Source of the DNA: a virus
DNA: 39,525 bases
Direction: 5' to 3' (one strand)
Virus record (IMG/VR): IMGVR_UViG_3300034140_000003
Coordinates: 1 to 39,525 of that record
Made by a program: the position numbers and the translations under genes. Numbering within the stretch: the stretch's first letter is position 1; every line of letters begins with the position of its first letter. The notes beneath the pieces are model-generated. The model was not told where the DNA came from and did no database searches. It saw nothing but the letters and a program-made list of their open reading frames with translations. Of this stretch, positions 1-39,525 are shown in pieces.

Positions 1-156
1 ATCCGTTCGACAAGTTCGACAAGGTCCGGACTCACCCCCGCGAGTGCCCCGTGCTCCTTGGCCCAGGCGAGGGCTGATTCCGACTTCGGCGGCAGGGCAA
101 CGACGAAGTTTTGCTGCACCGCGACGTTCTGGGCCCGCGCGCCGTAGCCGAGCGCC
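1..156. repeat. Terminal overlap, copy 1
   Basis: The first 156 bases recur at the right end of the window with a single mismatch (A at 30, G at 39399). The repeat lies inside the small terminase gene and the reading frame continues perfectly across the join, so this is the closing overlap of a circular or circularly permuted molecule of about 39,369 bp. A physical direct terminal repeat is possible, but a repeat lying within a coding frame makes circular closure more likely. Confidence 0.9.
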
Positions 157-566
157 TTGACGGACATGTCGACTGCTTTGAGCGCAGCGTCGAGGGATTG
201 GGTGGCCTCGAGCTTTTCCAACACGATATCCAGGCTCTTCGCCGCCACGGCCCGCAGTCGCTCGTCAATCGACAGCACCAGCGATGGGTCGATCACATCC
301 GATTTCCGCTGCGCCAGCCGCGCCTGAAACGCGTCGGAGTTGAGAATCCGGCTGACCCAGGGTGCGGTGTAGCCGAAGTGTTTGGCAAGTGTTCCTTGGC
401 TCACCCCCGGCGTGCTGATGATCAAGTCAATCATCGCGTCATGGGTGTACTTTACCCGATCAATCGCGAGGGCTGCGCTGGCCGTGCCCTGAAGCGGGGG
501 AGATTGCCGGGCAACGTGGGCGGCGTGTGCTGTGACGAACTGTTCCGTGGCGGCTGCGTGGTCCAT
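1..566 (-). CDS. terS: Terminase small subunit, N-terminal part (cut by window start)
   Basis: The first 188 codons of a 192-residue protein lie here; the last residues (Asp-Gln-Lys and stop) are read from the right end after circular closure. Residues about 45-90 form a helix-turn-helix (ISTPGVSQGTLAKHFGY) followed by an Ala-rich helical region, as in small terminases that bind the packaging site and load the large subunit. The ATG is preceded by AAAAGGACC at good spacing. It is the first gene of the leftward late block, followed by a 65-aa gene and the large terminase with stop/start overlaps. The identification rests on the HTH, the size and the position directly upstream of terL. No N-terminal extension is needed, and palindrome 641-670 lies upstream. 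Confidence 0.8.
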   Translation of the reverse strand, partial: MDHAAATEQFVTAHAAHVARQSPPLQGTASAALAIDRVKYTHDAMIDLIISTPGVSQGTLAKHFGYTAPWVSRILNSDAFQARLAQRKSDVIDPSLVLSIDERLRAVAAKSLDIVLEKLEATQSLDAALKAVDMSVKALGYGARAQNVAVQQNFVVALPPKSESALAWAKEHGALAGVSPDLVELVER

Positions 567-640
567 TTTTGGTCCTTTTCTGTTCCGGCCAGTCTTGCGC
601 GGCGTCATAGGTCCGTCAAGCACGAATTGCGCAGGGAAGT

Positions 641-670
641 TGTGTATGTTATGAAACCATAATCTGCCCA
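641..670 (-). promoter_or_regulatory. 30-bp palindromic operator, copy 1
   Basis: Matches TGTGT-N3-TTATG-N4-CATAA-N3-ACACA except that the right outer block is GCCCA. It lies 75 bp ahead of the small terminase ATG. CATAA occurs on both strands, so it could carry a -10 in either direction. Read leftward there is no -35 match at the right distance. Confidence 0.75.
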
Positions 671-963
671 ATTTTTAGAGTCACTTGTGATTCAGTAAGG
701 TTAAAGGGGTATCCCCGGAAATCGCGGTCAACCACCATCCCCCTTCCAATTCGTTTCCTTCTAATCCGTCGTCAGGGGATGAGAGTCAAAAATCGGCCAC
801 GCACGGGGAGGTGGTATACGACTAAACACCCCGCACAGCGCACCCCCGCCTGCCGCAGACCCACCCCCCATGGTCTTGGTGGCCTGGTCAGGGACAAGGA
901 AAACGCGGTGTTGTTGGCACGCAACATGGCTGACAGGGGAGGAGGCCGAGGGTTTGTCCCTAG

Positions 964-991
964 TTGACACGATCATCAGCCATGCCATAAT
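964..991 (+). promoter_or_regulatory. Sigma70-type early promoter
   Basis: TTGACA (964-969), a 16-bp spacer and CATAAT (986-991), about 50 bp before the first rightward gene. The same architecture precedes that gene's paralogue at 3760. Confidence 0.7.
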
Positions 992-1043
992 TCAATCACA
1001 CCACGGCAATGGGCTGCGGTGACAACCTAACGAGGTGAATGAC

Positions 1044-1568
1044 ATGGCTACCAAACAATCAACGATCACGACAACAACCCTGGTCGGCCCAAATGACAAC
1101 GACTATGGGCTCAAATTGACGTTTGACAATGGGCAATCCCTGGAACTTTATGTCGGCCAATTAGATGCGGGCGTGGCACGACAGGCCCTGTTGCACGGGC
1201 TGAAACAAAAGTTAGTCGATGCCGCTGCGATCTCACGGAATACGGATACGGGCCGCGCGGCATCCACCGATGACAAATACAATGCGGTGAAGGAGGTCTA
1301 TGATCGGTTGGTGTCGGGCCAATGGAATAAGACCCGCGAGGGCGGTGGTGGCGCCGGTGCAGGTGGATTGTTGTTCCGCGCCCTGGTTCGCATGTACCCG
1401 AAAAAGACGGAAGGGGATTTGCGTACATACCTCGACGGGTTGGATGATAAGCAACAAGCGGCGTTGCGGAAAAACCCGAAGGTCGCCGCCGTGATCGCGG
1501 AGATCCGTGCGGAATCTGCCAAACCCGATGATGACGCGGATGATTTGCTCGCGGAATTGGAAGGGTGA
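1044..1568 (+). CDS. Early protein, paralogue A (unknown function)
   Basis: This 174-residue protein is not a family I recognise. It is visibly paralogous to the 192-residue product of 3760-4338. Shared segments in order are a beta-type region with a [RT]-[LF]-[DT]-[FN]-NG pattern, L-x-x-G-x-W-x-x-x-(R/K)E-x-x-G, (K/R)ALV followed by a helix, ALR(K/N)NPK(V/I), and an acidic C-terminus D-x-L-L-x-E-L. The centre contains a Gly-rich loop (GGGGAGAGG). ATG at 1044 is chosen over GTG at 1035 because GAGGTG sits 7 bases before it. A strong promoter at 964 makes it the first rightward, probably earliest, gene. The acidic end recurs in a third early protein (8363-8587). Takeover or regulation is plausible but unproven. 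Confidence 0.75.
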   Translation: MATKQSTITTTTLVGPNDNDYGLKLTFDNGQSLELYVGQLDAGVARQALLHGLKQKLVDAAAISRNTDTGRAASTDDKYNAVKEVYDRLVSGQWNKTREGGGGAGAGGLLFRALVRMYPKKTEGDLRTYLDGLDDKQQAALRKNPKVAAVIAEIRAESAKPDDDADDLLAELEG

Positions 1569-1577
1569 TTGACCATC

Positions 1578-1739
1578 ATGGGAAAGCCGAACGCAAAAAG
1601 CGAACATGATGCGAATTGGGAACTTGTCCGGCGCACGGGTTGGGAGGTCGGGAAAGGCTGGACACGACCGCCACCGCGACGCCCACGGTTTCGGGCCCGA
1701 TGGATGGCAACCCTACGCCGTATGGGGCTGATTCGATAG
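1578..1739 (+). CDS. Small basic protein, 53 aa (unknown)
   Basis: Begins 9 bp after the preceding stop and encodes 53 residues, very rich in Arg and Trp, with a PPPRRPRFRARW stretch near residue 31. The ribosome site is weak (GGAAGGG is 13 or more bases upstream). A good terminator follows 25 bp after the stop, so the transcript covers it. It is plausibly a small nucleic-acid-binding phage peptide. The weak start signal and short length leave real doubt. Confidence 0.45.
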   Translation: MGKPNAKSEHDANWELVRRTGWEVGKGWTRPPPRRPRFRARWMATLRRMGLIR

Positions 1740-1764
1740 GATACTGACCACTGATCAGCGCATG

Positions 1765-1790
1765 ACACCACCCTAACCCGGTGGTGTTTT
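1765..1790 (+). terminator. Rho-independent terminator
   Basis: Perfect 8-bp stem ACACCACC/GGTGGTGT around a 7-base loop, ending in a T run. It closes the first early transcription unit. Confidence 0.75.
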
Positions 1791-1809
1791 CGCTTGTGGG
1801 GGCGGTGTA

Positions 1810-1839
1810 TGCGCGGGTTATGGATTCATAACATACACA
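1810..1839 (+). promoter_or_regulatory. 30-bp palindromic operator, copy 2
   Basis: TGCGC-GGG-TTATG-GATT-CATAA-CAT-ACACA. It lies just after the terminator and before the long non-coding block. No -35 match is present at the correct distance. Confidence 0.75.
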
Positions 1840-2463
1840 TATCGGGCGGGTGGGGGCAGCTCGGACGTTTCCCGGCCAACCCCGTCGTTTCCCGATGCCC
1901 CGCCAACCCCCCAAATCGGGCCGTGGCGCGGTTTCCGTGACCAGCTCGCCACCCACGTATCCCCGGCCTATTCCGTTGCCTATTTACCCGGGTTTATCAT
2001 ATTTCCATTATTTCCCCGGATTTAGCAATATGCCCCCCGGAATACGGCGGAAGATCCCCGATTGGCTGTTGAGATGCAGCCCCCCCATACTTCCCCTCTC
2101 GTGATGTGTCGTGACGTATTGGGATATTGAGTCCATTGGGATTTTTTTTTTATTTAAGACCTCACACACAAGGGAGGAAGTGGGGTGTCTGCGTCTCAAC
2201 GACGAATCGGGGAATTACGGGGGGATTCCGGGCAACCCTCGAACACATTCCGGGCATATGGATTGATATACGGGTAAATGGGGATAATTCCCGGTAAATC
2301 TTGCAAATGAGTTATTGACAGCCCCGGGGATATCCGCACAATTGATATAGGCATGGAGGTCGGCTGGGGAGTTTTGGGGATGATTTTACCGGGAATTTGG
2401 CTTATACCCGTTCAACCTTACTGACCACATGCTATTGCCATCATCAATTTTGGAGTACTGACC
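1840..2463. other. Non-coding block with GC-skew reversal (candidate replication origin)
   Basis: No convincing gene lies in these 624 bp. A hand count gives about 50 G and 93 C on the + strand for 1861-2100, but about 78 G and 45 C for 2161-2400, with a T10 run (2142-2151) at the switch. Inverted copies TTCCCGGTAAATC (2288-2300) and GATTTTACCGGGAA (2382-2395) flank the promoter at 2315. Short CCGGG-centred words recur. Skew reversal, an AT-rich easily melted tract and repeats fit a replication origin, but this is inference. Confidence 0.4.
2315..2342 (+). promoter_or_regulatory. Sigma70-type promoter
   Basis: TTGACA, a 16-bp spacer and CACAAT, about 120 bp before the GTG start at 2464. It lies between the two arms of an inverted repeat. 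Confidence 0.5.
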
Positions 2464-2898
2464 GTGAAATTAACTAAAACAGAGCAAGTTTTTTCCGCAA
2501 TGTTTCGTAAGGCAGTTGAGGAAGATTTGCATATCACGTGCCCGGACAAGGCCATTGCGGAGAACACACGGTTTCAAGCATACGCCTTTGCGCGAAAAAT
2601 GCGGACGAAATTAGCACCGGATGATGAACTGGTCTTTGCGATTGACTCGGTTTCTCTATCTGTAGAGGAAAATATATTAGTGGCCCGAGGGAAAATGAAA
2701 TATGAGGGCTTGCAGGCTATCATGGCCCAGCTTGGCGGGGAAGGGGGCTTGGTGGAGTGGGCGGGGCAGACTCAAGAAGATAGGGAAATTGAAGAATCAA
2801 GCGCCCGGATGATGGAGATGTTAGCGGGGTCGCCGACAGAGGGGGCAGGAGCAACTGCCCGGCCAGTTAATCCATACTACACCCGGGAGGTCGTGTAA
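2464..2898 (+). CDS. Early protein, 144 aa (unknown)
   Basis: No family recognised. The predicted product is mixed alpha/beta for residues 1-95, with an acidic helix (QTQEDREIEESSARMMEM) near 107-124 and a disordered end. It starts with GTG preceded by TTGGAG at 8-base spacing. The next gene starts inside its stop (TAATG), so the two are translationally coupled. The first half is more A/T-rich than its neighbours, which suggests a different origin. Confidence 0.75.
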   Translation: MKLTKTEQVFSAMFRKAVEEDLHITCPDKAIAENTRFQAYAFARKMRTKLAPDDELVFAIDSVSLSVEENILVARGKMKYEGLQAIMAQLGGEGGLVEWAGQTQEDREIEESSARMMEMLAGSPTEGAGATARPVNPYYTREVV

Positions 2899-3236
2899 TG
2901 GCCTCGGAAAAGCCGAAGGTCTTGTCGGCCTATCCGGTTTGGTTCGCGCAAATCTTCGGCGGGCTGGTGCTTGGGGTGCCGAAGGAAATTGGCCTATACC
3001 CGCCAACGCCGGAGGGGCGGCGCGGGGTGCTGAACCAACAACGGCTTGTGCGGCAGTACCGGGCATCGCTTCGAAAATACCCCACGCACCCGCACGCGGA
3101 ACTTGAACGGCAATATAAGATAGTCGCGGAGGTTCGGAAACTCCCCACGGGATGGTCAACGGTCAACCTTATCGCCCACCCGAAACAATCACCAACTGAG
3201 GAGGTAATGGCATCATGGCACAATTCTATAGTCTGA
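2898..3236 (+). CDS. Early protein, 112 aa (unknown)
   Basis: No family recognised. The N-terminus holds a hydrophobic aromatic patch (YPVWFAQIFGGLVLG, residues 12-26), probably core rather than membrane; a basic middle follows. Start and stop overlap both neighbours: TAATG at the front, and 22 bases shared with the next gene at the back. The overlap supports a real co-translated string. Confidence 0.7.
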   Translation: MASEKPKVLSAYPVWFAQIFGGLVLGVPKEIGLYPPTPEGRRGVLNQQRLVRQYRASLRKYPTHPHAELERQYKIVAEVRKLPTGWSTVNLIAHPKQSPTEEVMASWHNSIV

Positions 3237-3619
3237 CTAACCTGACCACCGGGATTCCGGGGATGGATGCGGTACGGCAGCGGATTGTCGCCAATAGTGG
3301 GAACTCCCGCATGGCTGTGGCACGGGACTATATCGGCCGGAAGTTACGGGAATTGCTCCCCGCGCATCAATTTATCAGTTACGAAGCACCGCAGGGGGAT
3401 TTTCAGTACCTGTCCCTGGTCGGCTCGATCCTGCAGGGGATCGGTTGGGGCGGGCACAAGGCGTTTTGCATCACGTTCGAACGCCGGCAGCCGGACGGGT
3501 ACCTCATCCAGGGGTATTTCGCGTCTGCGGACCTTCAACTTGTCCAAGAACAAGCGGTGCTGCGGGAAGCCGAAGGGTGGAAAATCCTTCGGCGGTCATG
3601 GGTGATTTGTCATAAGTAG
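3215..3619 (+). CDS. Early protein, 134 aa (unknown)
   Basis: No family recognised. A basic helical N-terminal half (residues 15-50) is followed by a compact beta-rich part with many aromatic residues (GGHKAFCITFE, GYLIQGYF). The ATG follows GAGGAGG, one of the strongest ribosome sites in the region. It is the last gene before the promoter for paralogue B. Confidence 0.75.
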   Translation: MAQFYSLTNLTTGIPGMDAVRQRIVANSGNSRMAVARDYIGRKLRELLPAHQFISYEAPQGDFQYLSLVGSILQGIGWGGHKAFCITFERRQPDGYLIQGYFASADLQLVQEQAVLREAEGWKILRRSWVICHK

Positions 3620-3632
3620 TACGAATCCCCGC

Positions 3633-3660
3633 TTGACAGCTCGCATGCCTGCTGCATAAT
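3633..3660 (+). promoter_or_regulatory. Sigma70-type early promoter
   Basis: TTGACA (3633-3638), a 16-bp spacer and CATAAT (3655-3660). Same layout as the promoter of paralogue A at 964. Confidence 0.75.
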
Positions 3661-3759
3661 CAATCCATCGACACCGTGTTTGGGGCATACCGGCAAGCAC
3701 CCCTAACGGAACGTCGATTAATCAACAATTGCCTGCCAACGCCTATCTGGAGAAAAACC

Positions 3760-4338
3760 ATGGCTACTACGAAAAAGCAAGAACCACAAATCGAAACCGT
3801 GACGATGGAGGACAGCACCGCTGATCGCCCGCACATCGTGGAATTTGCCGGCAAGCGCAAGCTGCTCAAATCCGCATCCGTGACGGAAGATGGCCAAGTG
3901 CAAGTTCGCCTGGACTTCCGCAACGGCGCCACGCGACTGTTCACCGTCCCCGCTAACCTGATGGCGAAGTTCGCTGCCCACGGTGCGGAACAAAAGCTGG
4001 GCGATGAGATCGCTGGGTTGGAAGATGTTGAGGATTGTGTTATTGCGATTGATGAGTTGATCGACCGTTTGTATAACGGCGACTGGACTCAACGCAAGGA
4101 ATCCAATGGCCTGGCCGGAACCTCGGTGTTGGTCAAAGCCCTGGTCGAAGTCTTCGGCAAGACCGTGGAACAGATCAAGGTGTTCCTCAAGGACAAGAGC
4201 CACGCGGAAAAGGTTGCCCTGCGCAACAACCCCAAGATCAAGCCCACGGTCGAGAAGATCGAAGCGGAAAAGGCTGTTCGCGGTAGCAAGGTCAACACCG
4301 ATGCGTTGTTGGGTGAGCTGGACGACTTGGCGGTCTGA
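3760..4338 (+). CDS. Early protein, paralogue B (unknown function)
   Basis: This 192-residue protein is the paralogue of the 1044-1568 product. Aligned features are VRLDFRNG near residue 47, LYNGDWTQRKE near 110, KALVEVFGKTVEQIKVFL near 130, ALRNNPKI near 154 and an acidic end (DALLGELDDL). It has a longer charged N-terminus. ATG at 3760 is chosen over an upstream in-frame start at 3676 because CTGGAGAAAAACC directly precedes it. It has its own near-consensus promoter, implying high early expression. The function is unknown; small size, strong promoters and duplication suggest a host-takeover or abundant nucleic-acid-associated role. Confidence 0.8.
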   Translation: MATTKKQEPQIETVTMEDSTADRPHIVEFAGKRKLLKSASVTEDGQVQVRLDFRNGATRLFTVPANLMAKFAAHGAEQKLGDEIAGLEDVEDCVIAIDELIDRLYNGDWTQRKESNGLAGTSVLVKALVEVFGKTVEQIKVFLKDKSHAEKVALRNNPKIKPTVEKIEAEKAVRGSKVNTDALLGELDDLAV

Positions 4339-4522
4339 GGAGGTAGACGGCCCCCGGCTTCGACCGGGCTAGTGTCAAGTCTGTTTTCAAATTGCCGGTC
4401 ATGTCAACGAGCAAGCAGGCTTGACAACCTCCTGGGCACGAGGAAAAACTGCAACGCCAAGGGACGGTCCCGGCCTGTCAAGGATGGTAAATTGAATGAC
4501 CCCGAGGAAAGACTCGGTTGCG

Positions 4523-4559
4523 CAACCCCGACTGGAGTGTCTTCTAGTCGGGGTTGTTT
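4523..4559 (+). terminator. Rho-independent terminator
   Basis: Perfect 11-bp stem CAACCCCGACT/AGTCGGGGTTG with a 12-base loop, followed by TTTC. The T run is short, so efficiency may be moderate. Confidence 0.65.
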
Positions 4560-4587
4560 CACTTGGGGGGTTGGGGTTAGTGCTTGG

Positions 4588-4616
4588 TTGACGTGTGTGG
4601 GTTATGGTGGCATAAT
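4588..4616 (+). promoter_or_regulatory. Sigma70-type promoter under the operator
   Basis: TTGACG (4588-4593), a 17-bp spacer and CATAAT (4611-4616). The palindrome 4594-4623 starts at the base after the -35 and covers the spacer and -10. A protein bound there should block RNA polymerase. Confidence 0.7.
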
Positions 4617-4623
4617 ATACACA
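4594..4623 (+). promoter_or_regulatory. 30-bp palindromic operator, copy 3
   Basis: TGTGT-GGG-TTATG-GTGG-CATAA-TAT-ACACA, an exact match to all four conserved blocks. The geometry relative to TTGACG and CATAAT is identical to copy 4 at 8299. Confidence 0.85.
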
Positions 4624-4662
4624 TATTGCGAACCATCCCGGACACGCACTAGGAGACACCCT

Positions 4663-5202
4663 ATGCCACACGGCACACCCAACGCGTTTGAACTTGAACA
4701 AGACGCGCAACTCGAGGACTTGCTTGACGCCCCTGCACGGAAACCCCAGCCGGATGCAGCAGAACCGGACGAGCCGGATGCCGATTTCGACGACCTCAAC
4801 GCCCTGCTTGCCGAATCCCTCACGACCGTCAAGGAAACCGCCGAGGCCAAGATCGCCCGCGAACGCCTCAAACGCGGCGGGATCACGGCTGAGGAACGTC
4901 GGGCCGATGCCGAACGCATCGCGGCTTGGGAGGCGAAGCACGAATGGCTGGACGTGGCCAATGTTGGCCAATTCTCCCGGTTTTCATGCGGCTGCGGAAC
5001 TTCCTACACCGTGTTCACTCAACTCATGGTCCGTCAGCGCCATCGCCACCTGCGCGATAGCTTCCGCTGGCAGCAGCAACAAACCGCCCAAGCGGCCCTG
5101 CCGAATGAAACGGTCATCGCGGATTATCCGGTCAAGACCTGCGCGGGCTGTGCGGATAGTAAAGGTTGGATCATGGCCCACGCAACGGAGTGGAAGTTTT
5201 GA
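4663..5202 (+). CDS. Acidic, coiled-coil, zinc-ribbon-like early protein
   Basis: 179 residues in three parts: an acidic low-complexity N-terminus (1-50, with DDLNALLAESL), a charged coiled coil (55-90) and a C-terminal part with C109-x-C111 and C160-x2-C163, which could bind one zinc. Between the cysteine pairs lies an Arg/His/Gln-rich segment (RQRHRHLRDSFRWQQQQ) that could contact nucleic acid. ATG at 4663 has AGGAGAC upstream. It is the first gene behind the operator-controlled promoter, so it is a candidate for autoregulation. No family recognised. Confidence 0.75.
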   Translation: MPHGTPNAFELEQDAQLEDLLDAPARKPQPDAAEPDEPDADFDDLNALLAESLTTVKETAEAKIARERLKRGGITAEERRADAERIAAWEAKHEWLDVANVGQFSRFSCGCGTSYTVFTQLMVRQRHRHLRDSFRWQQQQTAQAALPNETVIADYPVKTCAGCADSKGWIMAHATEWKF

Positions 5203-5204
5203 TC

Positions 5205-5429
5205 ATGTTACCAGACGCCTCTACCCCAAATGCGCAAGACTACCGATACGGTTCCTTTTGGGTCTTGACCTTTCTTTGCCTCACCCTTCTTTTAATCTGG
5301 TTTGGCGCCATGCAACTGGAGTACGAAGCCCAACGCCGACAGGAATGCGAACGGTTGTCGGACCAAATGGCTTGGAACCCGGACACGGATACATGCGTGG
5401 TCAAGCCACTGCCTGGATTGAAGTACTAA
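5205..5429 (+). CDS. Small membrane protein, 74 aa
   Basis: One clear transmembrane segment (residues about 16-36, FWVLTFLCLTLLLIWFGAM) is followed by a charged tail with two cysteines. It starts 2 bp after the previous stop. The early position suggests a host-envelope or exclusion role rather than lysis, but nothing proves this. Confidence 0.65.
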   Translation: MLPDASTPNAQDYRYGSFWVLTFLCLTLLLIWFGAMQLEYEAQRRQECERLSDQMAWNPDTDTCVVKPLPGLKY

Positions 5430-5462
5430 CCCCTTTCCCTCACCCACCAAAGGACCACCCCC

Positions 5463-5705
5463 ATGATTACTTCCCTCACAGTTTGGCAAGCCACAGACGG
5501 CACACAATTTCCCACAGAAGACGACGCGATCCGATATGAACGAAAACAATCAGTGCTCGATTTCCTGGAAATCAAAGCCGCTGTCTTCACATCGAAAGAC
5601 GCGCAGGACCTCGTTCTCTTAATCCTCAACTACCTCGCCCAACCCGGGTCACCTGTCAAGATCGACTACCTCAACTCTCCGGAGCCTAAAAATGCCAAAG
5701 CCTAA
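5463..5705 (+). CDS. Small phage protein, 80 aa (unknown)
   Basis: The N-terminus (WQATDGTQFPTEDDAIRYE) has a pattern often seen in short phage proteins: a beta hairpin ending in a DG-x-x-F-x-t motif, then a helix with A-x-x-YE. Function is unknown. Its 3' end overlaps the next gene by 14 bp. Confidence 0.65.
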   Translation: MITSLTVWQATDGTQFPTEDDAIRYERKQSVLDFLEIKAAVFTSKDAQDLVLLILNYLAQPGSPVKIDYLNSPEPKNAKA

Positions 5706-5958
5706 GAAAATCATGCGGCCTGTGCGGAAGAACCTGTCCTTCCCGGAGGACCTCGCCGCCCGCGTTGATCTCATGCTGTACTCTGAACTTGAGCAAAAGA
5801 TTCCTCACGGGGCTTGGCAAGGGTTTTTAATGGGATTGATGCGGGAGTATTTTGCAAAGGTGGATGCGGGGAAAAGTGTTCAGATGATAGTAGACCTTCC
5901 ACCTGAACATAAAATCCCTATGAATTCCGATGCTTTTGAAGATGCGGATAAATCATGA
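5692..5958 (+). CDS. Ribbon-helix-helix-like small protein, 88 aa
   Basis: A basic N-terminus leads into a strand (VRKNLSFPEDLAARVD) and two helices, a layout resembling ribbon-helix-helix DNA-binding proteins, where RKNLSFP would be the DNA-contacting strand. The family assignment is by pattern only. It overlaps both neighbours (14 bp at the front, ATGA at the back). It is one possible reader of the palindromic operators, although ribbon-helix-helix sites are usually shorter. Confidence 0.6.
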   Translation: MPKPKKIMRPVRKNLSFPEDLAARVDLMLYSELEQKIPHGAWQGFLMGLMREYFAKVDAGKSVQMIVDLPPEHKIPMNSDAFEDADKS

Positions 5959-6158
5959 AACTACTCATCCTCGCCACAATCTCCCTTGCCTTAGCCGTCA
6001 GCGCCGGTTGTTGGCTCATAACCGGACAGAGCTGGTGGACGCCCGTCGGCACGGGGTTTGGGGAAAGCTTTCGAGGTCTGGCATTGGTTTGCCTGCACCT
6101 TATCGGCATTCCGGTCAGTTTGTTTTTGAGCCTAGCGGCTTGGGAGGCGGGGGAATGA
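5955..6158 (+). CDS. Small membrane protein with two hydrophobic segments, 67 aa
   Basis: Hydrophobic segments lie at about 2-23 and 41-61, joined by a short Trp/Gly loop. An SAGC sequence at 16-19 resembles a lipobox only weakly (Ser at -3). ATGA overlaps occur at both ends. Unknown function. Confidence 0.6.
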   Translation: MKLLILATISLALAVSAGCWLITGQSWWTPVGTGFGESFRGLALVCLHLIGIPVSLFLSLAAWEAGE

Positions 6159-6505
6159 CTAACACTACAGCAACAGCAGTCACTTTACTAGACGACCTTG
6201 CTAAATGGGAATCCCATGTGCGTCGCTATGATGTGAAAGGTGCCTGCAACCCATTAGCAAACACTTTACAACAGGCCCGCGAAGCACTGCGCGCCCAGAC
6301 CACTGGCGCGGAGCCAGCGGAAGTTAATCTACCGCAAACCGTGGCAGACGCCCCCATCTGGAACTCCATTCAAATCGCCAGTTGGATTGGTAGTCAACTT
6401 ATGCACGAGCCTGCCATGTTCGAACGGGCAACTGTTTGTAAGTTCGTTCGGTCATTGGGGCGACACCCAACGCTGCTCAAGCACTCCCCCAAGGACCCCT
6501 TATAA
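6155..6505 (+). CDS. Hypothetical protein, 116 aa
   Basis: Helical protein with a conserved-looking segment near residues 17-46 (WESHVRRYDVKGACNPLAN). ATG at 6155 overlaps the previous stop (ATGA), which fixes the start over longer frames; its own stop overlaps the next start (TAATG). No family recognised. Confidence 0.65.
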   Translation: MTNTTATAVTLLDDLAKWESHVRRYDVKGACNPLANTLQQAREALRAQTTGAEPAEVNLPQTVADAPIWNSIQIASWIGSQLMHEPAMFERATVCKFVRSLGRHPTLLKHSPKDPL

Positions 6506-6720
6506 TGGCCGCTTACCAATGCCTCAACTGTGGGCAGATCGAATGCAGTGGGGAAACCTGCTGCCCTTTCCCCTTTCTATTCCGCATCAACGACATGCCC
6601 AGCGAAATTCTCCGGCTCCGCGCGGGTCTGCAATACTTTGTCGACCGTGTTGATGCTGGGGAGATCCAATCCCGCACAACATACGCTAAGTTCAAAGAAC
6701 TTCTAAAGATTCGATCATGA
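6505..6720 (+). CDS. Small Cys-rich protein, 71 aa
   Basis: The N-terminus has C6-x2-C9-x4-C14-x4-C19-C20, a possible zinc site. A helical part (residues 34-68) follows. TAATG coupling at the front and ATGA at the back support expression. Function unknown. Confidence 0.6.
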   Translation: MAAYQCLNCGQIECSGETCCPFPFLFRINDMPSEILRLRAGLQYFVDRVDAGEIQSRTTYAKFKELLKIRS

Positions 6721-6953
6721 CCCTTACAACAACCTCCAGTATCCTCACCTCTTATATCTGTCTCCTCCGAGCCCATGACTGGCAGTTCGAATTCTCCGAT
6801 GATCATCGGGTGTACCGAGCTGGCCGGGCAGCCCTCGCCACCCTCCGTATCGCACAAAAACAATGCGACACTTCCGGCGAGATCTGGAACACCTATGCCC
6901 CGGAGGGTTACAAGCTCCCAACTTACGACAACACGAAAGCAGAAACAAAATGA
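6717..6953 (+). CDS. Hypothetical protein, 78 aa
   Basis: Helical protein containing HDWQFEFSDDHRVYRAG and then a helix of Arg, Ala and Gln. It overlaps the genes on both sides by ATGA. No family recognised. Its stop fixes the helicase start downstream. Confidence 0.6.
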   Translation: MTLTTTSSILTSYICLLRAHDWQFEFSDDHRVYRAGRAALATLRIAQKQCDTSGEIWNTYAPEGYKLPTYDNTKAETK

Positions 6954-8275
6954 ACACAGAAACCGCCCTGGAAACCATCATCACAACATCCACGAAAGCG
7001 CAGATAATCCCACCCCCCTTCAACGCGGAACAAGTCGCAGCGATTGAACTTATGCTCGCGTTCCTCGAGGACCCAGATGAATTCTACTTCGTCCTCAAGG
7101 GGTCGGCGGGCACGGGCAAAACCTATTGCATCCGCGAACTCCCCAATCGCATCAAAGGCCGAATCGTTTACACCGCGACCACGAACAAAGCGACAAAGGA
7201 ACTCCGTCGAAGCGTCACGACGAAGGATTACAAACCCGACTGCCGGACGATCTTTTCCCTGCTCGGGCTTCGCCTCGAAGCATCGGGTGAGGTCAAGGAA
7301 CTATCCGCGCCGGAAGACCCCGTGGACCTGTCCTCTTACCGCGTCGTCGTGGTCGATGAAAGCTCCATGATCAACGAGAACCTCCGTGCGTTCATCAAGC
7401 AAGCAGCGGAAGAGCATGGATGCAAGTTCATCTTCATGGGTGACCCAGCCCAACTTCCCCCGGTCGGCGAAGCGCGCAGCCCGATTTGGCGGATCAAGAA
7501 CGGCGCGGAGCTCCTCAAGGTCGAGCGCCATGACAATCAAATCTTGGCCCTGGCTACCCGCATCCGTAACGTTGTGGATCACCCAGCCCCGACAATCCGC
7601 CTCCTCTCCGACCATGACACGGACGAGTCCCAAGGCGTGTGGCTCAAGTCCCGCAAGGAATTCGACCAAATGATCCGGGACGAAGCCAACATCATGGGGT
7701 TCTCCCGCCAGAACGGCAGCAAGGCCATCGCGTGGCGCAACGTCACGGTTGACGGGCTGAACAAGATGATCCGCGACACCATCTACGATAACCCCACGGA
7801 ATTCTGGCTGCCCACCGACCGCGTGATCTTCACCTCCCCCGCGAAAGACCTTGATGATGAAACAATTGCCACCACTGACGACGAAGGCGAAATCAATCGC
7901 GTGGATACGGAGTATCATCCGATCCATGGTGACTGCAAAATCTATCGTATATCTATCACTCTTGACGATGGTCCTGTTGTCGTTGCTCGGGTACTGCACC
8001 AAGAGTCCCAGCTTCACTACAATCGGCGGTGTGAGGAACTTGCCGCAGCCGCAAAAAGCAACGGCCGGCTGTGGGGGAAGTTCTGGGATTTCAAAGACGC
8101 CTTTCATTCCCTGCGGCACGCCTACGCGGTGACAGCGCATCGAGCGCAAGGGTCAACGTATGATACTGCGTTTGTTGACTACCGGGATATTCTCTTAAAC
8201 CGTAACCGCCAGGAAGCCTATCGCTGCTTATACGTTGCATGCACCCGGCCAAAGCGTGCGTTGGTTTTGGGGTAA
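6950..8275 (+). CDS. SF1B DNA helicase, RecD/Dda-like
   Basis: 441 residues. Visible motifs are Walker A GSAGTGKT (51-58), Walker B VVVVDESS (132-138), motif III GDPAQLPPV (164-172), a motif V-like region TAHRAQGSTYDTAFVD near residue 390, and motif VI YVACTRPKRA near the C-terminus. This set matches 5'-3' helicases of the RecD/Dda/Pif1 group, which unwind DNA at forks or during recombination. The length is close to T4 Dda (439 residues). ATG at 6950 overlaps the previous stop (ATGA); a longer in-frame start at 6863 lies inside that gene and is less likely. It ends the operator-3 block; a fresh operator-controlled promoter follows 18 bp later. Confidence 0.9.
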   Translation: MNTETALETIITTSTKAQIIPPPFNAEQVAAIELMLAFLEDPDEFYFVLKGSAGTGKTYCIRELPNRIKGRIVYTATTNKATKELRRSVTTKDYKPDCRTIFSLLGLRLEASGEVKELSAPEDPVDLSSYRVVVVDESSMINENLRAFIKQAAEEHGCKFIFMGDPAQLPPVGEARSPIWRIKNGAELLKVERHDNQILALATRIRNVVDHPAPTIRLLSDHDTDESQGVWLKSRKEFDQMIRDEANIMGFSRQNGSKAIAWRNVTVDGLNKMIRDTIYDNPTEFWLPTDRVIFTSPAKDLDDETIATTDDEGEINRVDTEYHPIHGDCKIYRISITLDDGPVVVARVLHQESQLHYNRRCEELAAAAKSNGRLWGKFWDFKDAFHSLRHAYAVTAHRAQGSTYDTAFVDYRDILLNRNRQEAYRCLYVACTRPKRALVLG

Positions 8276-8292
8276 AACTGACCTACAAACTA

Positions 8293-8321
8293 TTGACGTG
8301 TGTACGTTATCCGCACATAAT
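8293..8321 (+). promoter_or_regulatory. Sigma70-type promoter under the operator
   Basis: TTGACG (8293-8298), a 17-bp spacer and CATAAT (8316-8321). Same arrangement as the promoter at 4588, with the palindrome starting directly after the -35. Confidence 0.7.
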
Positions 8322-8328
8322 ATACACA
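8299..8328 (+). promoter_or_regulatory. 30-bp palindromic operator, copy 4
   Basis: TGTGT-ACG-TTATC-CGCA-CATAA-TAT-ACACA. One base differs from the conserved blocks (TTATC). It covers spacer and -10 of the promoter for the 8363 gene block. Confidence 0.85.
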
Positions 8329-8362
8329 TATACCCACCATCCACCGCATACAGGAAACCCCA

Positions 8363-8587
8363 ATGACCTCTGCACAATCCCTCTCCCTCACCGCCAAAAT
8401 CTCCGAATGGCGACAAAAGGCCCGCGAGAACACCCTCACTCACGAGGAAATGCGGGAGGCAATCCAAGCCCTTCGCCGTGATCGCGCGGGCGTGCCACAA
8501 GCCACCTCCGGTACTCGGGCCCGTGCCACGGCGAAAAAGGCCCCAATCAACTCGGATGATTTGTTGTCTGGACTTGAGGACCTTTGA
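8363..8587 (+). CDS. Small protein sharing the acidic C-terminus of the early paralogues
   Basis: 74 residues: a charged helical N-terminal half (SEWRQKARENTLTHEEMREAI), a basic linker (ARATAKK) and an acidic end (NSDDLLSGLEDL). That end closely resembles those of the 1044 product (DDADDLLAELEG) and the 3760 product (NTDALLGELDDL), although the rest is unrelated. The shared tail suggests a common docking peptide. ATG has AGGAAACC upstream and lies about 35 bp after the operator. Confidence 0.7.
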   Translation: MTSAQSLSLTAKISEWRQKARENTLTHEEMREAIQALRRDRAGVPQATSGTRARATAKKAPINSDDLLSGLEDL

Positions 8588-8588
8588 C

Positions 8589-8738
8589 ATGGAAATGACA
8601 CAGGAAGATCTTGACAAATGGTACGCCACAGCCAAGGAAAATTACTTCCCTGACGACGACAGTAAGACGGAAGGTTACCTAGAGGCCCTACAAGATCTTG
8701 CGGAAAAATTACATCTTCTAGATCCCGCAAGAGCCTAG
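8589..8738 (+). CDS. Small acidic protein, 49 aa
   Basis: Starts one base after the previous stop, with GAGGA 9 bases before the ATG. It is helical and acidic (TQEDLDKWYATAKENYF; DDDSKTEGYLEALQDLAEK). Unknown function. A weak terminator follows. Confidence 0.55.
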   Translation: MEMTQEDLDKWYATAKENYFPDDDSKTEGYLEALQDLAEKLHLLDPARA

Positions 8739-8743
8739 CTACC

Positions 8744-8769
8744 AAGGGCATCGACCTCCGGTGCCTTTT
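8744..8769 (+). terminator. Possible weak terminator
   Basis: AAGGGCA pairs with TGCCTTT (one G-T wobble) around an 11-base loop and ends in T4. Low stability. Confidence 0.35.
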
Positions 8770-8807
8770 CAGCTACGCTCCCTGTAGCATAAAACAGGAA
8801 CATTATC

Positions 8808-9176
8808 ATGAACACAGTCCACTGCACGCGCAGCGTTTGGCTCATAGAACCCGCCAGCCTTGTCACCCTCGATCGCACAGATGGGGCAGAATTAGCAAAC
8901 AGAACTTCTCTCCTCGCCCCAGATGCCGACTTCGCCCACTTCGGCTGGCTCAAACTCGGCGCAGTCGAGATGACTTACACCTTCGCAGAGGATGAAGACC
9001 ACCTCGTAGGCAAGGCAGCTGAAGCTATCCACAAAAAGCTGGAAGAAATAGAGGCTAAGAGGGATGAGGAGCTTTCAGTTCTCCGCGAAGCCCTGGCGAA
9101 GTTGCAGGCTATCGGCTACACGCCGCAAAAAGCACCCGCGCCGTCGACAGATTTCGACGACGACATTCCCTTCTAA
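8808..9176 (+). CDS. Protein ending in an SSB C-terminal tip
   Basis: 122 residues: an N-terminal compact part (1-60), a strongly charged coiled coil (about 64-100), a Pro-rich linker and the exact end DFDDDIPF. That octapeptide is the acidic tip of bacterial SSB, the docking site for RecO, RecQ, PriA, ExoI and the polymerase chi subunit. I cannot see a convincing OB fold in the N-terminal part, so it may be a divergent phage SSB or a tip mimic that recruits host SSB partners. It heads a module with a Cas4-like nuclease and a Sak4-like ATPase, which fits recombination or replication. ATG has AGGA at 8-base spacing. Confidence 0.75.
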   Translation: MNTVHCTRSVWLIEPASLVTLDRTDGAELANRTSLLAPDADFAHFGWLKLGAVEMTYTFAEDEDHLVGKAAEAIHKKLEEIEAKRDEELSVLREALAKLQAIGYTPQKAPAPSTDFDDDIPF

Positions 9177-9179
9177 GCC

Positions 9180-9452
9180 ATGACCTGCCTTATCACCGGC
9201 TGCGCCCTCATCAATGGCAGCAGCACAGTCCACGGCGATCTGCATGAAATCGGGAATGTTTATATCTTCAACGCCTGCCTCGACAACGGCGAAGCGGCTT
9301 GGCGGGATATTGACGTAAACATCAGCCCCCGTCAGATCGATATTACCAACTCTGATTACTTCGAACGCCGCGGAGTGTTTGTCACCCATAAGCAAACCGG
9401 CCTCAATCAGGCGGCTTTCGACTACATCCTCGCAGGAAAGCGATTCATATGA
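9180..9452 (+). CDS. Hypothetical protein, 90 aa
   Basis: Starts 3 bp after the SSB-tip gene and overlaps the nuclease gene by ATGA, so it is translated with the recombination module. Mostly beta in appearance, with no recognisable motif. Confidence 0.6.
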   Translation: MTCLITGCALINGSSTVHGDLHEIGNVYIFNACLDNGEAAWRDIDVNISPRQIDITNSDYFERRGVFVTHKQTGLNQAAFDYILAGKRFI

Positions 9453-10474
9453 CCACTCCCATGTTCCCCCACACCTTCGATTCCACCATGCTGGCAGCAT
9501 TCCGATCTTGCCCGCAAAAGATGTTCCGCACCTACGTCGAACACTGGAAGCCCCGATCCGAATCCGTCCACCTTGTCGCGGGCGGGGCGTTCGCCAAGGG
9601 AATTGAGATCGCCCGCCGGGTGTTTTTCGAAGGTCAGCTCCCCATCTGGACCCCCGGCGAGGGTGACGACCAAATCCCCAAGATCACAGGTTTCACCGCC
9701 CACCCCATCGGCGATAAAGACCGTGCCGAAGCCGAAGGCCTCCGTGCCCTACTTTCCGCCTATGGCAATTTCGAGCACCCCTCCGATTCCGCCAAGTCCC
9801 CTGACCGCATGGCCGGTGCGCTGGAATTCTATTTCGAACGCTACCCCCTCGGCGATGACGGCATGGACCCTGTCTATTTCGCCAACGGTCAGCGTGGGAT
9901 TGAATTCTCCTTCGCCGAGCCTTTGCCGATCAATCACCCCGTAACCGGTGACCCTATCCTCTACACCGGCCGGTCTGACATGATCGCAACCTTCGCTGGC
10001 GGGGAGTACGTGGTGGACGAAAAGACTGCATCCCAGCTCGGTGCCAGCTGGGCTCGCCAGTGGGAAATGCGCGGTCAGTTCTCCGGGTATATCTGGGCGG
10101 CGAAGCAAGCCGGCCTCAATCCCCAAGGCGCTATCATCCGTGGCGTGTCTATCCTCAAAACCAAATACGACACCATCCAGGCTGTGACGTACCGCGCACC
10201 ATGGGAAATTGATCGGTGGTTGGATCAATCCATCCGGGATATCGAACGCGCAATCCGGGCGTGGAAAGAGGGCCATTGGGACTACGCCATGGACGGGGCA
10301 TGTGCCGAGTACGGTGGCTGTTCCATGGTCGATATTTGCAAATCCCCGTCCCCGGAAAGCTGGCTGCCGATGAAGTTCGAGCAACGGGTATGGGACCCAC
10401 TGGCACGGAAGCAACTGACCGTGGCGGAATGGGAAGCGAGTTGGGGGCATAACGGTGCAGAGGTGACAGCATGA
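9449..10474 (+). CDS. PD-(D/E)XK exonuclease, Cas4/RecB-like, with Fe-S cysteines
   Basis: 341 residues. One cysteine near the N-terminus (C21, in FRSCPQKMF) and three near the C-terminus (C285, C291, C297) form the pattern of the 4Fe-4S clamp of Cas4 and AddB-type nucleases. Nuclease residues visible are E152, D177 (TGRSD), D190-x-K192 (VDEKT) and the QxxxY motif (Q210-Y214). Such phage enzymes degrade DNA ends to give single strands for recombination. The neighbouring Sak4-like ATPase and SSB-tip protein fit that role. No CRISPR array or cas1/cas2 is present, so it is not adaptation machinery. Confidence 0.85.
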   Translation: MTTPMFPHTFDSTMLAAFRSCPQKMFRTYVEHWKPRSESVHLVAGGAFAKGIEIARRVFFEGQLPIWTPGEGDDQIPKITGFTAHPIGDKDRAEAEGLRALLSAYGNFEHPSDSAKSPDRMAGALEFYFERYPLGDDGMDPVYFANGQRGIEFSFAEPLPINHPVTGDPILYTGRSDMIATFAGGEYVVDEKTASQLGASWARQWEMRGQFSGYIWAAKQAGLNPQGAIIRGVSILKTKYDTIQAVTYRAPWEIDRWLDQSIRDIERAIRAWKEGHWDYAMDGACAEYGGCSMVDICKSPSPESWLPMKFEQRVWDPLARKQLTVAEWEASWGHNGAEVTA

Positions 10475-10689
10475 CCAAGCGCGCCGAAAGGGAATCTTAC
10501 CTGGAAGTCCCAGAAACATGCCCGCACGTAGACCACGCGCTTGAAATTGCCGGTGAGGCTATCAAGCATCAAACCGGGGCCCTTCGTGATGCCCTGAACG
10601 AAGCCTTGGAAAGGGCGTTGGTCGCGGAGGATAGGATTGAGGAGCTGGAAGAGTTGATCAGGGAACTGAGAGCGGAGGCGGCGTCATGA
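10471..10689 (+). CDS. Coiled-coil protein, 72 aa
   Basis: Residues 25-70 form an acidic coiled coil (EALERALVAEDRIEELEELI). ATGA overlaps occur at both ends. Unknown; probably a small partner of a neighbouring enzyme. Confidence 0.6.
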   Translation: MTKRAERESYLEVPETCPHVDHALEIAGEAIKHQTGALRDALNEALERALVAEDRIEELEELIRELRAEAAS

Positions 10690-11021
10690 CCGCGCATTGG
10701 ATCTGGCTAACCATCGGACCTACTAAACCAAGGCGAAAGGTTCTGGTAAATCTGAACCAAGTTTCCTTCATAGACACTTGTGACACCGCAAACACTTACC
10801 TCAACTTCACAGACACGCACTTCATCCGTGTCCTTGAAACCCCCGAGCAGATCGCCACCATGATTTCTTCCCTAAACAAACCATCATGCCCACCCACTAT
10901 TTCCTCGGTTCCCGACTTCTCGGAACCTCCCGCCAGCTCCCCCAATGGTCAGACCACCTCACCGAAACCGACAATCTCATCCTCATCTGCACCAAGTGCG
11001 GAGAAACCTGGGGAAGGGTAG
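10686..11021 (+). CDS. Hypothetical protein, 111 aa, with an unusual overlapped tail
   Basis: Residues 1-65 look like a compact folded domain (WIWLTIG, KVLVNLNQVSFID, TYLNFTD). Residues 66-111 are Ser/Pro-rich and coincide with the 136-base overlap with the next gene, whose frame dictates that composition. Either the tail is simply tolerated, or a frameshift has removed an earlier stop. ATGA overlap with the preceding gene fixes the start. Confidence 0.6.
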   Translation: MTAHWIWLTIGPTKPRRKVLVNLNQVSFIDTCDTANTYLNFTDTHFIRVLETPEQIATMISSLNKPSCPPTISSVPDFSEPPASSPNGQTTSPKPTISSSSAPSAEKPGEG

Positions 11022-11215
11022 TTGTCGAGGCTGTCGGTAACCGTTGGCAGCCGGTATCCCGAGGATGCGGCAAACACCCTGACATCGACCAGCCCGGCGG
11101 TACCTTCATCGCCCCCTGGCGCCAGACATTCGCAGAACTCCCGCCGGAGGTCCTTGCGTATGAACTTCAAATCCGGCTTGATCAATACCCACCAGACAAG
11201 GATGATTTAGTATGA
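10886..11215 (+). CDS. Zinc-binding-type small protein, 109 aa
   Basis: C35-x2-C38 (CTKCGETWGRV), C61 and H64 could bind a zinc ion. It begins 136 bases before the end of the upstream gene and ends in an ATGA overlap with the MazG-like gene. The motif-bearing frame is the better supported of the two overlapping frames. Confidence 0.6.
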   Translation: MPTHYFLGSRLLGTSRQLPQWSDHLTETDNLILICTKCGETWGRVVVEAVGNRWQPVSRGCGKHPDIDQPGGTFIAPWRQTFAELPPEVLAYELQIRLDQYPPDKDDLV

Positions 11216-11583
11216 ACGCTCGATTAAAAGATGGTCGCCCCACTCACCCGGACCTTGTCGAAGCACTGGCCAAACCCGGTCGCGCAATTGTCGAGGCCAT
11301 GACCCCGGTCGAAGCCCACCTCATCCACATGGTCATGGGGATTAGCGGGGAAGCCGGCGAACTCCTCGACGCGATCAAGAAAGCTGTGATCTACAAGAAA
11401 ACCTTGGACTACGCCAACGTGGTCGAGGAACTTGGTGACCTCGAATTCTACCTCGAAGGCCTTCGCGCCGCCCTCGGCCTCACCCGCCAGCAGACCCTCG
11501 AAGCCAACATCGACAAGCTTTCCAAGCGCTATGGGGAAAAGTACAGCGACGCTGCGGCTATCGCCCGTGCGGATAAGGTTTAA
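11212..11583 (+). CDS. MazG-like nucleotide pyrophosphohydrolase
   Basis: 123 residues, all helical. The E47-x2-E50 (GISGEAGEL) and E72-E73-x2-D76 (VEELGDLEFYLEGL) pair is the magnesium site of MazG-type NTP pyrophosphatases, which hydrolyse NTPs or (p)ppGpp-like nucleotides to monophosphates and pyrophosphate. In phages these enzymes clean or balance the nucleotide pool, or lower alarmones during infection. The single-domain length is typical. The start overlaps the previous stop (ATGA). Confidence 0.8.
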   Translation: MNARLKDGRPTHPDLVEALAKPGRAIVEAMTPVEAHLIHMVMGISGEAGELLDAIKKAVIYKKTLDYANVVEELGDLEFYLEGLRAALGLTRQQTLEANIDKLSKRYGEKYSDAAAIARADKV

Positions 11584-11592
11584 CCTCCCATC

Positions 11593-12462
11593 ATGACAAC
11601 AGCCACCACCACCCCAGCCGTCCCGGCACCACCCCCAACCCACACCCTCGCCGGCCTCAACATCATGCTCATGGGCCCCGCCGGCAGCGGCAAAACCCAT
11701 GCCCTCGGCACCCTAGTCGAAACCGGCATTGAGGTCTTCTACCTCGGCCTCGAGTCCGGCCTGGAATCCCTCCTCGGCTACTTCACCGACCGTAATCTCC
11801 CCATCCCGCCAAACCTCTACTGGCACATCCTCAAGGCCCCAGACACGTCTTTCCTGGACATGATGGACAGCGCGACAAAGATCAACACGTTGTCACTCGA
11901 ATCCCTGGCCAAGATGACGGACAGCAACCGGGGCAAGCACAACCAGTTCATCAAGCTTTTCGGAGTCCTAAACGAATTCGAGGACCAGCGGACTGGCCGC
12001 AAATTCGGCGCCGTCAACACATGGGGACCGGACAAGGCCCTGGCCGTCGATGGCCTGACCGGGATCAACCAAGCGGCCCTGGCCCTCGTCGTCGGTGGCA
12101 AGCCCGTGCGCAGCATGTCCGATTGGGGCATTGCCCAGCAACAAGTCGAGGGCCTCCTCCGCAAGCTGTGCGACGGCTGCAACTGCCACTTCATCCTCCT
12201 CGCCCACGTAGAACGGGAAGTTGACGCGGTCCTCGGCGGGATCAAGCTCATGGCATCCACCCTCGGCAAGGCCCTGGCACCGAAGATCCCCGCCATGTTC
12301 TCCGACGTTATCCTGACCGTCCGCGAGGGTTCCTCCTGGCATTGGGACACCGCCAACACCCAGGCCGACCTCAAAACCCGCAACCTGCCGATCAGCTCCA
12401 AGAACCCTCCGAGCTTCGGCCCGATCGTGGCGAAGTGGAAAGCGCGCGGGGGCGTGGCGTAA
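11593..12462 (+). CDS. RecA-fold ATPase, Sak4-like recombination protein
   Basis: 289 residues. Walker A GPAGSGKT (28-35) follows a strand (NIMLM). Later come FYLGLESGLESLLGY, and FILLAHVEREVD near residue 200, as in phage AAA/RecA-type ATPases of the Sak4 group, which promote annealing or strand exchange together with an SSB. The C-terminal part has no helicase motifs. Its location between a Cas4-like nuclease and a putative ssDNA-binding protein is the classic context. A replicative or RadA-like role is the alternative. Confidence 0.7.
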   Translation: MTTATTTPAVPAPPPTHTLAGLNIMLMGPAGSGKTHALGTLVETGIEVFYLGLESGLESLLGYFTDRNLPIPPNLYWHILKAPDTSFLDMMDSATKINTLSLESLAKMTDSNRGKHNQFIKLFGVLNEFEDQRTGRKFGAVNTWGPDKALAVDGLTGINQAALALVVGGKPVRSMSDWGIAQQQVEGLLRKLCDGCNCHFILLAHVEREVDAVLGGIKLMASTLGKALAPKIPAMFSDVILTVREGSSWHWDTANTQADLKTRNLPISSKNPPSFGPIVAKWKARGGVA

Positions 12463-12478
12463 TCTTCATCAAATTCAT

Positions 12479-12507
12479 TTGACACCTACACCAACCCACA
12501 ACACAAT
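12479..12507 (+). promoter_or_regulatory. Sigma70-type promoter
   Basis: TTGACA (12479-12484), a 17-bp spacer and CACAAT (12502-12507), about 100 bp before the 12604 gene, in an otherwise empty 140-bp gap. Confidence 0.55.
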
Positions 12508-12603
12508 CCAATTCCCACGGGGCATAACGGTTCGCCGCTGACCGCACACCCCATAACTCCCAGCGGCACATTCCTTCAACCTTTCCTTTCCGAGACCCCC
12601 ACC

Positions 12604-13050
12604 ATGTTTGATCCTTCACAATTCCTCGACACCCAACTCACCGAAACTAACGATACCAAAGTCACCCCCGTCCCTGAAGGCGAATACACAGCAGTGGTCA
12701 AAGAGATCACCTCCCGCACCTGGTCAAGCAAATCAGATCCCACCAAGTCCGGCGTTACTTTGGACCTCATCTGGTCGCTAGATGACTCCAACGTCCGCCA
12801 ACTCCTTGGCCGGGATGAAGTCACCGTCAAACAAGGCGTCATGCTGGACTTGACCGACGCAGGTGGTCTCGACATGGGCAAGGGCCGTAACGTGGGCTTG
12901 GGCCGTTTGCGCGAAGCATTCGACCTCAACAAGCCCGGCGTTCCGTTCTCTCCTTCCATGTTCGCTGGCCGCGTAGCCAAGGTCTCCGTCAAGCATCGCA
13001 TTGTTGACGAAAACATCTATGCGGAAGTTAAGGCAGTCGCTAAGTCGTAA
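12604..13050 (+). CDS. Putative ssDNA-binding partner protein (DUF669-like)
   Basis: 148 residues. The start (FDPSQFLDT) and P-x-G-EYTAVVKEI, then beta-rich sequence, resemble the DUF669-type proteins commonly encoded next to Sak4 or AAA ATPases in phages and thought to act as ssDNA-binding proteins. A GRNVGLGRLREAF segment near residue 95 resembles a loop plus helix of that family. It lacks an acidic SSB tip, which the 8808 product carries instead. It has its own promoter (12479) and terminator (13068), suggesting high expression. Assignment is by pattern and context. Confidence 0.55.
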   Translation: MFDPSQFLDTQLTETNDTKVTPVPEGEYTAVVKEITSRTWSSKSDPTKSGVTLDLIWSLDDSNVRQLLGRDEVTVKQGVMLDLTDAGGLDMGKGRNVGLGRLREAFDLNKPGVPFSPSMFAGRVAKVSVKHRIVDENIYAEVKAVAKS

Positions 13051-13067
13051 GACGAAGTGATACTTTC

Positions 13068-13090
13068 AGGGGGCTTCGGCCCTCTTTTTC
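13068..13090 (+). terminator. Rho-independent terminator
   Basis: AGGGGGC-TTCG-GCCCTCT, a 7-bp stem (one wobble) with a UUCG tetraloop, then a T5 run and a pyrimidine tract. Confidence 0.85.
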
Positions 13091-13112
13091 TTTCTTTTCC
13101 TGGGGAAACAAT

Positions 13113-13421
13113 ATGCCACAAGCAGCAACAATCGGCCGGATCGTTTGGGTTTGGCTCGCCGAAGACAGTGAATTTTTCGATGATGATACTGTCATTGACG
13201 AGACGCAGCCTTTCCGGGCCGATGTAGTTTTTATCAAGTCGGATGGCGGTGTTCGGTTAAACGTCATTAGCCATCTTGGTGCGATCTTTGATCTTGACGT
13301 CGGACCAGTTCGTGACCCGAACCCCACCGACAGGCATGGCCAAGCTGAGCAAGAATCCTACGCCACCTGGATGCCTTACCAAAAGGCCCAGCACGATAAA
13401 ACTGAAACCCCCGCTGCGTAA
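13113..13421 (+). CDS. Hypothetical phage protein, 102 aa
   Basis: Begins shortly after the terminator, with TGGGGAAAC before ATG. The N-terminus (ATIGRIVWVWLAED) and the C-terminal TWMPYQKAQ resemble a widespread small phage protein family of unknown function. Beta-rich. No activity can be assigned. Confidence 0.65.
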   Translation: MPQAATIGRIVWVWLAEDSEFFDDDTVIDETQPFRADVVFIKSDGGVRLNVISHLGAIFDLDVGPVRDPNPTDRHGQAEQESYATWMPYQKAQHDKTETPAA

Positions 13422-13680
13422 GTCCGCAGCAGTTGTGCCCGGGCCGCTGGGGGCTTATCCAGCGGTGCCATTCCCCTAAACGATCGAGGCTATCGCCCGA
13501 GGTGACAAATGTGTGTATGTATCCCGGCCCCCATGGGCGATTTAAACGTCCCGATCATACCCACACCCACCCCCACGATTAGCGTCACACGGCGCCCGGT
13601 TTCCGCCCCGGCACGCCCTATTCCCCATCCCTAAAAACCACCCGCCCGGCATCCGCTGGGCATTCTTACTTGGACGCCCT

Positions 13681-15063
13681 ATGTCATCTATCTTACTTTC
13701 TGAAATCATCATCAAACCCAACCGGCAACGCCAGGAATTCACCCCTGAGCACATGCAGGAGCTCAAAAACTCCATCGAAGATCTTGGTCTGATGCACGCC
13801 CCAGTCTTGCGTAAGGAAACCGCAGGATGGGCACTTGTTGCTGGTGAGCGACGCTTGCGGACTATTTCTGAAATCTTCGAACTCGGTGGGTCGTTCGTTT
13901 ACAACGGCCAGCGGTACGAAGGCGGGATGGTGCCCTTTGTCAACATTGGTGATTTGACAGACCTGGAAATCGAAGAAGCGGAGCTTGATGAAAACCTTAA
14001 GCGTAGGGACCTGTCTTGGCAGGAACACGCGGCGGCGGTCGAGCGACTTCATAACCTTCGGGTTAAGCAGCACCCTCCAAAAGTATCCGAGACAATCTAC
14101 CAAGATCAGATCGTTACTGCCAGCACCCCCGGCCACACCATCGCCGACACCGCTAAAGAAATCCGTGGCAGTTCCGAAGGCATCCATCAAGAAACCACCC
14201 GCCGCGAAATCATCGTTGCACGCCACCTGTCCAACCCCGCTATCGCCAACGCCAAATCCGCCGACGAGGCCTTCAAGATCCTCAAACGCCAAGAAGAGCA
14301 AACCAAGAACATCGAACTGGCCAAGACAGTCGGAGCAACCTTCAACGCTGATCTCCACCACCTCCTAAACATGGATTGTCTATCCTACATGGAGACCTTA
14401 GCCAACAGCCCAACCACTGCCAAGTTCGACGTCATCTGCACCGACCCTCCATACGGCATGGGAGCAGATTCCTTCGGTGACGGCGCCGGCAAGCTATCCG
14501 GTATCGAGCACCACTACGATGATTCTTACGCTTCATGGAAAAAGCTAATGACTGCGTGGGCTCCCTTATCTTATGCAGTATGCAATCCCCAAGCCCACGC
14601 TTACGTCTTCTGTGACCCGGACAACTTCCACGAACTGCGCGACCTCATGCGCGCCGCCGGCTGGTACGTCTTCCGCACCCCGCTGATCAACTACAAACTA
14701 AATTCCGGTCGCGTCCCCCTTCCTGACCAAGGCCCCCGCCGGCAGTACGAAATGATCCTTTACGCGATCAAGGGCAAGAAAACAGTCACCCACATCTACC
14801 CAGACGTCCTATCCACCAACTCTGACGAGAACCTATCCCATGGAGCGCAAAAGCCGGTCGCAGTCTACCAAAACCTCCTTCAGCGCTCTGTCCGCCCCGG
14901 CGACCGCCTCTACGACCCATTCTGCGGCACCGGCCCTCTCTTCGAAGCCGCTCACGGATTTAAATGCACTGCAGTTGGCACTGAACTTAATCCAGAGTAC
15001 TTTGCAATGTCGCTCAAGCGTATCCAGCGACTCAAAGCCCTTGAGCAACCCTCGCTCCTCTGA
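13681..15063 (+). CDS. ParB-like domain fused to a DNA methyltransferase
   Basis: 460 residues. Residues 1-125 form a ParB/Srx-type N-terminal domain (RQRQEFTPEHMQEL, AGERRLR at 54-60). Residues about 225-455 form a methyltransferase with the catalytic DPPY motif (255-258) before the SAM-binding DPFCGTG motif (412-418), the beta-class order of N6-adenine or N4-cytosine methylases. No cognate restriction gene is present, so it probably protects phage DNA or marks it for regulation. A 259-bp gap precedes it, holding only an isolated TGTGTATG half-site (13512) and no full palindrome. Confidence 0.85.
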   Translation: MSSILLSEIIIKPNRQRQEFTPEHMQELKNSIEDLGLMHAPVLRKETAGWALVAGERRLRTISEIFELGGSFVYNGQRYEGGMVPFVNIGDLTDLEIEEAELDENLKRRDLSWQEHAAAVERLHNLRVKQHPPKVSETIYQDQIVTASTPGHTIADTAKEIRGSSEGIHQETTRREIIVARHLSNPAIANAKSADEAFKILKRQEEQTKNIELAKTVGATFNADLHHLLNMDCLSYMETLANSPTTAKFDVICTDPPYGMGADSFGDGAGKLSGIEHHYDDSYASWKKLMTAWAPLSYAVCNPQAHAYVFCDPDNFHELRDLMRAAGWYVFRTPLINYKLNSGRVPLPDQGPRRQYEMILYAIKGKKTVTHIYPDVLSTNSDENLSHGAQKPVAVYQNLLQRSVRPGDRLYDPFCGTGPLFEAAHGFKCTAVGTELNPEYFAMSLKRIQRLKALEQPSLL

Positions 15064-15073
15064 CCTGCGGACA

Positions 15074-15421
15074 GTGTGGATCGGGGGAAGTTATCCGAAC
15101 CCAAACCCTCCGGCGAAGAAACCCCTTGGCCGACCCAGGGGACCTAATTACGTCCCCAAGCCTGGGCCGATATTCAAGCCGGAGCCGTATGAGATAAAAC
15201 TACACGCCGTCGTCACCCTCGAAGAGCATGTCAGGGCTTTGATCCAGTTCTACAAAGGGGGACGGGAAGCGAGCAAGCAGCTTGGGATTGGCTACAGTTA
15301 TCTCCGGGAACTCGGCAAAGGTCATAGAAGTAACCCAAGTCTCCGGGCCCTTGACGTCCTTGGCTTAAAAGCCTCGAACGGAATCTTAAAAGTTTACAAA
15401 GTGAAAAGACTACCAAAATGA
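15074..15421 (+). CDS. Small basic HTH-type DNA-binding protein
   Basis: About 115 residues from a GTG start (assumed; no strong ribosome site, and longer in-frame starts would run into the methyltransferase). The N-terminus is Pro/Lys/Arg-rich with LGRPRGPN, reminiscent of an AT-hook. Residues 55-95 look like a helix-turn-helix (REASKQLGIGYSYLRELGKG). It ends in an ATGA overlap with the next gene. A transcriptional regulator is likely, and it is my first candidate for the reader of the 30-bp palindromes; no evidence links them directly. Confidence 0.6.
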   Translation: MWIGGSYPNPNPPAKKPLGRPRGPNYVPKPGPIFKPEPYEIKLHAVVTLEEHVRALIQFYKGGREASKQLGIGYSYLRELGKGHRSNPSLRALDVLGLKASNGILKVYKVKRLPK

Positions 15422-15969
15422 ACCAACACCAATTTTCCAAGATCGTTGATCAAACCTTCTCTTCCTGCCGGGAGCTCTTAGTCGTCAAAGGCGGGGAGTA
15501 CGCAGGCACGGGGGATCGGCTGGCAAATTTCCACCGCGGGGCGCAGCTAACTGGCTGCACCTCAAAACAAGTCCTGATGATTTACCTTTCCAAGCATTAC
15601 GACTCCATCGCTACTTATGTCAAAACGGAAGCAGAAGGAGCGGTGCGGAAGAGTAGTGAACCAATTGAAGGTCGAATTGACGATCTAATCAATTACTGCA
15701 TGCTGCTGAAAGCGTTGATTGCGGAATCTGTTGCCGAGGCGGGCATGCCGCAGGCCGTCCCAGCCCCCACAGAAGCAAAAATCATACTTTTGCCCTGGCA
15801 TCATATAAGTACCCGTCCCGGGGATAACATAGTTCTATCCACAAAGGATGAAGGTTATCTTTGGAGAAATATCGTAGATAGCCCTAAACCTTCAAGTGGT
15901 TACGAGTGGAAGGGGAAAGTTATAAGCGCTTGGAAATTTTCCGACGAACCCGTCTGGAGAACCCTCTAA
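15418..15969 (+). CDS. DUF1599-like (nucleotide-modification-associated) protein
   Basis: 183 residues. The segment KGGEYAGTGDRLANFHRGAQL (two pieces, near residues 25-45) and the later GRIDDLINYCMLLKALI are characteristic of a phage family described as DUF1599, which has been linked by genome context to modified-nucleotide systems. The helical layout is distantly MazG-like. The C-terminal 55 residues (from about 128) are a beta-type extension with many Trp and Tyr. Enzymatic activity is unknown. Confidence 0.5.
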   Translation: MNQHQFSKIVDQTFSSCRELLVVKGGEYAGTGDRLANFHRGAQLTGCTSKQVLMIYLSKHYDSIATYVKTEAEGAVRKSSEPIEGRIDDLINYCMLLKALIAESVAEAGMPQAVPAPTEAKIILLPWHHISTRPGDNIVLSTKDEGYLWRNIVDSPKPSSGYEWKGKVISAWKFSDEPVWRTL

Positions 15970-16181
15970 TGCAATCCCGCCAGCAATCCGTCATCGAGGT
16001 CATTTGCAGTACCCTCGCTGCGTTTGCCATTTCCGTCGCCGCTTCCTCCATCATTTTCCCAGCCTTCGGCTTCCACTCAACCCACGCCCAAAACCTCTGG
16101 ATCACCCTCATATTCACCCTAATTTCCTTCATCCGCAGCTACCTATTCCGCCGGTTCTTCAACTGGCTTCACTCGAAGTAA
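15969..16181 (+). CDS. Two-TM membrane protein, DUF7220-like
   Basis: 70 residues with TM segments at about 11-32 and 43-60. The pattern M-x-SR-x-x-S-x-x-E, FP-x-FG in the loop and SF-x-RSY-x-x-RR-x-FN at the end is that of a small phage membrane-protein family (DUF7220). It starts within the previous stop (TAATG). Role unknown. Confidence 0.65.
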   Translation: MQSRQQSVIEVICSTLAAFAISVAASSIIFPAFGFHSTHAQNLWITLIFTLISFIRSYLFRRFFNWLHSK

Positions 16182-16187
16182 CCCACT

Positions 16188-18554
16188 ATGCAAATATCCC
16201 CCACAGGCCCGGCACCAGCCCGGATCATGATTGTCGGCGAAGCTCCGGGTGACGAGGAAATCCGTCGGGGCGAACCCTTTGTCGGCGCAGCAGGCCAGGA
16301 ATTATCCCGCATGCTTAACGAGATCGGTATCTCCCGCAACCAGTGCTTCATCACCAACGTCGTCCGCGTCAAGCCCCCTGGCAATGACATGACCTCTTTC
16401 ATGCCCGTGCGCAAGGGCGACATTACCCCCCAGCACGGTCTCGTTCGGGATAAGATGTGCCTGCCGCCCGTTTGGGAGGGACTCGAGCTCCTCAAGCGAG
16501 AAATCGAGATGGTGCGTCCAAACGTCATCATCGCCTTCGGCAACGTCAGCCTGTGGGCACTGACTGGCAAGTCCGGCATTATGTCATGGCGTGGGTCACG
16601 GCTCGAGTGTGATCTCGACCTAGCCCTGGACTACAAGCCCAAAGTTATCCCGACCTACGCCCCCTCCGCCGTCCTTCGCAATTGGGCATGGCGCCCGATC
16701 GTCCTCCAGGACCTGCGGCGGGCCAAGGGGCATTCGGACAGTCGAGATTTCAAATGTGTGGATTATCGTTTCATAATCCGACCAGATTTCTCTACCGTCC
16801 TGGAGTATCTATCCGTCATTGCCAAGGCCGTTACTGCTGCCCCCTTCAAGCTCGCAGTCGACATTGAAACCCGTGCGGGGCACATTGCCTGCATCGGTTT
16901 CGCGTGGTCAAAACGGGAAGCCCTGTGCATCCCCCTGATGTGCGTCGAACGGCTCGAAGGCTATTGGACTGAAGAGGAAGAAACCGTCCTCATGTTCGCG
17001 CTTTACCAAATCCTCACCCACCCCAATTGTATCGTCCTGGGCCAAAACTTCCTCTACGACGCGCAGTACTTCTGGCGCCATCTCCACTACCTCCCCAATC
17101 TTGTCCGCGACACCATGCTCTCCCAGCATGTCTGTTTTTCCAACATGCAGAAGGGACTTGACTTCCTATCCTCCATGTACTGCGAGGACCACGTATACTG
17201 GAAGGACGAAGGCAAAGAATGGGACGCGAAAACCGGCGAGGATCAACTCTGGTCCTATAACTGCAAGGACGCGGTTATCACTTACGAAGTCGATGAAACT
17301 GAGCAGCGGACAATTGACGCGATGCAGCTCCGCCCTGTTCACGATTTCCAGCAAGCCCTGTTCTGGCCCGTCCTCCGTACCATGAATCGTGGGCTTCGTG
17401 TCGACACCGCACGGCGTTCCGCTTTCGCCATGACCCTTATGGACGAGATTGCTAAGCGCGAGCAATGGATGTTTGACGTCCTCGGGGAATCCGTCAACAT
17501 CAAGTCCCCGAAACAGATGCAGGAGTTATTCTATGGAGTATTCGGACAAAAGCAACAGTTCAATCGAAAGACAAAAACTGTCACCTGCGATGATGAGGCA
17601 CTTTCTATCATCGCTGATCGCGAACCTATCCTACGACCCCTTATCCGAAAAATACAGGAGCTGCGGTCTCTTGGTGTGTTCCTCAGCACTTTTGTCAACG
17701 CACCTCTCGACATTGATAGCCGAATGCGAAGCAGTTTCAACATTGCTGGAACGGAAACATACCGTTTTAGCTCTTCAACCAATGCGTTTGGAACCGGACT
17801 CAACCTGCAGAATATACCTAACGGTGGAGACTCAAACGGACTCGAACTTCCTAATGTTCGCAGTCTCTTTATACCCGATCCAGGATATACCTTTTTCGAC
17901 ATTGACCTCGGTTCAGCAGACTTACGAATCGTTGTTTGGGAGGCTGATGAGCCGGAGATGAAACGGATGCTCAAGGAAGGCCTGGACCCCTACACCGAAG
18001 TTGCGAAGGAATTCTATCATGATTCAAGTCTCACGAAGAAGGACCCCCGCCGTCAATTGTTCAAGGCGTTCTGCCACGGAACCAATTACCTTGGTACGGC
18101 TAGGGGCCTTGCCGAGCGGCTTGGTCTGTCTGTCAATGAAGCCGAAAAAACCCAACGGTGGTATTTCGAAAAGTTCCCACGGATCAAAAAGTGGCAGGAC
18201 GATCTCAAGGATCAGGTCTTCAAGCGCCGTATGGTACAGAACGTGTTTGGCTATCGCTGCTACTTCTTTGACCGAATCGAGGGGACGATTTTCAACCAAG
18301 CCGCGGCCTGGATTCCTCAAAGCACGGTAGCCTGCCTCATCAATCGCGCCTATGTAGAAATCGACAAATCCCTGCCCGAGGTCGAAATCCTCCTCCAGGT
18401 CCACGATTCCCTGGCCGGGCAGTTCCCCACTTCCAAGCCGCACCTAGCCCAGGCTATTATCACAGCTTCCGAAATCGCCTTGCCATACTCTGACCCCTTG
18501 ACCATTCCTATCGGGATCAAGATGTCAGACAGGTCTTGGGGCGAATGTAAATGA
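16188..18554 (+). CDS. DNA polymerase I-type polymerase with N-terminal UDG-like domain
   Basis: 788 residues. Residues 1-175 resemble family 4 uracil-DNA glycosylases (GEAPGDEE 17-24, FVGAAGQEL 31-39, TNVVRVKPPGN 56-66), but the usual His-Pro-Ser motif is TYAPS, with Ala at 158, and the Fe-S cysteine pattern is absent. The 3'-5' exonuclease has D225-x-E227, N287-x3-D291 and Y357-x3-D361. The polymerase has motif A (D573 to R580), motif B (R622, K626, Y634) and motif C VHDS (738-741). This is the replicative enzyme. UDG-PolA fusions are known (for example phage SPO1); the His-to-Ala change suggests the glycosylase part is non-catalytic. Confidence 0.93.
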   Translation: MQISPTGPAPARIMIVGEAPGDEEIRRGEPFVGAAGQELSRMLNEIGISRNQCFITNVVRVKPPGNDMTSFMPVRKGDITPQHGLVRDKMCLPPVWEGLELLKREIEMVRPNVIIAFGNVSLWALTGKSGIMSWRGSRLECDLDLALDYKPKVIPTYAPSAVLRNWAWRPIVLQDLRRAKGHSDSRDFKCVDYRFIIRPDFSTVLEYLSVIAKAVTAAPFKLAVDIETRAGHIACIGFAWSKREALCIPLMCVERLEGYWTEEEETVLMFALYQILTHPNCIVLGQNFLYDAQYFWRHLHYLPNLVRDTMLSQHVCFSNMQKGLDFLSSMYCEDHVYWKDEGKEWDAKTGEDQLWSYNCKDAVITYEVDETEQRTIDAMQLRPVHDFQQALFWPVLRTMNRGLRVDTARRSAFAMTLMDEIAKREQWMFDVLGESVNIKSPKQMQELFYGVFGQKQQFNRKTKTVTCDDEALSIIADREPILRPLIRKIQELRSLGVFLSTFVNAPLDIDSRMRSSFNIAGTETYRFSSSTNAFGTGLNLQNIPNGGDSNGLELPNVRSLFIPDPGYTFFDIDLGSADLRIVVWEADEPEMKRMLKEGLDPYTEVAKEFYHDSSLTKKDPRRQLFKAFCHGTNYLGTARGLAERLGLSVNEAEKTQRWYFEKFPRIKKWQDDLKDQVFKRRMVQNVFGYRCYFFDRIEGTIFNQAAAWIPQSTVACLINRAYVEIDKSLPEVEILLQVHDSLAGQFPTSKPHLAQAIITASEIALPYSDPLTIPIGIKMSDRSWGECK

Positions 18555-18718
18555 AACTGCGGCAACTCCGCAAACGTAGGTCAGTATGGAGGCCTACGCT
18601 GTCGCATATCATTACCAAAACCCTACATCGGCGACGGGAAAGCGTTCTCCGGAACCTCCGCGAGAACAATGCGATATTGAGGCGCCTTATTGGAGACACA
18701 CATGGCACGACATTATAA
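18551..18718 (+). CDS. Small basic helical protein, 55 aa
   Basis: The ATG overlaps the polymerase stop (ATGA) and the end overlaps the next gene by 17 bases. The product is strongly basic (KLRQLRKRRS, LHRRRESVLRNLREN), probably helical and nucleic-acid-binding. Short length is the main doubt. Confidence 0.5.
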   Translation: MKLRQLRKRRSVWRPTLSHIITKTLHRRRESVLRNLRENNAILRRLIGDTHGTTL

Positions 18719-19937
18719 AGATTGGCTGACTTCGTTCATGGATTACGCCAGTTTCGGCGAAGCTCCTCGGCACATGTATTTCTGGGCGGGGGTTTCCGCG
18801 GTAGCCGGCGCACTTAGGAGAAAAGTATGGATCGATCAAGCGTATTTCAAGTGGTATCCGAATTTCTACATATGTCTGGTGGCGCCCCCGGGGATTGTTT
18901 CAAAGTCAACAACAGCTGGCATTGCCATGAACCTCCTCCGCCGGGTGGATGGTATCAAATTCGGGCCAGATGTAGTGACGTGGCCAGCGCTTGTCGGAGC
19001 CTTTGCGGAAGCGACGGAAGCTTTCGAGTACAATGGCGAATACTGCCCCATGTCTGCCATGACCCTGGAATCCTCGGAATTTGGGAACCTACTGAACCCG
19101 CAGGACAAGGAGATGGTGGATTTACTGGTTTCTTTGTGGGATGGCAAGCAAGGCAGCTTCGAGAAAGCCACCAAGCATTCTGGGAAAGATTCGGTGCAGA
19201 ACCCCTGGATCAATCTTATTGCATGCACAACCCCAGCTTGGATCGCGGGGAATTTCCCAGAGTATATGATCGGTGGTGGATTTACTTCGAGAACGATCTT
19301 TGTATATGCGGATGCAAAGGCCAAATACGTCGCCTACCCAGGACTCGACGTCCCTAGAAACCTTGGAGAAATTGAGCAAAAACTCGTGGACGACCTCAAC
19401 GCCATCGGCCAGCTCATCGGTGAATACGTCCTAACCCCAGGGGCTATTGCCTGGGGCCGGAAGTGGTACGAAACCCACTACACCACCCGTCCTGCCAACC
19501 TTGACCCAGAACGCTTTGGAGGCTACATTGCCCGCAAACAAACCCACATCCACAAGCTCGCAATGGTCCTTGCCGCGTCCTCCGGAGATTCTCTCGAGAT
19601 CACCGCAGACCACCTCGAAACCGCCCACACCATGGTCACGGACCTCGAACCCGACATGCAGTTCGTCTTCTCAAAGATCGGACGAAGCGACACCAGCCTG
19701 TATGCCGAACGGCTGGTGTCTTTTGTTCATACCAAGGGAAAAGTGGCCTACGCGGAAGCCTATCGCCACGTTCACGGATTCTTCCCGTCGATGAGGGATT
19801 TCGAGGACGTGTTGGCTGGGTGCGTCCGAGCGGGGTATATCATCCTTCGCCAGGAAGGTCCATCCCACACACTGATCGCTGGAACCGCTATTGCGACGGC
19901 CCAGAATGGCACAGTGTTAAAAACCTCCGAGGGTTGA
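18702..19937 (+). CDS. DUF3987-like helicase/primase-type protein
   Basis: 411 residues from an ATG with TTGGAGACACAC before it. The start (DWLTSFMDYASFGEAPRHMYFWAGVSAVAGAL, in pieces) and the P-loop APPGIVSKST (61-70) match DUF3987-type proteins, which phages with PolA-type polymerases often use as the helicase. The P-loop is unusual: Ser takes the place of the Gly before the Lys. A TLESSEFGNLL segment near residue 126 may be the Walker B region. No primase zinc site is seen. It is the last rightward gene. Confidence 0.7.
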   Translation: MARHYKDWLTSFMDYASFGEAPRHMYFWAGVSAVAGALRRKVWIDQAYFKWYPNFYICLVAPPGIVSKSTTAGIAMNLLRRVDGIKFGPDVVTWPALVGAFAEATEAFEYNGEYCPMSAMTLESSEFGNLLNPQDKEMVDLLVSLWDGKQGSFEKATKHSGKDSVQNPWINLIACTTPAWIAGNFPEYMIGGGFTSRTIFVYADAKAKYVAYPGLDVPRNLGEIEQKLVDDLNAIGQLIGEYVLTPGAIAWGRKWYETHYTTRPANLDPERFGGYIARKQTHIHKLAMVLAASSGDSLEITADHLETAHTMVTDLEPDMQFVFSKIGRSDTSLYAERLVSFVHTKGKVAYAEAYRHVHGFFPSMRDFEDVLAGCVRAGYIILRQEGPSHTLIAGTAIATAQNGTVLKTSEG

Positions 19938-19941
19938 GGTG

Positions 19942-20466
19942 TTAGTTGTGTTTGGCCAGTTCGGAGATCGTGCCGTCTTTGACCTGCGAACTCCGGCTGG
20001 AACCAAACTCAAACCCGTAAACGTCCCGCACCGCCGATGCCAACACACCGGCCACGAACATGATGGCATTCACCGCGCGCTCGGGCAACCCGGCATCACG
20101 GGCGATGAAATAGACGCACAGCACCAATCCCCCGACCGCCAACACCGCGAGCACATCCGCCCGCCAATTGTACCGCCCGGCTTGCACAATCGCCACATCA
20201 CGCCCACGGGCGTTTTGCCGATCCAGCAGAAACGCCTTGTCCAGATCCGCTTCATTCGCCATGACGGACTGCCGGAAGGCAATCACTGCATTCGGATCGG
20301 CCTTTAGTGTAATCAGTGCAGCCTCCCCTGTTGATTGCCCGGTCGCCGCCTTGGCAATATCAACAATCTTCGTTGCTGCTGATTCCGCCTTTTCGCTCCC
20401 CGTGATCCACTTGATGATCCCAGGGGCGAACTGCGCCAAGCCCATTGCAATAGTAATCGGGTCCAT
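19942..20466 (-). CDS. 3-TM phage holin
   Basis: 174 residues. Hydrophobic segments are at about 3-20 (weak), 104-121 and 131-147, with a long charged helical region (25-100) between the first and second. This is the layout of the 3TM holin family found beside GH108 endolysins in Gram-negative phages. It would form the inner-membrane lesion that releases the endolysin. It is the last gene of the leftward arm, one base after the endolysin stop. Confidence 0.8.
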   Translation of the reverse strand: MDPITIAMGLAQFAPGIIKWITGSEKAESAATKIVDIAKAATGQSTGEAALITLKADPNAVIAFRQSVMANEADLDKAFLLDRQNARGRDVAIVQAGRYNWRADVLAVLAVGGLVLCVYFIARDAGLPERAVNAIMFVAGVLASAVRDVYGFEFGSSRSSQVKDGTISELAKHN

Positions 20467-20467
20467 C

Positions 20468-20971
20468 TCAAGCTCCTAGTAAGTTTTGCGCCACTCGACG
20501 CGCCCAGCCTTTGCCCTGGCTTTCCCAGCCAGTCATGTTCGTCATAGCCAGCAGCCTCGCTCCGTTAAATCTCGCGACGAAACGAGCTGGGGTGAATGAA
20601 CGTAACGTGAACAACGTAGCTGGCCCAATCGCCCCGTCCGCCGTAGCCCCGATCGCCGCTTGCAGCAACTTCGCCGCCGTCTTTGGCCCGGAGTTAACTG
20701 CTGTATCGAACAGGTCAAACGCAACTTCCGGCGGCACGCAGTCACACCCGGCCTTGAGCCAGTAGTCCGTCAGGTAAATCGCCTTCGCCTCATCCACGCG
20801 GAGGTTCTTGATATCAAGGTGCGGATACGACATTGCGGAGATTCCGTACTTCGTCCCCTTCAGCACACCCTGCCCGATTTTCCCTGTCGTCCAATTCCCC
20901 CGATCCTTCGGGTCATCGGAATACCCTCCCTCATGCCCCAGGAGCTTTTCGAACGCATCATCAAAATTCAT
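20468..20971 (-). CDS. Endolysin, GH108 muramidase with C-terminal peptidoglycan-binding domain
   Basis: 167 residues. The N-terminus carries the GH108 signature HEGGYSDDPKDRGN with catalytic Glu14, followed by TKYGIS (40-45). The C-terminal half (LFDTAVNSGPKTAAKLLQ, GATADGAIGPATL) is the peptidoglycan-binding domain common in this family. It cleaves the glycan strand of murein. There is no signal peptide or SAR segment, so export depends on a holin. Its ATG overlaps the stop of the 58-aa membrane gene. Confidence 0.9.
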   Translation of the reverse strand: MNFDDAFEKLLGHEGGYSDDPKDRGNWTTGKIGQGVLKGTKYGISAMSYPHLDIKNLRVDEAKAIYLTDYWLKAGCDCVPPEVAFDLFDTAVNSGPKTAAKLLQAAIGATADGAIGPATLFTLRSFTPARFVARFNGARLLAMTNMTGWESQGKGWARRVAQNLLGA

Positions 20972-21144
20972 GAGTGTCTCCAGCCCTGGCTAATCAGGGA
21001 AAAGTATACAACTGCGGCGAGAGCTGCGGCAAGCCCCCAGCCAAGTACATTCCAGCCGAACTTCATGATCTGGTTATCCAACCATTCCGTAATGGCTTCC
21101 TTGATTACGACCTTTTGCTCATCGCGGGTGAGTTGGGGAGGCAT
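20968..21144 (-). CDS. Small membrane protein of the lysis cassette, 58 aa
   Basis: Starts at ATG 21144 (MPPQLTRDEQKVV). A charged amphipathic N-terminus precedes one TM segment (about 31-51, WNVLGWGLAAALAAVVYFSLI) and a short basic tail. The stop overlaps the endolysin start (ATGA). The position directly before the endolysin suggests a second holin or an antiholin. A structural anchor is an alternative. Confidence 0.75.
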   Translation of the reverse strand: MPPQLTRDEQKVVIKEAITEWLDNQIMKFGWNVLGWGLAAALAAVVYFSLISQGWRHS

Positions 21145-21164
21145 AAAGTAATCCTAGCAATGGG

Positions 21165-21506
21165 TTAAAGGCTTACTGCCTGGGCGAAGAGACTATCGAC
21201 CTGAGCCGTACTCATCCCTAGCTGCACCGCCATAGCGACCAATACTGGGTGATTTCTTTCGAAAGTCGAAGCGAATTCCCACCAATCTTTTGTGTTTTGG
21301 TCAGAGGAGGCAACGGCCGTTTCGACAGCCGCGCGAAGTCCTGCCGCATTCAAGGCTTGACGGATTTGGCGCGGTGAGATTTCAGCAGCCACAGTATGGA
21401 ATACTGGATTAACAGGCTCGGCGGACCATGTTTCATCCTCCGCACAAGCCTCTAGACCCGAAACGGCACGACACAAACTCAGGTCATTTTTTATCGCATA
21501 ACTCAT
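21165..21506 (-). CDS. Tail-fibre-associated protein (possible assembly factor)
   Basis: 113 residues. The C-terminal part (ISPRQIRQALNAAGLR, DWWEFASTFERNHP, LGMSTAQVDSLF) is a helical module that commonly ends small proteins encoded just downstream of phage tail fibres. The N-terminus is variable. A chaperone or fibre-tip role is inferred from position only. Confidence 0.6.
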   Translation of the reverse strand: MSYAIKNDLSLCRAVSGLEACAEDETWSAEPVNPVFHTVAAEISPRQIRQALNAAGLRAAVETAVASSDQNTKDWWEFASTFERNHPVLVAMAVQLGMSTAQVDSLFAQAVSL

Positions 21507-21517
21507 TTTGCAAGCCT

Positions 21518-22738
21518 TTATAGATTATCGGCCCAGCCGGTGATATAAACGCCATTGGCGGTGGCGTTACCCGAAGTGAAATACAGCTCCCGAGCCTCAA
21601 GAACCATGGTGAAGTTTCCGTAATCAATACAGAATGCACCGCCGCCGACCTGAAACCCCTGCACCCCTGACCCCCCAGAGGCGGAGGCCTGCACGAAGGC
21701 GTTTGAGTTAGCCCCGCCCAGCAAGCTATACCCCGTGACCTTTGAGGCGGTCACGGGGATTAACGCGGCAAGGGACACTTGCACCAACCCCGTGTTCCCT
21801 GATATTGCCAGCGGGAACCCCGTTATATTTGACCCGGCGGCCGGGGCATAGGCAAAGTCCCGTCCCCAACTCTTCATCTTGAGTGGGTATGTGTTCACCG
21901 TGGCATCTGTGCGCGCCCAGCCAACTCTGATCTTCGAGGTGTATCCTGCCGGCAGCACCGGCGCCGTACCAGATAACGAAATGAGTAATGCCGAGACCAC
22001 GGAAGTAGGATTATAGATGATCCAGAGGGAGTACCAAGTATTCGCGGCTAACGCGCCAGTATCCAGAGCTGAGGCGGCGGATTGCGTAATGTTAACATTA
22101 CTCAGGACAATGGTGTCAACTGTCCCACGAAGAAGTAGAGCTTCGGCAGTGACTGTGATATTGAGATCCAGGCCGGTAGTGGATGTTTGCAGATTCTGAA
22201 AAGCGGAAAGCGGCGCGGCAGTCGCTAAAACTGTTTGGGCGATGGAAAGGGCGGTAGCCTGGACCTGCCCAAGTCGTGGAATATCCGCAGCAGTTACCGC
22301 GTCCGCCGTAGTTGATAGTACTCCAGTAGAAGAGATCGCGCCAATAACAGAACCTGCGGCGTTAGCAAACAAAACGGGGGAAGCCCCGTGCCCGCGTATA
22401 TACGTCGAGGCGTTCACGTCAAAGAAGAACCGTTCCTTGGTGTCTGCCGAAGTCTGCCATACTGCAGTCGCGCGGGCTATGTAGGCTGCTGTCGTCTGCG
22501 CCAGTGTAGTGAATTCCTGGTTCGCCGTAGCATTCAACGCATTCGTGAACTTATGGTTCGTCAGGTCCACGTTCCCGGTAATCGGCGCTTGCCCGTCTCG
22601 GACCAAGGTCAGTGCCAGCCCCGCGCGAATATCATCAATCACCGCGTTGAAGTAAGCTGCCCGAATCGTATCGCCCGCAACTGCCGGGTACGTCGGGGGT
22701 GGTAAGGGGTCAAATCCGCCTGTGCCGTTGTATGGCAT
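21518..22738 (-). CDS. Tail fibre / receptor-binding protein
   Basis: 406 residues. The N-terminus (FDPLPPPTYPAVAGDTIRAAYFNAVIDDI, in pieces) and GQAPITGNVDLTNHKFTNALNAT look like a virion-attachment region with a short repeat. The middle is Ala/Thr-rich with predicted beta-helical or coiled-coil character, and the end is a Gly/Ser-rich receptor-binding type. It would recognise the host surface. A palindromic operator lies 15 bp upstream of the ATG, with AGGAGACACTC as ribosome site. Confidence 0.75.
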   Translation of the reverse strand: MPYNGTGGFDPLPPPTYPAVAGDTIRAAYFNAVIDDIRAGLALTLVRDGQAPITGNVDLTNHKFTNALNATANQEFTTLAQTTAAYIARATAVWQTSADTKERFFFDVNASTYIRGHGASPVLFANAAGSVIGAISSTGVLSTTADAVTAADIPRLGQVQATALSIAQTVLATAAPLSAFQNLQTSTTGLDLNITVTAEALLLRGTVDTIVLSNVNITQSAASALDTGALAANTWYSLWIIYNPTSVVSALLISLSGTAPVLPAGYTSKIRVGWARTDATVNTYPLKMKSWGRDFAYAPAAGSNITGFPLAISGNTGLVQVSLAALIPVTASKVTGYSLLGGANSNAFVQASASGGSGVQGFQVGGGAFCIDYGNFTMVLEARELYFTSGNATANGVYITGWADNL

Positions 22739-22752
22739 GAGTGTCTCCTATG

Positions 22753-22782
22753 TGTGCGGATTATGCCGCCATAACCTACACA
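22753..22782 (-). promoter_or_regulatory. 30-bp palindromic operator, copy 5
   Basis: TGTGC-GGA-TTATG-CCGC-CATAA-CCT-ACACA on the + strand. It occupies the 45-bp gap before the tail fibre gene. There is no -35 match upstream in the gene's direction. Confidence 0.8.
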
Positions 22783-22783
22783 A

Positions 22784-24844
22784 TTATTGGTCAGCCGTCG
22801 CAGTTGCTGCGCCGATGGTGGAAAAGATGGCCAGTGCCTTTCCGCTCATAGGCGGCACTTTGCCAAGTTCGGCCAGCTTAGCGGCGCCCTCGGGGGTTGT
22901 CAAGATCTTGTCAAATTGCTGGAGGGTCTTTGCCATGGTAGCGTCCTCGATCCGCCGGGCTACCTGCTCAAAGGGCAGGAAACCGAAGACACGAAGGGCG
23001 TCAGCGCCGTAGGATTTCCCACTGAGTTGGAACACTTCCTCGCGTTGCAGGCCACCGACAGTCGCCGGCCGGGAGCGGAGCGCCTTCGTGATCTGGGCAA
23101 AGTTCTCCAGCCCCTTGACGACCTCCGCTGGGGGGAGGTTGAAAGATTCCGCGGCGGCTGAGGCTCCTTGTCGGAGCCCATTCCATTGATTCCGATTAGC
23201 GAACAAGGCAGAGAACACCTTTTCCGCTGCGTCGGGGGAGGCAAGCTGCGCGCCACCAATCGTCGGGGCAAAGGATTCGCCGAGCTTCCCACTAAGGTAA
23301 GTCTTGAATGCGTCAGGAAATGCTTCCGGATCGACCTTTTTCAGCTCCGCCGCCAGGGTGCGGATATTGCTTCCCTTCGCCATCGGGTCTTCCCCTTTGT
23401 TGAACAGGGCGACGAGTTTCGCTTGCGATGCCGCGACGTCTGGCCGAAACCCTCGAGGTGTCGCCAGCTGCCCAACCGGCCCTTGTTTCAGGGGATCGAT
23501 CACGTCACGGCTGATCTGGGAAAACATGCCTTCGGCAGCTTTTAACTCAGGCGAGGCCTCTTGCAATTTCTGGTTCATCGCCCCAGCGACTTTCTTCACA
23601 AGACCCGCAGAGCGCGGATCGGGCGGGGTTAGCGGCGTGCCTTTATAGGGCCCCGTCATGTCACCAATCAGGGCGTCATAGTCCAGGGCGTGAGTCGGGG
23701 GTACGCCTGTTCCCGGGGCAACTTTCAGCCGACCAAGGGAATTTTCGAAAGTTTGCGCAGCCTGTTGTGGGAGGCCTGGAGCCTGCTGGGCATCTGCTAG
23801 CAGATCAGCCAGTTTTCGTCGAAAATCCGGTGGCAAATTCCCCGCAGCTTCGTACAACGGTTTAACTGCTGCGGAACGATCCCCCTTGGCTTGGTTCATG
23901 CGGCCAGTTGCGGCAGCCTGCACGTTGTTCGCCGCCACATCCGCCTGACGAATCTGCCCTGGCAAACCTCCAACTGTCGTGTCAGCCAACACCTCCAACT
24001 GCCCCGGTTGTTGCCGTAAGCTCTCCTGCACGGCATTACCTGAACGGTTGTTTGCCAGGACATTACGGATGGTAGTCAAGTTCCCGGCTGGCGCCCCCAC
24101 CCCTTCCAACGCCTGCGCAAGGTCCATCTCAACGCCTTTGCCGTTAGACATGCTCTGAAACGTCTGTGCTTTTTTCAGCATGTCAGGTGTCAGGCCTTCC
24201 ATAGCCTCGTGGGCAAGGGTGGTGATCTGCGGGGAGGCATTAGCCAACTTTCCAGCGACACCGGCAGTTCCTACTCCGCCAAGCAAAGCCCCGGCAAGTC
24301 GGCCAAGAGTGCTGTCGTTCGTCAGCCGCCCGCCAACTTCTGAGCCAACTCCGCCGCCAGCGCCAATCACCCCCGCGCGAATCGGTGCGGCAAACCCACC
24401 AGGGCCGGCCAAGCCCCCTGCCAGCCCCTGCGTCGCTGCCGATTGCCACTTGTCGGCTGCCGTGACTGGCTGCGTACCCATGTTTTGCAATGCAGCACTG
24501 TTCGCCATTGGGCTTTTCGGCTTGCTCGTAGCAATCTCTTCCGGTGACTTCCCAGCGATCCGCATACCAAGATCTATCGGCAGATCGGTCAGAGAATTCG
24601 CCGCATCACCCAGCAAAGCCGGTAGAGCCGCTGCGCCTTTAAACGCATCACTGGCCAGCAATTTTCCCTTGTGAATTGCCGTGTCGAGAAAGCTCGGCTC
24701 TTTCCCCCCGTCTAACTTTGCCACAGGTTTGTTAAATTCCTGCTGCGCACGGGCGGCTACTGATTCCGGCGTGGCGTTATCCGGGGCATTTTGATATACA
24801 TGCTGGGAGCCATCGCCGAAGGTGACAGTGATATTGCGTGGCAT
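22784..24844 (-). CDS. Large virion (ejection-type) protein
   Basis: 686 residues. It opens with a beta segment (ITVTFGDGSQHVYQNAPDNATPE, in pieces) and then a Gly/Ala-rich stretch (130-210) resembling membrane-interacting segments, followed by a long helical region rich in Gln and Lys. This composition is typical of podovirus internal proteins that enter the cell envelope during DNA ejection. No lysozyme or protease motif is seen. The assignment depends on position between the nozzle and fibre genes. Confidence 0.6.
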   Translation of the reverse strand: MPRNITVTFGDGSQHVYQNAPDNATPESVAARAQQEFNKPVAKLDGGKEPSFLDTAIHKGKLLASDAFKGAAALPALLGDAANSLTDLPIDLGMRIAGKSPEEIATSKPKSPMANSAALQNMGTQPVTAADKWQSAATQGLAGGLAGPGGFAAPIRAGVIGAGGGVGSEVGGRLTNDSTLGRLAGALLGGVGTAGVAGKLANASPQITTLAHEAMEGLTPDMLKKAQTFQSMSNGKGVEMDLAQALEGVGAPAGNLTTIRNVLANNRSGNAVQESLRQQPGQLEVLADTTVGGLPGQIRQADVAANNVQAAATGRMNQAKGDRSAAVKPLYEAAGNLPPDFRRKLADLLADAQQAPGLPQQAAQTFENSLGRLKVAPGTGVPPTHALDYDALIGDMTGPYKGTPLTPPDPRSAGLVKKVAGAMNQKLQEASPELKAAEGMFSQISRDVIDPLKQGPVGQLATPRGFRPDVAASQAKLVALFNKGEDPMAKGSNIRTLAAELKKVDPEAFPDAFKTYLSGKLGESFAPTIGGAQLASPDAAEKVFSALFANRNQWNGLRQGASAAAESFNLPPAEVVKGLENFAQITKALRSRPATVGGLQREEVFQLSGKSYGADALRVFGFLPFEQVARRIEDATMAKTLQQFDKILTTPEGAAKLAELGKVPPMSGKALAIFSTIGAATATADQ

Positions 24845-24849
24845 AGGGA

Positions 24850-26217
24850 TTACCAGTTAGAGACAGTGGGCTTAGCACCACCAGGATTACCTGAGGGCTG
24901 GAGCAGCGGACTGTTGAATTTCGTCTGCCCATCATCCAAGGGGCTGAAGGTCTTATCATCAAGTTGATAGTTGATGTTCGGGCGAGGATAGAGCTTGAGA
25001 ATCTCGCCAACCCCTGTGACCTCTGACGCCCCTTGATACTGCTTCAGTGCATTCATGGTTTTGTTGTGGGCAGCAGCCATGGACATACCAGCAGCGTGCT
25101 GGAGGACTTCCGGAGTCAGGGCAATGCTACCTGTCGACACATCACGCAGGAAGACAATGTCCTTGTCCGTGAAGCTGCCCTTCATGTCTTGACCGGCTTC
25201 CAAGGTTTTCCGTGCCAGTTCCGCGACCAGGGCCTGGGTCTTCGCCGCAGCTTCTGGGCCGGTGAGGCCGAGTTTCGCACCGATCGCCGCCAAGCCGGCG
25301 GAGGGGCCTGCCGCAAAACCTTGAATCGTTGCAGGGTCTTTCGACAGTTGCATGACGGTTTCAGCGGATTTCCGCGCAGCCATACTGTCGATCATATCCT
25401 GCCGCGCGCCGCCGAGTACCTTCCCGGCTTGTTCCAGGGAAACCTTATTCCCAACGTTGTCGATAGAGGTGTTGACGTTGACCTTCGGCACATTGTCAAC
25501 CATGAATTCCTTTCCACGGCTATCCTTTTGAATCCGATCAGCACCGACGTAGTAAGGCGAGCTGAACTGTTCACGGTAGTCTGCACCGACTTTGGTAGGA
25601 TCGTTTTTGTCCACCACCCGGCCATCGATATTCATGAATTCCCGCTGGGGCGCGAGTTGGGTCAAATCCCCGCCGGACAGAGCCGCAGCAAGGCGGGACT
25701 TCGGGTCAAACCCAGACAGACTGAGAATGTCTTTTTGCGACAGGGACTCTTTCCCCATCCCAGCCATATCGGACTTGCCGAGGGCTTGCAGTTCCGGCAA
25801 CTGCGACGTCAGGGCTTCAATAGCTGCGCGTCGTGGGTCAGCCGCAGTCGGTTCGGCAAGTGCCGGAGCTTGGTCGTTGGTCATGAGGTTTTGCGCTTGC
25901 ACATCGCCCAGCACCTCCCCTGGCTTCCCTTGGCGCGTGTCGAAGTAGTTCTTCAGCCCCGAGGACAGCTGTTCATTCCGTTGCCCCGCGATGCCAGCTT
26001 GTTCCGCGTCAAATCCCTTGCCCATTTTTTCGGCTGCAAACATTGACAGCGCCGGGCCGAGAATGCTTTGCAGCGCGTTTGGCGCGACGTAATGCCCGCT
26101 GACCATTTGCCCTTGCTGTTGTTGTCCGAGCCGCGCCGTCATCATCTCCGCCATCTTCCGGCGACGGTCTAAGGAGTTTTGACTTGACTGCAAGTCGAAT
26201 GGAAGTTGGTTAGGCAT
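24850..26217 (-). CDS. Virion (ejection-type) protein
   Basis: 455 residues, helical, Gln/Ala/Gly-rich, with no catalytic motif seen. It starts with ATG overlapping the end of the oxidase-like gene and is followed 5 bp later by the 686-aa protein. By size, composition and order it is probably the second internal or ejection protein. Confidence 0.6.
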   Translation of the reverse strand: MPNQLPFDLQSSQNSLDRRRKMAEMMTARLGQQQQGQMVSGHYVAPNALQSILGPALSMFAAEKMGKGFDAEQAGIAGQRNEQLSSGLKNYFDTRQGKPGEVLGDVQAQNLMTNDQAPALAEPTAADPRRAAIEALTSQLPELQALGKSDMAGMGKESLSQKDILSLSGFDPKSRLAAALSGGDLTQLAPQREFMNIDGRVVDKNDPTKVGADYREQFSSPYYVGADRIQKDSRGKEFMVDNVPKVNVNTSIDNVGNKVSLEQAGKVLGGARQDMIDSMAARKSAETVMQLSKDPATIQGFAAGPSAGLAAIGAKLGLTGPEAAAKTQALVAELARKTLEAGQDMKGSFTDKDIVFLRDVSTGSIALTPEVLQHAAGMSMAAAHNKTMNALKQYQGASEVTGVGEILKLYPRPNINYQLDDKTFSPLDDGQTKFNSPLLQPSGNPGGAKPTVSNW

Positions 26218-26794
26218 TTGGGCCTCCAGTTAATGCTTTGGCAATTGCGTGGGCAGTGTAGATAGCGACGTTACGGGCTACGGCTTGTTGCAGGTCGGAT
26301 AGGGAATCGAGGGCCAAGAACAAGTCTGACAGATGCCCGATATCGTGGGTGGAATGGTAGCGGATTGTCCGGAGGATGGTTTTGCCGTGTATAGCTTCCA
26401 GCGTGGCCAGATCCTCTTCCGCCATCGGAAACCCTTCCAACACCATCATATACCCCAGGAGGCTTGCCGGGTTCGTGTGCATGAGGTGGTAGTACTGGGC
26501 CCCCGCGATCTCAGCTGCGGCGGACGGGCACGGGAAAGCGGATTCCCCGGAGGATTCCAGGTCCTCAAATAACCACTCATCATGCCCCCGTTCCTCTTCC
26601 AAATGCGCGAGGTAATATGCACGAAGCGCGCCTGTCGACAGTTCCGCAGCCACCGCCAGCATCGATTCACTTGCCCGCATGGTGTGGTAGATGAAGCGAA
26701 GATTGTGAACGAGTGTAGGCCAGTTTTCCAGGTTGAGTTTTGGGTAACTCTCCAGGATCTGGCGGATTTCTTGATGGAGGGTGGCTGCGGTCAT
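26210..26794 (-). CDS. Heme-oxygenase-like diiron oxidase (HDO) homologue
   Basis: 194 residues, all helical. A full set of candidate metal ligands is visible: E68-x2-H71 (EEERGHDEW), E120 (MMVLEG) and H147-x3-D151-x2-H154 (HSTHDIGH). The HxxxDxxH signature and ExxH are those of heme-oxygenase-like diiron oxidases (for example UndA, CADD, SznF), which activate oxygen to modify small molecules or amino acids. The substrate cannot be deduced. The gene overlaps its downstream virion gene and lies 2 bp from the upstream one, so it is co-translated with structural proteins. A TenA-like non-redox role is the alternative, although the ligand set favours a metal enzyme. Confidence 0.75.
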   Translation of the reverse strand: MTAATLHQEIRQILESYPKLNLENWPTLVHNLRFIYHTMRASESMLAVAAELSTGALRAYYLAHLEEERGHDEWLFEDLESSGESAFPCPSAAAEIAGAQYYHLMHTNPASLLGYMMVLEGFPMAEEDLATLEAIHGKTILRTIRYHSTHDIGHLSDLFLALDSLSDLQQAVARNVAIYTAHAIAKALTGGPNA

Positions 26795-26796
26795 GG

Positions 26797-27525
26797 TCAG
26801 AATCCGAAAGCCGCAGCCATCATGGCCAGGGAGCCGACTGTGGATGCTGTGCCGGCAGCCTCGGCATTGTTCGCGTTCACCCCGCCGAGTTGGGCTTGAT
26901 ATTGCGCGTTCGTCGAGCCCATCAAGTCTAGCCCCGCCCCACCAGCGCTGTTACCTGATGTTGGAGATTCCCCGCGACTCATCGCCATGATCTGAGCCAA
27001 CCGTGCCACGCTGTTATTCAGGTTCGTATTTCGAATCCCGTCAGCCTGGACAATCGAACGGTCCGTAGCGTCAGCATAGGCCCCTTGCTTCTGCTGCCCA
27101 AACTGATCCATTGCGTTATTATACGCTTCCGAGCCTTGCGTCACGCCTTGGTTTTGCAGCTTGGTTTCCAGCGAGGCCTCGGAACGATCGAAGTTCTTGT
27201 CATAGTACTGCGTCGCTCGGCGGTAGAGGGCGTCTTGCGTTCCTTGGGTATCCCCGCCGTTGTTCAGATCCCCGACAAGACTCTTCCCGGCCAAGCCGAT
27301 ACTCAACTGATTCCCTACGTTTTGATCGTAGAGTTGCTGTTGCTGCGGTGCCAGTGTCGTGTTGCGGATGTAGTCCCCGGGCTGTGGATTGCGCGGGTCA
27401 GCCCCAGGACGGATAGCCCAGGAAACCTCGCCAAACGGCGAAGATTCGCTGTACTTGCTGGAGTTGCCCTGGGCAATTGCCTGGCCCGTGTAGTCCGGCG
27501 GCGGTGGTGCTTTACTCTTACCCAT
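26797..27525 (-). CDS. Virion-associated protein, 242 aa
   Basis: Start MGKSKAPPPPDYTGQAIAQGN, then a Gln/Asn-rich region with repeated helices (LYRRATQYYDKNFDRSEASLE; QNQGVTQGSEAYNNAMDQFGQQ), and a hydrophobic Ala/Gly end (STVGSLAMMAAAFGF). The KAPPPPDYT start is common in podovirus internal or tail-associated proteins. ATG at 27525 has AAGAGGG upstream and is preferred to TTG at 27531. Function inferred from position. Confidence 0.6.
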   Translation of the reverse strand: MGKSKAPPPPDYTGQAIAQGNSSKYSESSPFGEVSWAIRPGADPRNPQPGDYIRNTTLAPQQQQLYDQNVGNQLSIGLAGKSLVGDLNNGGDTQGTQDALYRRATQYYDKNFDRSEASLETKLQNQGVTQGSEAYNNAMDQFGQQKQGAYADATDRSIVQADGIRNTNLNNSVARLAQIMAMSRGESPTSGNSAGGAGLDLMGSTNAQYQAQLGGVNANNAEAAGTASTVGSLAMMAAAFGF

Positions 27526-27961
27526 TGTCAATATCCCTCTTCAGATTGAGCCATCGGCAATCTTCCTTCCGCATCGCGTAGAGTAGAAGATCACCGTCAG
27601 GATGGGCATCTTTGAGGGTTGCCTCAAGAATAAAACCCAGATGTTCGTCGAAGCGCCGGGCCTCGAGGTTGTTGCTTGGGACTAGGATCGTGATGCGGTT
27701 GACGTTGAGCTGCTCGAACGGGTAGTAAAAGCAGAACCAAAGGAATTCCCGAGTCAACCAGCGTCTGCCAGGGACTGCTGAAACATGCATGACGACATTA
27801 GCGCCATTCCAGTCCTCGTACAGCACGCCAGCGATCAGTTCCTTGGCTTCCTCATCATACAGCCCGATCGTAGTTCCTCGCCCCGCATGCCACGCCCCTT
27901 CGGACCGCTCGCACACCCAGGGGCCTACCACATCATCTTGCCCTACGATAATCTGCTTCAC
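27518..27961 (-). CDS. GNAT-type N-acetyltransferase
   Basis: 147 residues. A strand pair and GRRWLTREFLWFCFYYPFEQL (split; residues 65-85) form the acetyl-CoA-binding helix region. RITILVPSNN-LEARRFDEHLGF (89-110) matches motif B of the GNAT fold. It would transfer an acetyl group to an unknown acceptor. The start is GTG inside the stop of the nozzle gene (GTGA). GNATs recur in podovirus structural operons, possibly acting on host or virion proteins. Confidence 0.7.
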   Translation of the reverse strand: MKQIIVGQDDVVGPWVCERSEGAWHAGRGTTIGLYDEEAKELIAGVLYEDWNGANVVMHVSAVPGRRWLTREFLWFCFYYPFEQLNVNRITILVPSNNLEARRFDEHLGFILEATLKDAHPDGDLLLYAMRKEDCRWLNLKRDIDNG

Positions 27962-29517
27962 AGAATACCCCCAACCTCATACACGAAGTCCGTTGCCGAC
28001 CAACTAAGACTAACAGCGTTGGTGGCTACCTGCAAGCGCAGAGCGGCGGTGTACCCCTCCCGCGCGAAGACGGATGCCCACTCCCGGCGGGTTTCGGCGT
28101 CCCCGGCCCAGGAATCCCCATCCCACACAGACCCATCCCATACGGCGGCGCCGATAGCAGCGGGTGTGGTCACGGAGGGGCTTTGGGATAAGGCGTAGTC
28201 AACGTCGAGAGAAAGGCTGACGCTGATACTACCGTTGGAAGTGAGGATTGGGCGAAGGAGTTTGTAGTGTTTTTGCTGTGCCGGACGGCGGAAATCGTTG
28301 TAAGCTTGCTGGGCTTTCCCTGTGATGAGATTGCCGAAGTCGGACAAACCCTTCCAAGCTTGTGCCACGTCCCCGTCTTTGGCGAAGTAGAGTTTCTTGT
28401 TGAACACAGTCCAGGAATGCGCGTTCCAGCCGAGGAACTTGCACCACGCTCCGGTAGTGGTGTTCATGACGTACTGCTGGACGTAGTTCACAGCGATCGG
28501 GACGTTGACGAGGAGGAAACCGCCCTGGGGGAATACGGTTACGGACCAGCCGAGGTTATCCCCGTACTGATTCGCCGCGTCGATCAGGGCGGTGTCGATC
28601 TTGGTACTGAGGGCTTTTGACTTGTTGATCGAAGCTTCTTGTAGGGCACGGGACAGGGGGAATAGACCGTTGCGGGTGAGGATGAGCAAGTCCCCGCCGT
28701 ATTTGCAGAAGCAGTTCTTGCCAAGGGGTTCCCCGATGTAGTACACCCCGACGAGGTTCCAGTCCGTTGCGCTGGAAGGATCGGAACCTTGGTAAACCGC
28801 GACCTCACCTTCAGAGGAGATAAACACGCCGTAATCATCAGAACCGGCCCCGCCATCGATGGTCCAGGAGCCGATTGCGACAAGCCGGCCACCTTTGGTA
28901 AACACTTGTCCCATGGGGAATTCGACCAGCGCACCGCCGATTTGAGCCACCGGCAGGTACCACGCGGACATGGTGTTTTTCCTGACAAACCACAAGCGAC
29001 GCTTGAGCACGGCTACGTAGTCGAGGTCAGTTGTCACGACGCCGGTGATGGCAGGAACGCTGGCGGCGTCAATATCCGCCCAGACCGTGCCGTTGTAGAG
29101 CTTGAGCTTATCCACTCCGTTGACGGCGATGAGGTAGGCTCCCCCGAGGACGTTGAAATCCGTGGAGATGAGGTAACCGTTGGTCAAGGTGGATAAGGAG
29201 GCCCCCATTGCGCCGGCGGTGGTGGCGTCGTAGATTCCCGTGGCTGTGGCTGCAAACATCTTTTGAGTCGCCAGACCGTTCCAGGTGAGTAGGGTCTGCA
29301 CGTTGGTCGGAGCCCCCGTTGCCCAATCTTCCGCCCCCGGCCGCAGTACTACATCCGAGGCTTTCGGGAACCAGTTTTCCAGCACAATCGCGTCACGTTC
29401 CTTCATCCCGGCCAGAGGGTCGAGAACATTCCACCCACCGACCGGAGCCGGGATGGAGTAAGTAGAGGCCTTGCGACGGCCTCTTGCGGATTTGGTGGTT
29501 GCTGCGGATAACATCAT
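27958..29517 (-). CDS. Tail nozzle protein (P22 gp10 / T7 gp12 type)
   Basis: 519 residues from an ATG overlapping the adaptor stop (ATGATG). The N-terminus has SIPAPVGGWNVLDPLAGMKERDAIVLENWFP (in pieces), the usual opening of podovirus stabilisation or nozzle proteins. Repeated beta segments suggest a propeller (KMFAATATGIYD, AYLIAVNG, DYVAVLKRRLWFVR, GDLLILTRNGLFPLSRAL). It would cap the adaptor ring and form the distal tail. Order after the adaptor supports this. Confidence 0.75.
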   Translation of the reverse strand: MMLSAATTKSARGRRKASTYSIPAPVGGWNVLDPLAGMKERDAIVLENWFPKASDVVLRPGAEDWATGAPTNVQTLLTWNGLATQKMFAATATGIYDATTAGAMGASLSTLTNGYLISTDFNVLGGAYLIAVNGVDKLKLYNGTVWADIDAASVPAITGVVTTDLDYVAVLKRRLWFVRKNTMSAWYLPVAQIGGALVEFPMGQVFTKGGRLVAIGSWTIDGGAGSDDYGVFISSEGEVAVYQGSDPSSATDWNLVGVYYIGEPLGKNCFCKYGGDLLILTRNGLFPLSRALQEASINKSKALSTKIDTALIDAANQYGDNLGWSVTVFPQGGFLLVNVPIAVNYVQQYVMNTTTGAWCKFLGWNAHSWTVFNKKLYFAKDGDVAQAWKGLSDFGNLITGKAQQAYNDFRRPAQQKHYKLLRPILTSNGSISVSLSLDVDYALSQSPSVTTPAAIGAAVWDGSVWDGDSWAGDAETRREWASVFAREGYTAALRLQVATNAVSLSWSATDFVYEVGGIL

Positions 29518-30224
29518 GGTACGTTCCAATTGCCTGCTGGTACAAAGATTCCAGGGACAGCGGAGGCGCAGCCCCCATCCATGGCAAGGCGAGGTTTGGT
29601 GCCGTCGCGACCTGCGGCATTGTTTGCCAGGATCTCGTAACGGCGGAATTCTTCAGCGTAGTCCAGTCCCTTTTCCGCTTTCCATTTCCAGCGAAGACCC
29701 GCCATGAGCAGGGACTCGGGGAGGAGGAAATTGTCAGTGTCGAGGGTGAAGGCTGGCTTGGCGATGGAGTCTGCGCCGATAGCAGCATTGCGGCTGGCGT
29801 ACTCGAACGCGCAAGTTTGGCCGACGACACCTGCAGGAGAGAATAGCAACCTCCCCCCACGGATACGATACTGGTAGTTCGGGCCGGGGTTTGGCAGTGC
29901 TTTCAGCCCTTGCCATTGGCTGGCAGCGAGCGGGCCGAAGAGGGGAAGACGCAGGGTGCGATTGAAAATTGTTTCCTGAAGGATTCGGGAGAATCCACTT
30001 GGAGCGATGGTAGCAATTGCACCCTGGTCTTCCCCAGCAATAGTAACGAAGGTTGCTTCCTTGACCAGATCCTGCCACGTCCACCGATCGACCAAGTCCT
30101 CGATGACTTCATTCGCCAGCGCGAGGAGTTGGACGACCTGAGCATCCTGCGATGCCGCCACGAAACCGGGCGCAGGGAGCCCTGTGCGTTGGCAGAATGC
30201 GCGGATGACGGTCAGGATGGTCAT
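29514..30224 (-). CDS. Head-tail adaptor (tail tubular A / gp4-like)
   Basis: 236 residues. The helical N-terminus (TVIRAFCQRTGLPAP, LLALANEVIEDLVDRWTWQDL) followed by GRLLFSPA and a helix with LMAGLRWKWKAEKGLDYAEEFRRYE (in pieces) is typical of podovirus gatekeeper/adaptor proteins that bind under the portal. It sits immediately before the nozzle gene, with a stop/start overlap. Confidence 0.75.
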   Translation of the reverse strand: MTILTVIRAFCQRTGLPAPGFVAASQDAQVVQLLALANEVIEDLVDRWTWQDLVKEATFVTIAGEDQGAIATIAPSGFSRILQETIFNRTLRLPLFGPLAASQWQGLKALPNPGPNYQYRIRGGRLLFSPAGVVGQTCAFEYASRNAAIGADSIAKPAFTLDTDNFLLPESLLMAGLRWKWKAEKGLDYAEEFRRYEILANNAAGRDGTKPRLAMDGGCASAVPGIFVPAGNWNVP

Positions 30225-30233
30225 GGTATAACC

Positions 30234-30836
30234 TTACAGGGGCTTGGTAGACTTGACAGCTGGCAAACGAGCGATGAGTTCGTCGATCTGTGCCTGCATG
30301 GATTTGTTCTGCGCTTCCAGGGTCTCGTTCTTCACCCGCATCGCAGCCATTTCCTCGGCAACTTTGCCGACGTCTTTGGCGCTGGCCAGCCACTCAACCG
30401 CTCGCTGCTTGAGCGCCCGTCCGCCCATGCCGAGGCTGGCGATGGAGGATTCGTTAGCTGCCGCAAGGTCCTCGATTGTCCGGAGGCGGGCTTCTTGCAG
30501 CATGCGGACCTGCGCGGGGGAGATCGAGGGCCAGTTGGCGACCGAGGTGCCGAATTCCGGGATCTCTCGACCTTCGACCCAAGCGGCATATTTCGTGCGG
30601 TAGGCTTGTACCCACTCGCCAGGCATGCGGCCGGACTGGACTTCCGCGTCAAGGTTCTCGAACCACGACGTCACTTCGCGCTCGATCCGGTCTTTCGACC
30701 CTTGTGGAGTGATGATTGCGTAGTTGACGTCCTTGGCGCAGTACTTACCAGTTTCGAAAGTCGCTGTGCGATCTTCCTCTGACCGGATTTCGAATACCAC
30801 GTAAGCTGGTCGGGCGGTTTGCTGGCTAATTGACAT
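30234..30836 (-). CDS. Helix-hairpin-helix and coiled-coil protein, 200 aa
   Basis: N-terminal domain with FEIRSEEDRTATFETGKY, then W/Y-rich helices. At about 115-150 lies a helix-hairpin-helix-like pair (LRTIEDLAAANESSIASLGMGGRAL, in pieces), and the C-terminus is a coiled coil (KVAEEMAAMRVKNETLEAQNK). ATG at 30836 has GGGGAAG nearby and is preferred to TTG at 30887. It lies between the capsid genes and adaptor, behind a terminator. It may be a head-completion or DNA-contacting protein. The family is not certain. Confidence 0.65.
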   Translation of the reverse strand: MSISQQTARPAYVVFEIRSEEDRTATFETGKYCAKDVNYAIITPQGSKDRIEREVTSWFENLDAEVQSGRMPGEWVQAYRTKYAAWVEGREIPEFGTSVANWPSISPAQVRMLQEARLRTIEDLAAANESSIASLGMGGRALKQRAVEWLASAKDVGKVAEEMAAMRVKNETLEAQNKSMQAQIDELIARLPAVKSTKPL

Positions 30837-30885
30837 ATACTTCCCCAGGAAGATAGGTGGATGAGATTGGATTCTTATATTCCCC

Positions 30886-30918
30886 AAAAAACCCGAGGCA
30901 GCTTGTGACCACCTCGGG
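30886..30918 (-). terminator. Rho-independent terminator (leftward)
   Basis: Read leftward: CCCGAGG, a 13-base loop, CCTCGGG and then T6. The perfect 7-bp stem lies after the decoration-like gene. It should cap capsid transcripts and reduce read-through into the tail genes. Confidence 0.85.
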
Positions 30919-30953
30919 AACGCCCTGGGGAGCGGAACGTAATTGGTGTCGAC

Positions 30954-31211
30954 TTACAGCGGAGTAGCGGTCTTGCGGACCCAGCCGTAATCACCGGACA
31001 GGAAAGCGACGTCAGCGGTGTAATTGCCGGCGGCGTCGGTCAGGAGGAAGGTTGCGCCAACGGTACAAGTACCAGTTGCGACCACTTCCGAAGCTCGGAC
31101 GTAGACCCAAGTTTGGTTTTGATCGTCCATCTGGGCTGTGCCGAGCGTGAACTCTTTGGTAATAGATCGGCGGGAGACTTGCGCCCCGATCATAGGGATG
31201 ACGAGTGCCAT
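30954..31211 (-). CDS. Small capsid-associated (decoration-like) protein, 85 aa
   Basis: Beta-rich (ITKEFTLGTAQMDDQNQTWVYVRASE, in pieces; TCTVGATFLLTDAAGNYTADVAFL) with no membrane segment. Location directly after the major capsid gene, and between its own operator and a strong terminator, implies high-level late expression, as for decoration or head-stabilising proteins. Inference from context. Confidence 0.6.
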   Translation of the reverse strand: MALVIPMIGAQVSRRSITKEFTLGTAQMDDQNQTWVYVRASEVVATGTCTVGATFLLTDAAGNYTADVAFLSGDYGWVRKTATPL

Positions 31212-31242
31212 GGAAGGCCTTTCAGTGCAGGGTGGTTGAAAA

Positions 31243-31272
31243 TGTGTGGGTTATGGTTCGATAACCCACACA
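31243..31272 (-). promoter_or_regulatory. 30-bp palindromic operator, copy 6 (near-perfect palindrome)
   Basis: TGTGT-GGG-TTATG-GTTC-GATAA-CCC-ACACA. The outer 12 bases of each side are exact reverse complements. It fills the gap between the capsid stop and the decoration gene. Confidence 0.85.
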
Positions 31273-31277
31273 ACTCA

Positions 31278-32267
31278 TCAAGCCTTCAGGACGCCCTGCA
31301 GGCTGCGGTTGGAGGTGGTGAGGTTACCCATCCACAAGATTGGCACAATGGCTGCGTCTTGGTTGTAAGGCTTCATCTCGTCCATGATCTCCATATCGGC
31401 GTCTTTGTGCACCACGAGGTCCATGTAGTCCGTGTTCAGGAAATACATGTGGTTCGTGGGGATACCGGAGCCGCCATCATAGATCACGTCAGCGGTCTTG
31501 TACTTCAACGACACGAAACCACCCGAAGCCTTGACACCCGTAGCGGACGAACCGTCGGAGGTGTAACGCTTGAACGAAACTTGGGAGTTTTCGAAGAAGG
31601 TGAAGTAGTTGGTATCCGCAACGATCAGGTCGGGCTGGTCATCGCCACGAGTCAAGGCCAGCCACAGGGGCAGCATCAACGATTCAATCGTCGTGGCTGA
31701 CGGGGTGATTGCGGCACCGCCTTGGAGAGGGGCGGCTGCGGACTGCACGATGTTGCGCCAGAAAGCCCAGGCAGACGAATCGATACCACCAACTGTGCCC
31801 AGACCGTTATCCGCCACGAGGGCTTGCAAGCCACCGATTTGGTTAGGCAGGGTGCCGTCGCTGTACACGTCAACGGAGAAATTGTTCTTGAACGTGCGCA
31901 TGGCGTTCTTCATCCGGGCCTTAACCAGGTTGATGATTCGCGATTCGCCTGAGTTCGTGCGGAGTTCCATGCCGGAAGCCACGACGTTGATGGCGATCTG
32001 GCGCCATTGGTACTCAGCAGCGGAGATGGTGTCGCTCGCGCCGATATTCAGGATGTCATAACCGGAATAGCGCTGGTAGGTGGAATTCGCGGCGTAGTCG
32101 AGGGGAGAGACGATTGTCAGTCCGCCGTCTTCCTTGCGCTTATTGCCCTTGGCGTTGATCCGAGCCAGCAAGGCGTTGTTCTTGCTGACGTTGTCCTTGA
32201 TGTCTTTGGAGTGCTTGCGGAACGTGGTGGTTACCAGTTCCGTGAAAATTGCATTGGGAGATGCCAT
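31278..32267 (-). CDS. Major capsid protein
   Basis: 329 residues. Opening ASPNAIFTELVTTTFRKHSKDIKDN and later RMKNAMRTFKNNFSVDVYSDG, IGGLQALVADNG, DLIVADTNYFTFFENSQ, and an end with IVPILWMGNLTTSNRSLQG match HK97-fold phage capsid proteins that lack an N-terminal delta domain and use a separate scaffold. The scaffold gene lies immediately upstream, and a decoration-like gene downstream. ATG follows AAGGAACAATC. Confidence 0.85.
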   Translation of the reverse strand: MASPNAIFTELVTTTFRKHSKDIKDNVSKNNALLARINAKGNKRKEDGGLTIVSPLDYAANSTYQRYSGYDILNIGASDTISAAEYQWRQIAINVVASGMELRTNSGESRIINLVKARMKNAMRTFKNNFSVDVYSDGTLPNQIGGLQALVADNGLGTVGGIDSSAWAFWRNIVQSAAAPLQGGAAITPSATTIESLMLPLWLALTRGDDQPDLIVADTNYFTFFENSQVSFKRYTSDGSSATGVKASGGFVSLKYKTADVIYDGGSGIPTNHMYFLNTDYMDLVVHKDADMEIMDEMKPYNQDAAIVPILWMGNLTTSNRSLQGVLKA

Positions 32268-32300
32268 GATTGTTCCTTGGTTTCGCTGAAAATGTTAAGT

Positions 32301-33362
32301 TCACGCCCGACTGTTTATCACAGCCAGAGTTTCTGCAAGCGTGTCGTCCATGCTTCCCAGCGGGGTCGTAGCACTCCCACTTTTCGCTTTCGTCCGCACA
32401 TTCGCTGCAGTCAGTTTCCGAGCATCCGCGACCTTCTTTTCCGCCGCTTCCCGTGCCTTGGCGGAAGCCTCCGCTTGTTGGCGGGTGAGTTCCTTGGCAC
32501 GGACGGCGGGGTTGGTCCAGATGGCTTTTTCGTAAGCTTCCTGCAACGTGGAGCAAACCCCTTTTTCAATCAAGGTCACCATGTCGTTGGCAACGTCTTC
32601 AAAGTGAGGGTTTGCGGGATCGGCAGCGAAGGCCTCGATAGCTTTGGTCTGCTGTTCGCGGGCCTGGGCTAGACGAGATTGCTCCCCCGCCGATAGTTTC
32701 GAGTGTAGTTGTTGAACTTCCGTTTGCAAGGCCTTGACTGCCGGGTCGATGAAAGAAGGTTCGTCGGCGGGAGTTAAGGTGGTGAGATCGATCTTGTAAT
32801 CGGCAGCGATTTGGCGGAACAGGGTGTTTTTCTGTTCAGGCGTGCCGAGTGCCAGCGTGTGGTGCGCTGTCATCAGGTGCCCGACTTGAGCGACCGGATC
32901 AAGGCCATGCTGGCGAAGAGCGGGAAGGAAAGGGTCGAGGACAGTCCGAAAGGATTTGCCATACGCGGCCTCGGACTTGTAGCCTTCGATCCCCTTGAAG
33001 ATGTCGTCTTCCCGCTTTAGGATTTCTTGCCGAACTTGAGCAGGGAGAGTCGCCCACGTGTCAGCAGCTTCTTTGCGCCAAGTTTTAGGCGCAATTGCCA
33101 GGGGATCGATGGCGGCGTCACTCCCGCCGGGAGGATTACCGGAATCGTCGGCAGCGGGGTCTCCATCAGGACTTGATCCTGCAGGCGATTGGCCAGGAAT
33201 ATCCCCAGCGCCACTCCCAGGATTAGCAGGAGAAGGGCTAGGATCAACAGAAAGATCGACGTCGTTTGCATCATTTACCTCATCAGTGTCAGTGTCAAAA
33301 CCAAGTCCACTGGAGATTTCACCAACAGCGGACGACATATCAAACTCGAATTCCCCAGGCAT
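32301..33362 (-). CDS. Capsid scaffolding protein
   Basis: 353 residues. The first 90 are very acidic and Ser/Pro/Gly-rich. The centre is helical, and the C-terminal third is a long charged coiled coil (ELTRQQAEASAKAREAAEKK) with a basic end. This composition and placement between portal and capsid genes are those of podovirus scaffolds, which direct procapsid assembly and then leave. ATG has AGGAG upstream. A second open frame lies inside its acidic region. Confidence 0.8.
   Translation of the reverse strand: MPGEFEFDMSSAVGEISSGLGFDTDTDEVNDANDVDLSVDPSPSPANPGSGAGDIPGQSPAGSSPDGDPAADDSGNPPGGSDAAIDPLAIAPKTWRKEAADTWATLPAQVRQEILKREDDIFKGIEGYKSEAAYGKSFRTVLDPFLPALRQHGLDPVAQVGHLMTAHHTLALGTPEQKNTLFRQIAADYKIDLTTLTPADEPSFIDPAVKALQTEVQQLHSKLSAGEQSRLAQAREQQTKAIEAFAADPANPHFEDVANDMVTLIEKGVCSTLQEAYEKAIWTNPAVRAKELTRQQAEASAKAREAAEKKVADARKLTAANVRTKAKSGSATTPLGSMDDTLAETLAVINSRA
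33017..33271 (-). CDS. Possible overprinted membrane protein inside the scaffold gene
   Basis: 84 or 85 residues in another frame of the same strand (starts ATGATG at 33274/33271). GAGG lies 6 bases before the second ATG. The N-terminus has one long hydrophobic segment (about 5-28, FLLILALLLLILGVALGIFLA split), then Pro-rich sequence and a basic tail (KLGAKKLLTRGRLSLLKFGKK split). The scaffold's acidic low-complexity codons may create hydrophobic codons by chance in this frame, so its reality is uncertain. A lysis or membrane role is conceivable. Confidence 0.35.
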   Translation of the reverse strand: MQTTSIFLLILALLLLILGVALGIFLANRLQDQVLMETPLPTIPVILPAGVTPPSIPWQLRLKLGAKKLLTRGRLSLLKFGKKS

Positions 33363-33370
33363 ACTAACTC

Positions 33371-33805
33371 CTAAATCCCCGCTGTACTGCGGGAGATGTC
33401 AACGTCGAGGCCAGATTGGATTTCGGCAGCAAGCTGCTCTCTTTTAGCTGTCGGCAGGGCCTCAACGAACTGTTCGACAGTGGTATCAATTTCGATATCT
33501 TCCGCGGCTTGGGTGGCGGCTGCGGAGGATTTGTAACGGGCAGCGGCTTCAGATTCCCCGGATTCCAGAACCCGGCAGCCATGGCGCTTGAGGTTTTCCT
33601 CATGCTGCCGACGACCTTCGATCCGTTTGCCAGTGATGGGACAATCATAGGCGGCAATATCCCCCCGGACAAGGGGGGCAGAAAGTTGCCGCTCCATGAA
33701 AAATGCACACTTGGGGCAGCGTTCCGGCTTGTCAATTTCCGCTATCTTTTTGAACACGTCCCTGCGGGTAGTGCAGGTGGGGCAGCGGTAGTCGTAAATT
33801 GGCAT
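33371..33805 (-). CDS. FmdB-type zinc-ribbon protein
   Basis: 144 residues. The start MPIYDYRCPTC with C8, C11, C30 and C33 (RCPKC) is the FmdB zinc ribbon; C55 lies outside it. The rest is charged, helical and acidic. FmdB domains are common in small bacterial and phage proteins and may bind nucleic acid or protein. Its place between portal and scaffold is seen in other podoviruses. The operator 33810-33839 ends 5 bases before its ATG. Confidence 0.75.
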   Translation of the reverse strand: MPIYDYRCPTCTTRRDVFKKIAEIDKPERCPKCAFFMERQLSAPLVRGDIAAYDCPITGKRIEGRRQHEENLKRHGCRVLESGESEAAARYKSSAAATQAAEDIEIDTTVEQFVEALPTAKREQLAAEIQSGLDVDISRSTAGI

Positions 33806-33809
33806 GATT

Positions 33810-33839
33810 TGCGCCTGTTATGGTTCTATAATCTACACA
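33810..33839 (-). promoter_or_regulatory. 30-bp palindromic operator, copy 7
   Basis: TGCGC-CTG-TTATG-GTTC-TATAA-TCT-ACACA on the + strand. It overlaps the end of the portal gene and almost touches the FmdB start, so bound protein or a start site here would leave practically no leader. Confidence 0.75.
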
Positions 33840-35926
33840 GATTTCGCAGGCGCTGGTTTCGCAGCTGTGATTTGCGCCGTTTGCCTTGCCGCAGCCGCTT
33901 GCAGGGAGATCGCTTCCATCTTTTGCTGGTGGGCGGCAATTGCCAGTTGCCCCTTTTGCTGCAATTCTGCCATCTTCATTTGGTGCTCTTGTTGCGCGAT
34001 TTGGAGTTGCATTTGGGCGATTTGCGCCTGCTGCGCCATTTGCGCCTGCTTCATCTGATTATCCATCTGCTTGGCCTGCATGTCAAGCTTGCCCAACTCC
34101 ATAGCCTGGGCGTTCTTGGCCTCGTTTGGATCGGCCGGGGGGGTTGGTGCCTTCATCTTTTTCAGCTGATCTTCGAGTTCCGGGCCGAAGCGGAAGCGAC
34201 GAACGATCGCTAACATCATGCCTTGTGCGGCCTCGAATGGCAGGCTGCCGGATTCGACCAGGGGCTGAATGCCGTTGAGGTATTGGGCAAGGGCGTTAAG
34301 GAGTTCCCCAACGTTCTGCTTGTCCTCGGTGGCTTCGGCGTCGATGGTTGAGTTTGTCTCGATATCGATGCGGTAGCTGCGGTTGGTGTCCGTGCGGAGG
34401 AGGTCGAGGAGTTCGGTGAAGGAAGGACCTTGGGCGAGTTCGAGCAGCTCGGGCGGAGGTTGCATGTTGGGGTCAGCTCCCATCGGCGGACCAGCGGCGA
34501 GAATTTGCTGGGCTTGCGCCTTTTCCTCGCCGGAGGGGATTTGCAGCCCCGTCATGCCTTTGAGGGTGACTTCGCTGAACTTGGACACAGCGATTTCCGC
34601 CATGATGCGCAGGCAATCCCGCGCGTAACGGCCAACTTCCTTTTGCGAGCGCTTGAGCCGCAAGGTGCCCCATTGGTTCTTGATCTCCTGCGCGCCGAGG
34701 GTTTCGCTGGCGGAGGAGCTGCCACGCATGATATCGGCGATGCCGGTGATCTCGTAGATGACCTGCTTGACTTGATTACGCTGGAGGTAGAGCTGCTGGA
34801 GGACAACGATCAGCTTCTCGATCGGGAACAGCCAAATGGCTTTTTCCAGAGATTGGCCTTGTTGCAGTGCCGCGACATTTTCCGCTGGGATGAGAACGTT
34901 GTCATCAGCGGAGAGGACCTTGTCCAGACCTTCGACAGTGGCGTCGTACAGACCGCGGACCTTGAGGGCCCGGATCAGCCTGTTGATGCGGAGGGTAATT
35001 GCGTTGAGTTCCTTCGCCTGTTCTTCGTAGAAGGTGTATAAGGGAACAGGCGTGAGGGTGGAGATCTTCTGAGTGAAGGTCAGAGGCTTGGGATTGGGGA
35101 AGAACCCGGTCAGGCCGAGGGGATCGTCCACAACTTTAACCGGCGCATCAGGATAAGACCGGGCAAAGAAGTAGACCTTTTTCGTCTGCTTGTCCCAGAT
35201 TTCGATCACAGCGGCGGTCTTGGTGTCCTTGAGCCCCTCGTCGGATTTTCCGCTTTCGTCATCTTCGGAGGCGGATTCGGCGACAGGGACGAGGTTTCCG
35301 ATCTCGCCAAAGTTCGATACGAGTTCCCCCTTGTCCATGAAGTGGTCAAATGCCACCCAAGGGACGTCTTTCCACTTTTTCGCATACCCGTGGCAGAAAC
35401 GATCCCAAGGGACTTCCTCCCCACACACGACTTCGCCCTCGACGGTTTCGACCGGAGGTGGGGAGTCTGCGTCGTCAGTGGGGTTTGCCGCTTCCTCAGT
35501 TTTGATGCTGGCGTCGTACTTGAACCGGGTGAGGCCGCGGCCAGGGACGAGAGCTTCCAGCACCGCGGATTTCATCAAATCATCGAAGCTGGCGTATTCC
35601 GCCATGCCGTCATCGAGGAGGTATTCCAGCGTGCGCTGAGTGATCTTCGCCGCCATCCCACCGATTTTGTCTTCGTCCTTGAAGCGACGATCAACCACTG
35701 CCCGCGGGATGCTGTTGTACAGCGCTGGGGCCAGAGTCTCGGTGTTGGAGTAAAGGATGTTGAACTGGGACTCAGTCTTCTCATCCCCCTCGTATAGTTG
35801 GACGATTTTTGCTGATGCAGCCCGGAACGTCTTTTCCCGCTTCTTCGCAGCGTCGTACTCCTTCATCCACTTGGAGACGAGGGAGGCCGACTGTTCTGGG
35901 GAGAGGGGGGTTGTTTCGTCAGTCAT
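33833..35926 (-). CDS. Portal (head-tail connector) protein
   Basis: 697 residues, within the range of large podovirus portals. It starts with charged helices (SKWMKEYDAAKKREKTFR) and QFNILYSNTETLAPALYNSIPR, a typical portal opening. A central region has PLYTFYEEQAKELNAITLRINRLIRALK (in pieces) and GQSLEKAIWLFPIEKLIVVLQQLY. The last about 90 residues are a Gln/Met-rich coiled coil like the long barrel of P22-type portals. It forms the dodecameric DNA channel and docks terminase. Order after terL and before scaffold and capsid supports the call. Confidence 0.88.
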   Translation of the reverse strand: MTDETTPLSPEQSASLVSKWMKEYDAAKKREKTFRAASAKIVQLYEGDEKTESQFNILYSNTETLAPALYNSIPRAVVDRRFKDEDKIGGMAAKITQRTLEYLLDDGMAEYASFDDLMKSAVLEALVPGRGLTRFKYDASIKTEEAANPTDDADSPPPVETVEGEVVCGEEVPWDRFCHGYAKKWKDVPWVAFDHFMDKGELVSNFGEIGNLVPVAESASEDDESGKSDEGLKDTKTAAVIEIWDKQTKKVYFFARSYPDAPVKVVDDPLGLTGFFPNPKPLTFTQKISTLTPVPLYTFYEEQAKELNAITLRINRLIRALKVRGLYDATVEGLDKVLSADDNVLIPAENVAALQQGQSLEKAIWLFPIEKLIVVLQQLYLQRNQVKQVIYEITGIADIMRGSSSASETLGAQEIKNQWGTLRLKRSQKEVGRYARDCLRIMAEIAVSKFSEVTLKGMTGLQIPSGEEKAQAQQILAAGPPMGADPNMQPPPELLELAQGPSFTELLDLLRTDTNRSYRIDIETNSTIDAEATEDKQNVGELLNALAQYLNGIQPLVESGSLPFEAAQGMMLAIVRRFRFGPELEDQLKKMKAPTPPADPNEAKNAQAMELGKLDMQAKQMDNQMKQAQMAQQAQIAQMQLQIAQQEHQMKMAELQQKGQLAIAAHQQKMEAISLQAAAARQTAQITAAKPAPAKSV

Positions 35927-35976
35927 GGGGCTGCGTGATTAGAGGTAGGGGAGTGGGCCGGACTGCCTTGCGGGGG

Positions 35977-36369
35977 TTACTTTAGCCCCCACGCGGCCCA
36001 CTCGAGACGAACGGTGTTGCACAGGCGCTGTTCCATGCCGGAAGGCCAGTAGCCCTTGGGATCGAAGCAGCTGGAGGTCTTGGCCCGAGCCCAAAAGGCC
36101 TCGGACGGGTTGATTAGGTAGGATGCCCCAGCCCGGAGAAGGTACGGGATGTTGCATATTTCCCTGGTGCAGTGGGCTTCATAGCGATGAAGCTTCCCGT
36201 CCTTTTGATACACCCAGATCCCCGCGTACCCGTCTGCTGTCACGATTTCCCGAAGTGGTAAATTCGGTGTCGTGATAGGATCAAACTCCCAGGGTAAGGG
36301 TTTGAGCTGCGCCAGCGCGGTGGCTGGGGGCAGGGTAAGGGCAGCGGCGAGGATGAGGGCGGTTCGCAT
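35977..36369 (-). CDS. Exported Cys-containing protein, 130 aa
   Basis: Clear signal peptide: MRTALILAAALTLPPATALA with predicted cleavage after Ala20. The mature part has four cysteines (C67, C72, C101, C117), which could form disulphides in the periplasm, and aromatic-rich beta sequence (GYAGIWVYQKDGKLHRYEAHC split). No family recognised. An exported protein in the middle of a terminase-portal block is unusual; superinfection exclusion or envelope modification are possible roles. Confidence 0.7.
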   Translation of the reverse strand: MRTALILAAALTLPPATALAQLKPLPWEFDPITTPNLPLREIVTADGYAGIWVYQKDGKLHRYEAHCTREICNIPYLLRAGASYLINPSEAFWARAKTSSCFDPKGYWPSGMEQRLCNTVRLEWAAWGLK

Positions 36370-36375
36370 GGTAGG

Positions 36376-37647
36376 TTAACGCAGGGTAGGGGGCAGACCG
36401 GCGTTGGCTTGGATCAGATGCCCACCGTAGCCATTAATGTGCAGGGCATCACCGTTCACAACACCTGCGGAGAAGGTGCTGCCGTACAGTGTGATCGCAG
36501 GGGCTTGGACGACTGACTTGAACAGACCAGAATCGCGCGAGGATTCCACCACGTCAGCGATTTCAAGATACCCTGTCAAAGGAGCCTTGAGTGCCCGTAC
36601 CATGTTGTTGAACAGAACACGCTGGGCGTTACCTGTGCCTACTGTCTGGCCGGCCAGGTCCGCGTAAGCGTTACTGGTGGTGGCGTTTGGCGACAGGGTG
36701 GAGTGGTAGTGCGGCTTGCCGTGCAGGGCTGCGAAAGTCACCACGCTTGCGCTCAGGGTTGTCGCATTACCGCCGCCGAAGACTAAGTCGTTGATGCCGT
36801 AGTTGCAAGCGACCGCGCTGGTGTACTGCAGCAGGCGAAGGCGTTTGGTGAACGAGGTAACCGCGGTGGACAGTTTCTCACCCTGGATGCCGACGTTGAT
36901 CGTGCCGAAGCGCATGCCGAGGGGACGTTCGAGTTCGCCAGACAGGCCGAATCCATCAGTCACCACGTCATAGGCTGCGGCGTTGCAACGTGAGTCGCCA
37001 GTGAGCAGGAAGGTGGGGCGCGTGGTGAAGCCGACGATTGCGGTGGGGCGGAAAGCAATACCGCCTTGCTGGTTAGCCAAGTTCGTCGTCACGCGGGTCA
37101 GATCAACAGAACCGGAACCGAACGTGATGAATTCACCGCTGTCCGCGTTAGCCGCCAGGCCTGGGATGGTGTGGTAGGAGATCGTGGCACCGGTCTGGAA
37201 TGTCCGCACGTAGAAGGCAGCGCCGCGTGGGATCACAACCGGCAGGGGCGTCATGTCCGAGCGGAGGTCCTCGCCGGCCGGCACAACGCCGAAGTACTGG
37301 CCACTGAAAAGAACCGGGGTCGGCGTGGAACCGATCGGGTACTCGATACTTGCAGCGTAGTTGGCTAGGTCAATGTTGAGTTCGTACACGCCACCGTCAA
37401 GCCGCCATGCGGAGTAAACCAAGGCAATGGCGGAAAGGTCTTCCATTGCGTGATGCTTCGTGCGGGCGAATAGTTTCGTCTGCGCTGCGGTGAGCATTGG
37501 GGGGCCGCAGCGACTTGCCACAGCGCCAAGGTAAGGAACGGGGGGACGGCTGACGCCGCTATTGCCTACCGCATCAAAGGAACCGCCGCGCTCGGTCCAA
37601 GGGCGGAGGCCGGAGCCTTGTGGATAACCTGCATCGCCGACAGCCAT
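36376..37647 (-). CDS. SGNH/GDSL-type hydrolase (virion or secreted esterase)
   Basis: 423 residues from an ATG with GAAAGGAATT before it; the frame stays open far upstream into terL but that part is Ser/Arg-rich nonsense. Catalytic blocks are visible: GDSR with Ser219 (block I), a Gly near 253 (block II), GIND with Asn286 (block III) and D400-x2-H403 (DALH, block V). SGNH enzymes hydrolyse esters such as acetyl groups of polysaccharides. In phages they strip O-acetyl groups from capsule or LPS. The N-terminal 200 residues are beta-rich, perhaps for virion attachment or trimerisation. Confidence 0.75.
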   Translation of the reverse strand: MAVGDAGYPQGSGLRPWTERGGSFDAVGNSGVSRPPVPYLGAVASRCGPPMLTAAQTKLFARTKHHAMEDLSAIALVYSAWRLDGGVYELNIDLANYAASIEYPIGSTPTPVLFSGQYFGVVPAGEDLRSDMTPLPVVIPRGAAFYVRTFQTGATISYHTIPGLAANADSGEFITFGSGSVDLTRVTTNLANQQGGIAFRPTAIVGFTTRPTFLLTGDSRCNAAAYDVVTDGFGLSGELERPLGMRFGTINVGIQGEKLSTAVTSFTKRLRLLQYTSAVACNYGINDLVFGGGNATTLSASVVTFAALHGKPHYHSTLSPNATTSNAYADLAGQTVGTGNAQRVLFNNMVRALKAPLTGYLEIADVVESSRDSGLFKSVVQAPAITLYGSTFSAGVVNGDALHINGYGGHLIQANAGLPPTLR

Positions 37648-37663
37648 GATAATTCCTTTCGAA

Positions 37664-39163
37664 TCAGTGTTCAGTTTGGTTAATACGTTTTTGGCGAAGC
37701 TTATCCACCAACTCGTTAAGTGTGTATTGGCTTGGAAGTTTTGGCAAGCCTGATCCTCGGACACTAGGAGGCGCGGGAATCCATGGTCTGGACATGACTG
37801 CGTAACGGGTCTCATCGTAAGCATGATCCTCCGCCTCCGTGTCGACGTCTTCAGGGTCGGTATCATCGTGCTGGAGCGTGGGGATGGTGCGGATCGTGTC
37901 TTCGCAACAGTCGAGGAAGTACAGCATGGGGTTGCCCTCGACTCCGACCAGGCGCTGGCGAAGGGCTTCCGCGCCCGCTTTGCGCTTGTTGTCCGCCCGC
38001 CGCCAGGAGCATCGGTGGATGGCCATGGTTTCAGCGATGCTCGGCCCCCCGTCCCGGATGTAGATGGAAGGGTCAGCCGCGCCGTAGCGGATACGTTCGC
38101 CCCGTTCGCGTTCGACAATGCCCTGGGCCACGAGATCGGCGGTCATCTTAAGGCCTTTGTTGGGGCCGGAGGCGCCGTACCATTCGCGGTACTTGACCAG
38201 GGCACCCTTGGGCAGGACGTGTTCCGAGTCGGGGAGGGGAGTGGTTTCTTCGATCAGCGCATACCAGCCACAGGAGAAGGGTTTCGCGCTGCCCCAGTCG
38301 AAGGCCCGGAACCGCAGCCACGAGGGTTTGAGGATGCGCATGCCGACGTTGGAGTCGATAACGTGGCGAAGCTCGTCCCATTCGTCAAAGAACGCACCGT
38401 CAATAACGTCCCAGTTCCCTTTCAACCACGCCTCGACCAGTGCCGCCGACCCTGATTGCTTGAGTCGAAGGATGTAAGTCGGATCGTTCCGCATGAGGAG
38501 CTGGTTATCCCCGATCTTCGACGGGATGAAGACCCGCGACAGGGAGACCATTTGCTTCGTGCCGTCGAGTTCGATCTCTGTCTGCTCGGTGATGACACGA
38601 TACCCACCAGGATCTGGGTCAATATACCGCCGTTTTACCCAATTATGACCTGCGCCGCCTGGGTTACCTGTGAGGCGCATCCCAACAGGAACACCAGCTC
38701 CGGAACGTAGAGTAGCGCGGAGCTTGTCGATAGGACCTGGCATAGGGAAATTGGTAAGCTCCTCGACGTATACACGGGTGTAGGAGTGGCCTTGGTACTC
38801 TTCTGCGTCGGAGTCGCGTTCGAGGTAGGCGAATTTAAGTCGCGCCCCGTTCGCCATTGTCCAGGTTTTCTGCTGCTCATTGTACTTTGCCCCGAGTTTG
38901 GAAAAAAGTTGCTTAGTCCGCGCGATGACTTCGGCGAGCTGGACAAGCTTCCGGCGGAAAAAGATGCCAATCGCGTCCTCGCCGTATTGGGCGGAGTGTT
39001 GGAGCCAATCCCCGATGGAGGACTCGGTTTTCCCTCCGCCCCGAGCGCCGCCGTAGAAGACCTCGTAGATCGGGCAGGAAAGTAGGGCGGTTTGTGGGCC
39101 GGGCTGGGGCTGCCAGATGACGGTTTGCGCGACAGGTCCTGGGGATGCGGGGGACCAAGTCAT
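37664..39163 (-). CDS. terL: Terminase large subunit
   Basis: 499 residues. ATPase: Walker A GGARGGGKT (38-46), Walker B VYVEEL (131-136) with catalytic Glu, motif III TGNPGG (165-170). Nuclease: FDWG with D289, AADPS near 355 and DHAYDETRY near 445. It pumps and cuts DNA at the portal. The start overlaps the stop of the 65-aa gene (TAATG). The separation of portal from terL by two accessory genes (SGNH hydrolase and exported protein) is less usual. Confidence 0.93.
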   Translation of the reverse strand: MTWSPASPGPVAQTVIWQPQPGPQTALLSCPIYEVFYGGARGGGKTESSIGDWLQHSAQYGEDAIGIFFRRKLVQLAEVIARTKQLFSKLGAKYNEQQKTWTMANGARLKFAYLERDSDAEEYQGHSYTRVYVEELTNFPMPGPIDKLRATLRSGAGVPVGMRLTGNPGGAGHNWVKRRYIDPDPGGYRVITEQTEIELDGTKQMVSLSRVFIPSKIGDNQLLMRNDPTYILRLKQSGSAALVEAWLKGNWDVIDGAFFDEWDELRHVIDSNVGMRILKPSWLRFRAFDWGSAKPFSCGWYALIEETTPLPDSEHVLPKGALVKYREWYGASGPNKGLKMTADLVAQGIVERERGERIRYGAADPSIYIRDGGPSIAETMAIHRCSWRRADNKRKAGAEALRQRLVGVEGNPMLYFLDCCEDTIRTIPTLQHDDTDPEDVDTEAEDHAYDETRYAVMSRPWIPAPPSVRGSGLPKLPSQYTLNELVDKLRQKRINQTEH

Positions 39164-39360
39164 TAGTTGTTATCCGTGCTGACCAGGGAGATGGTGATAC
39201 TCGCCCCGTCGTTCGGGCAGGTCTTTTCAAACATCGGGAAGTGAAAGTACCGGACGAAGCCTTGTTCCGCGACTTGCTTGATCTCCTGCCCCCGCGCCCA
39301 GCCAAGGGCGGCCAGACACAGCGAACAGTAAGGTTGGGGTGGGTAGCTGAAGGTTTTCAT
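39163..39360 (-). CDS. Small Cys-containing protein between terS and terL, 65 aa
   Basis: Contains C12-x2-C15 (YCSLCLA) and one later Cys (TCPNDG), a possible three-Cys metal site. Start and stop overlap both terminase genes (ATGA and TAATG), so it is produced together with them. Function is unknown; a terminase partner is possible by position. Confidence 0.65.
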   Translation of the reverse strand: MKTFSYPPQPYCSLCLAALGWARGQEIKQVAEQGFVRYFHFPMFEKTCPNDGASITISLVSTDNN

Positions 39361-39525
39361 TTCTGATCAATCCGTTCGACAAGTTCGACAAGGTCCGGGC
39401 TCACCCCCGCGAGTGCCCCGTGCTCCTTGGCCCAGGCGAGGGCTGATTCCGACTTCGGCGGCAGGGCAACGACGAAGTTTTGCTGCACCGCGACGTTCTG
39501 GGCCCGCGCGCCGTAGCCGAGCGCC
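39357..39525 (-). CDS. terS: Terminase small subunit, C-terminal part (cut by window end)
   Basis: The last codons of the gene that begins at 566. The frame is identical to that at the left end, and the stop TGA at 39357 overlaps the next ATG. The 5' part is missing only because the circle was opened here. One base differs from the left copy without changing the Ser residue. Confidence 0.8.
   Translation of the reverse strand, partial: ALGYGARAQNVAVQQNFVVALPPKSESALAWAKEHGALAGVSPDLVELVERIDQK
39370..39525. repeat. Terminal overlap, copy 2
   Basis: Repeats positions 1-156 with one difference (G at 39399 for A at 30). See the left copy: circular closure is the simplest explanation. Confidence 0.9.

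Follow-up and report, generated by a model that had tools for sequence, protein, structure and literature searches.

The viral sequence analysed here (IMG/VR record IMGVR_UViG_3300034140_000003, positions 1 to 39,525; hereafter the window, 39,525 nucleotides) raises the question of why one 30-bp palindrome recurs along a phage genome, and which proteins might read it. The initial annotation had described seven copies, all at gene boundaries, as candidate operators of an undescribed control system. The whole window was scanned with the pattern TGTGTNNNTTATGNNNNCATAANNNACACA, allowing up to 3 mismatches, and all seven sites (at 641, 1810, 4594, 8299, 22753, 31243 and 33810) were recovered, with no further match, against 0 matches in 100 dinucleotide-preserving shuffles of the window. 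The half-site counts given earlier were also correct for these copies (TTAT in 14 of 14, TTATG in 11 and TGTGT in 10), and the open reading frame tables placed all seven at gene boundaries. An eighth, weaker copy, TGTGTGGATTATCGTTTCATAATCCGACCA, was found at 16755-16784 within the DNA polymerase reading frame and was counted as a family member because its position is kept in relatives. The sites and their surroundings are as follows.

641 to 670: palindrome 1, lying upstream of the terS-like gene (minus strand, start at about 608)
1810 to 1839: palindrome 2, at the start of a 0.6 kb stretch, apparently without coding sequence, that separates gene 1047-1568 from gene 2464-2898
4588 to 4623, plus strand: promoter TTGACG-17-CATAAT before gene 4663-5202; palindrome 3 (4594-4623) covers its spacer, -10 box and start region
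8293 to 8328, plus strand: promoter TTGACG-17-CATAAT with palindrome 4 (8299-8328), before gene 8363-8587
16188 to 18554, plus strand: uracil-DNA-glycosylase/family A DNA polymerase fusion, containing palindrome 5
16755 to 16784: palindrome 5, in the linker that joins the uracil-DNA-glycosylase domain to the exonuclease domain
22753 to 22782: palindrome 6, in the gap upstream of minus-strand gene 21518-22738 (putative tail fibre)
31243 to 31272: palindrome 7, in the gap after the minus-strand major capsid protein gene 31278-32267
33810 to 33839: palindrome 8, in the gap after the minus-strand portal gene 33833-35926

The capsid gene was named from the annotation of MW202489, while the terS-like name is suggested by the helix-turn-helix look of that gene and by its position ahead of the large terminase.

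Each half-site consists of a phage-specific outer block (positions 1-6) and a near-constant inner block (approximately positions 8-12, RTTAY), the latter mirrored on both arms. The triplet between the blocks had been described as unconserved but is not free. Its last base is a purine in every one of the 14 half-sites that make up the seven copies; in relatives, 51 of 52 consensus half-sites have A or G at position 8. The closest relative (92% identity over 34,854 aligned bases) carries all eight copies; 4 of 160 letters differ between the two at the 20 specified positions (one being a gap at the alignment edge), compared to 65 of 960 in the flanks. For the first 25 kb of the window, no similar phage record was found at the DNA level.

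With 3 mismatches allowed, the window pattern was matched in 2 of 41 records (the close relative G001, and a single match in a non-relative record) and in none of 55 further relatives; a relaxed form matched 5 contigs in the whole viral collection, with multiple copies only in G001. Discovery therefore had to be made independent of dialect, and a search that presupposed no letters showed that, of 69 genomes or contigs including the window, 55 have a palindrome family of their own (G041, a non-relative, and G039, distant and with tandem repeats, are not among the 69). Relatives that share the gene order thus have their own 30-bp families, in which the layout is shared and the letters are different. 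Shuffles for family discovery, and for the arm and cultured-phage tests below, kept base composition per 300- or 400-base block and not dinucleotides. The 52 genomes used for subsequent counts were required to have a match to the small protein at 5692-5958 and exclude G061 and G066 (above the cut-off, odd or weak); they include near-duplicates and have an effective number of 42.

The proposal that copies in relatives would keep their boundaries while their letters drift was borne out. The terS-like gene had a site upstream in 37 of 41 genomes, the tail-fibre gene 21518-22738 in 19 of 26, gene 4663-5202 in 35 of 50 and gene 8363-8587 in 25 of 52, and the capsid gene had one downstream in 25 of 26; the chance expectation from site density is 0.05-0.10 for boundary windows. 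Within the DNA polymerase gene a site was found in 30 of 48 genomes, 30 of 31 matches falling at codons 183-197. Occupancy was lower downstream of the portal gene (7/28) and upstream of gene 1047-1568 (3/49), and nil upstream of gene 3757-4338 (0/50). Host regulators of the CRP/FNR type, whose half-sites are TGTGA and TTGAT, were rejected as readers; as noted in the initial annotation their letters are unlike those of the palindrome, which moreover vary from phage to phage.

Fourteen of the 69 genomes fell below the family cut-off (G023, G027, G033, G036, G003, G009, G065, G069, G074, G082, G084, G087, G090 and G094). Despite this, site-like palindromes occur in four of them (G003, G009, G090 and G027), numbering from one to a few and for the most part at the expected places. 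The small protein is present in 11 of the 14, and in G087 its beta-strand is identical to that of two family-bearing phages. Among cultured phages, no 30-bp family above the genome cut-off was found in Caulobacter phage Kuura, Microcystis phage Mel-JY34 or Vibrio phage VS-ABTNL-3 (IC 11.2, 11.4 and 10.8; shuffles up to 10.5, 10.2 and 10.4, respectively); Mel-JY34 carries the small protein. One cultured phage in which the small protein was not detected has four exact copies of CAATCG-N6-CGATTG, compared to at most 2 in shuffles.

The sites overlap core promoters of early operons and sit beside the terS promoter. A -35 hexamer directly abuts the palindrome at 12 of 62 early sites, and a promoter lies downstream of the site at 21 of 38 terS sites (in the window, TTGACG occurs 21 nt beyond palindrome 1), the promoter background being 141 of 2080 random segments. 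Late-gap sites have hardly any sigma-70 promoter (capsid 1/25, fibre 0/19). Two further promoters of the window stand without an operator.

964 to 991, plus strand: sigma-70-like promoter TTGACA-16-CATAAT of gene 1047-1568
3633 to 3660, plus strand: sigma-70-like promoter TTGACA-16-CATAAT of gene 3757-4338

Candidate readers were sought by comparing protein columns with operator letters across genomes. Near-invariant columns dominated an initial mutual-information scan, which was replaced by entropy-matched and tree-based scans, the tree-based one comparing 13 conserved proteins with the operator letters. The operator codons inside the polymerase gene, a built-in positive control, scored high in the entropy-matched mutual-information scan and were weak in the tree-based scan (best column at rank 30). 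The conserved operator letters were best tracked by two protein surfaces, one in each of the following genes.

5692 to 5958, plus strand: ribbon-helix-helix-like protein of 88 amino acids, proposed reader of the outer block (strand residues R12, N14, S16)
13681 to 15063, plus strand: ParB-like N-terminal domain, helix-turn-helix and N6/N4 DNA methyltransferase

The first of these had been named as a candidate in the initial annotation and was retained: its likely contact surface, like that of one other protein, follows the operator letters. The second candidate named there, the helix-turn-helix protein at 15074-15421, drops out, as it was present in only 2 of 18 genomes compared (the window and its closest relative); its place is taken by the ParB-methyltransferase fusion. 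With this exchange, and with one copy now intragenic, the control-system interpretation was supported.

The beta-strand of 5692-5958 supplied the best three seven-column windows for operator positions 1-6 (1479 windows, 13 proteins), and in the mutual-information scan its residues 12, 14 and 16 showed alternating co-variation, although polymerase stretch 142-148 outranks the strand there. Residue 14 tracks operator positions 2 and 5 (z 4.2 and 3.9), a mirror pair about the block centre. Residue and letter at position 2 were paired as K-G in 11 of 11, E-C in 5 of 5, G-A in 5 of 5 and H-G in 5 of 6 cases, relatedness not being removed; in 9 independent pairs, K or H against G at position 2 gave 6.9 in the same direction and 0.5 in the opposite (median P =0.03). 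As tree-based single columns, residue 12 ranked 7th and residue 14 ranked 164th of 2203, with columns of other proteins above them. Co-change scores were not far above background: the best strand window reached 1.64 (positions 1-6), and for positions 14-15, the unconserved centre, a 1047-1568 window reached 1.69. It is therefore the location of the peaks, not their height, which supports a reading by two proteins.

A monomer structure model of 5692-5958 has an extended start and helices at 19-29 and 41-58. There was no confident Pfam or PDB family match for this protein, nor any Foldseek match with E ≤0.001, and the structure models are monomers; the ribbon-helix-helix assignment is accordingly weak. 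When 17 loci were held out, choosing the operator model by nearest strand gave a median rank of 8th of 52, compared to 14th when it was chosen by the nearest 3757-4338 relative, a modest and not decisive advantage for the strand.

In the ParB-methyltransferase, the recognition-helix region was ranked first for operator positions 7-8, at the inner flank, in the tree-based scan, residues 162-171 co-changing with the operator. The fusion also tracks positions 1-6, and the division of labour between an outer and an inner reader is accordingly not clean.

Phage-wide palindromes and co-changing, likely contact surfaces point to an undescribed genome-wide control system. On sequence comparison, the palindromes appear somewhat likelier than otherwise to be dispersed operators of a phage-encoded regulon in a putatively lytic phage, with 5692-5958 and 13681-15063 as candidate readers. 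What the comparison shows directly is the sites, their kept positions and drifting letters, the overlap with promoters and the co-variation with the two proteins; the binding, direction of regulation and timing that we infer would be as follows. For the outer block the likeliest reader is the small protein, one dimer per half-site placing its beta-strand in the major groove, and the fusion probably reads the same site at the inner flank. The core promoters of two early operons are covered by the site, with the -35 box adjoining and the -10 box inside, so binding should repress them; as one of the two includes the 5692-5958 gene, feedback would result. Upstream of the terS-like gene the site is found beside a promoter. 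In the late gaps and the polymerase gene it probably affects elongation or serves as a recruiting site. The early genes 1047-1568 and 3757-4338, with strong promoters and no operator, would be produced first.

A different reading, possible if unlikely, is that a ParB-type CTP clamp uses the palindromes for loading; the fusion would load on them and then slide, its methyltransferase acting on phage DNA, or the clamp silencing at a distance together with the small protein as in KorB-KorA. The ParB N-domain matches Spo0J/ParB/Noc chains, the GE[RT]R and EN-x-x-R positions are near-invariant over approximately 50 orthologues, and the recognition-helix region is among the top co-changing windows. 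Sites also occur at promoter-less and even intragenic places, and the palindrome of the cultured phage without a detected small protein is of the inner type. KorB likewise has a GERRxR phosphate motif, and its operators lie both near to and far from its promoters (PMC11790492). Against this, the sites are fixed at gene boundaries rather than evenly spread, two lie on core promoters, and the ParB stretch co-changing with the operator (positions 1-8) contains indels and varies by clade.

Another conserved protein (3757-4338, 1047-1568 or the terS-like helix-turn-helix) could read the sites, the strand signal being a by-product of shared ancestry; this is doubtful. Gene product 3757-4338 had the best whole-protein correlation with dialect (0.28; 1 of 500 permutations, 34 genomes), and by whole-protein distances in 34 genomes 5692-5958 was not singled out (partial r -0.06). 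Windows of 1047-1568 came next for positions 1-7, and first for the centre (14-15), in the co-change scans. The peaks for the conserved outer letters nevertheless fall on two recognisable DNA-reading surfaces, in one of them with the alternating 12/14/16 pattern.

The remaining reading, RNA hairpins (terminators or processing sites) or bare promoter elements, is highly improbable even though palindromes occupy gaps between genes, in two cases together with a -10 box, since the arms do not compensate each other (both deviant yet still paired in 159 cells, compared to 228.6 expected under independence), which rules out a hairpin and upholds the earlier view of DNA sites, an Rfam scan gave no family at its gathering score, promoters are rare or absent in the capsid and fibre gaps, and the inner block stands on both arms.

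The dispersed-operator reading would make the control map of a large and mostly uncultivated phage family readable, and would provide approximately 50 natural protein-operator pairs from which a recognition code could be worked out, in which operators, one of them inside a polymerase gene, hold position while protein and DNA letters co-change. If the part assigned to the ParB-methyltransferase is true, transcription control and DNA modification would be joined in one clamp-like protein. It is more speculative, and improbable as a whole, that the two proteins form an address system, in which a ribbon-helix-helix protein (outer) and a ParB-type CTP clamp-methyltransferase (inner) share one composite palindrome. 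The same eight addresses would then determine the transcription programme and direct a methyltransferase that slides on phage DNA alone, with a private spelling in every lineage.

No title among the literature matches listed, which covered few subscription papers, describes this palindrome system, nor did PMC2784084 bear on it; several known systems resemble it in part. The temperate Streptomyces phage phiC31 has conserved inverted repeats in many intergenic gaps, bound by repressor c. The likeness, taken from description, lies in inverted repeats in many gaps of one phage; phiC31 differs in being temperate and in its repressor. Ribbon-helix-helix repressors (Arc, Mnt, MetJ and antitoxins) have an N-terminal strand and two helices. 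Protein 5692-5958 is similarly short, with a predicted N-terminal strand of alternating putative DNA-facing residues and two predicted helices; it differs in its proposed 30-bp site with a separate inner block, and in having no confident family or structure match.

Cluster A mycobacteriophages (L5, Bxb1; Rep) carry many dispersed sites, some in promoters and most outside, and these stoperators are described as 13 bp long, oriented with transcription, bound by the immunity repressor of temperate phages, and with a genome-specific consensus which drifts with the repressor (PMC6550527); the title of a second paper calls the known site asymmetric (PMC9283540). Dispersed sites and a genome-specific consensus are shared with the family described here, whereas the latter has a 30-bp two-block palindrome, in contrast to an oriented 13-bp site, and different proposed readers. 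In the window no tyrosine integrase (PF00589) was found, and relatives of 3757-4338 were found in none of 84,980 species genomes or 72,556 plasmids, the search of species genomes being seeded on two peptide patterns. KorB of plasmid RK2 is a ParB-family protein that carries a GERRxR motif, has operators both close to promoters and distant from them, and works with a small DNA-binding partner (PMC11790492). The window likewise encodes a ParB-family protein with a GERR-type motif (GETR, with T as the third residue, in 17 of 50 orthologues) and a small candidate partner; unlike in KorB-KorA, a DNA methyltransferase is fused to the ParB part, the candidate partner resembles a ribbon-helix-helix protein, and the two appear to recognise a single composite site.

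The seven palindromes reported in the initial annotation proved real and far beyond chance, with seven matches in the window compared to none in 100 shuffles, and a repeat search together with a symmetric weight matrix revealed an eighth, weaker copy within the DNA polymerase ORF. The window is a 39.5-kb tailed phage genome, and its record probably covers the complete genome once, since its ends (1-156 and 39370-39525) share a 156-bp repeat (99%) and in the close relative G001 one site recurs 39,523 bases further on. Early and replication genes occupy the plus strand, and the minus strand carries those for capsid and tail; the genes include those for a Dda-like helicase, a Sak4-like protein, a primase-like protein, portal and terminase, in addition to the following:

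1047-1568, 3757-4338, 4663-5202 and 8363-8587 (plus): early genes
5692-5958 (plus): small protein of 88 amino acids
13681-15063 (plus): ParB-methyltransferase fusion
16188-18554 (plus): uracil-DNA-glycosylase/PolA (family A DNA polymerase) fusion
16755-16784: eighth palindrome, in the linker of that fusion

The names terS and tail fibre were inferred from gene place, and the capsid gene was named after its counterpart in MW202489. The polymerase part of 16188-18554 may have a promoter within the gene or a start of its own. The apparently non-coding stretch 1840-2463, adjoining palindrome 2 (1810-1839), holds a 52-nt inverted repeat (2036-2087/2181-2232, 75% complementary) and the second arm of a long-distance inverted repeat (692-731/2385-2424), and is a candidate replication origin.

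Relatives were gathered via the portal protein (56 loci) and via early protein 3757-4338 (best 80 of 111 loci), the contigs being partly the same. Several copies with the window's own letters were found in one close relative only. Of 69 genomes or contigs, 55 (counting the window and its close relative) yielded a family in a letter-free search for 30-bp palindromes; the other 14 did not, and 11 of these carry the small protein. Sites were kept in place while their letters changed, the outcome for which the proposed scan of related phages was to test. In the common layout, an outer block of approximately 6 bp is followed by an inner block around TTA[T/C/A] (positions 9-12), with a variable 6-bp centre; the outer block reads TGTGT, CGACCG, CCGGGG, TGCGCA, CACCCG, AACCGG, GACGTC, AGTAGG, GGGCCA or others depending on the phage. 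Genomes above 33 kb carry 6 to 16 copies, and 52 genomes yielded 449 sites in total. Ten genomes retain the early module in the absence of the window's capsid, portal and large terminase genes (G046, G047, G050, G051, G052, G056, G059, G062, G066 and G068); nine have a clear family and are among the 52, while that of G066 is weak and was dropped from the counts, which suggests module swapping with regulation retained.

Across the 52 genomes, against a chance expectation of 0.05-0.10 per boundary window from site density, a site was found upstream of the terS-like gene (37/41), the fibre gene (19/26), 4663-5202 (35/50) and 8363-8587 (25/52), and downstream of the capsid gene (25/26), the fibre gene's neighbour 22784-24844 (19/22) and portal (7/28). 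Upstream sites were rare for 1047-1568 (3/49) and 5692-5958 (1/52) and absent for 3757-4338 (0/50), and no internal site was found in the helicase or ParB-methyltransferase genes (0/50 each). In the window, the original seven copies all lie at gene boundaries; the added copy lies inside the polymerase gene, where 30 of 48 genomes have a site (30 of 31 matches at codons 183-197).

Two window sites lie over TTGACG-17-CATAAT promoters (4588 and 8293), covering the spacer, the -10 box and the region of the start; no site accompanies the strongest two early promoters of the plus strand (964 and 3633; TTGACA-16-CATAAT). Over the 52 genomes, promoter-like pairs (background 141/2080 random segments) occurred at 12/37 sites before 4663-5202 and 11/25 before 8363-8587, the palindrome lying immediately next to the -35 hexamer in 5 and 7 of them respectively, downstream of 21/38 terS sites, and at 1/25 capsid-gap and 0/19 fibre-gap sites. 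No such pair was found at most early sites, so promoter overlap is not universal; from these counts, sites are used in three ways, on a promoter, beside one or away from sigma-70 promoters. The terS -35 offsets from the palindrome's first base cluster near 40, 51, 60-62, 71 and 83-88, roughly one helical turn apart in a small sample (n=21).

An RNA hairpin reading was rejected, as both arms deviated yet still paired in 159 of 4939 cells compared to 228.6 expected under arm independence. When a half-site departs from its own genome's consensus the opposite arm does not follow, bearing out the original preference for DNA contacts.

To find candidate readers of the sites, columns of 13 conserved proteins, aligned over 52 genomes (effective number 42), were tested against operator letters. 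By entropy-matched mutual information (2011 columns, 1315 windows) the four top stretches were the region of the ParB-methyltransferase recognition helix, the polymerase codons holding the operator itself, which serve as a built-in positive control, a further polymerase stretch (142-148, unexplained) and the small protein's beta-strand. High scores fell on strand residues R12, N14 and S16 but not on L15 and F17, the pattern that would arise if every second side chain pointed to the DNA. Positions 2 and 5 are tracked by residue 14, and chiefly positions 1, 6 and 7 by residues 12 and 16, which matches a sheet with two-fold symmetry about the centre of the block. Residue 14 pairs with position 2 as K-G (11/11), E-C (5/5), G-A (5/5), H-G (5/6) and T/S-C (4/5), and is mixed for N (10 G, 8 C, 2 A); among 9 independent pairs, taken on a tree of other proteins, 6.9 agreed with an association of K or H with G at position 2 and 0.5 ran counter to it (median P 0.03).

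When co-change was scanned on a tree (2203 columns, 1479 windows), ParB-methyltransferase residues 162-171 and the strand came out on top for positions 1-7, followed by 1047-1568; the strand held the first three places for positions 1-6 alone and ParB-methyltransferase led for positions 7-8. Several results count against this reading. Peaks were modest, a 1047-1568 window reaching 1.69 for the unconserved centre (14-15) against 1.64 for the strand at positions 1-6; single columns of other proteins outranked strand columns, and the polymerase operator codons, clear by mutual information, were weak. Whole-protein distances (34 genomes) favour 3757-4338, not the small protein. A hold-out of 17 loci was only mildly favourable (median rank 8 of 52 versus 14), and the 11 genomes or contigs with the small protein that yielded no palindrome family also count against it.

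The small protein is called no more than ribbon-helix-helix-like, as it was not placed by Pfam, PDB sequences or Foldseek, the hints being the antitoxin chain EndoAI matching the strand (E 0.27) and, for 2 of 57 members, HicB-like antitoxins; the monomer model shows an extended start and helices at 19-29 and 41-58. The N-terminus of the ParB-methyltransferase fusion matches Spo0J, ParB and Noc chains, and its GE[RT]R and EN-x-x-R positions hardly vary, T replacing the first arginine in 17/50; KorB has GERRxR as the counterpart (PMC11790492), and the fusion may be a CTP clamp. The cultured Vibrio phage L291 (MF497422) has the fusion, no small protein being detected, and carries four exact CAATCG-N6-CGATTG palindromes with the centre length of the 30-bp sites. 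Early proteins 1047-1568 and 3757-4338 look like paralogues, as the profile of the first also matches the second; both share with 8363-8587 a similar acidic C-terminal tail (DDLLAELEG, DALLGELDDLAV and DDLLSGLEDL respectively), perhaps a docking motif.

No tyrosine integrase was found in the window, and no relative of 3757-4338 turned up in 72,556 plasmids or, with two peptide patterns as search seeds, in 84,980 genomes of bacteria and archaea; the phage is therefore probably lytic, in which case the regulon would time the lytic programme, not lysogeny. Among known kinds, the operators and stoperators of Cluster A mycobacteriophages come nearest, as their dispersed sites drift together with the repressor (PMC6550527). 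The palindrome system differs from them in the symmetry and length of its sites, in its proteins and probably in lifestyle, and is classed outside that family, as a variant of dispersed phage operators.
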